Shown here one piece after another: positions 1 through 64,000 of a DNA stretch of 64,000 nt; position 1 is the stretch's first letter, and each line of letters begins with the position of its first letter. The notes below the pieces were generated by a model. That model was not told the DNA's origin. It did no database searches and was given only the letters and a program-made list of their open reading frames with translations. The translations under genes and the position numbers were made by a program. The DNA is from Asterias amurensis (Eukaryota > Echinodermata > Asteroidea > Forcipulatida > Asteriidae): the NCBI RefSeq assembly GCF_032118995.1, contig NC_092666.1:9684501-9748500 (forward strand). The letters are read 5' to 3'.

Positions 1-2410
<2,410 letters not shown>

Positions 2411-2580
2411 ATTGATACCTTATATAGATCAAGTTTTTGGCCACGACATGAATCCCCACTCATTGTGAGTGAAGATGTGTGGGATATAATGTACCTGAAG
2501 TTTCATAATATACCTAATGAAGTTTCAGCTTTATTAGTTGTCAAGTATTTGAGAGAAAAAAAGTGAAAATCACAGAGCAA

Positions 2581-2812
2581 TGTGGCATGCTCTTGCCGAG
2601 CGGATAAGAGCACCTAACTCAAGCTCTGGTTTTTCTGATCAGCAGAGTGTGGGTTAAGTTCTGTTTGTGACACTTGTGTCCTAAAGAAAGACACTAAACC
2701 ATTATTGCTGTGTTTCTGATAGGGCGTAAAACCGTAGTTCCCGTGTGTTGTGTAACGCAAATAAATTAACCTAATGCTCTTATCGCAAAGAGAAGGGGTT
2801 TGCCCCAGTGTA
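2581..2812 (+). mobile_element. tRNA-Leu-like SINE, fuller copy
   Basis: This copy has the same head as the one 270 bp upstream (GCCGAGCGGATAAGAGC, then CTGATCAGCAGAGTGTGGG). It continues through the body: a GACACTTGTGTCC block, TCCCGTGTGTTGTGTAACGC, and CTTATCGCAAAGAGAAGGGG near the end. The B box is mutated, so this is an old copy. It lies in the sense orientation of the DYRK1A intron. Confidence 0.75.
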
Positions 2813-3003
2813 CTTTTTAATCAGCGCATAAAGAACCAAATGTGCGCAGGTAAAACTGTTTCTTCCTTGCTTTATTCAAGTATATTTTGGTCTTAAATTT
2901 TGCAGGTGTAGCATAAACATGGTCCTAAAAACTCTTGAGTGTGACTTTTATTAGTGTTCTGGCTCAGTTGTTCATCACTTTGTTCTTGTCTTCTACGTTT
3001 TAG

Positions 3004-3785
3004 GAGGAGCGACTGCAGGCAGTAGAGGGTCTGGATCAGGCTCAGGTGGCCGGGCACGCTCAGATCCTCCCCAGGCAAACACTGCTGGTACCCACCACGG
3101 CGGTTCCCATCACGCATTGGGAACGCAGCACACCGCAACAACCGGATCAATGGACTACGAGCCCTCATCAACTCAAGGTGTCGCCACGGCAACCTCCTCG
3201 CAAACTTGGGCCCCGACGGAGGGCAGTTCTTTCACGGCGGGTGCAGCAAGACTTAACAATAGTGCGCATGGACACTTCCATGGAGGGTATCACACCCACG
3301 GACACCTCCGAAAGCAGCACCCGCAGGCGTCGCCGTCGAGCACCACGACGGGTGTGACGCCGAACACCGTCGTGCTGCAGCAATCTCAGAATCCAGTGGT
3401 CACTAATTTGTCTTCCGGTGGAGCACCGCACGTGCATTACACGCCCTCGGACTCATCGACGAGCACGGGCTACATGTATCATGGACAGTTGGACTGCACG
3501 CAGAGCGGATCCATGAATATGCAATTAGCGGGTTACGGTGGCAACACCCACTCCCTACTCGGTGGGAGTCACACGCAAACGAGTAACCCACATTTACACG
3601 GACAGAGCGCGACGAACGCTAATATTAACTATGCCGCGGCGGTGAGCACGGCACCCTATGGGTATACACTAACAGCACAGACGGCGGTCAATCCAACTCT
3701 AGTGACAACGCAACCACCAACGAGGCAGGGCGATGAGTCGCCAATGGTTGGGGTCGTCCAGCAAAGTCCGGTTGTTAGCCACTGA
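3004..3785 (+). CDS. DYRK1A: DYRK1A/minibrain kinase, terminal coding exon
   Basis: The exon joins in phase 1 and encodes about 260 residues of the non-catalytic C-terminal tail, ending at TGA 3783-3785. It opens with a Gly/Ser run and GRARSDPP, matching vertebrate GRARSDPT. It contains SMDYEP, where vertebrates have AMDCETHSP. A His-scattered stretch (HGHFHGGYHTHGH) stands at the place of the vertebrate poly-His tract but lacks a long His run. The last residues are DESPMVGVVQQSPVVSH, against vertebrate EESPMTGVCVQQSPVASS. The poly-His tract is known to target the vertebrate protein to nuclear speckles; whether this shorter tract does so is unknown. The conserved extreme C-terminus makes the orthology assignment secure. 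Confidence 0.93.
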
Positions 3786-4510
3786 CCACAGTGACGAAGC
3801 CGTTTTATACTCGTTGAGCACTCACTGTGGACGGTAACACGTACAGGAAGAGGTGGACCAGACTCTGTGTGTTGTGGAAGATTCAAAGGATTTGGGATGG
3901 ATCCACGTTGTAGTAGCACCTCATGAGATGTTTGAGATGCAATGAGTAGTCGTCTCGAGGTGCGGTTACTCAACTGAGAGACGATGACGCAACGAGTATG
4001 ATTCGGCCTCTAGTCTGTAAAGTGACCATTTTTTTTAGCTAGACCACGATGTAGATAAAGGAAACTGTTCTTTTTAATCAAATTGTTTTTTTAAAAGAAT
4101 GGGCTTTGTGTGGATTCTCCGTAGACCGATGATCAGCCTTCTTCCCCCCCCCCCCAAAAAAAACCTCCTCCCTTTTCTCGATGCCTGGTGATATTCCTAC
4201 ATTCCCCCTCCAAATATGCATGGAAGATTCCTCCTGGGCCTCTTCGGTCCCTCTGACTGTGAAGCACCCCTTAAGTGGTAAATAGGATGAACCAGTTTAC
4301 TGGTTTGACGGACTATCTGAAGCCTTCCTCGTTGTAAGTTTGCTGTGATTTCCCCTCTCTGGTGTTTAAACAAAAAACACCCCTCTATGATAGATGCAAC
4401 AGCCCAAGATCTTGCAGAGTGGATCTGTTTCAATCCTTTTCCATTGTGAATGTATGGGTGAGTTTGTTTCCTGCTTTGATATGATGAAATAAAAACAATT
4501 TATTCAACTA
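3786..4510 (+). other. DYRK1A 3' UTR (inferred)
   Basis: Non-coding sequence follows the stop. It includes a C/A homopolymer run near 4145 and a canonical AATAAA at 4488-4493, which sets a likely cleavage site near 4510. A more distal site cannot be excluded. Confidence 0.6.
4488..4493 (+). terminator. Candidate polyadenylation signal of DYRK1A
   Basis: This is the first perfect AATAAA downstream of the DYRK1A stop codon on the sense strand, in T-rich context. Confidence 0.55.
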
Positions 4511-6832
4511 GTCTACTTTGTGATTATAGCCAGACATCATGTGAGCGCCCAATCGCCGCCTCGCGTTACCATGGAAATAACATCCTTTTTTATTGCCTGT
4601 TACCGTGGAAATGACATCAATATGCTGTGTATTATACCATGGAAATTATATCTAACCGTGCGTAGTCAGGTACGCTAGCAGCGACATCTTGCTACGGTGC
4701 AAGTTGCCATGGAAATGACAATGTTTAACAACAAATCAACTACTGGAATAGAGTCTTCTGTGATAGGTGATTTACGAGAGACTTTCAAGTTTACAGCATG
4801 TTAAATGATTTGTGATTGCGTCAGAGACTTTCACCAAGCAAGGAAAAAGTCTTGGATTCAAATAACTCTCAAATCTTGGACAACTTCTGAACTACTTCTA
4901 ATCTGACTTTTACTTGGAACTTTTAAAATGAAGTCTAATCAATCATTCTTCTCGACGAGCAAGTGTTTCTTTGTCTCTGGATCTGAGAATAACGTTAACG
5001 GCCTGATTAAAATTAAGTCTGGTGCTCATAATGTGGTTTACTCCTACCTTGTGATGGTTACCACGTCCATTAGGAACTTGACAAGGATGGCTGACAGTCA
5101 ACATTCACTCAAGATGGAAAAAAGAAACTGCAACAGATGCAAAGATAAGATCCAGTTTGGCCATGCCGTGCATTGCCATAGCAACAGAATAACATGTAAA
5201 ATAGCTGTGTATAGAATTTTTTCAAAAAGGCAAGAAATCTCCAGGTCATGGGGATTGTAATTTTTAAAAGAATCATGTGATAATGCTGCCTGTTACCATG
5301 ACGATGGCCACATTATGTTTCACTCATAATTCGGTTTTCAAATTCTGAACGATACTTCCCAAAATATGAAACCGTTTGGGCTAAAGTCTTCTCTCTCACA
5401 TCTTAAGAAAACAAGTCATCTTTTGAAAGTTTTTGAAATAAATGATGTTGCAGTCAAACAAAACAAAACTACACAAAGAAATGTAGAAACTATTCTGCAG
5501 TGGCTGCAGAATTATTTTGATGTTGAACTTATGTGGATATTCTGCATTAAACAGTGTACAGAATTCAGACAATGTTCTGTATGGATCTTCAGTGTATTGT
5601 ATGTGCAGAGTTTTGCAAAAGAACGCACTGCCCAGTGTACATGCGTTTTGCATTATACAGTCTACAGAATGCAGACAGTGTTCTGTATGGATCATAAGTT
5701 ACTGCAGTGTAATCTGCAGAGTTTTGCCCAAAAAACATCCACTGCAGAACACTGCGGCCAGTGTACATGCATGGCTTTACTACAGTGTTTCTGTTGAAAT
5801 TCATTTCATGTTTTGATTGAAATTCTTTAGCCCCAAATGTTTCATGACCACCCAAAAACTGAATCCACTTTTATTAGTTTGTTTTTGTTTATTATGTGCT
5901 TTTTTACTTTTTTTCTCCTTCTGAAATGCTCTAAGTTCTGTTTTAAAATTTTGGTTTTAGTGTAAGATTTTAAATCCTAGGCTGTTCAGATGCCAGAAAC
6001 TTGAGGTGCTGCAGGGTGCTGTAGCAAGTTTCTGGTATTTGTTGGTGTGTTTTGACATGGTCTGAATTAGCGGCTCTGGCTTTAATAAGCATCACAGGAG
6101 CATGTGTTAAAGTATAGGAGGCCCATAGCAACAGCCTTAGCAACAGCTGCAGCCGCCAATTCAGACATAGCCTATACATGGGGTGCGCTTCGGCGGTTGT
6201 AACCAATGACTGGTCATTGGTCAGTGGTTATTAGCCAATGGCCAGTTCAACTGAAACAGTTTTTTGGTTACGACTGCGAAAAAACACACCCCTGTTATAT
6301 TTGTATCTAAGTCACTTGAACAATGGCATTATGGGAAGAGTGCAAGGAATTATGGGTACAGTGTATCACTGCAGCCAGTTTGTTATGGTAATTTTTTTGT
6401 AAATGGGGAAACAGGATTGTTGAGTTGAAAACAAAAATGACTTCTAAAGGTTGTTTTGTAACACGCAGAATTTGAAACTGTGCAAAAATGTACAGAATGT
6501 TGTAGTATTCGCAAATGTCAACCCCCCAAAAATACTTGCTAAACGGCGTAGCCATTTTTAGGCTCAAGAAATACAAGAAATTGAAGAGAAAAAAAGTTTG
6601 CACAGTAGAATCTTGTGGCGTTGTCAACCAGTTAGAAAGACATAAGAATAGCTGCCGGAAATCATCGGACAGAGTTTGTAATCTAAAACCTTGTAGTGTA
6701 ATATAGGCCTTGAACGTCATCTTTGAGTGGGCAAAGCCACTTTTATTTTCAAGTCTATGATGGGAATGGGAAACTTTTGAAAGGGGCACCAAGGCCAGGG
6801 GAAACTGAGGGATTGATCTATTTTACCAGGCT
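4511..6832. other. Gene-poor intergenic sequence
   Basis: I see no supported gene. Four loose copies of a TTACCATGGAAAT motif lie between 4565 and 4720. A Cys-rich ORF at 5366-5797 lies over a tandem duplication and is not convincing. CCAAT-rich inverted motifs occur near 6205-6245. Confidence 0.6.
5545..5780. repeat. Diverged ~106-bp tandem duplication
   Basis: GTTCTGTATGGATC occurs at 5574 and again at 5680. The flanking CAGAGTTTTGC and CCAGTGTACATGC blocks repeat in the same order, giving about two units. Confidence 0.7.
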
Positions 6833-7059
6833 GGGCCCAATTTCATAGAGCTGCATAAGCAAAAAATTCATTGCTTAGTAAAATCAGATTACCGGCCAAG
6901 ACTCCACTCAATTGTAATGCTAAGTAAACAACAGCTTAATACTAGTCATAAGCAATGTATATGGCAGGAAATTTTGGCCAGTAACATGTGTAAAATAAGC
7001 GAGCTATATTCGTGCTTAAGCAATTTCTTTTGCTGAAGCAGCTATATGAAATTGGCCCC
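6833..7059. mobile_element. MITE family B, with TIRs reading GGGCCCAATTTCAT
   Basis: The left end GGGCCCAATTTCATAGAGCT mirrors the right end AGCTATATGAAATTGGCCC. The interior is AT-rich with repeated TTGCTTA and GCTAAG motifs and has no coding capacity. Several other copies lie in this window. Confidence 0.8.
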
Positions 7060-7498
7060 TGATCAGATGGGTGTTACTATTAATAACCAATCATAGACAC
7101 TGTTTTTTATTCCACTTATTATACAATCTGCAACGTCAACAAATTATCGTTTTGAAGTGCAAATATTTGGAGACTATTATCCGATGTTACAGGGTGCCAC
7201 TAAATTTGTACTGCTTTGCAATGTTAAAAAATACATGTACGAATGTGGCTTATGTGTATGACTGTGGCTAAAAACATAAATAATCGCATAGACAACGTTG
7301 AACTCGTGCGAAAATGACAACAAAATCAGCCAAATATTTATTCAAGCAATTAGCAATTCTTAAATCAGAAATGCAAAGCTGGTTCGAGATTTCGAGAATA
7401 CTCAGGTTGTAGTTCCTCAAGGAAAACAATTCTTGGAAAATGGAATGCAATGTTATGGATTTGTTTGATTTTTGTATAAGTCTAGAGGTTAAAGGAAC
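7060..7498. other. No recognised content
   Basis: AT-rich sequence; the ORFs on both strands are short and without recognisable domains. Confidence 0.5.
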
Positions 7499-7877
7499 AC
7501 GCTGCTTTGGATCGGTCGAGTTAGTCTTTGAAAAGCATTTGTAACCGTTTGTTATAAAATGCACATGGGTAGAAAGATGTTGTAAAAGTAGAATACAATG
7601 ATCTAAACAAATTTGCCTCGAAGTTGCGTGGTTTCCTTTTACTTTGCGAACTAACAAGGTCGGCCATTTATGGGAGTCAAAAATTTGATTCCCATAAATG
7701 GCCGACCGTGTTAGTCGACGAGGTAAAAGGAAAACCGTGCAATTTTGAGGCATGTTTATGTGGATCATTGTATTCTACTTTTAAAACATCTTTCTAACCA
7801 TATGCATTTTACAACAAACGGTTTCAAACGCTTTTCAAAGACCAACTCGACCGATCCAAGGCAACGTGTTCTTTTAA
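7499..7877. mobile_element. Palindromic TTAA MITE (family D), nearly full-length fold-back
   Basis: TTAA stands at both ends (7499-7502 and 7874-7877), followed inward by AAGGAACACG and its complement. The two halves, about 185 bp each, are reverse complements. They include GGATCGGTCGAGTT at the left and its complement at the right, and GGCCATTTATGGG with its complement around the centre near 7688. There is no coding capacity. Half-copies lie at 15127-15262 and 17600-17836. Confidence 0.85.
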
Positions 7878-8398
7878 TCTGAGAAGTGTTACTGACAATA
7901 CCGTTTCTCAGATGGTGTATTGCAATTGCAGATTATTCTTTCTGCATGGACATAAATAACCACTCCAAATTTTCAGCGAAATTTGTAAAAACGCTCCCAC
8001 CTTTTGAAATAAAATTTTCACAGGTTAGTTCTATGGTACATATCTACAATTATAAAGGATTTAAACAAACAGTGGGTTTCAATTACCGAACGTATCCAAT
8101 CCGTTTAAGTGTTCTACATTGCTTGTTGTTTCAGCATTGAAAACCCCACTTTAACAAAAATGTTTCTATAATAATGGGCTCAATTTTGAAAATGCTAAGA
8201 TTGTTTCTAAAGCAAAGTGTGATGTCACAATGCATATCACTATGGCAATTTAACAACTCAATTTGAGATGAATCAAAGTGCTTTGATAAAATCGAACCCA
8301 GGTCATTCATAAAAATGTTCTTTTCACAAGGGGAAGAAAACAAATCAAGGTCTTGAATTTTTCTTAAAGCTTTCTTATATAAGGTAACAATTGAATTT
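7878..8398. other. No recognised content
   Basis: AT-rich intergenic sequence; no supported ORF or repeat. Confidence 0.5.
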
Positions 8399-8564
8399 TA
8401 TAGACCTTATGCATCGACTTTGTCCAGCCGCAATCTTAGAGGTTAAACAAAACAATCAAAACGCACAGATCTGCGGGCATACAGGTTTTGCCAATGAACG
8501 GCCACTTTTTTACCTCTAGGTGAGGGCGCCCTGCTGATATGACCTTATGCGTGTAAGGTCTATA
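8399..8564. mobile_element. Short TIR element, TATAGACCTTA ends
   Basis: The left end TATAGACCTTATGC is complemented by the right end GCGTGTAAGGTCTATA. The interior is non-coding and about 140 bp long. Confidence 0.7.
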
Positions 8565-9341
8565 ACTTGTAGTACATCAATTGTGGCCCCTGATAAAGCA
8601 TTGCTATTGGTACCCCCATACTTACAAATTCAAGTTGTGGTATTTTCCACATATTTTACTCATTAGCAACTTCATGAATCGAGAGGGGATTGGTCATCTT
8701 TATTTTAAACCGAAACTAGAAACCAAACTAAATGTGTGAAATATCCTTGTTTTTAAAATTCCCAAATTTGTCATTTGTATTAATAACTAATTACAAATAA
8801 TTACAGCAAAACAAAGAAAAATCTTGAAATTGTTTTTTTGGAACCCCCACCATATAACATTTTATATAATGGCCTTTTGAAGAAAAAAATGATTACTTTT
8901 TAACGGATTTTAAATAACCTTTTTAAAGTTTAATGATGTTTTTATGTTACAAATTGAATCATGAATTTTTAGTTACAACAGTTTATATCCCAGTATTATG
9001 CCCTTATGTAACATTTGATTTAAACTATTGATTACTCCATTAATTTTTATGTGTTTTTTTTAACTATTCAGAAAATGTTTCAGGCGTGATTATCTTAAAG
9101 AATCGTCCTCTGAGTCCCATTTGAAAATATAAATCTGAGAAGGCCTTTATTGTGCTCTGAGCATCAATGTCTTGTACCCTTTCCAATACTAGAACTCGAG
9201 GTGCCAGACTATTTTGTCCCTTCCTAGGAACCAGTTTCGGGCAAGACATTTCTCATTACAGTTTGGCTGGTTATCTGGTAAGAAAAACTTTCCAGCTCTG
9301 CAGCTCTGGAAAGTTCCGCTAATCTGAGACGTTCCCAATAA
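8565..9341. other. AT-rich sequence with one possible coding fragment
   Basis: Mostly featureless. On the - strand at 9064-9249 a 61-codon ORF reads ...RVLVLERVQDIDAQSTIK... with balanced composition, better than most random ORFs here. I do not recognise the family and see no clear splice sites. Confidence 0.3.
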
Positions 9342-9891
9342 GGGATCAATTTCATACAGCTGCTTATAAAGCAGAAAAAGTACCGAAGCCCAACAACATT
9401 TTGCTCACTACAATAAGGTTACCGTCTAAACTACCATGTCACGTGTACAATTTGTGACTGGTATCCTGTTCAATTCTGCTTAGCAGAGAATTGTTAAAGG
9501 CAGTGGACACTGTTGGTAATTACTCAAAATAATTATAAGCATAAAACCTGACTTGGTGACGAGTAATGGGGAGAGGTTGATGGTATAAAACATTGTGAGA
9601 AACGGCTCCCTCTGAAGTGACATAGTTTCCGAGAAAGAAGTAATTTTCCAAGAATTTGATTTCGAGACCTCTGCTTTAGAATGTGAGGTCTCGAAATCAA
9701 CCATCTAAACGCACACAACTTCGTGTGACAAGGGTGTTTTTTCTTTCAATTTTTTTTTCTCGCAACTTCGACGACCAATTGAGCTCAAATTGCATATGTT
9801 GAGATACAGCAAGTGAGAAGACTGGTCTTTGACAATTACCAATAGTGTCCAGTGTCTTTAAGCAATATTTTCTGTTCTAAGAAATTGGGCC
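9342..9891. mobile_element. Family B MITE split by a nested family A MITE
   Basis: The left part starts GGGATCAATTTCATACAGCT and the right part ends AGAAATTGGGCC. The two are complementary ends of one family B element. The pieces are separated by the complete TTAA element at 9494-9861. Confidence 0.75.
9494..9861 (+). mobile_element. Family A MITE (TTAA target, AGGCAGTGGACAC ends)
   Basis: TTAA flanks both sides. The ends AAGGCAGTGGACACT and AGTGTCCAGTGTCTT are inverted. The interior carries an inverted GAGACCTC...GAGGTCTC core and the conserved CGGCTCCCTCTGAAGT segment. It is non-autonomous. I call this reading direction '+' for the family. Confidence 0.85.
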
Positions 9892-10010
9892 ATGATGGCA
9901 TTGCAGCAAGATTCAATGTGGTAATCGATTATGAGGTCTTCGATTATGATAACTGCTGTTTTTCCCCCAACATTCTTAATTGAAAACATTTCCTTATTTG
10001 GAACATTTCC

Positions 10011-10088
10011 TAATTGGGAGACAATTTATACCCTCATTGGGAGACAATTTATACCCTCATTGGGAGACAATTTATACCCTCATTGGGA
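10011..10088. repeat. 23-bp minisatellite, about 3.5 copies
   Basis: The unit ATTGGGAGACAATTTATACC plus three bases is repeated without change. Confidence 0.9.
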
Positions 10089-10121
10089 ACAGAGGATCCC
10101 AGTTGGGGTTGAAGTGTACCC

Positions 10122-10291
10122 TAAAGGCCAAGTCACACAGGCCCTGATAACGAAAACGATAACGATAAAAATGCACGCCCTCGATTGGTTGAATGAGTGG
10201 GTGTATTCTGGGTGAAGCATTTCAACCAATCGAGGACGTGAATTTTTATCGTTATCGTTCTCGGTATCGGGGCCTGTGTGACTTTGCTTTA
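10122..10291. mobile_element. Fold-back MITE with ~70-bp TIRs
   Basis: The left arm begins TAAAGGCCAAGTCACACAGG and contains GATAACGATAAAAAT and CTCGATTGGTTGAA. The right arm is its complement, ending at TTTA 10291. The loop is only about 25 bp. Confidence 0.85.
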
Positions 10292-10355
10292 ACTGTGGTA
10301 CTTTGAGTACCTGTTGAACCTGTTTTGCTTTTTTCTCATTGATTAAGTAGGACAT

Positions 10356-10526
10356 AGGCCCTTTACGAAACCACGGCTACGGCTCCAGATTCAGCTCAGG
10401 CTAGCTTGGTCCTGCGGTTGTTTTGACAAATTGCACATGCTTCATACATACATGCTCAGGGTTTCGACGAGAGAACAGAGCCGGTAGCCGAATCCAAAAC
10501 TGAAGCAGTGGATTTGAAAAACGGCC
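10356..10526. mobile_element. MITE family C (GGCCCTTTTCGAAACCACGG ends), diverged copy
   Basis: The left end is GGCCCTTTACGAAACCACGG. The interior carries CAGCTCAGGCTAGCTTGG and the family's GAGAACAGAGCC block. The right end is decayed (GATTTGAAAAACGGCC). Confidence 0.75.
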
Positions 10527-10966
10527 ATAGTTTTCCAGTTTAGCTACGGCATGACTTAGGAATACACTAATAATCAAATAACTCACTTATGGTTATCACA
10601 GTTGTAATTGTTTACAGGTTTTTTATAGTTATATTCTTTTTAATACAAGCATAATGTATTCATTGAATAAGCATTCTAAGGGTATATCACTATTAACAAG
10701 GTTGTATTACAACAGACTTTGGGCTCTTAGGGCCTCGTCACACACAAGGCAACTTTTACTTTTGGAGGTAACCGACTGCAGTGCATGCTTCGGTAGCACA
10801 TGAGTAATTTTTCAACAATGTTTTATGATTCATGAGAAAAACTATGTATGAACATTGAAATGTGAATGCCATTTCTTCTCTGTGAAAGGGCCCTACTAAC
10901 ACTTCCAATGTAAGGTTATTATTACATCATTCTGTGTGAATTGAGGGCACTTTTTTTTATTACAAT

Positions 10967-11219
10967 GGGTGTGTTCATTTAGCTTCCCTGGGTCGACCCC
11001 GGTCTGCCCTCGGTGCGTTCGATTAGCTTTGACGTCGTTCCAGGGGCTCATCCGGGTCAGCCCCCAGTGCCCTACTTGTGGAATGGGTCACTTATGGGTG
11101 ACCCGAGGTGCATGACGTCACCACGAGAGGGCAAGTGTGATCGTTCGCTTAGTTCATGGCAGGGGCTCACCCGAGTGAGCACTGCGGAGTCTACCCAGGG
11201 AAGCTAATCAAATGCACCC
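10967..11219. mobile_element. TIR element with GGGTGCGTTCG-type ends, copy 1
   Basis: The left end GGGTGTGTTCATTTAGCTTC and the right end GAAGCTAATCAAATGCACCC are inverted. Inside these lie CCTGGGTCGACCC and its counterpart CTACCCAGGG. A second copy is at 56591-56836. The ORF it contains is not a gene. Confidence 0.8.
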
Positions 11220-11984
11220 TATGTTACAAAGGCATACTATGTATGGATGTGAATATAACACGTCCTATCTCGGCCTCTGTTAACACTTTCATCCCAGTTT
11301 GTGGCAAAACAGCTTATCTGAGTCCGTACTTTTCTCAAAATGTCATTTTTCAGATAAGGCTGTTTTGGTCGGCAGCCATTTTGTTTTGCAGCATCCCTGA
11401 ACTTCATGCATTGGTTACACTGGTGAATTTGAATAGGTAACCAGACTATCTGACTTTTGTTTTTGTCTTAAAAGCATCTTTAGGACTATTCTTAAAGATC
11501 TGACCACAAGCCTGCTATAATTTTGTTGTGCCTTTTAAAATTAGGTGTTGTCAACTAACGATTTTTAGAAGAGTATCACTTGCTGAAGGGGGGTTCTTAG
11601 ATCTGAAGTATCTGGGGCTATTACTGTCAAGAATATCATTTGCATTTTTGTCCCTGTTTTTAATTACAAATTTGTTGACAATATCTAGGTTTTCAATTTA
11701 GGGCCTTAAAACGTGTTAAGATGCAATTTTTACATGCTGTAAATATATCGGTCAGGGAGTTAAAAAGCCCACAAAAAAAGTTGTAATTTGACGAATCTGT
11801 GTGTAGAAATAGATGAATTATTTGTGTACAATAGGTCATTACCTCACTCAAATGTACATAGATAATGATGAGGACAAAAAACTATTAAACTTTTGCGAGG
11901 GTGCGACCCCTGCTGGTGATTATTTTCAAAACTCCAAAAAGTTGTTTTCACTGTGTCCGTTTTTTTATTGTTTTGTTTGTTTTC
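11220..11984. other. No recognised content
   Basis: AT-rich; short ORFs only. Confidence 0.5.
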
Positions 11985-12314
11985 ATAATAATAATAATTT
12001 GGGGGGCTAATCATCCTTACTCGCAGCTAAGAGCTGAATTGCGAAGGACGCGGCTACAACGTGTTCGAGAAGCAGGCATGCAAGGGCGCATTCAGCTGCC
12101 AGCCACATCAACCCATTTTGACCACGGAGCACAGCCAAGATCGAAAGTGTTTGATTTTTTCCTGAGGGAGGAAAACCGGATAGTGTGGAAAACCCTCGTG
12201 GCATATCAGAGAACCAACGCACAACTCAACTCATATATGGCCCCGACCGAGAATCGAACCGGGGTCACCTTGGTGAGAGGCGAGCGCTTTACGCACAAGC
12301 CAACCGTGCCACAA
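11985..12314 (-). mobile_element. tRNA-derived SINE with (ATT)n tail
   Basis: Read on the - strand, it begins with a tRNA-like head (GTGGCACGGTTGGCTTGTGC, then CGCTCGCCTCTCACC, then the B box GGTTCGATTCTCGG). A ~200-bp body follows. It ends with CAGCTCTTAGCTGCGAGTAA and a tail of ATT repeats at 11985-11998. Head, body and tail are all present, so the copy looks complete; its age is unknown. Confidence 0.82.
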
Positions 12315-12327
12315 AAATTTCATACCT

Positions 12328-12701
12328 TAAAGGCAGTTGACACTGTAGGTAGTTACTGAAAATAATTATTGGCAACGAGTAATGGGGAGAGATTGGTGGT
12401 ATAAAACATTGTGAGAAACGGCTCCCTCTGAAGTGACCTAGTTTTGGAGAAAGAAGTAATTTTCCACGAATTTGAGTTGGAGACCTCATGTTTAGAACTT
12501 GAGGTCTCGAAATCAAGCATCTGAAAGCACACAACTTCGTGTGACAGGGGTGTTTTTTCTTTCACTATTATCTCGCAAATTCGACGACCAATATTGAGCT
12601 CAAATTTTTATAGGTTTGTTATTTTGTGCATAAATATGTTGAGATACACCAAGTGATGAGACTGGTCTTTGACAATTACCAATAGTGTCCAGTGTCTTTA
12701 A
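12328..12701 (+). mobile_element. Family A MITE, full-length
   Basis: TTAA stands at 12328-12331 and 12698-12701. The GGAGACCTC...GAGGTCTCG core is present. It lies 14 bp from the SINE head. Confidence 0.85.
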
Positions 12702-12760
12702 AGGCACTAAACCCTATAGGTAGTTACTCACAAATAATGGTTAAAGGAACACGTTGCCTT
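12702..12760 (+). mobile_element. Stub of a family A MITE followed by a family D end
   Basis: AAGGCACTAAACC and TAGTTACTCA resemble a family A left end. They are cut after about 40 bp by TTAAAGGAACACGTTGCC, a family D terminus at about 12742. Confidence 0.55.
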
Positions 12761-14103
12761 CAGATTTCACAAAATTTCACGTTTGAGGGTGTTCCTTATA
12801 CTTATTAAGAGTTGTTCTTGCAATAAAATACATTTAATCTGTTGTAATTAGTGAATGATAATTAAAAAAAACAAACACTGACCTCTGACCCCGAAACATG
12901 GCCCGCGAAATATATACGTTTTTCAAGCCGTCAAAACGATCGTCCGTTTATGCGCGATGCACAGCAGTTAGGCTGGCGCCGTAGCCAATGGCCTGGTAAA
13001 CCTACCAGAAGAACACGAGGTAACATACCGTTCTCTACCATACGACGTTGTGTGAAATGTAAACACACCATTTTGCTGTCAAAATGGATCGCCGAAAAAC
13101 ACAGATTCAGCTCATTGCTCTACGCAAAGAGATGATTGAAGACACGTCCAAAAAGAAGGAACGGACACCTCGCCAATCAGGGTAAGAATAATGTAGTGGG
13201 ACACGGACTAGCCGACGAGAGAGAGAGAACGGACCGTGATTGTTTATACCCAATGCAATGTTATTGTTAGTTATTATTGTGGACATGACACGTAAATTCA
13301 CAGCCATGACAGCCGCAGCACTGAGTTGTGAGAGTACATAAATGTACATGTACTATGACTAGTTTACATGTAATTTTGTAGATCTATTCACTCGGTGCAT
13401 AGATGGGGGTGGGGATTTGAATCGAGTGTCCAGCGTCCTAATGACTTGGTACATTTTAAAAATAGTACAGATTTATTAAATGTTTTTTGTATATTTTTAA
13501 CAGTTTACCCAAAATATTGTACCCAAGTCAACTCGTACCCAAGTCAACCCGAATTCTTTCAAAGAAGTGTGACCTTTCAAACAATAAAAAATAAAATTGT
13601 CGAGAACTAATAAGTTATATCAATGGTTATGAATTTCTTGTTGAAGGTACTATGTGAGCAGATGCCAGGACTTGGCGTAAACATCTTGGAGACCTCATCA
13701 AACCCAACCAAGCTGGTGTGTTTGTACCAACTGTAGGGAGATGCCAACACAACAGGAGAGGTCATGCTGCAAACAAAGGCCGGATGAATGCTTCTCAAAC
13801 TTGGCAGTAAGAGACTGATTATTTCATACTGTCAATGGCATGTGCATGTATAACAATATACACATGTACTGTCAAAGCAGTCCAGTTTTGTTACATATTT
13901 TGATCTGTCCGCCCCCCCCCCCCCCCCCAAAAAAAAGGAAACAAAGTAAATGTGTAAACAAACATTTAATAAGGAAACACAAATTTAAGCTTTCATTCAT
14001 TGTAGTTACTTGTAAACAGCCTCCTTCGCCAACGTTGCATTACCAAAAAACTTTACACTGAACAGCCACATCCCAAATTTTAATAACATCATGTCTTTGA
14101 CCA
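12761..14103. other. Gene-poor sequence with one possible first exon
   Basis: It contains the candidate exon at 13084-13182, a poly-C run near 13911-13928, and otherwise AT-rich sequence. An ORF-like stretch at 13650-13800 (PGLGVNILETSSNP) is not assignable. Confidence 0.5.
13084..13182 (+). CDS. Possible short coding exon, unknown protein
   Basis: An ATG in acceptable context (GTCAAAATGG) opens a basic 33-codon reading, MDRRKTQIQLIALRKEMIED and then TSKKKERTPRQSG. It runs into GGGTAAGAAT, which is both an in-frame stop and a good splice donor. A charged, helix-prone peptide start followed by a donor is what a first coding exon looks like. No downstream partner exon or family could be identified, so this may be chance or a transposon remnant. 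Confidence 0.25.
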
Positions 14104-14232
14104 GCAGCCGATTTCACACAACTTTACGCAACTGCGTTAGTCCACTTGTGCAACGTTAATGGAGCAACTTGCGCCATTAAAATTGCGCAAGTGGACTCAC
14201 GCAGTTGCGTAAAGTTTCGTGAAATCGGCTGC
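14104..14232. mobile_element. Fold-back MITE, GCAGCCGATTTCAC ends
   Basis: The left arm starts GCAGCCGATTTCACACAACT and continues ACGCAACTGCGTTAGTCCAC. The right arm is the near-perfect complement ending GTGAAATCGGCTGC. Arms are about 47 bp with a ~35-bp loop. Confidence 0.85.
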
Positions 14233-15126
14233 AGGTAGGTAATATTTGCAAAAATGTCTTTTTAATGAATCAACATCAAGTGCATGGGTTTTATATTCCA
14301 TATACATGTACAAATAACCAATATTTATTTTGTTAATTGTTTCAAAAATGTTTGTGTTTATATTTGAAAAGATCTTGAGGCACCTTGTTCTGGACCACCA
14401 TAAGAGTTGGCACGACATCACAGGAATGACATGTAAACCAGGGGAGCATGATGTACACAACAAATGACTTTGCCACCCAGCCAGCCTTCACAGACAACAT
14501 GTGTTGTGTCAGAATGGTACTGGAAATAGAGTAACACTACCGAGTTACTGTTTGTAAAATCAGGGATATATTTCCAGATAGTTTCAACTTTCATGTACAC
14601 ATGATTTATGCAAAACAGGTTTTACAAATGGCAATATTTCCTGTTTTCAACAAGTAGATTCTTATTCCTAAATTAACACATAATGTCAATATTTCAACTT
14701 ATTATTATTTTCTTTTGCACATTACTTATGTCAACAAATCATTGAATGTGATGTGAGCAGAGTTTGTTTTCATCACATCACAACGACATAATATGATTAA
14801 GTTTAATTTGAAGAACATGGCCAATTGTTTATACAATCATCATATTTATTGTATTATTTATTTGAGATTTCGATATTTTGTAACAAAAAACACACTAGAA
14901 CAACAAAATGCAAAAACATAAACAATCTGTATTCAAATAAATTTATCTGAAATATCTTTATTCTGTATTCATAAAGAGACATGGATCATAGATGCAACAA
15001 GTTTGATAAACACAGTGCCATTTCAAATTTTTAACCTTAACCCTTGCAAGTATATTTTGATTTCAACCACATGCCTGTTATGAAATGCATGGTCAGAATG
15101 ATGTTTTAGAACTAGTCATATTGTTG
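14233..15126. other. No recognised content
   Basis: AT-rich; no supported gene or repeat. Confidence 0.5.
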
Positions 15127-15262
15127 ACTAGCAGACCATGTTAGTTCGAATAAGTAAAAGTTTTAAAGGAAAACCACGCAATTTCAAGTCATACTTGTGT
15201 TGATCATTCTATTCTACTTTTAAAACATCCTTTCTAACCATATGCATTTTACAACCAAATCA
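15127..15262. mobile_element. Half-copy of family D palindromic MITE
   Basis: It matches the right half of the element at 7499-7877 (ACCATGTTAGTTCG, AGGAAAACCACGC, TTCTACTTTTAAAACATC, ACCATATGCATTTTACAA). The terminal GAACACG end is lost. Confidence 0.7.
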
Positions 15263-15289
15263 CTCGATCTATAGCATTGGTCTCTCTAA

Positions 15290-15556
15290 AGGGACTTTAT
15301 ACCTTAGATGTTGGTAATTACTAATTTGTGATCATAAAACTCACTTGATAAAGTGTACATGATGAGAGGCATGTCAAAGGACTTGTTTCTATACTGCAAT
15401 GGTGTTTTTCTTTCACTGTTTCTTGCAGCTTATATTGCCAAATTTAGCCCAAATTGTCACAGGTTTATTATTTTATGCATAAATATTGAGGAGATACACC
15501 AACTATTACTAAGGATACTGCATGGGACTATAGTGTTCTTTGGCAAAGGACAAATT
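15290..15556 (+). mobile_element. Heavily decayed family A MITE
   Basis: Scattered family A words remain: TTGGTAATTACTAA, GGTGTTTTTCTTTCA, TCACAGGTTTATTATTTTAT and GAGATACACCAA. The ends are eroded. Confidence 0.5.
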
Positions 15557-15835
15557 TAATTAATGTTTGCAAATACATCGTGTACTGCTGTGAATTGTAA
15601 AAACATTCAATAAATTGTCCATATTTTTTTATAAAGTTCCTATAAATTTGTGACAAAGATTCTCTTTGATTACATACAAACTCTAGAACTTGCCAATAAT
15701 GCTAATAATGCACTGACCTTATATCTTATGCACACCTGTACAGACAATTTTGTAGCCAAATTGTGGAAAGTTACATGGAAATTAAATTTAAGAAGTGGAA
15801 AATCTGGATTTGTGTTTTGCAACAAGTTCTTCTGT

Positions 15836-15880
15836 TGGTAGTAGTGGTGGTGGTGGTATTGGGGGGGGGGGGATGGCGGC
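15836..15880. repeat. Simple repeat (GGT)n / G-run
   Basis: GTAGTAGTGGTGGTGGTGG is followed by a run of about 12 G. Confidence 0.9.
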
Positions 15881-15913
15881 TGCGGGTAGAGGCCATTCTT
15901 GCACCATTAGCGG

Positions 15914-16258
15914 TAAGCCTGAGCGACTAGTGTCGCACTCCAACTATTGAATCCTGAGTCGAGTCGCGACTATTGTTTTCAACTATTCGGTTAAACGTGC
16001 TACAAAAATAGTTTTAAAAAAATTGCGTCTACCTGTTTGGTGAACCAATTTAGTCGCTCATGACTATTCATGACAACATAATTTACTTACAGAACACAGT
16101 CAGACATCAGTGACACAAATCTTCAATCTTTTCCGCTTGAATTATTGCCACAGTGCATCGTGATAATTAAAATTTTGTTGCGACTAGTGTCGTAGTCGCA
16201 ACTATTGGATGGAGGTGCGACTAGTCGATTAGTAATTTTCACTGGTCGCCCAGGCCTA
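15914..16258. mobile_element. hAT-like non-autonomous element with 8-bp target duplication
   Basis: The left terminus TAAGCCTGAGCGACTAGT is complementary, with a few mismatches, to the right terminus ACTGGTCGCCCAGGCCTA. The flanks are ATTAGCGG (15906-15913) and ATTAGCAG (16259-16266), an 8-bp duplication with one difference. Subterminal CGACTAGT and GCGACTA motifs recur. There is no transposase ORF. The 8-bp duplication and motif layout suggest hAT; family assignment is inference. Confidence 0.75.
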
Positions 16259-16496
16259 ATTAGCAGAGTTTTCCTGTCTTGCGAAGAAGCTGGTTGTCAT
16301 CTAACCGTGCTTGGAAAACTTCTTTGATGTACGTTTACTCTTTCTTGTCCATACCGGCTTCAATAATCACATCACCACCCAACTTTCACTGTGACCTGGG
16401 AATCAAGTATCAATACAAAAATGTTACAAAATAATAAAATTGTTCCCCGTTTCTGATTTTGTTTTGTAATTTTTGAAAAGAGTTCTTCTAGACTAT

Positions 16497-16658
16497 GGCC
16501 CTTTTCGAAACCACGGCTTTGGCTTTGGATTCAGCTCGGGCTAGCTTGGCCCCGCAGATGTTTGGACAATACTGAGCATGCTTAGCGTACGGATTCAGAC
16601 AAGGGGACGGAGTCTGAAGCCGAAGCCATAGCCGAAGCCGTGGTTTCGAAAAGGACCT
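16497..16658. mobile_element. MITE family C, well-preserved copy
   Basis: GGCCCTTTTCGAAACCACGG at the left is complemented by CCGTGGTTTCGAAAAGGACC at the right. The subterminal GGCTTTGGCTTTGG and its inverted counterpart are present. Confidence 0.85.
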
Positions 16659-17599
16659 ATGGAAGCTTCATTTTTGTGGACAAGAGTATTAATTTATTTT
16701 AGCTCTCCTTGCCAACTACCATTTGCAGTATGTGCTCCCTGTTCAGATGCATCGCACCGTAAATTTTGCTGTCAAATGATTCTGAGCAATGTAAACAGGA
16801 GCTACCTCAAATAGTACCGTCCAAGACCAAGGTCAAGGAATTACATCCCCATAATAGACATAAACATTATTTTATAAAATAATGAATGTATACCCCGAAG
16901 AAAGGATCATGTTGGCAAATAAGACAAGTGACATCATCTATCCTATGGCGATGGACTAGGATTAGTAATGGACACCACTTTCCTGTTGCCCTGTGACTCT
17001 ACATGTACATGCAAACAACATAGAGAAAGGACAGAGAAGTAAGGTCCCTGTAATTTTGTATCTAAAAACGAACTGTGTGTGGGGTATAGGCCTATGTGAC
17101 TCGCAATTGCATACTATACTTACGCGGTAAACACGGTAAACGCCTCTGACATGTCTGAGCAGATGTTTTATTGAGAGGATGAATTCTCTAGCTGTAGTTT
17201 TGGTGTGGGAGGTCATGACACGTTCATTTTCAACTCCACTCGCTAGTTAGTATACGGGTACTAGACATTCTTTCGTGTACAAAGTGTTCGCATTACTAGA
17301 CTGGCCCCGCTAAAATCCTACATCGTACGAGCAAGAACGGGGAGTTCACTGCGTCTGGGGAGGTCTGGCCGCGGGGGATGATGGCCCGCTGGACGGCAGC
17401 CGCTTGGCCCCGGGACGTGGGCTGAACTTGCTGCTTAGATAGATTAATAAACAGTTAATTCAACGTAGGCCCTTTTATTTTTGTTCATGAACTGTTTTGT
17501 TGTTGTTGGAGTAACCATGGAGGAAGAGATAGATACAAATGGGTTCGTAAAATTGTTAATAATTGCTCAGTCGTATAGTTCAACGGCTGCGACTGGAAA
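16659..17599. other. No recognised gene
   Basis: It includes a GC-rich patch at 17280-17430 (GGCCGCGGGGGATGATGGCC) unlike the AT-rich surroundings. I could not assign it. Confidence 0.45.
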
Positions 17600-17836
17600 T
17601 AAGACTAGTGAATTTGGCGGCCATTTATGGGAGTCAAAATCTTGACCCCCATAAATGGCGGAGCGTTTTGTTTCGAGAAAGTTAGCAAAAATGAAGCAAT
17701 TCTAAGGCATGTTTGTGTAGATCATTATATTCTACTTTTTTAACATCTTTCCAACCGTAATCATTTTACATCAAACGCTTGTCATAGCCCAAAAACGCCC
17801 AACAAAGCGCAGCCCGAAGGCAACGTGTTCCTTTAA
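17600..17836. mobile_element. Family D MITE, centre and right half
   Basis: The palindromic centre (GGCCATTTATGGGAGTCAAA and its complement) and the right half ending GGCAACGTGTTCCTTTAA are preserved. The left half is unrecognisable. Confidence 0.75.
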
Positions 17837-18135
17837 CACAAGAACTTACTTTGCAATGAGCAATGGAGAGCTGTTGATGCATGTAGTATAAAACATTGCG
17901 AAAAACGGCGGAAAAGTTTCCGTATGGCGCCACCACTTTTTCATTCGATATGAAATAATATAGTATCTAATTTACCTCAATGAGATTTCCCTTTTTGTAA
18001 AAAAGAGTGATAAAGTGGTGGCGCCATACGGAAAGTTATCCAAAACGGCTCCCTCTGAAGTAACATAGTTTAGTGGAGAAAGAAGTAATTTTTCACTAAA
18101 TTATTTGAATTGAATTCTTTGAGACCTCAGCAAGG
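17837..18135 (+). mobile_element. Family A MITE fragment carrying a nested insertion
   Basis: Family A words flank the nested element: CAATGGAGAGCTGTTGATG and TATAAAACATTGCG on the left, ACGGCTCCCTCTGAAGTAAC and GAGACCTCAG on the right. The terminal repeats are worn. It abuts the family D half-copy at a shared TTAA region. Confidence 0.7.
17911..18041. mobile_element. Short TIR element nested in a family A MITE
   Basis: CCGTATGGCGCCACCACTTT on the left is complemented by AAAGTGGTGGCGCCATACGG on the right. AAAACGG flanks both sides, a likely 7- to 8-bp target duplication inside the host element's conserved AAACGGCTCCC segment. Confidence 0.8.
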
Positions 18136-18155
18136 GGCCTAGCCCTTGTGATAAT

Positions 18156-18361
18156 AGGGACTTTTCGTTTTCGACGACGGATGGTTCTGCGACGGTAAAG
18201 ATGACATTTGGCGTCATCTGCGCATGCGTCGGCTTTGAGGCCGGTGGTCCCTCAGCTTCTACGACAGTACTTGGGATGAATCTTCGTGGTGCTGAAAACG
18301 GCAACGTTTAGCTGAACAACCGTCGCAGAACCATCCGTCGTCGAAAACGAAAAGTCCCTTA
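18156..18361. mobile_element. MITE with ~38-bp near-perfect TIRs
   Basis: The left end AGGGACTTTTCGTTTTCGAC continues GACGGATGGTTCTGCGACGG. The right end is the exact complement, finishing GAAAAGTCCCTT. The interior is short and GC-richer, with no ORF. Confidence 0.9.
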
Positions 18362-18379
18362 TGTTCAAGTACAGACAAA

Positions 18380-18830
18380 ACTGCAAGGCTCACCTTTTAG
18401 GATGCTTTTATTTTATCAAAAATCATACATAACGGCCTTAATCTGGCTAAAATCACGAGGGATAGTAAGCCTTGCCTTTTTGTCAAAATTTGACTCAAAG
18501 CGGATAAAATCACAAGGGGTACGTTGCAGTTGTATAAGGAATTTGGCGAAAATCAGATAAAATCACAAGGGTTGTATAGCGTTGCATTATCGTCTAAATT
18601 TTGCTAAAATCAGATAAACCTTGCATTTTTCTATGAATTTTGTTAAAATCTAATCACAAAGGGTAACCCTTGCCTTTTTGTATGTGTTTTGCAAAAAATT
18701 GATAAAATCACAAGGGGTAAGCCTTGCATTTTTGTATCAGTTTGGCTAAAATTACAAGGGGGTAAGCCTTGAATTTTTGCCAAATTTTTGCCAAAATCAG
18801 AATTTGTTGTTGAAATTGTCACACTCACAA
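18380..18830. repeat. Diverged tandem repeat, unit about 55-60 bp
   Basis: Units combine a GATAAAATCACAAGGGGTA core with CCTTGCATTTTTGT and TTTGGCTAAAAT, about seven times with drift. The same words recur inside the palindrome spacer at 31975-32100. Confidence 0.75.
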
Positions 18831-18831
18831 G

Positions 18832-18935
18832 GCCTTGTGAACTATCAAAATTTTCCAGAAAGCATTCAACCTTTTCCAGAAAATGTTCACAAGTCTGCCT
18901 TGTGAACTTACCAAATCTTTCTTGAAATTGACCCT
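18832..18935. repeat. Outlying copies of the spacer satellite (ancestral form)
   Basis: CCTTGTGAAC, TATCAAAATTTTCCAGAAA and AATGTTCACAAG words are arranged as in the spacer satellite. Confidence 0.7.
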
Positions 18936-18957
18936 ATAGGCTAGCCTTTCTTAATAT

Positions 18958-19385
18958 ATATGCATGAGGTACGTCACAATGCTAATCCAAAACGAGGCGA
19001 TGGGCGCAGCCACTGCAAGTGATGGGGGACCATAGATATAGAATAGAATAACTAGATCGGCCGCGCGTAAATACGCAGGTTCTGGCATGGGGGCTGCCAT
19101 TGCCTATCTCCCGTGTACATTTTCTGTGCGTTGCCGTCAGCACGTGACTTTTTGCCGTCAGCACGTGACATTTAGCGCGTCAAAGGCCTATCTCCCGTGT
19201 TCATTTTTGCGCGTCGCCTTTCGAACGTGAAATTTTTACCGCGTCCATGGCGAACAATTTTATTTTCTACACGGGTAATGGCGCGTATGTACGCGCGGCC
19301 GATCTAGTTATTTAATTCTATATCTATGTGGGGGACGTGCGCCCATAGCCTTATTTGGGGTAAGAATTATGACGTCATGCATATA
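18958..19385. mobile_element. Inverted-repeat element enclosing a second one
   Basis: The outer ends are ATGCATGAGGTACGTCACAA with CGATGGGCGCA, and the complementary TGCGCCCATAG with GACGTCATGCAT. They flank the inner element at 19031-19328. Either an insertion into a MITE or a composite fold-back would explain this. Confidence 0.6.
19031..19328. mobile_element. Inner TIR element, CATAGATATAGAAT ends
   Basis: The left arm CATAGATATAGAATAGAATA with AACTAGATCGGCCGCGCGTA is complemented at the right by ACGCGCGGCCGATCTAGTTA and ATTCTATATCTATG. The interior contains a direct repeat (GCCGTCAGCACGTGAC twice). Confidence 0.8.
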
Positions 19386-19399
19386 AGTATTAAGAGAGC

Positions 19400-19590
19400 C
19401 TTGTGAACTTATCATATTTTTCTTGAAAATGTTCACATGGCCTTGTGAACTTATCAATTTTTTTCCTGAAAATGTTCACAAGGCTGCCTTGTGAACTTAT
19501 CAAATTTTCTAGAAAGTGTTCACAATGTTATTATAAAAATAACCTTGTGAACTTATCAAATTTTTCTTGTAAATGTTCACATGTTGATAC
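19400..19590. repeat. Outlying array of the spacer satellite (about 4 units)
   Basis: Four units of GCCTTGTGAACTTATCA, a T-rich middle, and GAAAATGTTCACA lie just outside the left arm of the giant palindrome. Confidence 0.8.
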
Positions 19591-19789
19591 AAGCAGGTAA
19601 AAGATATATTTATACATAATTTTCCTAAGTTAAGATGTGGGGGTCAACGGATTTTAGGAGTTTTAAATTATCAAAGAAAGGCCCAGAGTGCTCACAATAG
19701 TCAGCTTTGGAAATGAGGTTTATATTATTTATTTTATTTTATCACAACACTGACAATAACACTAGTTTTGAGTCTCAACGTGGAGAGGA
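19591..19789. other. Left flank of the giant inverted repeat
   Basis: AT-rich. From about 19712 it resembles the tandem end unit of the arms, but it has no partner beyond 56550 on the right. Confidence 0.5.
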
Positions 19790-20095
19790 AAAACTGCAAG
19801 GCCCCCGTGGATGAGAATCGAACCTCCCTCATTTCAGAGCAGTATTCACAAATTGTATTCAGTGATTTAAAAACAGCTGCCCGTGTACGACAGCAGGCCG
19901 GGTCCATTATTCATTCGGAATGAGATTTCTATTATTTATCCCAACACTGATTTTGAGCTTCAACGTGGAGAGGAAAAAAACTGCAAGCCCCCCGTGGATG
20001 AGAATCGAACCTCCCTCATTTTAGAGCAGTATTCACAAATTGTATTCAGTGATTTAAAAACAGCTGTCCCAGGGCGGGTCCATTATTACTTCGGG
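19790..20095. repeat. Outer end repeat of left arm, two units of ~185 bp
   Basis: Units carry CCCGTGGATGAGAATCGAAC and CACAAATTGTATTCAGTGAT at 19808 and again near 19993. The complement of the first word, GTTCGATTCTCATCC, resembles a tRNA B box. No cloverleaf is evident, so a SINE origin is only a suspicion. Confidence 0.75.
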
Positions 20096-20129
20096 TTGAG
20101 ATTTCTTCCCGTTCAAGAAATTCCTCACA

Positions 20130-20330
20130 TTGTTATTGGCCCAGATCCGCACAATGTTATTGGACAAGATTGTTACCAAACCAATTTAGTATAATGCATG
20201 CCAAATCGGCATTGATATGCAGATTTATCGTCTTTGCGCTTTTAACATAGAAAAGGACGCAGCAAGACCGCATGGTTTTAGTTCTACACACGCGGGGCGG
20301 CGGCGGACAACATGGCTACTCTTCACTTGG
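20130..20330 (+). promoter_or_regulatory. Possible promoter-like block in left arm
   Basis: Two inverted CCAAT boxes (TTATTGG, 20135-20170) are followed by a CpG-rich patch (CACGCGGGGCGGCGG) and CAACATGGCTACTC in good initiator context. The whole block is kept in the right arm (about 55985-56180). Composition stands out from the AT-rich arm. Promoter activity is inference. Confidence 0.3.
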
Positions 20331-20534
20331 CTGTATTTTGGACCTCGCGTTTCGGTTGAACTTTATCATACAAATTTCACTCTTTTATAATGTGAAACAA
20401 ATTGTATCAGTCAAATTGTAGTACTGAGAACAACACTACGACGTTCTGTAGATAAAAATGTACTCAAATTTGCAAAGAAGAAAGTGACTCTTGACATGAG
20501 GACTTTTGGTCAAGTATTTCACCCAAGCCTTTCT

Positions 20535-20795
20535 TTATGAGCACATCTCACAGTGGTCTAATTTTGTAGTCGAGTTTACAGCCCGGCTTGAGAACTCCCT
20601 CGGAGTTTTTCCCTCGGAGTTTTCGCTGGGCAGAGAATTCCTCCAAGTTGGACAGAACATTGTCGCCGGCGTACACAACCAAAACGCTGGTGGCATGGAC
20701 CAACTTTGATGTTGAGCTTGCGAGTAGAGCTGGAGAGGTCCAGGAGTTTGAACAATCTTCTGAAAACAACCCGAACTGTCTGAGGAATTGAACAT
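20535..20795 (-). CDS. 86-codon ORF conserved in both arms, function unknown
   Basis: The reading starts MFNSSDSSGCFQKIVQTPGP and ends TTKLDHCEMCS. The right arm holds the same length and frame at 55529-55789, with four residue changes. It reads outward, away from the spacer. I recognise no domain, signal peptide or membrane segment. All the coding-frame differences I traced change an amino acid, which argues against purifying selection. An overlapping + strand frame is also open, so this may be chance in a GC-richer block. Confidence 0.25.
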   Translation of the reverse strand: MFNSSDSSGCFQKIVQTPGPLQLYSQAQHQSWSMPPAFWLCTPATMFCPTWRNSLPSENSEGKTPREFSSRAVNSTTKLDHCEMCS

Positions 20796-20929
20796 TTAAA
20801 TCAACTCATTCTCCTGTTGAACTTTCGCTTTTTGCTTGCGAGCTCCGTCAAGGTTGGTGAGAGAAGCTCTATTGGAACTGAATTACATTGAAAAGAGGAC
20901 TTGATGTATTGAATTTGAGAACTGTTTAT

Positions 20930-21440
20930 TGTTGACACTTATTTTTGCTGGCTGTTGTCAGAACTTTAAAACTTTTATCTGTGGATTGTGTGGTGTGGGT
21001 GTGGCTACAACTTGCAAGTCGTCCAAGTGAAAAGGCAAGAACTTTAAAAGTGACCTTTGGTTTCGTGTTTCAAAACCGAATACATTTTTGCTGACTGTTG
21101 TCAGAACTCTGAAACTTTTATCTGTGGATTGTGTGGTATGGGTGTGGCTTCAAGTCGACCAAGTGACAAGACAACCAAGTGACAAGACAAGAACTTTAAA
21201 ATAGACTTTGGTTTTGTGTTTCAAAACCGAATACATTTTTGCTGACTGTTGTCAGAACTCTGAAACTTTTATCTGTGGATTGTGTGGTATGGGTGTGGCT
21301 TCAAGTCGTCCAAGTAACAAGACAACAACTTTAAAAGAGACTTTTGAACAAAACTGAACACATTTTTGCTGACTGTTGTCAGAACTTAAAACTTCTATCT
21401 GTGGATTGTGTGATATGGGTGTGGCTACAAGCATGTCGAC
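20930..21440. repeat. ~140-bp tandem repeat in left arm, about 4 units
   Basis: GCTGACTGTTGTCAGAAC recurs near 20950, 21090, 21241 and 21370. Each is followed by TTTTATCTGTGGATTGTGTG and GGGTGTGGCT. The right arm has about seven units. Confidence 0.88.
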
Positions 21441-22014
21441 CAAGTGGTAAGACAAGACAAGATCATTAAGATGACGTTAAGTGGTAAGTGAAAATCTAAC
21501 CCCGTTCTTTCCCAATAAGTAGCAGGTAACTTTTCTCGTACTTGTTGATGTTGTCTACAAATTTGGTCATTGGTGATGTCTCCTACTATTTTTCTCTGAG
21601 AGGATTTTCTTGGTTGTCGGGGCATTTTGGTCGTGGCCAGAGTGATGCATTGAAGTAAAATAGTTTCTCTTGGAAGATTTCCCAGTTTGGAAGAAGCGGA
21701 TGAGCATCTGTTGTTGTCATTTTAAATCTACACTTTGTCAAAATTAAATAATTAATTGGTCATAATTTTTTACAGATAGAGATCCTTTTGCACTATATGA
21801 AAAATAACAAAAATCACTTTAGTTCTCTATATAAAATTAAGGACAATAAGAAAATCATTTAAGGGTTTCTCTAGAAACAACAAACTTGTTTTCAAATACA
21901 TACATCTCACAGTTTTTCCTTCTAGAAAGACTCAATTGTGACAGTATTGTTATTAATGTTTACTGATAGTGTTTTCTGTTCTCGAAGTAAAAACCCCAAA
22001 ACCCTATAAAACCA
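21441..22014. other. Left-arm segment with module M1
   Basis: On the - strand it reads ATGCATCACTCTGGCCACGA, CCAAAATGCCCCGACAACC and ACAACATCAACAAGTACGAG. A diverged second copy is at 22930-23220. The short ORFs of the two copies share words such as QHQQV, but neither is convincingly coding. Confidence 0.5.
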
Positions 22015-22790
22015 AGCCCAATAAAGAGCATGAAAAACCGAGTAAGTTTGTGAATTATTTCTTTAAGTATATACATAGGCCTGCAAAAGCGATGAACCAT
22101 ATAATTTAAGGTTTGTGTAATTTAAAATAATTATCTGCTTTTTTCAGTTGGAAATTTGTTCAGTTGGCAATATTAAAATGGTTAAATTTAATTCAACATT
22201 TAATATTTCTGATGAATAATTTTATCATCTTTTTTGTATGTAAATAAATAAAATTGTGTGGTGGGAGGGGGAAGCCCAATAAAGAGCATGAAAAACCTGA
22301 GTAAGTTTGTGAATTATTTCTTAAACAAAAAAAGTATATGTATACATAGGCCTGCATTAGCGATGAACCATATAATTTAAGGTTTGTGTAATTTAAAAAT
22401 ATTATCTGCTTTTTTCCCTTCAAGATGGAAATTTGTTCAGTTGGCAATATTAAAATGGTTAAATTTAATTTAACATTTAATATTTCTGATGAATAATTTT
22501 ATCATCTTTTTTGTATGTAAATAAATAAAATTGTGTGGTGGGAGGGGGAAGCCAAATAAAGAGCATGAAAAACCTGAGTAAGTTTGTGAATTATTTCTTA
22601 TAACAAAAAAAGTATATGTATACATAGCCCTGCATTAGCGATGAACCATATTATTTAAGGTTTGTGTAATTTAAAAGATGGAAATTTGTTCAGTTGGCAA
22701 TATTAAAATGGTTAAATTTAATTTAACATTTAATATTTCTGATGAATAATTTTATCATCTTTTTTTGTATGTAGATAAATAAAATTGTGT
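22015..22790. repeat. ~280-bp AT-rich tandem repeat in left arm, three units
   Basis: AATAAAGAGCATGAAAAACC begins units at about 22019, 22276 and 22556. Each unit includes AGCGATGAACCATATAAT and ATTAAAATGGTTAAATTTAA. The right arm holds two units. Confidence 0.9.
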
Positions 22791-23892
22791 GTGTGTTGAC
22801 AGATAAAGTGCGCATCATAACACAACACAATCATCCCAAACTCAATTTTTAGGGTTTTATTCAACAGGAAATGCACAATGAGCAAAAAGAAAGGAGCCAG
22901 ACAAAAAGAGGAACAAAGAAGACACCCCCTAAAGTAAAAGGTTGAAGTTGGTATGTATAATGGTAAGTCGGTTAGAATAGAATAGGAAATGAATAGGCCT
23001 AGAACTTGTAAGCAAAAGTTTAACCCCAGATCTTAATAACAAGCAGGGTTCTGTTATTATTTGCCTCGGTACTTGTTGATGTTGTCTACTATTATTGTCA
23101 CTGGGGATGCCATCCATTTTTTATTTCTGAGAGAGCTTCTTGATGTCAGGGCATTTTGGTCGTAGCCAGAGTGATGCTTTTTTTTCTCTTGGAACTTTTC
23201 CTGGGTTTGGAAGAAACTGATGACTTTATTATGTTGTCATTGTACATTGGCATGATTAATTTGCTAATATTTAGCATAAACATGTTCACTTAGAGACCCT
23301 TTTGTCTTCTTAGTAATTATTAAAAGTAAAAAATTTAAAAAAAGCAATTTTTTTTTTTTTTTATTCTAAAAAGTACTCAAATTGGCCCAGAAGGGCAAAA
23401 AAAACCTTGGAAATTACAAATCAGTGCATGATTCAGAAACTGACTCAAGTTTTACTGTATCACTTTTTTCAAGTTTAACTTGGCACAAACAAAATGATTC
23501 TCCTCTTACATTGTTCCACAATAGTCATTAGTAATGAACCATGTCAACATGGAACATTTGCAAATGATTCTCCCCTTAAATTGCTCCACAATAGTAATTA
23601 GTATTGGACCATGTCAAAATGGAAAATTTGCAATGAGCACTAATCAATCAATGATTTATTTCAGTTAAAAATATCTAAATGATTAGTTTAGTTATGTTAA
23701 ATTAATCGTTTAATATTTCTGACGAATAAATTGTATTGATTGATTGTGATAAAAATTATCAGTCGGCATAGCTAGTTAGCTACACCCCCAAAACAAGTTT
23801 CCAAAACAAATATTTCTACGGCAGGCAGGCAAAGCGTTAAAGAAGACATTAAACAAAAAAGTAGAACAGGACATGAATAGGCCTAGAACTTT
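22791..23892. other. Left-arm segment with module M2 and AT-rich filler
   Basis: It includes the second copy of the GTACTTGTTGATGTTGTCTA / GGGCATTTTGGTCGT module. It also has a duplicated AATGATTCTCC...TTGTTCCACAATAGT block (23495 and 23565). AGGCCTAGAACTT occurs near 22998 and again near 23880 beside the minisatellite. Confidence 0.55.
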
Positions 23893-25458
23893 ACCTTCCC
23901 AACCAATAACCAACGTTTTCCTTCTCAACCAATAACCAACATTTCCCTTCCCAACCAATAACCAACGTTTTCCTTCCCAACCAATAACCAACGTTTTCCT
24001 TTTTAACCAATAACCAACATTTCCCTTCGCAACCAATAACCAACGTTTTCTTTCACAGCCAATAACCAACGTTTCCCTTCGCAACCAATAACCAACGTTT
24101 TCCTTCCCAACCAATAACCAACGTTTTCCTTCCCAACCAATAACCAAAGTTTCTCTTCACAGCCAATAACCAAAGTTTCCCTTCACAGCCAATAACCAAA
24201 GTTTCCCTTCACAGCCAATAACCAACGTTTTCCTTTGCAACCAATGACCAACGTTTCCCTTCCCAACCAATAACCAAAGTTTCCCTTCACAGCCAATAAC
24301 CAAAGTTTCCCTTCACAGCCAATAACCAACGTTTCCCTTCACAGCCAATAACCAACGTTTTCCTTTGCAGCCAATAACCAAAGTTTCCCTTCACAGCCAA
24401 TAGCCAAAGTTTCCATTCACAGCCAATAACCAAAGTTTCCCTTCACAGCCAATAACCAAAGTTTCCATTCACAGCCAATAACCAAAGTTTCCCTTCCCAA
24501 CCAAAACTAAAGTTTCCCTTCACGGCCAATAACCAACGTTTTCCTTCGCGGTCAATAACCAATGTTTTCCTTCGCAACCAATAACCAACGTTTCCCTTCG
24601 CAACCAATAACCAACGTTTCCCTTCACAGCCAATAACCAAAGTTTCCCTTCGCAACCAATAACCAACGTTTCCCTTAACAGCCAATAACCAACGTTTCCT
24701 TTCGCAACCAATAACCAACGTTTTTCTTCACAGCCAATAACCAAAGTTTCCCTTCGCAACCAATAACCAACTTTTTCCTTCACAGCCAATAACCAAAGTT
24801 TCCCTTCACAGCCAATAACCATGGTTTCCCTTCACAGCCAATAACCAACGTTTTTCTTCACAGCCAATAACCAAAGTTTCCCTTCGCAACCAATAACCAA
24901 CTTTTCCCTTCACAGCCAATAACCAAAGTTTCCCTCCACAGCCAATAACCATGGTTTCCCTTCGCAATCAATAACCAACGTTTCCCTTCCCAACCAATAA
25001 CCAACTTTTCCCTTCACAGCCAATAACCAAAGTTTCCCTCCACAGCCAATAACCATGGTTTCCCTTCACAGCCAATAACCAAAGTTTCCCTTCGCAATCA
25101 ATAACCAACGTTTCCCTTCACAGCCAATAACCAAAGTTTCCCTTCACAGCCAATAACCAAAGTTTCCATTCACAGCCAATAACCAAAGTTTCCATTCACA
25201 GCCAATAACCAAAGTTTCCCTTCCCAACCAAAACTAAAGTTTCCCTTCACGGCCAATAACCAACGTTTTCCTTCGCGGTCAATAACCAATGTTTTCCTTC
25301 GCAACCAATAACCAACGTTTCCCTTCGCGACCAATAACCAACGTTTCCCTTCGCGACCAATAACCAACGTTTCCCTTCACAGCCAATAACCAAAGTTTCC
25401 CTTCACAGCCAATAACCAAAGTTTCCCTTTGCTGCCAATAACCAACTTTTTCTTCCAA
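23893..25458. repeat. 26-bp minisatellite in left arm, about 60 units
   Basis: The unit is CTTCACAGCCAATAACCAAA plus GTTTCC, with sub-variants (CGCAACC or CCCAACC for CACAGCC; ACG or AAG). Three units make 78 bp, so translations show a 26-residue period and stay open in several frames. Confidence 0.95.
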
Positions 25459-25517
25459 CTAATCATCATAATTTTCCTTTATGTCAATAACACTATATTT
25501 TGTTTGTTTTCTTGCAG

Positions 25518-25619
25518 ATTGCACTCATGGGCACACGACGTCATACGTCGTGTGCCCACTGGCAATATTGAGTAGATGGAAGTTTGAACTTCCCCCCCGC
25601 AGGCAGGGCAAGAAACTTG
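25518..25619 (+). other. Exon-like module E1, left arm, with insertion
   Basis: It is bounded by TTTTCTTGCAG and GTAATG. The right-arm counterpart (50987-51015) is only 29 bp (ATTGCACTTCAGGCAAGGCA...). The left copy carries about 73 extra bases, including the hairpin GGGCACACGACG / CGTCGTGTGCCC. Confidence 0.5.
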
Positions 25620-26155
25620 GTAATGTATCCATTATGTTAAAAGTCACTTTTGACTGGAAATGAAATACCAAAGGAGAGCTTTTACACACAGTCCCTTACC
25701 GTTAGTACCCGTTAAAATAATTAGAAGAAGTCATACATTTTGTTAAAATCTTCCACACATTTGACTCAAAATTTTCAAAGGACTAACTAAACTGATTTCA
25801 CTAACTTCCTAAAGGTTATTGTGATTAGACAAATTTTGACGGCTTTCAAACTCCAAAAATAATAAAACTATTCTACCAACTCTCTCCCTCTCTCTCTCAT
25901 GACAAGTTTTTAGGATTTTTAACAATACAAACAGTGTGGGACTTTCGGGATGCCTGGTGGCAGCAGACTTACCAAGTAAAATCCATAGTTCTCAATAATG
26001 TGCGCATGCTCAGAACTACAATGGAAATTAACCTGGTAAGTCTGCTGCCGCCTAGTGTTGCAAAGTCTCTAAAAGGTATTGACCTGAAAATCTTTACAGT
26101 AGATCTGAATTCAACTTGATTGTTATTTGTCTTCATATTTTCTTTATTTTCACAG
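25620..26155. other. Intron-like spacer between E1 and E2, left arm
   Basis: AT-rich, with a CT microsatellite near 25885-25905 and an inverted pair GGTGGCAGCAGACTTACCA / TTAACCTGGTAAGTCTGCTG (25958-26048). The pair is probably a small fold-back element and is mirrored at about 50480-50580. Confidence 0.5.
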
Positions 26156-26234
26156 ATACCAGAGATGATGACCTACTCTTAATTGATGCAGCCTGGCACT
26201 GGCAGTTTGAACTTCATGCATGGCAAGATCTTGA
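26156..26234 (+). other. Exon-like module E2, left arm
   Basis: It is preceded by a T-rich tract with CACAG and followed by GTAATG. The frame reads LLLIDAAWHWQFELHAWQDL, clearly related to module E3 (LIDAAWQFGLQA). The right-arm copy (50270-50369) extends further 5' to AACTTCTG behind a CTTCAG acceptor. Confidence 0.45.
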
Positions 26235-26251
26235 GTAATGTATCAATTTAT

Positions 26252-26414
26252 GGCCCTTTCCGAAACCTCGGCTTTGGATTTGGCTCAGGCTAGCTTGGCT
26301 CGCAGTTGTTTTGACAACTTTGTGCTAGCTTTGCGTATGTGCCAAGGGCTTCAAATGAGAGTTCGGAGCCTGAAGCCAAATCCAAAGCCGAGGTCATGGT
26401 TTTGAAAAGGGCCT
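26252..26414. mobile_element. Family C MITE in left arm (mirrored at 50091)
   Basis: GGCCCTTTCCGAAACC at the left and GGTTTTGAAAAGGGCC at the right. It is present at the same place in both arms, so it predates the duplication. Confidence 0.85.
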
Positions 26415-26613
26415 ATGTTACAAGAAAAAATTTGATTAGAATTCAACTACCAAAAAGAGTTTTTACAAATTAATTTGTACAAATCTCTCACCCAATCTGC
26501 TTGGATGTTTTATATATTACTCACAATGGGATGCTGTCATTTTAATATATAAATCTCCCACACAAATGGACAAGAAATAATTTTCAAAGGAAGAACCTAG
26601 CTGATGAAATTTC

Positions 26614-26916
26614 TTAAAGGCAGTGGACACTATTGGTATTACTCAAAATAATTATTATCACAAAAAACTTACTAGGTAACACGCAATGGGGAGAGGTTGG
26701 TAGTATAAAACATCGTGAGAAACGGCCCCCTCTGAAGTAATGTAGTTTTCTAGAACTCGTGTGACGAGGGTGTTTTTTTCTTTCATTATTATTTCGCAAC
26801 TTCGACAACCAATTGAGTTAAATTTTTCCCAGGTTAGTTATTTTATGCATATATTGAGATACACCAAGCGGGAATACTGGTCTTTGACAATAACCATTAG
26901 TGTCCATTGTCTTTAA
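26614..26916 (+). mobile_element. Family A MITE found only in the left arm
   Basis: TTAA at 26614-26617 and 26913-26916 bracket AAGGCAGTGGACACTATTGG...CATTGTCTT. The right arm has the unoccupied site, with a single TTAA at 49892-49895 in matching flanks. The insertion therefore followed the arm duplication. Confidence 0.92.
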
Positions 26917-27135
26917 AGATGTTAGTTTGTTGTTTGAAAAGTTTGGAGTGAATTTGAGCAGTCCGAAAATGTTACTTTACTTGAAGTTATTCTACAAAGT
27001 TGTTTGGAAAAAATGATGCATACAACAATCTCACAGAAATTGGACTGAAAGGTCTTAAAACAGCAATGAGACTGAGTTTAACTTAGCTGGTAAACATGAT
27101 TTGTAACTAAAAACTTTTCTTGTTACTGTCTTCAG

Positions 27136-27224
27136 AACTTCTTCATTTTGCACAAACTGATACCAGAGGTGATACTCATTGATGCAGCTTGGCAGTTTGG
27201 ACTTCAGGCCTGTCCAGGAATTCG
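27136..27224 (+). other. Exon-like module E3, left arm
   Basis: An acceptor (TTACTGTCTTCAG) and a donor (GTAATG) bound 89 bp. The only open frame reads NFFILHKLIPEVILIDAAWQ then FGLQACPGI, ending in phase 2. Joined to E4 it completes an Arg codon and continues in frame to E4's stop. The right arm keeps the exon at the same length and frame (49560-49648, 3 substitutions). I do not recognise the peptide. Confidence 0.45.
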
Positions 27225-27239
27225 GTAATGTTTTAAGAT

Positions 27240-27562
27240 TTAAAGGCACCGTACATTATTGGTAATTACTAAAAATAATTGTTAGCATATAAATTTACTT
27301 GGTAACAAGCAATGAAGAGCTGTTGTGAGAAAACCCTCCCTCTGAATTATAACATAGTCTTCGAGAAAGAAGTAATTTTCTACTGAAATAAATTTGAAAA
27401 TGATTTCGAGACCTCAGAATTAGATTTTGAGGTCCCGAAATCAAGCATCTGAAAGCACACAAGGGTGGTTTTTCTTCCATTATTATCTTGCAAATTTAAC
27501 GACCATTTACATTCAATTTTCTTTTCTTTATGCTTTATACCAATAATGTCCAGTGTCTTTAA
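27240..27562 (+). mobile_element. Family A MITE, left arm (mirrored at 49138)
   Basis: TTAA-bounded; AAGGCACCGTACATTATTGG at the left and CAATAATGTCCAGTGTCTT at the right. It is shared with the right arm. Confidence 0.85.
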
Positions 27563-27885
27563 AGTTAGAAGGCAAAGTTTGAGAGGAAATGAACCAAAAC
27601 ATAAAAGGTTTCATGAACTGTCTGTCTGCCAAAGCTGCTTGGATATTTTATTGGTACAAACGATTGGAGGTAATCATCATTGAAAAATAAATATTTAAAA
27701 AGGAAAATCTTGTTATTGGACTGAAACTCTTCACGGGGGCAACTAAGCTAACTTCACTTCATTTGGGATGCTTGCTAGAAGAAAAAAATATGGAATTTTT
27801 ATTGTTTTGAAAATGTTTCCCAAAATCTGAGAATTATTCTGCAAAAATTGTTAAATCATTTTTACTTTGTTTCTTTGCCCTGCAG

Positions 27886-27952
27886 TTTTCTGGTGCATGA
27901 TGGTGATCTAAGTGAATCTGACTGTGAATTACATCGATGTTCGTGGTCTTGA
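27886..27952 (+). other. Exon-like module E4, left arm
   Basis: It lies behind a strong acceptor (TTTGTTTCTTTGCCCTGCAG). After one base that completes the split codon it reads FLVHDGDLSESDCELHRC, then SWS and TGA. Four more copies exist: two in the spacer and two in the right arm. Confidence 0.45.
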
Positions 27953-27977
27953 CAAACGCGCCTACACTGAGGAAGCC

Positions 27978-28300
27978 TTAGGCACTGAACACTATTGGTA
28001 AGTACTCAAAAGAATTGTTAGCATAAAACCTTGTGAGAAACGTTGTGGGCTTCCTCTGAAGTAATGTACTTTTCGAGAAAGAAGTAATTTTACGCTGAAA
28101 TATTATTTGAATTTGGTTTGGAGACCTCAGAATTAGTTTTTGAGGTCGCAAAACAAGCATCTGAAAGCACACAACTTTGTGTGACATCTCTCCAATTATT
28201 ATCTCGCAACTTCGATGACTATAGAGCTCAAATTTTCACAGGTTGTTGAGAAACACCAATTGAGGAGACTGTTCACTAACAATTACAGAAGGTGCCCATT
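27978..28300 (+). mobile_element. Family A MITE, left arm (mirrored at 47570)
   Basis: TTAGGCACTGAACACTATTGG opens it and ACTAACAATTACAGAAGG closes it; both ends are worn. It directly follows the E4 module. Confidence 0.75.
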
Positions 28301-28661
28301 CTTGCTTCTGAAAAGCTTTTGGTAGTTGACAAACAACCCGTTCTTTTCCGAAACAACTCAAATGAGATTTACACACTATGCTACCGCAAAACTCACCTCA
28401 TCCCACACCATGCAAAAAGATTTAAATCCTACTCGTTGAAAGTGATCAAACAATAAACAGGTCCGTTGTTTCCATCCGCAGATTGGACGAGTCTTGGAAG
28501 ATGACATCAGCCTGAGATGACAACAGAGATGCACGGAAGACTCTGGCTGGATGAGGATCAAGAGGACAAGAGCTGAAGACTGACTGGAGCAAGTCTAATC
28601 AAGATGTCGATCAACCATCATCTGGATCACGAGGGCGCTCTTTATCCGGAAATGGCAACCA
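28301..28661. other. Unrecognised left-arm segment, conserved in right arm
   Basis: It contains an acceptor-like TTTCCATCCGCAG at about 28482 followed by a purine-rich stretch (GATGACAACAGAGATGCACG). It is mirrored at 47200-47570. Confidence 0.4.
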
Positions 28662-28847
28662 GGACCCAATTTTATAAAGCCAGTAAGCAGAAAAAGTTGC
28701 TAAGCACAGAATAGTATTACTCGGCAGAAACAGGTTACCAGTCAAAAACTTGTATTTACTGTGGCTGGTGCCCCTCTCAATTTTTGCTGAGCATAGAAAT
28801 TCGTCACCAAGAAGTATTTTCTGCTAATAGCTTTATGAAATTGGGCC
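28662..28847. mobile_element. Family B MITE, left arm (mirrored at 47008)
   Basis: GGACCCAATTTTATAAAGCC and TTTATGAAATTGGGCC ends, with GCTAAGCACAGAATA inside. Confidence 0.8.
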
Positions 28848-28942
28848 TGCACCTTGGGCTGTATCTGAATTGGCCACCAATGATTTTGGCTGTAGCCGCC
28901 ATAGCTGTAGCTGCAAATTCCGACACAGCCATGTAGACCCAT

Positions 28943-29119
28943 AGGCCCTTTTTGAAAAGACGGCTTTGACTTTGGATTCGGCTCAGGCTATATAGCTTGG
29001 CTCCGTGGGTTGATTTGACAATTGCGCATGCTTTGTGTAACTGCGCCTCAGAGCTTCAGACGAGAGAACGGAGCCTCAAGCCAAACCCAAAGCCGAAGCC
29101 GTGGTTTGGAAAAGGGAGC
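28943..29119. mobile_element. Family C MITE, left arm (mirrored at 46697)
   Basis: AGGCCCTTTTTGAAAAGACGG and the opposite end CCGTGGTTTGGAAAAGGG. Confidence 0.8.
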
Positions 29120-29362
29120 TAGATATTTATCAAGTTGTGACCATCTTGTTACCCAATTTATATAACTATAGCCAAACCGAGGCTGGGATAAAAAATAGTC
29201 TGGCCCCTCAATCTGAATGATCTGAATGAGAATTAGACATTTGATAATAACATTGTGAATACATGTGTACAAGGAACTAGATGGTCATATAAATCAAGAT
29301 AGAAGTCTGGATGATCTATGATTAGTTTGTCTAAATGTAATTTGTAGTTTTTTAAGATTTAT

Positions 29363-29742
29363 TTAAGACACTGGACACTATTGGTAATTCAGTCTTCTTG
29401 GTGTATCTCAACATATGCATCATAAAATATAAAAAAATTGAAAATTTGAACTCAATATTTGGCGTAGTTGCGAGATAATATGTGAAGAAAAAACACCCTT
29501 GTCACACAAACTTGTGTGCTTTCAGATCAGATGCTTGATTTCGGGACCTCAGAATCTATCTCTTAGGTCTCGAAATCAAACTTGTGGAAAATTACTTTTT
29601 TTTTTCGAAAACTATGTTATTTCAGAGGGAGCTGTTTCTGACAATGTTTTATACTATCAACAGCTCTCCATTACTTGTTACTGCGTAAGGTTTCATGCGA
29701 ATAATTATTTTGAGTGAGTACCAATAGTGTCACTGCCTTTAA
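29363..29742 (-). mobile_element. Family A MITE, left arm (mirrored at 46082)
   Basis: TTAA at both ends. The interior reads in the opposite direction to the copy at 9494, with CACTGGACACTATTGGTAAT first and CCAATAGTGTCACTGCC last. Confidence 0.85.
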
Positions 29743-29815
29743 GAAAGTAGTCAGGTGGAGGAATGGGGAGGATGCTATTATTTGGTGCTAAGTACTTTGT
29801 CTGTAATATCTGAGT

Positions 29816-30137
29816 AGTCTTGGTGCAAGAGAGGCTGGTTCGCACCTCTCTCTTAATGTAAAAGAGTGACAATTTCATTATCTTGTCCGAGTGGTGGCAT
29901 TTTCCATCTTTTGAGAGTGAAAGTCACTCGGTATACTCTTTCTGAGTGAAATTGGAACAAACTTCACTCTAAATAGAGTTGAAAGTACCTGTTTTTCACT
30001 CATAAGAGTTGTTCGCCACAAAAGGAGTGTTCCTTTTCACTCTTTTACATCAAGAGAATGAAATGGTGAAATTGTTGCAACGCGTATGCATTACGAGTCG
30101 CTAACAGAGACGTGTCAAAACATCTTGCACCAAGACT
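29816..30137. mobile_element. TIR element, AGTCTTGGTGCAAGA ends, left arm
   Basis: AGTCTTGGTGCAAGA at 29816 is exactly complemented at 30123-30137. The interior has many GAGTGAAA / TTTCACTC words. It is mirrored at 45655-46008. Confidence 0.85.
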
Positions 30138-30198
30138 TATACCTCATGTGCTCTATGATTATACTTGTTTGATATTATGCATTTCTGCAATGCAAGTC

Positions 30199-30315
30199 TC
30201 ACACTGATTTTAACATTGGGACCAAAATTGTACAAATTTGTTTTGTTTTCTTCATGTGTTAAAGTAATGCGTGTGGTACCAAATAGGTCCCTATTACTTG
30301 TGAGACTTGCACAGT
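30199..30315. mobile_element. Small TIR element, GCAAGTCTCACA ends, left arm
   Basis: GCAAGTCTCACACTG on the left, complemented by TGTGAGACTTGC on the right. The interior has GTCC / GGAC blocks. It is mirrored at about 45484-45602. Confidence 0.7.
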
Positions 30316-30328
30316 CTTGTTAAACTTT

Positions 30329-30550
30329 TTAAAGACAGTGGATATTATTGGTAAATGTCAAAGACCAGACTTCTCACTTGGTGTATCGATCAACATATGC
30401 ATGAAATAACAAACCTGTGAAAATTTGAGCTTGATTGGTCATCGGAAATGCGAGATAACTATGAAAGAAAAAAAAAAACCTTGTTATTGTATGCTTTCAG
30501 ATACTTGATTTCAAGACCTCAAATTCTAAACTTGAGGTCTCGAAATCAAA
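30329..30550 (-). mobile_element. Family A MITE truncated at its GAGGTCTC core, left arm
   Basis: It starts at TTAA with AAGACAGTGGATATTATTGG and stops just after CTTGAGGTCTCGAAATCAAA. The same truncation is present in the right arm. Confidence 0.8.
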
Positions 30551-31005
30551 TGGCATGGAATTTGGAGCTGGATGGCAATTTCCCAAAGTTTTCCAAAAAA
30601 GACATTCATCACGTTGTGGTCATCTTGATTTTTTATCCATTCCAACTCATTGTAACCAAACTGAGGCTGAATGAAATAATAGTCTGGTGCCAGCGTAATG
30701 AATGTTAGCAATCATTTGTTGGAAAAGGGGACCATCATGACCAAAATAGTGACAGTGTGATAAAGTTCTATTGGAGGGTTTTCTTGTGGTTTATTTACAC
30801 CCATCCTGCAATCAGCAGTCAATTAAGTTTTTTATGGTCTTTAATTTTTGGAGTATACCAAAGCTAAACCCCCTTTTCAACACAAACATAATTGATATGT
30901 AGTATATAATTTATTAGTAAGAGGAAATATTAAATGAGGTTTTTTTCAAGATGAATGATTTGTCACTTGTAACATTTATTAGAACCTGTCTCTTAGCTTA
31001 TCACC

Positions 31006-31253
31006 AGGACCCAATTTCATAGAGCTGCTAATCACAAAAATTTGCTTCACATGAAATTTCTTCCTTGATAAAAACAGGATAAAAACCAACCAAATGTCCA
31101 CTTGATTTTCAGGATAAGCACTTAACAGCTGAATACCAGTAACAAGCAATATGCAACGAACAGAAATTTTTGTTTGTAATCCTGTTTTTATCAAGGAAGA
31201 AATGTCATGCTAAGCAAATTTGTGTGCTTTAGAAGCTCTATGAAATTGGGCCC
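31006..31253. mobile_element. Family B MITE spanning the inner edge of the left arm
   Basis: AGGACCCAATTTCATAGAGC opens it and CTCTATGAAATTGGGCCC closes it. An internal inverted pair (TTCTTCCTTGATAAAAACAG and complement) is visible. Only its first ~22 bp exist in the right arm. Confidence 0.85.
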
Positions 31254-31448
31254 AGGTCACCAAAACATGGAAGGAGAAACGGGGGAAGACATAAGCTCAG
31301 CTATACAGTTGAGTTGCGAGGGACATCGGGGTGCTTCCAGCTGATCTTCCCAACCTTATGAGAGATAGACTGGGATGGGCGGGCCTCAACATGATTCCGA
31401 CCTCATGAAAAAGGTTTACGAAACGCGGCCAATACTTACGTAAATTTT

Positions 31449-31680
31449 GTTAACGTTTCGACTAGTATCACAATTAGTCATCACTTGTCATTCTGAGAAT
31501 AACAAGTGTAAGAACAAACAACTTTGTATGTTATGGGTTATAAGTCAAGCTTTTTTCCAGAAAATGAGAATCGACTGTTACATGCGGGCGGCCATGTTAT
31601 GTGATACAATGCATTATGGGAAGTAAACACTAGACATGGTATACTGCTACAGCCATAGTGATACTAGTCAAAACGTATAC
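31449..31680. mobile_element. Fold-back element, ACGTTTCGACTAGTATCAC ends
   Basis: GTTAACGTTTCGACTAGTATC on the left and GATACTAGTCAAAACGTATAC on the right are inverted with few mismatches. The interior is non-coding. Confidence 0.7.
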
Positions 31681-32100
31681 ACAAAAGCCACCTAAATATT
31701 GGCTGTGTTTTTGAGAAATTACTTTAAGTAAGTTGATTCCGACCCAAGAGAGAGAGAGAGAGAAAGGGATGTGTATTCTTCCCGAAATGTAAAATTATCT
31801 AGGATGCTCAGAACATAGAAACTATAGTACTGGTGTTGAACATTTACATTTACAATTATGTACATATATCTTCAACAACAGTCACTAGGAACTATAGTTA
31901 AATAATATACTGATGCATTTTTATTTCAGTTGACCTGGTGTTTTATTGAGAAGGGGCAAATCAAGAAATTTTATAAATTTTGTGATTTTATCATGAATTT
32001 ATTCATACAGAATTGCAAGGCTCACCCCTAGTGATTTTATCAGATTTTAGCCAAATTTAGACAAAAATCCAATTTTAGACAAAAAGCAAGTGAACTTTTG
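31681..32100. other. Spacer lead sequence
   Basis: Mostly unique AT-rich sequence. It ends in words shared with the 18.4-18.8 kb array (TTGCAAGGCTCACC, GTGATTTTATCAGATTTTAG). Confidence 0.6.
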
Positions 32101-32420
32101 CATGCTGGAAGGTATGGAATGTTCAGAAGCCTTTTTATTTTTAGCCTTGTGAACTTAATATCAAATTGTTCATGAAAATGTTCACAAGGCTATAATGCCT
32201 TGTGAACTTTCATAATTTTCTTGAAAATGTTTACCAGGCCTTATAGGTGTATATAGCCTTATAGCCATATATTCTTGTGAACTTATTTTCACAAGGCCTT
32301 ATAGCCTTGTAAACTTATCATATTTTTACAGAAAATGTTTACTTATCATTTTGCTTCCCCAAACCTGAGATGTCTTCAAAAATTGTTAAACCATTTTTAC
32401 TTTGTTTCTTTGCCCTGCAG

Positions 32421-32478
32421 TTTTCTGGTGCATGATGGTGATCTAAGTGAACCTGACGGTCGTTGTTCGTGGTCTTGA
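32421..32478 (+). other. Exon-like module E4, spacer copy 1
   Basis: It has the same TTTCTTTGCCCTGCAG acceptor. The frame reads FLVHDGDLSEPDGRCSWS then TGA, a 9-bp in-frame shortening of the module. It is followed by a stub of a family A MITE (GGCACTGAACACTATTGGTA) and then satellite. Confidence 0.45.
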
Positions 32479-33044
32479 CAAACACCTACAGGGAGGGAGC
32501 CTTAGGCACTGAACACTATTGGTAAACTAGGCTATAATATATAGCCTTGTGAACTTATCAAATTTATGGAAATGTTCACAAGGACTTGTGAACTTATCAA
32601 ATTTTGCGCCCTATAGCCTTGTGAACTCATCATTTTTTGTTTAATGTTCACAAGGCTACTCATAGCCTTGTGAGCTTATCATATTTTTCTTTTTTGAAAA
32701 TGTTGGCAAGGCTTTATAAGCCTTGTCAACTTATCATGTTCCCTTATCATGTTTTTGCTTGAAAATGGTCATGGCCTTGTAAACTTATTTTCTCTATAGA
32801 AAATGTTCACAAGCCTTGTTATAGCCTTGTCAACTTATCGTGTTTTGCTTGGAAATTTTCATGGCCTTTTTAAACTTATCATATTTTTTTGAGAATGTTC
32901 GCAAGGCTATATATAGCCTTGTAAACTTATCATATTTTTACAGAAAATGTTCACAAGGCCTTGTAAACTTATCATGTTGCTTCCCAAAATCTGAAATTTC
33001 TTCAAAATTGTTACACCATTCTCCTTTGTGTCTTTGCCCTGCAG

Positions 33045-33111
33045 TTTTCTGGTGCATGATGGTGATCTAAGTGAATCTGACGGTGAATTACATCGATGTT
33101 CGTGGTCTTGA
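33045..33111 (+). other. Exon-like module E4, spacer copy 2
   Basis: Full 67-bp form: acceptor TGTCTTTGCCCTGCAG, frame FLVHDGDLSESDGELHRC, SWS, TGA. It is again followed by a family A stub and satellite. Confidence 0.45.
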
Positions 33112-33700
33112 CAAACACCTACAGGGAAGGAGCCGTATAGGTACTGGACACTATTGGTAAACTAGGCTATAATATAAAGCCTTGTGAACTTATCAAACTT
33201 ATGGAAATGTTCACAAGGACTTGTGGACTTTTCAAACTTTTTGCCAGAAAATGTTCATGAGGCCTTGTGAACTTTTCATATTTTTTACAGAAAATGTATA
33301 GCCTTGTGAACTTATCATATTTTTACAGAAAATGTTCACAAAATGTTCACAAGGAACTTTTCATACTTTTTGTGAACTTTTCATATTTTTCTTGAAATTG
33401 TTCATGAGGTTATAATAGCCTTGTGAACTTATCACATTTTTCCAGAAAATGTTCACAGGGCCTTGTGAACTTATCATAATTTTCTTGAAATTGTTCGTCA
33501 GGCTATATAGCCTTGTGAACTTTTCATATTTTTCCAGTCAATGTTCATATCCTTGTGAACTTTTCATACTTTTCCAGAAAATGTTCATAAGCCTTGTGAA
33601 CTTTTCATATTTTTCCAGAAATTGTTCACAAGATGATAGCCTTGTGAACTTTTCATATTTTTCCAGAAAGTGTTCACAAGCCTATAGCCTTTTTCTTATA

Positions 33701-36700
33701 TTTTTCAAGAAAATGTTCACAAACTAGGCTATAGCCTTGTGAACTTTCATATTTTTCTTGAAATTGTTCGTAAGACAATAGCCTTGTTAAATTATCATAT
33801 TTTTCCAGAAAATGTTCATAAGGCCTTGTGAACTTTTCATATTTTTTATTGAAATTATTCATGATTATCATATTTTTCTTGAAATTGTTCATAATTATCA
33901 TATTTTCTTAAAATTGTTCTTAAGGCTATAGCCTTGTGAACTTTTCATATTTTTCTTGAAATTGTTCATAATTATCATATTTTTCTTGAAATTGTTCATA
34001 ATTATATTTTTCTTGAAATTGTTCATAAGGTGAACTTTCATATTTTTCTTGAAATTGTTCATACGGCTATAGCCTTGTTAAATTGTCATATTTTTCCAGA
34101 AAATGTTCATAAGGCTATAATAGCCTTGTGAACTTTTGATATATTTCTTGAAATTGTTCATAAGGCTATAACCTTGTGAACTTTTAATATTTTTCTTGAA
34201 AGTGTTCATATTTTTCTTGAAATTGTTCATAAGGCTATAACCTTGTGAACTTTTAATATTTTTCTTGAAAGTGTTCATATTTTTCTTGAAATTGTTCATA
34301 AGGCTTGTTAAATTATCTTATTTTTCCAGAAAATGTTCATAAGGCTATAGCCTGTGAACTTTTCATATTTTTCTTGAAATTGTTCATAATTATCATATTT
34401 TTCTTGAAATTGTTCATAAGGCTATATATATAGCCTTGTGAACTTTTCATATTATTCTTGAAATTGTTCATATTTTTCTTGAAATTGTGCATAAGGCTAT
34501 AATTGTTCATAAGGCTATAGCCTTGTGAACTTTTCATATTTTTCTCGAAATTGTTCATAAGGCACAATAGCCTTGTGAACTTTTCATATTTTTCTTGAAA
34601 TTGTTCATCATTATCATATTTTTCTTGAAATTGTTCATAAGGCTATATATAGCCTTGTGAACTTTCATATTTTTCTTGAAATTGTTCATAAGGCTATAGC
34701 CTTGTTAAATTATCATATTTTTCCAGAAAATGTTCATAAGGCTATAATAGCCTTGTGAACTTTTGATATATTTCTTGAAATTGTTCATAAGCCTTGTGAA
34801 CTTTTCATGGTTTTCTTGAAATTGTTCATAATTATCATATTTTTCTTGAAATTGTTCATAAGGCTATAACCTTGTTCATAAGACTAAAGCCTTGTGAACT
34901 TTTCATATTTTTCTTGAAATTGTGCATAAGACTAAAGCCTTGTTAAATTATCATATTTTTCTAGAAAATGTTCATAAGGCTATAGCCTTGTGAACTTTTC
35001 ATATTTTTCTTGAAATGGTTCATAATTATCATATTTTTCTTGAAATTGTTCATAAGGCTAAAGCCTTGTGAACCTTTCATATTTTTCTTGGAATTGTTCA
35101 TAAGGCTATAGCCTTGTGAACTTTTCATATTTTTCTTGAAATTGTTCGTAATTATCATATTTTTCTTGAAATTGTGCATAAGACTATAGCCTTGTTAAAT
35201 TATCATATTTCCAGAAAATGTTCATATGGCTATAGCCTTGTGAACTTTTCATATTTTTCTTGAAATTGTTCATATTTTTCTTGAAATTATTCATGATTAT
35301 CATATTTTTCTTGAAATTGTTAATAATTATCATATTTTTCTTAAAATTGTTCTTAAGGCTATAGCCTTGTGAACTTTTCATATTTTTCTTGAAATTGTTC
35401 GTAATTATCATATTTTTCTTGAAATTGTTCATAATTAAATTTTTCTTGAAATTGTTCATATGGCTATAGCCTTATGAACTTTTCATATTTTTCTTGAAAT
35501 TGTTCATAAGGCTATAGCCTTGTGAACTTTTCATATTTTTCTTGAAATTGTTCATAAGGCTATATATAGCCTTGTGAACTTTCATATTTTTCTTGAAATT
35601 GTTCATAAGGCTATAGCCTTGTTAAATTATCATATTTTTCCAGAAAATGTTCATAAGGCTATAATAGCCTTGTGAACTTTTGATATATTTCTTGAAATTG
35701 TTCATAAGCCTTGTGAACTTTTCATGGTTTTCTTGAAATTGTTCATAATTATCATATTTTTCTTGAAATTGTTCATAAGGCTATAACCTTGTGAACTTTT
35801 CATATTTTTCTTGAAATTGTTCATATTTTTCTTGAAATTGTGCATAAGGCTATAATTATTCATAAGGCTAAAGCCTTGTGAACTTTTCATATTTTTCTTG
35901 AAATTGTGCATAAGGCCTTGTGAACTTTTCATATTTTTCTTGAAATTGTGCATAAGACTAAAGCCTTGTGAACTTTTCATATTTTTCTTGAAATTGTGCA
36001 TAAGGCTATAGCCTTGTGAACTTTTCATATTTTTCTTGAAATTGTGCATAAGACTAAAGCCTTGTGAACTTTTCTTATTTTTCTTGAAATTGTTCATATT
36101 TGTCTTCAAATTGTTCATAAGGCTATAGCCTTGTTAAATTATCATATTTCCCCAGAAAATGTTCATAAGGCTATAGCCTAGTGAACTTTTCATATTTTTC
36201 TTGAAATCGTTCATAAGGCTATAGCCTTGTGAACTTTTCATTTTTTTCTTGAAATTGTGCATAAGACTAAAGCCTTGTTAAATTATCATATCTTTCCAGA
36301 AAATGTTCATAAGGCTATATAGCCTTGTGAACTTTTCATATTATTCTTGAAATTGTTCATGTTTTTCTTGAAATTGTGCATAAGACTATAGCCTTGTTAA
36401 ATTATCATACTTTTCCAGAAAATGTTCATAAGGCTATATATAGCCTTGTGAACTTTTCATATTTTTTTTGAAATTGTTCATAAGGCTATAGCCTTGTGAA
36501 CTTTTCATATTTTTCTTGAAATTGTTCATTATTATCATATTTTTCTTGAAATTGTTCATAAGGCTATAATTGTTCATAAGGCTATATATAGCCTTGTGAA
36601 CTTTTCATATTTTTCTTGAAATTGTGCATAAGGCTGTAGCCTTGTGAACTTTCATATTTTTCTTGAAATTGTTCATATTTTTCTTCAAATTGTTCATAAG

Positions 36701-39700
36701 GCTATAGCCTTGTTAAATTATCATATTTTCCCAGAAAATGTTCATAAGGTCTATAGCCTTGTGAACTTTTCATATTTTTCTCAAAATTGTTCATAAGGCT
36801 ATAGCCTTGTGAACTTTCATATTTTTCTTGAAATAGTTCATAAGGCACAATAGCCTTGTGAACTTTTCATATTTTTCTTGAAATTGTTCATCATTATCAT
36901 ATTTTTCTTGAAATTGTTCATAAGGCTATATATAGCCTTGTGAACTTTCATATTTTTCTTGAAATTGTTCATAAGGCTATAGCCTTGTTAAATTATCATA
37001 TTTTTCCAGAAAATGTTCATAAGGCTATAATAGCCTTGTGAACTTTTGATATATTTCTTGAAATTGTTCATAAGCCTTGTGAACTTTTCATGGTTTTCTT
37101 GAAATTGTTCATAATTATCATCTTTTACTTGAAATTGTTCATAAGGCTATAACCTTGTTCATAAGACTAAAGCCTTGTGAACTTTTCATACTTTTCTTGA
37201 AATTGTGCATAAGACTAAAGCCTTGTGAACTTTTCATATTTTTCTTGAAATTGTGCATAAGACTAAAGCCTTGTTAAATTATCATATTTTTCTAGAAAAT
37301 GTTCATAAGGCTATAGCCTTGTGAACTTTTCATATTTTTCTTGAAATGGTTCATAATTATCATATTTTTCTTGAAATTGTTCATAAGGCTATAGCCTTGT
37401 GAACCTTTCATATTTTTCTTGGAATTGTTCATAAGGCTATAGCCTTGTGAACTTTTCATATTTTTCTTGAAATTGTTCGTAATTATCATATTTTTCTTGA
37501 AATTGTGCATAAGACTATAGCCTTGTTAAATTATCATATTTCCAGAAAATGTTCATATGGCTATAGCCTTGTGAACTTTTCATATTTTTCTTGAAATTGT
37601 TCATATTTTTCTTGAAATTATTCATGATTATCATATTTTTCTTGAAATTGTTCATAATTATCATATTTTTCTTAAAATAGTTCATAAGGCTATAGCCTTG
37701 TGAACTTTTCATATTTTTCTTGAAATTGTTCGTAATTATCATATTTTTCTTGAAATTGTTCATAATTAAATTTTTCTTGAAATTGTTCATATGGCTATAG
37801 CCTTGTGAACTTTTCATATTTTTCTTGAAATTGTTCATAAGGCTATAGCCTTGTTAAATTATCATATTTTTCCAGAAAATGTTCATAAGGCTATAATAGC
37901 CTTGTGAACTTTTGATATATTTCTTGAAATTGTTCATAAGCCTTGTGAACTTTTCATGGTTTTCTTGAAATTGTTCATAATTATCATATTTTTCTTGAAA
38001 TTGTTCATAAGGCTATAACCTTGTGAACTTTTCATATTTTTCTTGAAATTGTTCATATTTTTCTTGAAATTGTGCATAAGGCTATAATTATTCATAAGGC
38101 TATAGCCTTGTGAACTTTTCATATTTTTCTTGAAATTGTGCATAAGGCTATAGCCTTGTGAACTTTTCATATTTTTCTTGAAATTGTGCATAAGACTAAA
38201 GCCTTGTGAACTTTTCATATTTTTCTTGAAATTGTGCATAAGGCTATAGCCTTGTGAACTTTTCATATTTTTCTTGAAATTGTGCATAAGACTAAAGCCT
38301 TGTGAACTTTTCTTATTTTTCTTGAAATTGTTCATATTTGTCTTCAAATTGTTCATAAGGCTATAGCCTTGTTAAATTATCATATTTCCCCAGAAAATGT
38401 TCATAAGTGAACTTTTCATATTTTTCTTGAAATCGTTCATAAGGCTATAGCCTTGTGAACTTTTCATTTTTTTCTTGAAATTGTGCATAAGACTAAAGCC
38501 TTGTTAAATTATCATATCTTTCCAGAAAATGTTCATAAGGCTATATAGCCTTGTGAACTTTTCATATTATTCTTGAAATTGTTCATATTTTTCTTGAAAT
38601 TGTGCATAAGACTATAGCCTTGTTAAATTATCATACTTTTCCAGAAAATGTTCATAAGGCTATATATAGCCTTGTGAACTTTTCATATTTTTCTTGAAAT
38701 TGTTCATTATTATCATATTTTTCTTGAAATTGTTCATAAGGCTATAATTGTTCATAAGGCTATATATAGCCTTGTGAACTTTTCATATTTTTCTTGAAAT
38801 TGTGCATAAGGCTGTAGCCTTGTGAACTTTCATATTTTTCTTGAAATTGTTCATATTTTTCTTCAAATTGTTCATAAGGCTATAGCCTTGTTAAATTATC
38901 ATATTTTCCCAGAAAATGTTCATAAGGTCTATAGCCTTGTGAACTTTTCATATTTTTCTCAAAATTGTTCATAAGGCTATAGCCTTGTGAACTTTTCATA
39001 TTTTTCTTGAAGGTGTTCATAACTTTTCATATTTTTCTTGAAATTGTTCATAATTATCATGATTTTCTTGAAATTGTTCCTTGTGAACTTTTCATATTTT
39101 TCTTGAAATTGTTTATATTTTTCTTGAAATTGTTCATAAGGCTATAGCCTTGTTAAATTATCATATTTTCCCAGAAAATGTTCATAAGGTCTATAGCCTT
39201 GTGAACTTTTCATATTTTTCTCAAAATTGTTCATAAGGTTATAGCCTTGTGAACTTTTCATATTTTTCTTGAAATTGTGCATAAGGCTGTAGCCTTGTGA
39301 ACTTTCATATTTTTCTTAAAATTGTTCATATTTTTCTTCAAATTGTTCATAAGGCTTGTTAAATTATCATATTTTTCTAGAAAATGTTCATAAGCCTTGT
39401 GAATTTTTCATATTTTTCTTGAAATTGTGCATAAGACTAAAGCCTTGTTAAATTATATTTTTCTAGAAAATGTTCATAAGCCTTGTGAACTTTTCATATT
39501 TTTCTTGAAATGGTTCATAATTATCATATTTTTCTTGAAATTGTTCATAAGGCTATAGCCTTGTGAACCTTTCATATTTTTCTTGAAATTGTTCATAAGA
39601 CTAAAGCCTTGTGAAATTTTCATATTTTTCTTGAAATTGTGCATAAGACTAAAGCCTTGTTAAATTATCATATTTTTCTAGAAAATGTTCATAAGGCTAT

Positions 39701-42700
39701 AGCCTTGTTAAATTATCATATTTTTCCAGAAAATGTTCATAAGGCTATAATAGCCTTGTGAACTTTTGATATATTTCTTGAAATTGTTCATAAGCCTTGT
39801 GAACTTTTCATGGTTTTCTTGAAATTGTTCATAATTATCATATTTTTCTTGAAATTGTTCATAAGGCTATAACCTTGTGAACTTTTCATATTTTTCTTGA
39901 AATTGTTCATATTTTTCTTGAAATTGTGCATAAGACTAAAGCCTTGTGAAATTTTCATATTTTTCTTGAAATTGTGCATAAGACTAAAGCCTTGTTAAAT
40001 TATTATATTTTTCTAGAAAATGTTCATAAGGCTATAGCCTTGTGAACTTTTCATATTTTTCTTGAAATTGTTCATAAGACTAAAGCCTTATGAAATTTTC
40101 ATATTTTTCTTGAAATTGTGCATAAGACTAAAGCCTTGTTAAATTATCGAATTTTTCTAGAAAATGTTCATAAGGCTATAGCCTTGTGAACTTTTCATAT
40201 TTTTCTTGAAATGGTTCATAATTATCATATTTTTCTTGAAATTGTTCATAAGGCTATAGCCTTGTGAACCTTTCATATTTTTCTTGGAATTGTTCATAAG
40301 GCCATAGCCTTGTGAACTTTTCATATTTTTCTTGAAATTGTTCGTAATTATCATATTTTTCTTGAAATTGTGCATAAGACTATAGCCTTGTGAACTTTTC
40401 ATATTTTTCTTGAAATTGTTCGTAATTATCATATTTTTCTTGAAATTGTTCATAATTAAATTTTTCTTGAAATTGTTCATATGGCTATAGCCTTGTGAAC
40501 TTTTCATATTTTTCTTGAAATTGTTCATAAGGCTATAGCCTTGTGAACTTTTCATATTTTTCTTGAAATTGTTCATAAGGCTATATATAGCCTTGTGAAC
40601 TTTCATATTTTTCTTGAAGTTGTTCATAAGGCTATAGCCTTGTTAAATTATCATATTTTTCCAGAAAATATTCATAAGGCTATAATAGCCTTGTGAACTT
40701 TTGATATATTTCTTGAAATTGTTCATAAGCCTTGTGAACTTTTCATATTTTTCTTGAAATTGTGCATAAGGCTATAGCCTTGTGAACTTTTCATTTTTTT
40801 CTTGAAATTGTGCATAAGGCTATAGCCTTGTGAACTTTTCATATTTTTCTTGAAATTGTTCATTATTATCATATTTTTCTTGAAATTGTTCATAAGGCTA
40901 TAATTGTTCATAAGGCTATATAAAGCCTTGTGAACTTTTCATATTTTTCTTGAAATTGTGCATAAGGCTGTAGCCTTGTGAACTTTCATATTTTTCTTGA
41001 AATTGTTCATATTTTTCTTCAAATTGTTCATAAGGCTATAGCCTTGTTAAATTATCATATTTTCCCAGAAAATGTTCATAAGGTCTATAGCCTTGTGAAC
41101 CTTTCATATTTTTCTCAAAATTGTTCATAAGGCTATAGCCTTGTGAACTTTTCATATTTTTCTTGAAATCGTTCATAAGGCTATATGCCTTGTGAACTTT
41201 TCATATTTTTCTTGAAGGTGTTCATAACTTTCATATTTTTCTTGAAATTGTTCATAATTATCATGATTTTCTTGAAATTGTTCCTTGTGAACTTTTCATA
41301 TTTTTCTTGAAATTGTTTATATTTTTCTTGAAATTGTTCATAAGGCTATAGCCTTGTTAAATTATCATATTTTCCCAGAAAATGTTCATAAGGTCTATAG
41401 CCTTGTGAACCTTTCATATTTTTCTCAAAATTGTTCATAAGGCTTTTCATATTTTTCTTGAAATTGTGCATAAGACTAAAGCCTTGTTAAATTATCATAT
41501 TTTTCCAGAAAATGTTCATAAGGCTATAGCCTTGTGAAATTTTCATATTTTTCTTGAAATTGTTCATAAGACTAAAGCCTTGTGAAATTTTCATATTTTT
41601 CTTGAAATTGTGCATAAGACTAAAGCCTTGTGAACTTTTCATATTTTTCTTGAAATTGTGCATAAGACTAAAGCCTTGTTAAATTATCATATTTTTCTAG
41701 AAAATGTTCATAAGGCTATAGCCTTGTTAAATTATCATATTTTTCCAGAAAATGTTCATAAGGCTATAATAGCCTTGTGAACTTTTGATATATTTCTTGA
41801 AATTGTTCATAAGCCTTGTGAACTTTTCATGGTTTTCTTGAAATTGTTCATAATTATCATATTTTTCTTGAAATTGTTCATAAGGCTATAACCTTGTGAA
41901 CTTTTCATATTTTTCTTGAAATTGTTCATATTTTTCTTGAAATTGTTAATAAGGCTATGGCCTTGTGAACTTTTCATATTTTTCTTGAAATTGTTCATAA
42001 TTATCATATTTTTCTTGAAATTGTTCATAAGGCTATAACCTTGTGAACTTTTCATATTTTTCTTGAAATTGTTCATAATTATCATATTTTTCTTGAAATT
42101 GTTCATAAGGCTATAGCCTTGTGAACCTTTCATATTTCTCTTGGAATTGTTCGTAATTATCATATTTTTCTTGAAATTGTGCATAAGATTGTTAAATTAT
42201 CATATTTTTCCAGAAAATGTTCATATGGCTATAGCCTTGTGAACTTTTCATATTTTTCTTCAAATTGTTCATAAGGCTATAGCCTTGTGAACTTTTCATA
42301 TTTTTCTTGAAATTGTTCATATTTTTCTTGAAATTGTGCATAAGACTATAGCCTTGTTAAATTATCATATTTTTCTTCAAATTGTTTATCAGGCTATAGC
42401 CTTGTGAACTTTTCATATTTTTCTTGAAATTTTTCATAAGGCTATAGCCTTGTGAACTTTTCATATTTTTCTTGAAATTGTTCATCATTATCATATTTTT
42501 CTTGAAATTGTTCATACAATTGTGAACCTTTCATATTTTTCTTGGAATTGTTCGTAATTATCATATTTTCCTTGAAATTGTGCATAAGATTGTTAAATTA
42601 TCATATTTTTCCAGAAAATGTTCATATGGCTATAGCCTTGTGAACTTTTCATATTTTTCTTCAAATTGTTCATAAGGCTATAGCCTTGTGAACTTTTCAT

Positions 42701-44777
42701 ATTTTTCTTGAAATTGTTCATATTTTTCTTGAAATTGTGCATAAGACTATAGCCTTGTTAAATTATCATATTTTTCTTCAAATTGTTTATAAGGCTATAG
42801 CCTTGTGAACTTTTCATATTTTTCTTGAAATTGTTCATCATTATCATATGTTTCTTGAAATTGTTCATAAGACTAAGCCCTTGTGAACTTTTCATATTTT
42901 TCTTGAAATTGTTCATATTTTTCTTGAAATTGTTCATAAGGCTATGGCCTTGTGAACTTTTCATATTTTTCTTGAAATTGTTCATAAGGCTATAGCCTTG
43001 TGAACTTTTCATATTTTTCTTGAAATTTTTCATAAGGCTATAGCCTTGTGAACTTTTCATATTTTTCTTGAAATTGTTCATATTTTTCTTGAAATTGTGC
43101 ATAAGACTATAGCCTTGTTAAATTATCATATTTTTCTTCAAATTGTTTATCAGGCTATAGCCTTGTGAACTTTTCATATTTTTCTTGAAATTTTTCATAA
43201 GGCTATAGCCTTGTGAACTTTTCATATTTTTCTTGAAATTGTTCATCATTATCATATTTTTCTTGAAATTGTTCATACAATTGTGAACCTTTCATATTTT
43301 TCTTGGAATTGTTCGTAATTATCATATTTTTCTTGAAATTGTGCATAAGATTGTTAAATTATCATATTTTTCCAGAAAATGTTCATATGGCTATAGCCTT
43401 GTGAACTTTTCATATTTTTCTTCAAATTGTTCATAAGGCTATAGCCTTGTGAACTTTTCATATTTTTCTTGAAATTGTTCATATTTTTCTTGAAATTGTG
43501 CATAAGACTATAGCCTTGTTAAATTATCATATTTTTCTTCAAATTGTTTATAAGGCTATAGCCTTGTGAACTTTTCATATTTTTCTTGAAATTGTTCATC
43601 ATTATCATATGTTTCTTGAAATTGTTCATAAGACTAAGCCCTTGTGAACTTTTCATATTTTTCTTGAAATTGTTCATATTTTTCTTGAAATTGTTCATAA
43701 GGCTATGGCCTTGTGAACTTTTCATATTTTTCTTGAAATTTTTCATAAGGCTATAGCCTTGTGAACTTTTCATATTTTTCTTGAAATTTTTCATAAGGCT
43801 ATAGCCTTGTGAACTTTTCATATTTTTCTTGAAATTGTTCATCATTATCATATTTTTCTTGAAATTGTTCATAAGGCTATAGCCTTGTGAACCTTTCATA
43901 TTTTTCTTGGAATTGTTCGTAATTATCATATTTTTCTTGAAATTGTGCATAAGATTGTTAAATTATCATATTTTTCCAGAAAATGTTCATATGGCTATAG
44001 CCTTGTGAACTTTTCATATTTTTCTTCAAATTGTTCATAAGGCTATAGCCTTGTGAACTTTTCATATTTTTCTTGAAATTGTTCATATTTTTCTTGAAAT
44101 TGTGCATAAGACTATAGCCTTGTTAAATTATCATATTTTTCTTCAAATTGTTTATAAGGCTATAGCCTTGTGAACTTTTCATATTTTTCTTGAAATTGTT
44201 CATCATTATCATATGTTTCTTGAAATTGTTCATAAGACTAAGCCCTTGTGAACTTTTCATATTTTTCTTGAAATTGTTCATATTTTTCTTGAAATTGTTC
44301 ATAAGGCTATGGCCTTGTGAACTTTTCATATTTTTCTTGAAATTGTTCATAAGGCTATAGCCTTGTGAACTTTTCATATTTTTCTTGAAATTGTTCATCA
44401 TTATCATATTTTTCTTGAAATTGTTCATAAGGCTATAGCCTTGTGAACCTTTCATATTTTTCTTGGAATTGTTCGTAATTATCATATTTTTCTTGAAATT
44501 GTGCATAAGATTGTTAAATTATCATATTTTTCCAGAAAATGTTCATATGGCTATAGCCTTGTGAACTTTTCATATTTTTCTTCAAATTGTTCATAAGGCT
44601 ATAGCCTTGTGAACTTTTCATATTTTTCTTGAAATTGTTCATATTTTTCTTGAAATTGTGCATAAGACTATAGCCTTGTTAAATTATCATATTTTTCTTC
44701 AAATTGTTTATAAGGCTATAGCCTTGTGAACTTTTCATATTTTTCTTGAAATTGTTCATAACGCTTTATAGCCTTGT
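33701..44777. repeat. Main satellite array, 48-bp and 30-bp units
   Basis: The 48-bp unit joins AAGGCTATAGCCTTGTGAAC, TTTTCATATTTTTCTTGAAA and TTGTTCAT. A 30-bp short unit has AATTATCATA in place of the junction, and a variant uses CCTTGTTAAATTATCAT with CCAGAAAATG. The core GGCTATAGCC is a perfect palindrome. Higher-order repeats are plain: blocks at 34561 and 36843 repeat at about 2.2-2.3 kb, and blocks near 42.5, 43.3, 43.9 and 44.5 kb at about 0.56-0.76 kb. Both unit lengths are multiples of three, so a - strand frame (MNNFKKNMKSSQGYSL) stays open for long runs. I do not call this a gene. Confidence 0.95.
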
Positions 44778-45246
44778 GCAGCTCTATGAACTTGGGCATT
44801 GGTTATAAGCTGAGAGACAGGTTCTAATAAATGTTACAAATGACAAGTCATTCATCTTGGATTTTTTTTTTAATATTTCCTCTTACTAATAAAATCATAT
44901 ACTACATATCAATTATGTTTGTGTTAAGAGGGGGTTTAGCTTTGGTAATTACTCCTAAAACTAAAGACCATAAAATTAATTGACTGCTGATTGCAGGATG
45001 GGTGTAAGTAAACCACAAGAAAACCCTCCAATAGAACTTTATCACGCTGTCACTATTTTGGTCATGATGTTCCCTTTTTCCAATAACAGTAATGATTGCT
45101 AACATTCATTACGCTGGCACCAGACTATTATTTCATTCAGCCTCAGTTTGGTTACAATGAGTTGGAATGGAGTAAAATCAAGATGACCACACAGTGATGA
45201 ATGTCTTTCTGGAAAACTTTGGGAAATTGCCATCCCGCTTCAAATT

Positions 45247-45469
45247 CCATGCCATTTGATTTCGAGACCTCAAGTTTAGAATTTGAGGTCTTGAAATCAA
45301 GCATCTGAAAGCACACAACAAGGGTGTTTTTTCTTTCATAGTAATCTAGCATTTTCGGCGACCAATCAAGCTCAAATTTTCACAGGTTTGTTATTTCATG
45401 CATATGTTGAGATACGCCAAGTGAGAAGACTGGTCTTTGACAATTACCAATAATGTCCACTTTCTTTAA
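45247..45469 (+). mobile_element. Family A MITE truncated at its core, right arm
   Basis: Mirror of 30329-30550, ending TTCTTTAAC at the intact TTAA end. Confidence 0.8.
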
Positions 45470-45483
45470 CAAGTTTATAAGAC

Positions 45484-45602
45484 AAGTCTCACAAGTAATA
45501 GGGACCTATTTGGTACCACACGCATTACTTTAACACATGAAGAAAACAAAACAAATTTGTACAATTTTGGTCCCAATGTTAAAATCAGTGTGAGACTTGC
45601 AT
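45484..45602. mobile_element. Small TIR element, GCAAGTCTCACA type, right arm
   Basis: Mirror of 30199-30315: CAAGTCTCACAAGTAATAGG to CAGTGTGAGACTTGC. Confidence 0.7.
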
Positions 45603-45654
45603 TGCAGAAATGCATAATATCAAACAAGCATAATTATAGAGCACATGAGGTATA

Positions 45655-46008
45655 AGTCTTGGTGCAAGATGTTTTGACACGTCTCTGTTAGCGACTCGTA
45701 ATGCATACGCGTCGCAACAATTTCACAATTTCATTCTCTTGATGTAAAAGAGTGAAAAACACTCTTTTTGTCCGCCATATCACTCTTGCAAAGAGCCATA
45801 GTGGCGAACAACTCTTATGAGTGAAAAACAGGTACTTTCAACTCTATTTAGAGTGAAGTTTGTTCCAATTTCACTCAGAAAGAGTGATACCGAGTGACTT
45901 TCACTCTCAAAAGATGGAAAATGACACCACACGGACAAGATAATGAAACTTTCACTCTTTTACATTAAGAGAGAAAAGCCCCGAACCAGCCTCTCTTGCA
46001 CCAAGACT
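45655..46008. mobile_element. TIR element, AGTCTTGGTGCAAGA ends, right arm
   Basis: Mirror of 29816-30137, but about 30 bp longer through an extra ACTCTTTTTGTCCGCC / GCAAAGAGCC region. Confidence 0.85.
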
Positions 46009-46081
46009 ACTTAGATATTACAGACAAAGTACTTAGCACCAAATAATAGCATCCTCCCCATTCCTCCACCTGACTACTTTC

Positions 46082-46462
46082 TTAAAGGCAGTGGACACTA
46101 TTGGTACTTACTCAAAATAATTATTCGCATGAAACCTTACGCAGTAACAAGTAATGGAGAGCTGTTGATAGTATAAAACATTGTCAGAAACAGCTCCCTC
46201 TGAAGTAACATAGTTTTGGGGAAAAAAAGTAATTTTCCACGAGTTTGATTTTGAGACCTCAGAGCTAGATTCTGAGGTCCCGAAACTAAGCATCTGATCT
46301 GAAAGCACACAACTTTGTGTGACAAGGGTGTTTTTTCTTCACTTACTATCTTGCAACTACGCCCAATATTGAGTTCAAATTTTCACAGTTTTTTTTTTTA
46401 TGATGCATATGTTGAGATACACCAAGAAGACTTGATTACCAATAGTGTCCAGTGTTTGTAAA
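46082..46462 (+). mobile_element. Family A MITE, right arm
   Basis: Mirror of 29363-29742; the 5' TTAA is intact and the distal end is changed to GTGTTTGTAAAT. Confidence 0.8.
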
Positions 46463-46696
46463 TAAATCTTTAAAAACTACAAATTACATTTAGACAAACT
46501 AATCATCGATCATCCAGACCTTTATCTTGATTTATATGACCATCTAGTTCCTTGCATGCACAATTTTATTATCAAATGTCTAATTCTCATTCAGATCATT
46601 CAGATTGAGGGGCCAGACTATTTTTGATCCTAGCCTCGGTTTGGCTATAGTTATATAAATTGGGTAACAAGATGGTCACAACTTGATAAATATCTA

Positions 46697-46873
46697 GCTC
46701 CCTTTTCCAAACCACGGCTTCGGCTTTGGGTTTGGCTTGAGGCTCTGTTCTCTCGTCTGAAGCTCTGAGGCGCAGTTACACAAAGCATGCGCAATTGTCA
46801 AATCAACCCACGGAGCCAAGCTATATAGCCTGAGCCGAATCCAAAGTCAAAGCCGTCTTTTCAAAACGGGCCT
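46697..46873. mobile_element. Family C MITE, right arm
   Basis: Mirror of 28943-29119. Confidence 0.8.
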
Positions 46874-47007
46874 ATGGGTCTACACGGCTGTGTCAGAACT
46901 GGCGGCTACAGCTACGGCTCTGGCTAGCTTTTGATACTATCATGCATTGAAGTATAGGACTCACAGCCAAAATCATTGGCCGCCAATTCAGATACAGCCC
47001 AAGGTGC
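46874..47007. other. Right-arm segment longer than its left counterpart
   Basis: GGCGGCTACAGCTACGGCTC and TGGCCGCCAATTCAGATACA suggest a further small TIR element. It is whole here and internally deleted in the left arm (28860-28935). A related sequence lies at 6080-6190. Confidence 0.5.
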
Positions 47008-47196
47008 AGGCCCAATTTCATAAAGCTATTAGCAGAAAATACTACTTGGCGACAAATTTCTATGCTTAGCAAAAATTGAGAGGGGCACCAGCCACAGTAA
47101 ATGCAAGTTTTTGGCGGGTAACCTGTTTCTGCCGAGTCATACTATTCTGTGCTTAGCAACCATTTCTGCTTACTGGCTTTATAAAATTGTGTCCTG
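47008..47196. mobile_element. Family B MITE, right arm
   Basis: Mirror of 28662-28847. Confidence 0.8.
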
Positions 47197-47569
47197 GTTG
47201 CCATTTCCGGATAAAGAGCGCCCTCGTGATCCAGATGATGGTTGATCGACATCTTGATTAGACTTGCTCCAGTCAGGCGTTAGCTCTTGTCCTCTTGATC
47301 CTCAATCCAGCCAGAGTCTTCCGTGCATCTCTGTTGTCATCTCAGGCTGATGTCATCTTCCAAGACTCTTGTCCAATCTGTGGATGGAAACAACGGACCT
47401 GTTTATTGTTTGATCACTTTCAACGAGTAGGATTTGAATCTTTTTGCATGGTGTGGGTTGAGGTGAGGTTTGCGGTAGCATCGCGTGTTAATCTCATTTG
47501 AGTTGTTCCGGAAAAGAACGGGTGGTTTGTCAACCACCAAAGCTTTTCAGAGCCAATACTACTTTCACT
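47197..47569. other. Unrecognised right-arm segment
   Basis: Mirror of 28301-28661; no gene recognised. Confidence 0.4.
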
Positions 47570-47937
47570 GGGCACCTTCTGTAATTGTTAGTGAACAGTC
47601 TTCTCAATTGGTGTGTCTCAAAAACCTGTGAAAATTTGAGCTCAATAGTCATCGAAGTTGCGAGATAATAATGGGAGAGATGTCACACAAAGTTGTGTAC
47701 TTTCAGATGCTTGATTTCGGGACCTTAAAATCTAATTCTGAGGTCTCCAAACCAGATTCAAATAATATTTCAGTGTAAAATTACTTCTTTCTCGAAAAGT
47801 ACAATACTTCAGAGGAAGCCCACAACGTTTCTCACAAGGTTTTATACTATCAACAGCTCTCCTATGCTTGTTACCAAGTAAGGTTTTATGCTAACAATTA
47901 TTTTTGAGTACTTACCAATAGTGTCCAGTGCCTTTAA
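47570..47937 (-). mobile_element. Family A MITE, right arm, more intact than its left mirror
   Basis: It ends CCAATAGTGTCCAGTGCC with TTAA at 47934-47937. The core CTGAGGTCTCC is retained, and the family TACTATCAACAGCTCTCC stretch is deleted in the left copy. Confidence 0.8.
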
Positions 47938-47957
47938 GGCTCCTTCCCTGTAGGTGT

Positions 47958-48027
47958 TTATCCAGACCACGAACATCGATGTACTTCACCGTCGGGTTCA
48001 CTTAGATCACCATCATGCACCAGAAAA
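47958..48027 (-). other. Exon-like module E4, right arm copy 2
   Basis: Acceptor TTTCTTTGCCCTGCAG on the - strand; the frame reads FLVHDGDLSEPDGEVHRC, SWSG and TAA. The stop is shifted by one codon relative to the other copies. Confidence 0.45.
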
Positions 48028-48345
48028 CTGCAGGGCAAAGAAACAAAGTAAAAATGGTTATTAATTTTTGTAGACTCATTTTCAGATTTTGGAAAGCATT
48101 TTGGGAACTAATAAAAATTCCATACAAAACTTTCTGGCAAGAATCCCAGATGAAGTTAAATTAGCCGAGTTGCTCCTGTGAACAATTTCAGTCCAATAAC
48201 AAGATTTCCCTTTTGGAATATTTCTTTTTTAATGATAGTTCCAATCGTTTGTACCAATTAAATATCCAAGCAGCTTAGGCCGACAGACAGTTTAGGAAAC
48301 CTCTCATTTTTTGGTTTATTTCCTCTCAAACTTTGCCTTTTAACT

Positions 48346-48728
48346 TTAAAGACACTGGACACTATTGGTAATTGTCAAAGACCAGTATTCTCACTTAGTG
48401 TACTGTATCTCAACATAAGCACAAAGTAAAAAACAATGTGAACATTGGAATTCAATTGGTCGTTAAATTTGCAAGATAATAATGGCAGAAAAAACACTGA
48501 TGTCACACAAAGTCATGTGGTTTCAGATGCTTGATTTTGAGAACTCAAAATCTAATTCCGAGGTCTCGAAATCAAATTCAAATATTTCAGAGGAAAATTA
48601 CGTCGCTTCAGAGGGAGCCATGTCTCAAAATGTTTTATACTATCAACAGCTCTTGTATGCTTGTTACCAAGTAAGATTTTATGATAACAATATTTTTTAG
48701 TACTTATGAATAGTGTCCAGTACCTTTA
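48346..48728 (-). mobile_element. Family A MITE of the duplicated right-arm unit
   Basis: It begins TTAAAGACACTGGACACTAT. Together with the adjacent E4 flank it forms an extra ~790-bp unit not present in the left arm. Confidence 0.85.
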
Positions 48729-48752
48729 CGGCTCCTTCCCTGTAGGTGTTTG

Positions 48753-48819
48753 TCAAGACCACAAACATCGATGTAATTCACCGTCAGATTCACTTAGATC
48801 ACCATCATGCACAAGAAAA
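48753..48819 (-). other. Exon-like module E4, right arm copy 1
   Basis: 67 bp as in the left arm; the frame reads FLVHDGDLSESDGELHRC, LWS and TGA. The acceptor is CTTTACCCTGCAG. Confidence 0.45.
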
Positions 48820-49137
48820 CTGCAGGGTAAAGAAACAAAGTAAAAATGGTTTAACAATTTTTGCTGAATAATTCTCAGATTTTGGGAAGCATTTTCAAAA
48901 CAATAAAAATTCCATAATTTTTTTTCTAGCAAGCATCCCAAATGAAGTGAAATTGGCTTAGTTGCCCCCGTGAAGAATTTCAGTCCAATAACAAGTTTTC
49001 CCTTTTTGAATATTTCTTTTTCAATGATGATTACCTCCAATCCTTTGTATCAATAAAACGTCCAAGCAGCTTAGGCTGACAGTTCAGGAAACCTTTTATG
49101 TTTTGGTTTGATTCCTCTCAAACTTTGCCTCCTAACT

Positions 49138-49543
49138 TTAAAGACACTGGACACTATTGGTATAAAGCATAAAGTAAAAAAAAGTAAAAATTTGAATTTA
49201 ATTGGTCGTTAAATTTGCAAGATAATAATGGAAGAAAAACCACCCTTGTCACATAAAGTTGTGTGCTTTCAGATGCTTGATTTCGGGACCTCAAAATCTA
49301 ATTCTGAGGTCTCAAAATCATAATTCAAATGGGAAATTTGAATATTTATTATGGGAAATTTGAATATTTATATTAATTTAAATATCACTGGGAAATTACT
49401 TCTTTCTCGAAGACTATGTTATAATTCAGAGGGAGGGTTTTCTCACAATGTTTGTTTACTATCAACAGCTCTTCATTGCTTGTTACCAAGTAAATATGCT
49501 AACAATTATTTCAGTAATTACCAATAATGTACGGTGCCTTTAA
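49138..49543 (-). mobile_element. Family A MITE, right arm, with small internal duplication
   Basis: Mirror of 27240-27562. GGGAAATTTGAATATTTAT occurs twice in succession near 49330-49370. Confidence 0.85.
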
Positions 49544-49559
49544 ATCTTAAAAACATTAC

Positions 49560-49648
49560 CGAATTCCTGGACAGGCCTGAAGTCCAAACTGCCAGGCTGC
49601 ATCAATGAGTATCACCTCTGGTATCAGTCTGTACAAAATGAAGAAGTT
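49560..49648 (-). other. Exon-like module E3, right arm
   Basis: Same acceptor, donor, length and frame as the left arm; it reads NFFILYRLIPEVILIDAAWQ then FGLQACPGI. Two of the three substitutions change residues (HK to YR). Confidence 0.45.
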
Positions 49649-49891
49649 CTGAAGACAGTAACAAGAAAAGTTTATAGTTACAAATCATTTTTTACCAGCT
49701 AAGTTAAACACAGTCTTATTGCTGTTTTAAGAACTTTCGGTCCAATGCCTGTGAGATTAATTTGTGACTAAAATTTCCATTTTTTTGCGTCAGTTTTTCC
49801 CAAACAACTATGTAGAATAACTTCCAGTTAAAGAAACGTTTTCGGACTGCTCAAATTCACTCCAAACTTTTCAAACAACAAACTAACATCT

Positions 49892-49895
49892 TTAA
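49892..49895. other. Empty TTAA target site
   Basis: The flanks match those of the left-arm MITE at 26614-26916, with a single TTAA and no element. Confidence 0.9.
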
Positions 49896-50090
49896 GAAAT
49901 TACATCAGCTAGGTTCTTCTTTTGAATATTATTTCTTGTCCATTTGTGTGGGAGATTTACATGTTAAAATGACAGCATCCCATTGTGAGTACTATATAAA
50001 ACATCCAAGCAAATTGGGTGAGAGATTTGTACAAATTTGTAAAAACTCTTTTGGTAGTTGAATTCTAATCAAACTTTATCTTGTAACATA

Positions 50091-50252
50091 GGCCCTTTTC
50101 GAAACCATGACCTCGGCTTTGGATTTGGCTTCATGCTCTGTCCTCTCATCTGAAGCCCTTGGCACGTACGCAAAGCTAGTGCAAAATTGTCAAAACTACT
50201 GCGGGCCAAGCTAGCCTGAGCCAAATCCAAAGCCGAGGTTTCGGAAAGGGCC
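50091..50252. mobile_element. Family C MITE, right arm
   Basis: GGCCCTTTTCGAAACCATGA to GGTTTCGGAAAGGGCC; mirror of 26252-26414. Confidence 0.85.
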
Positions 50253-50269
50253 ATAAACTGATACATTAC

Positions 50270-50369
50270 TCAAGATCTTGCCATATGCATGAAGATCAAA
50301 CTGCCAGTGCCAGGCTGCATCAATTAAGAGTAGGTCATCATCTCTGGTATCTCTGCAAGTACAGAAGTT
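50270..50369 (-). other. Exon-like module E2, right arm
   Basis: The CTTCAG acceptor and GTAATG donor bound 100 bp. The frame reads NFCTCRDTRDDDLLLIDAAW then HWQFDLHAYGKIL. Its 5' AACTTCT start matches E3, supporting a shared origin. Confidence 0.45.
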
Positions 50370-50986
50370 CTGAAGACAAGTCAAAATAAATTTGAACTCG
50401 GATCTACTGTAAAGATTTTCAGGTCAATACCTTTGAGAGTATTAGTTTGGACTATTGTTTCCAATGGGAGACTTTGTAATGCTAGGTTGCAGCAGATTTA
50501 CCAGGTTAATTTCCATTGTAGTTCTGAGCATGCGCACATTACTAAGAACTATGGATTTTACTTGGTAAGTCAGCTGCCACCAGCGTCCTGAAAGTCCCCA
50601 TTGTTTATTATTAAAAATTCTTAACAACTTGTCATGAGAGAGAGAGGGAGAAAGTTGATAGAATAATTTTTACTATTTTTGAAGTTTGAAAGCCATCAAA
50701 ATTTGTCTAATCACAAACACTTTTAGGAAGTTTGTGAAATCAGTTTTGTTACTCCTTTGACAATTTTGAGACAAATGCATGTAGGAGATTTAATTTGTGT
50801 ATGACTTCTTTTAATTATTGGATTGAAAGCTAAGGCCACCTACCCTATTCATTATTCTTTTAATTATTTTGATATATTATGATATGAGGTATTATGATAA
50901 GCAGCTTAGGGTAAGGGATAGCATGTAAAAGCTCTCCTTTGGTATTTCGATCAAAAGTTACTTTTTAAAATAAATTGAAACATTAC

Positions 50987-51015
50987 CAAATTTCTTGCCT
51001 TGCCTGAAGTGCAAT
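50987..51015 (-). other. Exon-like module E1, right arm, short form
   Basis: 29 bp between TTTTCTTGCAG and GTAATG, reading IALQARQEI. It aligns with the end of E3 (GLQACPGI). Confidence 0.4.
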
Positions 51016-51079
51016 CTGCAAGAAAACAAACAAAATAATATGGTGTTATTGACTGTAAAGAAAAAATATCGTGATTAAT

Positions 51080-52095
51080 TGGAAGAAAAAGTTGGTTATT
51101 GGCTGCAAAGGAAAACTTTGGTTATTGGCTGTGAAGGGAAGCGTTGATTATTGGCTGTAAAGGGAAACTTTGGTTATTGGCTGTGAAGGGAAACTTTGGT
51201 TAGTGGCTGCGAAGGGAATTTTCTGGTTATTTGCTGCGAAAGGAAACTTTGGTTATTGGTTGGGAAGGAAAACTTTGGTTATTGGCTGTGAAGGTAAATT
51301 TTGGTTAGTGGCTGCGAAGGGAATTGTTGGTTATTTGCTGCGAAAGGAAACTTTGGTTATTGGCTGCGAAGGGAAACTTTGGTTATTGGCTGCGAAGGGA
51401 AACTTTGGTTATTGGCTGCGAAAGGAAACTTTGGTTATTGGCTGCGAAGGGAAACTTTGGTTATTGGCTGTGAAAGGAAACGTTGGTTATTGGCTGCGAA
51501 GGGAAACGTTGGTTATTGGCTGTGAAGGGAAACTTTGGTTATTGGCTGTGAAGGGAAACTGTGGTTATTGGCTGTGTACGGAAACTTTGGTTATTGGTTG
51601 GGAAGGGAAACTTTGGTTATTGGTTGCAAAAGGAAACGTTGGTTATTGGTTGCAAAAGGAAACGTTGGTTATTGGTTGCGAAAGGGAAACGTTGGTTATT
51701 GGTTGCGAAGGGAAACGTTGGTTATTCGTTGCGAAGGGAAACGTTGGTTATTGGTTGCGAAAGGAAACGTTGGTTATTGGCTGCGAAGGGAAACTTTGGT
51801 TATTGGCTGCGAAGGGAAACTTTGGTTATTGGCTGCGAAGAGAAACTTTGGTTTTTGGCTGCGAAGGGAAACTTTGGTTATTGGCTGTGAAGAGAAACTT
51901 TGGTTATTGGTTGCAAAGGGAAATGTTGGTTATTGGCTGTGAAGGGAAACTTTGGTTATTGGCTGCGAAGGGAAACTTTAGTTATTGGCTGTAAAGAGAA
52001 ACTTTGGTTATTGGTTGCGAAGGGAAACATTGGTTATTGGTTGCGAAGGGAAACGTTGGTTATTGGTTGCGAAGGGAAACGTTGGTCATTTGTTA
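51080..52095. repeat. 26-bp minisatellite in right arm, about 39 units
   Basis: GGAAACTTTGGTTATTGGCT plus GCGAAG units, the complement of the left array. The 274-codon ORF here is a by-product of the 78-bp (3 x 26) period. Confidence 0.95.
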
Positions 52096-53127
52096 AGTTC
52101 TAGGCCTATTTATGTCCCAGTATACTTAATGTCTTCTTCAACGCTTTGCCTGCCTTCTGTACAAATATTTGTTTTGGAAACTTGTTTGGGGGGTGTAGGC
52201 TAGCTGTGTCGACTGATAATTTTTATCACAATCAATCAATAAAATGTATTCGTCAGAAATATTAAACGATTAATTTAACATATCTAAATTAATCATTTAG
52301 ATATTCCTAACTGAAAGAAATTGTTGATTGATTAATGCTTATTGCAAATGTTCCATATCGACATGGTCCGATACTAATTACTATTATGGAGCAATTTAAG
52401 GGGAGAATCATTTCTTGTTGTTGCCAAGTTCATCTTGAAAAAGTGTTTAGTCAGTTTGTGAATCCTGCACAGACTGATTTTTGATTTTCAAGGTTTTTTT
52501 GGGCCAATTTTTATTACTTTTGGGATTTTTTTTATTTATTTTTTATTTTTTTTATTTATGTTTTACTTTTAACAATGTCTAATTATACTAAGAGGTTTAA
52601 CTTAATGAAAAGACAAAAAGGTCTCTAAGTGAACTTGTTTATGCTAAATATTAGCAAATTAATCATGCCAATGTAAAATGACAACATACTAAGGTCATCA
52701 GTTTCTTCCAAACCAAGGAAAAGTTCCAAGAGAAAAAATAGCATCACTCTGGCCACGACCAAAATGCCCTGACATCAATAAACTCTCTCAGAAATAAAAA
52801 ATTTGGATGGCATCCCATTGACAATATTAGTAGACAACATCAACAAGTACCGAGGCAAATAATAACAGAACCCTGCTTGTTATTGAGATATAAGGTTAAA
52901 CTTTTGCTTACAAGTTCTAGGCCTATTCATTTCCTATTCTATTCTAACCGACTTACCATTATACATACCAAATTCAACCTTTTACATCAGGGGGTTTATT
53001 CTTTGTTCCTCTTTTTGTCTTGCTCCTTTCTTTTGATTTTTGCTCATTGTGCGCTCCCTGTTGAATAAAACCCTAAAAACTGAGTTGGGATGATTGTGTT
53101 GTGTTATGATGCGCACTTTATCTGTCA

Positions 53128-53340
53128 AGTTGTTTTGAATTGATGCAATTAACTCATCAGAAATATTAACGATTAATTTAGCTCATCTAAATTAAACATT
53201 TTAATATTCCTTACTGAATTTAATCTCATCAACTAAGAAGTGCTTGTTGCATAATTTCAATCTTATTTTGTTTTACACTAATTAGGAGTCGCTTAAAAGA
53301 GAGATGGATTCTGTTTTGCAGAGTAGAATTGAATCTCCGC
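53128..53340. other. Right-arm-only segment of about 215 bp
   Basis: It lies between TTATCTGTCAAG and the CCACACAATTTTATT array; the left arm joins these directly. It contains a diverged relative of the ~280-bp unit (CATCAGAAATATTAACGATT), so the left arm may have lost it by recombination. Confidence 0.7.
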
Positions 53341-53895
53341 CCCCCTCCCCCAACCACACAATTTTATTTATTTACATACAAAAAAGATGATAAAATTATT
53401 CATCAGAAATATTAAATGTTAAATTAAATTTAACCATTTTAATATTGCCAACTGAACAAATTTCCATCTTGAAGGGAGAAAAGCGGATTTTTTTTTTAAA
53501 TTACACAAACCTTAAATAATATGGTTCATCGCTATTGCAGGCCTATGTATACATATACTTTTTTTTGTTTAAGAAATAATTCACAAATTTACTCAGGTTT
53601 TTCATGCTCTTTATTTGGCTTCCCCCCCCCCCCCCACCACACAATTTTATTTATTTACATACAAAAAAAATGATAAAATTATTCATCAGAAATATTAAAT
53701 GTTAAATTAAATTTAACCATTTTAATATTGCCAACTGAACAAATTTCCATCTTGAAGGGAAAAAAGCAGATAATTCTTTTCAATTACACAAACCTTAAAT
53801 TATATGGTTCATCGCTAATGCAGGCCTATGTATATACTTAAAGAAATAATTCACAAACTTACTCGGTTTTTCATGCTCTTTATTGGGCTTGGTTT
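53335..53895. repeat. ~280-bp AT-rich tandem repeat, right arm, two units
   Basis: CACACAATTTTATTTATTTA starts at about 53355 and 53637; each unit ends in the GGTTTTTCATGCTCTTTATT motif. Confidence 0.9.
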
Positions 53896-54449
53896 TATAG
53901 GGTTTTGGGGTTTTTACTTTGAGAACAGAAAACACTATCAGTAAACATTAATAACAATTTTGTCACAATTGAGTCTTTCTAGAAGGAAAAACTGTGAGAT
54001 GTTTGTATTTGAACACAAGTTTGTTGTTTCTAGAGAAACCCTTAAATGATTTTCTTATTGTCCTTAATTTTATATAGAGAACTAAAGTGATTTTTGTTAT
54101 TTTTCATATAGTGCAAAAGGATCTCTATCTGTAAAAAATTCTGACCAATTAATTAATTAATTTTGACAAAGTGTAGATTTAAAATGACAACAACAGATGC
54201 TCATCCGCTTCTTCAAAACTGGGAAATCTTCCAAGAGAAACTATTTTACTTCAATGCATCACTCTGGCCACGACCAAAATGCCCCGACAACCAAGAAAAT
54301 CCTCTCAGAGAAAAATAGTGGATGACATCACCAATGACCAAATTTGTTGACAACATCAACAAGTACGAGAAAAGTTACCTGCTACTTATTGGGAAAGAAT
54401 GGGGTTAGATTTTCACTTACCACTTAACGTCATCTTAATGATCTTGTCT
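53896..54449. other. Right-arm module M1 segment
   Basis: Mirror of 21441-22014; module M2 is mirrored at about 52700-52990. Confidence 0.55.
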
Positions 54450-55385
54450 TACCACTTGGTCGACATGCTTGTAGACACACCCATACCACACAATCCACAG
54501 ATAAAAGTTTTAAGTTCTGACAACAGTCAGCAAAAAAAAAAAACAGTTTTGAAACACAAAACCAAAAGTCACTTTAAAAGTTCTTGCCTTTTCACTTGGA
54601 CGACTTGTAGCCACACCCATACCACACAATCCACAGATAAAAGTTTAAGAGTTCTGACAACAGTCAGCAAAAATGTGTTCAGTTTTGAAACACAAAACCA
54701 AAAGTCTTTTTAAAAGTTGTTGTCTTGTCACTTGGACGACTTGTAGCCACACCCATACCACACAATCCACAGATAAAAGTTTTAAGTTCTGACAACAGTC
54801 AGCGAAAAAAAAAAATCAGTTTTGAAACACAAAACCAAAAGTCACTTTAAAAGTTCTTGCCTTTTCACTTGGACGACTTGTAGCCACACCCATACCACAC
54901 AATCCACAGATAAAAGTTTTAGAGTTCTGACAACAGTCAGCAAAAATGTATTTGGTTTTGAAACACAAAACCAAAGGTCACTTTTAAAGTCATGAAAGTT
55001 CTTGTCTTTTCACTTGGACGACTTGTAGCCACACCCATACCACACAATCCACAGATAATAAGTTTAAGAGTTCTGACAACAGTCAGCAAAAATGTATTTG
55101 GTTTTGAAACACAAAACCAAAGGTCACTTTTAAAGTCATGAAAGTTCTTGTCTTTTCACTTGGACGACTTGTAGCCACACCCATACCACACAATCCACAG
55201 ATAATAGTTTAAGAGTTCTGACAACAGTCAGCAAAAATGTATTTGGTTTTGAAACACAAAACCAAAGGTCACTTTTAAAGTCATGAAAGTTCTTGTCTTT
55301 TCACTTGGACGACTTGTAGCCACACCCATACCACACAATCCACAGATAAAAGTTTTAAAGTTCTGACAACAGCCAGCAGAAATAA
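54450..55385. repeat. ~140-bp tandem repeat, right arm, about seven units
   Basis: GTTCTGACAACAGTCAGC recurs near 54515, 54652, 54787, 54926, 55070, 55216 and 55360. The last three units are almost identical, pointing to recent expansion. Confidence 0.9.
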
Positions 55386-55528
55386 GTGTCAACAATAAAC
55401 AGTTCTCAAATTCAATACATCAAGTCCTCTTTTCAATGCAATTCATTTTCAATAGAGCTTCTCTCACCAACCTTGACGGAGCTCGCAAGCAAAAAGCGAA
55501 AGTTCAACAGGAGAATGAGTCGATTTAA

Positions 55529-55789
55529 ATGTTCAATTCCTCGTACAGTTCTGTTTGTTTTCAGAAGATTGTTCATACTCCTGGACCTCTCCAGCTCTAC
55601 TCGCAAGCTCAACATCAAAGTTGGTCCATGCCACCAGCGTGTTGGTTGTGTACGCCGGCGACAATGTTCTGTCCAACTTGGAGGAATTCTCTGCCTAGCG
55701 AAAACTCCGAGGGAAAAACTCCGAGGGAGTTCTCAAGCCGGGCTGTAAACTCGACTACAAAATTAGACCACTGTGAGATGTGCTCATAA
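55529..55789 (+). CDS. 86-codon ORF conserved in both arms, right copy
   Basis: MFNSSYSSVCFQKIVHTPGP to TTKLDHCEMCS. It differs from the left copy at D6Y, G9V, Q16H and F38C. See the left copy for the doubts about coding status. Confidence 0.25.
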   Translation: MFNSSYSSVCFQKIVHTPGPLQLYSQAQHQSWSMPPACWLCTPATMFCPTWRNSLPSENSEGKTPREFSSRAVNSTTKLDHCEMCS

Positions 55790-55984
55790 GAAAGGCTTGG
55801 GTGAAATTCTTGACCAAAAGTCCATCATGTCAACAGTCACTTTCTAGTTGCGAATTTAGGTACATTTTTACCAACAGAATGTCGTAGTGTTGTTCTCAGT
55901 ATTACAATTGACTGATACATTTTGCTTCACATTAAAAAGAGTGATTTGTATGATAAAGTTCAACTGAAACGCGAGGTCCAAAAT

Positions 55985-56180
55985 ACAGCCAAGTGAAGAG
56001 TAGCCATGTTGTCCGCCGCCGCCTCGTGTGTAGAACTAAAACCATGCGGTCTTGCTGCGTCCTTTTCTATGTTAAAAGCGCAAAGACGATAAATCTGCAT
56101 ATCAATGCCGATTTGGCATGCATTATACTGAATTGGCTTGGAAACAATCTTGTCCAATAACATTGTGCGGATCTGGGCCA
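55985..56180 (-). promoter_or_regulatory. Possible promoter-like block in right arm
   Basis: Mirror of 20130-20330; both CCAAT boxes (CCAATAACA) and the GCCGCCGCC patch are preserved. Confidence 0.3.
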
Positions 56181-56227
56181 ATAACAATGTGCGGAATTTC
56201 TTGAACGGGAAGAATCTCAACCTGGAG

Positions 56228-56550
56228 GACTAATGGACCCGCCCTGGGGCAGCTGTTTATAAATCACTGAATACAATTTGTGAATACTGCTCTAAAATGA
56301 GGGAGGTTCGATTCTCATCCACGGGGGCCTTGCAGTTTTTCCTCTCCACGTTGAGACTAAAAGCGTGTGTAATTTTCAGTGTTAAGATAAAACAAAATAA
56401 ATAATAGAAATCTCGACCCGAATGAATAATGGACCCGCCCTGTTGTCTTACACGGGCAGCTGTTTTTAAATCACTTAATACAATTTGTGAATACCGCTCT
56501 AAAATGAGGGAGGTTCGATTCTCATCCACGGGGACCTTGCATTTTTTTTT
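56228..56550. repeat. Outer end repeat of right arm, two units of ~206 bp
   Basis: GGTTCGATTCTCATCCACGG occurs at 56306 and 56512. Similarity to the left arm stops near 56548 at TTGCATTTTTTTT. Confidence 0.75.
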
Positions 56551-56590
56551 TTCATTCCAAGTCTTTGATCGTGGCTTTTGCTGCTACTTA

Positions 56591-56836
56591 GGGTGCGTTC
56601 GTTTAGCTTCCCTGGGTCGATCCCGGTCTGCCCCGGTACGTTCGAATAGTTTTGGCGGGGCTCACCCGGCCGGGTCAGCCCCCAGTGCCCTGCTTGTGGA
56701 GTGGGTCACTTGGGGTGACCTGAGGTGAATGCCGTCACCACGAGAGGGCGGGTGTGATCGTTCGATTAGCTCTTGTCAGGGGCTCACCCGAGTGAGCACT
56801 TCGGGGTCGACCCAGGGAAGTTTATCGAACGCACCC
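56591..56836. mobile_element. TIR element with GGGTGCGTTCG ends, copy 2
   Basis: GGGTGCGTTCGTTTAGCTTC on the left and GAAGTTTATCGAACGCACCC on the right. It shares the CCCCAGTGCCCTGCTTGTGG interior with copy 1. It sits about 40 bp outside the right arm. Confidence 0.85.
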
Positions 56837-57004
56837 ATTATTGGCTGAAACAGAACCCTCCTGCAATAAATCTCCGCCATTTAGCCTTGCGTGATAGCTA
56901 ATAATTGGGGGCGTTTTCGTGGCTGAGATGCATGCAGAGGAATAACCGTGATCTAAGACAAGTCTACTGTTTGAAGGACGGGGATTGACGTAGGTTACAT
57001 GGCA

Positions 57005-57191
57005 GGGCCCAATTTTATATAAAGCATGTAAGCATAAAACCTTGCTAAGCAAAGAAATATAATACCAGCCAAAATGCGATATGCATTGTTATATATAACT
57101 CTGGTGACCCACTAATACTTTGATTAGCAAAGAAATTTGCTAAGCAGTAATTTGTGCTAAAAAAACACAGCTTCATGAAATTTTGTCCAGG
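57005..57191. mobile_element. Family B MITE
   Basis: GGGCCCAATTTTATATAAAG on the left, CTTCATGAAATTTTGTCC on the right. Confidence 0.75.
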
Positions 57192-57302
57192 GGCAAATTT
57201 CAATAAAGCACACAAACTTGCTTAGCCCAAATAGGTTACCATTTCTAGTAGCCAAGAAATTTGCGAAGCATTTGCTGCTTAACGGCTTCATGAAATTGAG
57301 CT
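57191..57302. mobile_element. Second, shortened family B MITE, adjacent
   Basis: GGGGCAAATTTCAATAAAGC to GGCTTCATGAAATTGAGC; head to tail with the previous copy. Confidence 0.7.
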
Positions 57303-57733
57303 TTGGTGTTCAGTGTCCCCCCCCCCCCCACCCCCGCCAAAAATCTGTCCATATAGTCCGGCTAGCTATAGTAATTGGTGAATTTGAAACGTACAAGAGT
57401 AAAAGGCTGACGGACTCTATAGTGGAATTGACAAGCGGACTGGTTCCGCTGGCTGCTGAAACATCCTACATCTTCCTAAATGAATAATTAACAGGCAATC
57501 AAAGATACTTTGAACAAATCATTTTTATATAACAGGCAAACATTGAACACTTTTAATTAAAATTTCGAATGTACACATTTCTCAGGCGGTTTTTTACACG
57601 TATTACAAAATGACAAACAAATAGTTTTACAAAATTACTCGACGTTTCAACCAAAGAGTCTTTCTTTCATTTCCTTCGAGACAGTTTCTTCGAGAAAGAC
57701 TCTGCTAGAAAACAGGTTCAAAATGTCGGGCCA
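57303..57733. other. No recognised gene
   Basis: It includes a poly-C run (57315-57330). A motif pair TTTCTTCGAGAAAGACTC / AGAGTCTTTCTTTC lies around 57653-57705. Confidence 0.5.
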
Positions 57734-58113
57734 TTAAAGGCACTGGACACGTTTGGTGACTCAACGACCAATATTCTCACTTGGTGTCTCCCAACATAAG
57801 ATAAAATAATACATCTGTAAAATAATTGGCTGAATTTGTCATTGAAGTTGCAAGAATAGGAAAAGAAAAAACACCCGTATATTGCAGAAAAGTGTGTGCT
57901 TTCATATTCCCGAGAAAGACTTCCTCATCTGCCTCAAGTCTTAGATTCAAACATTTGAGTGAGAAACAACCTCTTTCTCAAACACTATATACGTTGCTTC
58001 AGAGGGAGCCATTCCTCACAATGATTTTAACTATCAACAGCTCTCCGTTGCTCGTTAGCATGAACTTGCTAATTTATTTTGAGTTTCCTAAATAAACGTG
58101 CCAGTGTCTTTAA
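57734..58113 (-). mobile_element. Family A MITE, first of three joined copies
   Basis: TTAA at 57734-57737; shares the TTAA at 58110-58113 with the next copy. More diverged than its neighbours (the core GAGGTCTC is lost). Confidence 0.82.
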
Positions 58114-58487
58114 AGACACTGGACACTATTGGTAATTGTCAAAGACTAGCCTTCACAGTTGGTGTATCTCAACATTATGCATAAAATAACAAACCTGTGA
58201 AAATTTGAGCTCAATTGGTCATCGAACTTGCAAGATTATAATGAAAGAAAAAACACCCTTGTCACACTAAGTTGTGTGCGTTTAGATGGTTGATTTCAAG
58301 TTCTAAATCCGAGGTCTCGAAATCAAATTCGTGGAAAATTACTTCTTTCTCGAAAACTATGGCACCTCAGAGGGAGCCGTTTCTCACAATGTTTTATACC
58401 ATCAACCTCTCTCCATTATCGTCACCAATTAAGGTTTTATGATGATAATTATTTTGAGTAATTATCAATAGTGTCCACTGTCTTTAA
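58110..58487 (-). mobile_element. Family A MITE, second of three joined copies
   Basis: Well preserved: ACACTGGACACTATTGGTAA to TCAATAGTGTCCACTGTC. TTAA at both ends, each shared with a neighbour. Confidence 0.9.
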
Positions 58488-58826
58488 AGGCAGTGGACAC
58501 TCTTGGTAATTACTCAAAATAAGTATTAGCATAAAACCTTGCTAGAACAAGCAACATGGAGAGAGATTGATAGTATAAAACATTGTGAGAAACGGCTCCA
58601 TCTGAAGTGACGTAGTTTTCGAGAAAGAAGTAGTTTTCCACGAATTTAATTTCGAGACCTCAGAATTAGATTTTGAGGTCTCGAAATCAAAGATCTGAAA
58701 GCACACAGCTTCGTGTGACAATGGTGTTTTTTCATATTTCATAGTTATCTCGCAACTTCGACGAATTGAGCTCAAATTTTCACAGGTTGTTGAGATACAA
58801 TCCCCAAACGTGTCCAGTGTATTTAA
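58484..58826 (+). mobile_element. Family A MITE, third of three joined copies
   Basis: Opposite orientation to the first two; GGCAGTGGACACTCTTGGTA to CGTGTCCAGTGTATTTAA, with the 3' part shortened. Confidence 0.85.
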
Positions 58827-59019
58827 CTAATTTTTGCAGTTATATCGCAAGTCCTTTTGGTTGGTAAGACTTGCAACACTGATCTATTTTCTTAAGAATA
58901 TGGACGGATTTACACTTATTTCAAATAAAAACTTTACAATAAATAACTTATTTATGACTCAAGGGTGGATCCCAGTTTTTAGACAAGCTTTGAGCCTAGA
59001 GAAAAGACTTTATCTATAG

Positions 59020-59053
59020 CCCCTTTCGAAACCACGGCTTCGGCTTGGGATTC
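59020..59053. mobile_element. Family C MITE, left end only
   Basis: CCCCTTTCGAAACCACGGCT with CGGCTTGGGATTC, then unrelated sequence. Confidence 0.65.
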
Positions 59054-59867
59054 ACCATTTTATAGCAAGCCCACACAATACAATTTTCTACTATGTTGTA
59101 TAGCCTAACATAAAAATATTGAAACAACATCAAGTACTTCATTAATTCATATAATTATGAGTGACCCACTCAATGAGATTGTTTCAATCGCTTTTTGTTT
59201 TGCATACATGCTTTGGGGGGTTTTATGGTCAAAGGTCCCACAGTCGGGGTGACTCTCAAATTCATCCGCCATTTTGAGATAGTTGACAAAATGGTGGACA
59301 CAACGATGGCCATACAGTCTGCTCTAGTCATAGAACACTGTTAAGCTGTTAAGAAGAAGTTCTGCGTTTAAACGCAGCGGACACTATTGGTAATTACTCA
59401 AAATAATTCTACATTGTGTTTCGTTTTACTGTCCCCATGTCTCAACAAGAGTACTGTTTTATAATATTAGTTTGATAAAAACAATGGTTCGGTATTTAAC
59501 ATAACAAAACGTATACAGTAGCCTACAGTAAAACACACACACACACACTACCATTCACATTATCTATGAATAAGAACATATGTATACAAATCGGTAACAT
59601 CGGATACTATAAACAACTTTACTAAAAGTCACAGCCAAATTTAACAAAATATTTATGGGATGTTGAACTTAAAACTTGATGTAAAAAATAACGTGATTGT
59701 ATGGGAGTGTATTAATGAATACTGGTCCCTCCCAAGTGTACAAGTTTGTCGGCAAAAATTATTATTTTGAAGAAAAATCATATCGTCGGTCTTGTCTCAT
59801 AATTCATTAAATTCATGAAGACAGTTTATGTTATATAGTTTGATGAACCTGAATTGATTTTTGGGGT
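59054..59867. other. Intergenic sequence
   Basis: It holds a short family A fragment (59368-59410, GCGGACACTATTGGTAATTA) and a CA microsatellite at 59533-59549; otherwise nothing recognised. Confidence 0.55.
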
Positions 59868-59988
59868 TGAACAAAGAATTGACTGGAGTGGGATTCGAAC
59901 CAACGACCTCCGGATTAACGTGCCGGCGCTATACCAATCCGGAGGTCGTTGGTTCGAATCCCACTCTAGTCAATTCTTTGTTCAACCC
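59868..59988. mobile_element. tRNA-related sequence folded into a hairpin
   Basis: A ~54-bp arm (TTGACTGGAGTGGGATTCGA, ACCAACGACCTCCGGATT) is repeated in inverse with one mismatch around a 19-base loop. GGTTCGAATCCCAC is a perfect tRNA B-box/T-loop, present on both strands. This looks like the head of a tRNA-derived SINE joined to an inverted copy of itself; a functional tRNA is not formed. Confidence 0.7.
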
Positions 59989-60042
59989 CCAAAATCATTT
60001 CAAAATTTACCCAGTCAGGTTAATATTGAACCTGAATTGAGT

Positions 60043-60241
60043 TAGACTTTTGGACAAGTCGTCGGTACCACGCGGTGAGATAGTCGAGTTGTGGCGGTGC
60101 TCTCGCGAGATCACTGCTCTAGCGCGAACTGCTGGTTGCCCATAGTAGTGAGAGCGGTAGTCTCACGGGGCCAGCATACCGCGGGAGAGAGTCGGAACGC
60201 TATCATCGTAAAAGACATTTAACGACTTGTCCACAAGTCTA
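60043..60241. mobile_element. MITE with perfect 9-bp target duplication
   Basis: TAGACTTTTGGACAAGTCGT on the left, ACGACTTGTCCACAAGTCTA on the right, 199 bp in all. GAATTGAGT flanks at 60034-60042 and 60242-60250. A 9-bp duplication suggests a Mutator-like origin. The interior is GC-rich with TCTCGCGAGA and inverted GAGA/TCTC motifs. Confidence 0.88.
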
Positions 60242-60250
60242 GAATTGAGT

Positions 60251-60583
60251 CTGCACGGTGCTGTGTAAAGGAAAAGGTCCCATACTTCAAATCGTATGCT
60301 CCAAATCGAGCGTCACTAAGTGACGGATTCGATTGCTTTTATCTATAGGAGGCCATGATTATGACTATAAATGGACTTGTTCTCAAAAATATTTAAAATA
60401 TTGTACTATTGCAAAATATTGCTTCATGAACCTTTGTTTTCCTCCGCATACCATGTATGGAAAACAATTATAAAGAGCATCACGGAGTGACATATTTCGT
60501 GCGCTATATATAATAAGTCACTGGCATTATTATGGACCTATGCTGATTAAATAATTAATTAATACTATTTCAAAATAATTGCT
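60251..60583. other. Likely 3' flank/UTR of the GT92 gene
   Basis: AT-rich sequence. TTATT-rich words on the - strand could include a polyadenylation signal, but none is decisive. Confidence 0.4.
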
Positions 60584-62065
60584 TCATGGACTTTTAACAT
60601 CATCTTCGAAGAATTTAATGATGTTTTCATTGTCAGTTTCAGATGCAGCTTCCAGTAAGGTTTTCATCTTTGCTTTTTTGATTTGTTTCCATATGTTGAC
60701 CATGCTCTCATCTAGAACATCGAACTCGGGCAAATCAAAATGGCGGACCCTTGGGTTATCGCCACGGTAGTGTACCAAACGCATCTCAGTTTCAGGGTTT
60801 ATGGACTTTGTCTCACCTCCAAGTTTGATAGCATGGATTTTAAAATAATGCACGTTGATAGGCCGGAGAATATTCTTGTCTCTACCGGTGTTCTGAAGTG
60901 TTGGCTCAGACGGACGCCAGCGATTTCGCTCCATGATGGACCCTTCGAGAACCTCCGAAGTATTAGGGCGGCCAAAGAACCAATTCTGAAGTCTTATAGC
61001 ACCTAATTTATTGAGTCTCGGATCCCGTAAGAAATTAGGTATCTTTGGATTGGCTGGGTTCATGGGCTGGACGTATTCGTCGACATCAATCTTCATCATC
61101 CAATGGGTGTCATATCTGTGACGCCATAAACAGTCATTCTCGTGGGCTATTTGCACTTCTAAGTAACTCTTCTCTTCAGACGGTCTGTGAGACCATGGGA
61201 TAACGGTGACAAACCCACTGTCTACATACTCTTTGACTGTCTCACGTAACAAACTCATCTTCTCGACCGCATTGTCGTAGATATAAGCGTGTTCCACACC
61301 CATAAAGCGATGATAATCCAGCCAATCTGGTAAGAAGTCATCCATGTCCTTGACCATTGTGCAAACACTCAAGAAGTGTTTCTTAGTGAGCGGCCAGCTG
61401 CCCGCTCGACACACCGTCAAATTGGCGTAAGCAAACATGTACCATTTCGGTCGCCATGTTACCTTGTAAAAACTCATGGTAAAATTAGTTCTACCAATGT
61501 AAATCTCCGGTAGCGGGCATGTTAAGACGAATACATACTGAGCTAAATAACCGAAGCTCCGGTAGTCATTCACGATTGGGTCGCTCTGTGTCCGTTCACC
61601 ATTCTCGAACTCACAAATGAACTTATCCTCTGCCCAATTGTCCCGGAGAAACCGTACTCCTACAAAGACAACGCTCTGAGATGCTGGATTAGAGAAGATC
61701 GAATGAATTGTTGGCATGTCGCTCTTTGAGAGTTTACGAGTGAAAAAGCAAGTGTCCTCGACAGGGAAAGAGTATGAATATTCACTGCTGTTGTATCTGA
61801 TATCATACATTGTCTCTGTGTTTCGTCTAAAAGCTTTCTCTGCGGCTATTCTCTGCAACCGAACTTCCTTGGTATCTGGAACTGGTACAACGCCACTGGG
61901 TGCCTGTCTGAGATAGGGAACGGAGAGAGCCCATAGGAACAAGGTTATCAAAAACGCTATCCATCCTGCTCCTGGATAGGTCAGTAAGTTATAACGGACC
62001 CGTCGGAACATTGCCCCGGCTTTACAGCATCCCGCACCGCTGTTTTTCCTGTAGGTTTGAATCAT
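60584..62065 (-). CDS. Glycosyltransferase family 92 protein, intronless
   Basis: A 493-residue predicted type II Golgi membrane enzyme of the GT92 (former DUF23) family, whose characterised members add galactose to glycan cores. A short basic N-terminus is followed by a membrane anchor at about 35-52 (WIAFLITLFLWALSVPYL), a stem, and the catalytic domain. The family signature starts near 231 (FLSVCTMVKDMDDFLPDWLD, then YHRFMGVEHAYIYDN). The metal/nucleotide-sugar DxD motif is DVDEY at 327-331, followed by FFGRP near 363 and MRLVHYRGDNP near 428. N-glycosylation sequons lie at 92, 194, 215 and 368. I chose the first Met at 62065 (G at -3); Met19 is an alternative start. The length and a single open exon indicate a complete, probably functional gene. 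Acceptor specificity cannot be read from the sequence. Confidence 0.9.
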   Translation of the reverse strand: MIQTYRKNSGAGCCKAGAMFRRVRYNLLTYPGAGWIAFLITLFLWALSVPYLRQAPSGVVPVPDTKEVRLQRIAAEKAFRRNTETMYDIRYNSSEYSYSFPVEDTCFFTRKLSKSDMPTIHSIFSNPASQSVVFVGVRFLRDNWAEDKFICEFENGERTQSDPIVNDYRSFGYLAQYVFVLTCPLPEIYIGRTNFTMSFYKVTWRPKWYMFAYANLTVCRAGSWPLTKKHFLSVCTMVKDMDDFLPDWLDYHRFMGVEHAYIYDNAVEKMSLLRETVKEYVDSGFVTVIPWSHRPSEEKSYLEVQIAHENDCLWRHRYDTHWMMKIDVDEYVQPMNPANPKIPNFLRDPRLNKLGAIRLQNWFFGRPNTSEVLEGSIMERNRWRPSEPTLQNTGRDKNILRPINVHYFKIHAIKLGGETKSINPETEMRLVHYRGDNPRVRHFDLPEFDVLDESMVNIWKQIKKAKMKTLLEAASETDNENIIKFFEDDVKSP

Positions 62066-62493
62066 GGCGTTGGATATCCAAAAGCAAGTCCGCTAAACTG
62101 CGTCCCACGATGTCACAAGTTGAACGAAAAACCTTTCCTCAAAACGCTCCTTACAAAACTCTCCAAAACATCATGTCAAAGAATTTGTGGTTATCTCTGA
62201 ACTCCAAACGCCAAAAGTTTCTACTTTCATTCTGCTTTGGTAAGGATTGTTTAGTTAGTGTTACCAAAGCATCGCGAACGCAGTCGTCGTTGAGATGTTC
62301 AATTTCAAGTTATCAAGAAGTAGGCCTACCAAGGCGGGAAACTGTTGATCCAACGACTTTATCGTCTGCTCTCTCAGTGGTTCACTCTGCATTGGTCCTT
62401 GGTTGAAGAAAACGGATTATGACCTATATTTGAAAAAAAAAGAGGATTAGAAAATAGTCTTCTGCCAGATCCAGGATTATGGCAAGGGAACTT
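62066..62493 (-). other. Upstream region of the GT92 gene
   Basis: It probably includes the 5' UTR. An ORF on the other strand (62011-62406) overlaps the gene's start and looks like an antisense shadow. No TATA box is evident. Confidence 0.4.
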
Positions 62494-62765
62494 TTAAGCC
62501 GTGTTCCAATAGGACGTTTTTTGTTAAAGCATCGCGACTTTTCTGTAGAATTAACAAAATTAAATCCAATCGGGATGCATGGTAAACTGACCTCCCTGTC
62601 AACTTACCGCGACCGTGGTGTGAAACTTAAGCCGTTTTTCCATTGAACTTTTTTTTAAGACACCGCAACTTTTCAGTAGATTTAACAAAATTAAGTTCAA
62701 TGGGGAGCCTGGCATGAGATAAACTGACCTCCCTGTTAATTTACAACGACCGTGATAAGCCGAAA
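62494..62765. repeat. ~134-bp tandem duplication
   Basis: TAAGCCGT...CCAAT begins at 62494 and TAAGCCGT...CCATT at 62628. The words AACAAAATTAA, GATAAACTGACCTCCCTGT (or its variant) and ACGACCGTG follow in both. Confidence 0.8.
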
Positions 62766-63447
62766 GACGTTGACAGAAGAGCCATGGTAAAGTTATCATG
62801 GGTAGATTTCACAAAGAGTTAAGACTAGCCTTATCTCGAGTAAACCTACTGCGACCACGCTGTAAAACGATATGCAAACTTGGGAACGCACGGCAGAAAT
62901 CACCCTGCGCAAGAAATGGTCCAATGGGAACAAGGTTTCTCATGCCTGTATGCTTCGTTTTTAAAAGGGCAAGGGCAATAGGGCACCAAGGCATTTTTCC
63001 TTGGAATGGCACCCTATGAGGAAATTGTAAATTTCTATACTGGAGCATTTCAAGGGCACCAAGGCAATGACCAGGGGGCTCCGTTGCCTCGGTGAGGTAT
63101 TAGGCCTTCTTATTCGGGATTATGGTGAGGGAACTTTTGGCCATCACACAAAACAATTAACCTGGAGGGAACTAACATTGTTAGAGAGATTGGACACTGC
63201 TCTATTAAGTTCCCTTATGTTCAGTGAAACCCCTGGGGTTTGACAAGCTATAGAGGTTTCTTCTATTGTCGTCCTTGGTTGCCGAAGACGGAAAATGCCA
63301 TGTATCATTATAGCAAAAAATAGGATTAGGGGTAGGGTATAGGGTTAGAATACACTTTAGGGGTGTCGGAACATTATATTCGGGTGTCGGAACGTATAAG
63401 TAGGAAGGTCGGATACGCGTGTAACTGGAAAATGTAGTTGTTACACA
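62766..63447. other. No recognised gene
   Basis: It includes duplicated GGGCACCAAGGCA words (62978 and 63053) and a GGATTAGGGGTAGGGTATAG stretch near 63325. The ORFs are short. Confidence 0.5.
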
Positions 63448-63785
63448 GGTGTTGTCAAAGACCGGCCTTCTCACTTGCTGTATCTCAACATAATATGCAC
63501 AAAATAACAAACCTGTGAAAATTTGAGCTCAATTGGTCGTCGAAGTTGCGAGAATGGAAAAAAAACACCTTGTTGCACAAGTTGTGTGCTTTATTTAGAT
63601 GCTTGATTTCGGGACCTCAAAATCAAATTCAACGTCTCGAAATTAAACTCAAATATTTTAGTGAAATTACGTTAATTCAGAGGAAGCCGTTTCTCATAGT
63701 GTGTTAATACTGTCAACAGCTCTCCATTTCTCATTACCAAAGTAAGTTTTTTGCTATTTTGAGTAGAAACCGAAAGTATTTTTAA
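63448..63785 (-). mobile_element. Family A MITE, 5' end worn
   Basis: TTGTCAAAGACCGGCCTTCT begins the recognisable part. It ends at TTAA 63782-63785, shared with the next copy. Confidence 0.78.
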
Positions 63786-64000
63786 AGACACTGGACACTA
63801 TTGTCAAAGACCAGTCTTCTCACTTGATGGATCTCAACATATGCATCAAACCTGTGAAAATTTGAGCTCAATTGCCTGTCGAAGTTGCGAGATAATAATG
63901 GAAGAAAAAAACACCCTTGTCAAACGAAGTTGTGTGCTTTTTGATGCTTGATTTCGAGACCTCAGTTCTTAACCTGAGGTCTCGAAAACAAATTCGTGGA
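63782..64000 (-). mobile_element. Family A MITE running off the window end
   Basis: It starts TTAAAGACACTGGACACTAT. The core GAGACCTCAG / CTGAGGTCTCG is intact; the remainder lies beyond 64000. Confidence 0.85.

Follow-up and report, generated by a model that had tools for sequence, protein, structure and literature searches.

What kind of structure holds two copies of an 11-kb sequence facing one another across a block of satellite DNA, and how might it have arisen? This question is raised by a 64,000-bp stretch (the window) of contig C19 (NC_092666.1) of the starfish Asterias amurensis. An initial annotation had proposed a giant inverted repeat at this locus and offered three readings: a structural variant, a sex-linked palindrome or a large fold-back element. 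Self-BLAST confirmed the inverted repeat, with minus-strand matches in mirror order between 19,789–31,028 and 44,778–56,547. The two arms, L and R, flank a 13.7-kb spacer, 12.6 kb of which is satellite (Table 1). The spacer was also as first described, a satellite built from short near-palindromes; 182 near-palindromic monomers lie within 32,100–44,777 when up to 6 substitutions are allowed.

Table 1. Features of the window, with coordinates counted from its first nucleotide
Feature	Coordinates	Strand	Remark
Arm L	19583..31006	+	Homologous to R from 19,789 on and to the third copy, T, from 19,583 on
Arm R (arm L inverted)	44778..56547	-	Self-BLAST and pairwise alignment
Conserved strand-specific structured-RNA core, arm L (candidate)	20539..20871	+	
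Same structured core, arm R (candidate)	55453..55785	-	First two hairpins also found by model
26-bp minisatellite, arm L	23890..25450	.	Also in R and the C5 relative
26-bp minisatellite, arm R	51008..52095	.	
~790 bp present in arm R, missing from L	47957..48747	.	Part of a tandem pair at 78% identity
Satellite S, ~48-bp near-palindromic monomers	32130..44777	+	Main block, in single orientation
Small satellite S cluster	19397..19581	+	Directly outside arm L
MITE-like element with inverted ends	31008..31254	.	Complete next to arm L, cut short at the inner edges of R and T; from visual inspection of sequence and alignment
Spacer DNA adjoining arm L	31255..31985	.	No match of 60 bp or more to T locus beyond 24.5 kb
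Degenerate repeat D	31980..32072	-	Distant likeness to satellite
Degenerate repeat D, left of arm L	18448..18801	+	

Pairwise alignment of L and R gave 851 differences in 10,154 aligned columns (91.6% identity), together with 95 gap events and indels of up to 790 bp. With three tandem arrays set aside, 559 of 7,592 columns differed (92.6%), and the 26-bp array was 89.7% identical between the arms. When the alignment was divided into 75 segments of 100 columns the median was 5 differences, i.e. an identity of about 95%; four adjacent segments with 23–57 differences, beside the 26-bp array, look misaligned. The ~97% identity estimated previously holds locally, with 3 or fewer differences in 23 of the 75 segments, but not for the arms overall. 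The six frames of arm L contained no Pfam domain at an E value of 0.05, and we therefore rejected protein-coding arms. The open frames within the 26-bp array look like effects of the array; the sole Pfam hit there, to SufE, spans 18 residues, and no stretch passes alone.

Could the arrangement have been created during assembly? We would give very little credence to two alleles or a chimeric path having been placed in one contig, although the HiFi reads averaged 12.5 kb (PMC10625585), less than the spacer. The published heterozygosity of A. amurensis is 0.96%, obtained with another study's sample (PMC11090083). Since the arms have diverged by ~5%, about five times this value, and share no exact inverted match longer than 146 bp (30,164/45,483), an artefact of alleles or of assembly is improbable. 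The arms also differ by large indels, the window contains no N, its longest exact direct repeat is 460 bp, and the two outer flanks have no match of at least 500 bp, the exception being a dispersed-repeat pair within the right flank. Judged by arm divergence against heterozygosity, two alleles in one contig, the outcome named in the initial annotation as contrary to its reading, would likewise be unlikely.

The suggestion of a sex-linked palindrome was not borne out. The published candidate sex region is chromosome 10 at 7–12 Mb (PMC11757944), whereas the present locus lies on C19 (contig numbering being assumed to track size). Mammalian sex-chromosome palindromes resemble it in that long inverted arms flank a spacer, but their arms are reported to be >99% identical (PMC8981503), compared with ~95% here on a contig other than that of the candidate sex region. 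The high identity that gene conversion maintains in such palindromes is not seen in this pair of arms.

A third copy (T), partly diverged, lies 0.6 Mb away on C19 and is likewise beside satellite. For the inner arm piece, the matches listed included long ones at no fewer than three places, each of them on C19, namely L, R and T (the last at 10,345,162–10,347,536). This search scored the best 40 of 21,505 candidates and missed the inner part of a relative on C5, so the copy numbers are lower bounds. T is colinear with the window from 19,583 to ~31,085, and begins next to a satellite array of its own. Because L shares ~200 bp more with T (out to 19,583) than R does, the outer edges of the inverted repeat are ragged. 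The inner edge of R falls ~24 bp into a MITE-like repeat, which L has in full. The start of this repeat is common to L, R and T, and the outward sequence to 19,583 is common to L and T; hence the three copies share flanks. Three of the six arm ends (the outer end of L and the inner ends of R and T) have satellite only a few bases away; the R-outer and T-outer ends do not adjoin satellite, and the L-inner end is ~1 kb from it. The differences among the copies form a patchwork. Between 19,950 and 21,640 the three are equidistant (LR 67, LT 61 and RT 64 differences of 1,520); between 29,225 and 30,280 they are not (LR 51, LT 150 and RT 145 of 1,016).

Older relatives occur on C5, C7 and C18. The C5 relative is colinear with the window from 19,768 to 30,983, including the 26-bp array, and its inner end falls within ~25 bp of the junction that L, R and T form with the MITE-like repeat. 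The outer arm piece is represented by at least eight copies of a core segment, all 22 candidates having been scored. Homology between the two C18 copies fades without a sharp stop (by eye), leaving the ends of the repeat unit unsure; a sharply bounded mobile unit, suggested by the C5 ends, is not suggested by those on C18. A single pair of arms around a spacer was seen: T has no partner arm within the 46 kb examined, and the other relatives were covered only in part.

The size of this dispersed family and the position of the C5 inner end are what would be expected if a large non-autonomous mobile element had inserted twice, once for each arm, with the two insertions oppositely oriented next to a satellite array. 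We regard such a history as unlikely. DNA beyond the C5-defined ends is also shared (the inner MITE-like repeat in L, R and T, and the outer segment 19,583–19,716 in L and T), the C18 homology fades, the two ends of one arm are linked by no match, direct or inverted, of at least 500 bp, and the structure as a whole has no target duplication above control. Least probable of all, to the point of being barely credible, is the fold-back reading, in which 36.8 kb moved as a single giant transposon. Long inverted arms do flank a non-coding middle, but inverted repeats reaching both ends and a target-site duplication were not found. The outer ends are ragged, the longest matches for two possible left edges were 5 and 6 bp (a match of 5 bp or more also turned up in 174 of 200 random flank pairs), arm L has no Pfam domain and T stands without a partner in the 46 kb examined.

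The main satellite block of the window has only ~2–3% of its 20-mers in common with arrays at other loci, including that of T, so there is no sign of the satellite travelling with the arms; comovement was not supported by these shared words. The C5 and C18 relatives lacked all of the satellite motifs looked for. Five other satellite loci were sampled at 40 kb each (C6, C7, C20 and two on C19), of which one was T itself and one a direct tandem duplication. The longest inverted self-match listed at these loci was ~400 bp, the size of a dispersed repeat, and the idea that satellite arrays generally harbour inverted arms was rejected. Literature searches on starfish satellites, echinoderm inverted repeats and MITE-type satellites listed no title on this sequence.

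The most likely explanation for these results, to which we assign a probability of roughly 0.7, is an inverted low-copy repeat, i.e. a segmental duplication, of an old dispersed ~11-kb non-coding repeat, with breakpoints at satellite and a probable structured-RNA segment in each arm. Of the three origins first proposed, duplication as a structural variant fits best. The arms are >11 kb long and 92.6% identical outside the arrays, some segments being misaligned, compared with the ≥1 kb and ~90% identity or more that define segmental duplications; the inner piece in at least three places and the outer piece with at least eight core copies are in keeping with low copy number. The C19 copy and neighbouring small repeats would have been duplicated more than once, placing T 0.6 Mb off and the L/R pair in opposite orientation. 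Because several arm ends adjoin the hairpin-forming satellite, we infer that the duplications arose through breakage or template switching there. The satellite may then have expanded independently, and the arms would have drifted later to ~5% divergence while exchanging patches with T, presumably by gene conversion. Several observations weigh against this explanation: the few 20-mers that the main satellite block shares with other arrays, the lack of the satellite motifs in the C5 and C18 relatives, the three arm ends that do not touch satellite and the fading homology on C18.

The candidate structured RNA is a more interesting outcome than the mirror arrangement. A 333-nt core, present in each arm, has a much more stable fold than shuffled sequence; this holds for all eight copies found, and for just one of the two strands. 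Fold z scores were −3.8 to −7.2 on the + strand and 0 to −1.4 on the other, and for each of the eight copies none of 200 shuffles of the + strand folded as well. Of 736 cells 98.0% were paired, compared with 42–48% when the pairing was slid, and four G-U pairs were identical in every copy. Changes on both sides of a pair were few, amounting to 8 cells in 5 of 94 pairs; the number of doubly changed pairs was reached by 23 of 500 shuffles and the pair-type count by 153 of 500. The covariation score exceeded all 500 shuffles, although kinship among copies inflates such scores. Among distant copies the core was modestly less diverged than its flanks (18–20% versus 19–29%); between the two C18 copies it was no less diverged (4.4% versus 0.6–5.4%). 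No Rfam family matched the core at an E value of 1, and the best overlapping hit (E = 2.3) scored 17.1 bits, the gathering score being 97.

The 333-nt segment in each arm probably acts as structured RNA and would be read inward to the spacer. A fuller proposal, which we advance tentatively at somewhat less than even odds, is that each arm encodes an undescribed ~333-nt structured RNA of three hairpins closed by a stem, present at eight or more loci, with a fold kept by selection and the two arm copies facing across the satellite. If transcribed, it could serve as a precursor of small hairpin-derived RNA or as a stable structured RNA, and would have spread with an 11-kb non-coding locus behaving like a low-copy mobile unit. 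It is less probable, but far from negligible, that the core fold is a decayed DNA palindrome without RNA function. Elsewhere in the arm, sequence folds well on either strand, a behaviour typical of MITE-type palindromes; covariation in the core is limited; and several comparisons show the core to be conserved little or no better than the flanking sequence. Strand-specific folding and the unchanged G-U pairs in all eight copies argue against such a palindrome.

If the core is a working RNA, starfish would possess a multi-copy structured RNA family without an Rfam relative, its copy number shifting by segmental duplication. The core resembles the structured RNAs of Rfam 15 and microRNA precursors in its stable hairpins, conserved arms and variable loops, but differs in that no Rfam family matches it. 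Segmental duplications of the sea urchin SpTransformer genes offer another echinoderm example with tandem-repeat flanks, attributed to local instability (PMC10887614). Those are 4.3-kb duplications of immune genes with dinucleotide and trinucleotide repeats, whereas the starfish arms are non-coding by Pfam and lie beside a 48-bp satellite. Large inverted repeats invite inversion and conversion; as L and T are opposite in orientation and 0.6 Mb apart, a 0.6-Mb inversion is directly testable in starfish populations. The low-copy repeat at the Anopheles gambiae 2Rj breakpoint (PMC1952172) is similar in having large inverted arms around a spacer and a patchwork of non-coding repeats; with arms of 5.3 kb and a spacer of 4 kb, it is described there as a segmental duplication and not a transposon. 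The mosquito arms are >99% identical and the module is found at both inversion breakpoints, whereas the starfish arms are ~95% identical and enclose a spacer that is mostly satellite.

Comparison of the window with itself gave minus-strand matches in mirror order between arms L (19,789-31,028) and R (44,778-56,547), bearing out the giant inverted repeat proposed in the initial annotation, and the window (C19:9,684,501-9,748,500) contains no N bases. Pairwise alignment of the two arms yielded 851 differences over 10,154 aligned columns, and 559 over 7,592 columns outside three tandem arrays. The median was 5 differences per 100-column window (75 windows), such that the arm identity of about 97% estimated previously holds locally but not overall. 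Four adjacent windows with 23-57 differences appear misaligned at an array edge, and identity within the 26-bp array was 89.7%. An alternative source of the arms would be two alleles or an assembly error. According to the accessible text of its description, the A. amurensis assembly (491.5 Mb) was produced from HiFi reads with a mean length of 12.5 kb using hifiasm and purge_dups (PMC10625585). Because arm divergence is ~5%, compared to a heterozygosity of 0.96% given in the accessible part of another A. amurensis study for its own sample (PMC11090083), and because the longest exact repeats within the window (460 bp direct, 146 bp inverted) are far shorter than the reads, such an artefact appears unlikely. 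We conclude that this inverted repeat is real and unremarkable as a type of structure.

The spacer from 32,130 to 44,777 is a tandem array with a main period of 48 bp, the main block of which has a single orientation. Together with the 182 near-palindromic monomers identified within 32,100-44,777, this array agrees with the earlier description of a spacer filled with satellite made of short palindromes. When 30 of 421 candidates were scored, this satellite (S) gave at least 350 matches on at least 8 contigs. As only ~2-3% of the 20-mers of the window's main block are common to arrays elsewhere, the arrays are locus-specific in sequence. Satellite lies within a few bases of three of the six ends of L, R and T, a third arm copy ~0.6 Mb away on the same contig (C19): the L outer, R inner and T inner ends. 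The outer ends of R and T have no adjoining satellite, and the inner end of L is ~1 kb away from it. Five further satellite loci, each sampled across 40 kb, comprised T, one direct tandem duplication and three that were neither, and the matches listed for these loci included no inverted self-match longer than ~400 bp. A direct tandem duplication at C19:6,622,200-6,643,300 involves a block of satellite S and a 30-bp minisatellite (95% over 5.7 kb, period ~10 kb).

Coordinates of features in the window and of the third arm copy
Feature	Position	Strand or orientation	Basis
T, third arm copy	C19 ~10,345,107-10,355,002	same as R	match to inner arm piece
Core, arm L	20539-20871	+	333 nt
Core, arm R	55453-55785	-	
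DYRK1A-matching stretch	2069-2371	+	sequence match
GT92-family glycosyltransferase	60584-62092	-	502-codon open frame, Pfam PF01697

A search with the inner arm piece (28,200-31,030) gave long matches at three or more places, all on C19 and corresponding to L, R and T; three is a lower bound, as 40 of 21,505 candidates were scored, a ~385-bp dispersed repeat crowds the matches and a relative on contig C5 was missed. T begins next to a satellite array of its own. The inner ends of L, R and T have in common the start of one MITE-like repeat, a small element with inverted ends that is complete in L and truncated in T and R at positions that differ, and ~200 bp past the outer edge of R are common to L and T. 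On the basis of these shared ends we take L, R and T to be duplicates of one chromosomal segment. Between 19,950 and 21,640, L, R and T are equidistant from one another (LR 67, LT 61 and RT 64 differences of 1,520), with 30, 33 and 27 private changes in L, R and T, respectively. From 29,225 to 30,280 T is distant (LR 51, LT 150 and RT 145 of 1,016), with 26, 21 and 120 private changes. We infer that T exchanged sequence with the ancestor of L or R by gene conversion, which would explain the patchy distances.

A genome search with the outer piece (19,590-21,030), in which all 22 candidates were scored, placed one relative at C5:20.148 Mb (83%) and others at C18:13.666 Mb, C18:12.819 Mb, C5:2.967 Mb and C7:12.191 Mb (69-73%); small fragments also occur elsewhere. 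The C5 relative is piecewise colinear with window positions 19,768-30,983 and carries its own 26-bp array, and colinearity with the C18 relative runs from 20,070 to 27,207 or further, close to the end of the sequence compared. The satellite motifs searched for were absent from the C5 and C18 relatives, and six-frame scans of arm L identified no Pfam domain at E 0.05. Judged by these alignments, the arm is a member of an old dispersed repeat family. This family may have spread either by element movement or by duplication: the ends of the C5 relative lie close to those of L, R and T, but homology of the C18 pair tapers gradually.

The C18 relatives at 12.819 Mb (-) and 13.666 Mb (+) are in opposite orientation 0.85 Mb apart, which recalls L and T, and their mutual identity is 90% over ~1.9 kb and 96% around the core, an RNA-like fold present in each arm. 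The ~385-bp dispersed repeat occurs in the window at 9491-9862, 12326-12702, 29362-29742 and 58108-58788, among other positions, the last-named being an inverted pair, and at 38 or more further genome places; the arms contain several nested copies of it. At its outermost end, 127 bp of L (19590-19716) match ~11 other places at 72-84% and are apparently a separate small repeat. The inverted repeat is flanked by the DYRK1A-like stretch and the GT92-family open frame, whose product is 96% identical to an Asterias rubens protein. An open frame near the C5 relative (locus L036:907-1989, minus strand) resembles, by eye, that of a fibrinogen-related protein.

Alignment of eight copies revealed the core as a conserved block in both arms and six further genome copies. 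The + strand of the L core folded at -133.9 kcal/mol compared to -96.5 ± 5.6 for 100 shuffles (z -6.6), with z -0.9 for the opposite strand. With 200 shuffles per copy, the + strand gave z -3.8 to -7.2 in all eight, none of the shuffles being equally stable, and the opposite strand gave 0 to -1.4. The consensus fold comprises 94 pairs, arranged as three hairpins and a closing stem, and these pairs were formed in 98.0% of 736 cells compared to 42-48% when slid. Five pairs had changes on both sides, and 23 of 500 shuffles had as many or more; the covariation score was higher than in any of the 500, although this measure is inflated by related copies. Invariant columns were more frequent among paired (153/228) than unpaired (53/105) positions (p = 0.005; L's own fold, five lineages). 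When arm L was scanned in 150-nt windows, z fell below -3 on at least one strand in 18 of 191; in most of these both strands were low, as in DNA palindromes. The clear one-strand case was 20,550-20,699 (-5.8 versus +0.5); four weaker lopsided windows gave -3.0 to -3.9 versus -1.1 to -1.8.

Rfam gave no match at E 1 for the whole window, the best overlap with the core having an E of 2.3. A covariance model built from hairpins one and two detected only five known copies at E < 0.01 among 24 sequences (292 kb), with the next matches at 0.05 and 0.17. Several observations argue against core function. Core divergence is just modestly below that of the flanks in distant copies, is no lower than theirs between the C18 copies (4.4% versus 0.6-5.4%), and amounts to 3.3% between L and T (flanks 3.5-5.3%). 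In addition, the third hairpin is incomplete in one C18 copy. This conserved one-strand candidate RNA fold is the part likely to surprise specialists.

The duplication itself is evident from the sequence comparisons, and its most likely route would be breakage or template switching at the hairpin-forming satellite. A repeat copy already present on C19 would have been duplicated in this way, with one of the duplications inverted, and satellite growth and arm divergence would have followed. Among described cases, the closest that we found is an inverted low-copy repeat of 14.6 kb located at the 2Rj breakpoints of Anopheles gambiae (PMC1952172).
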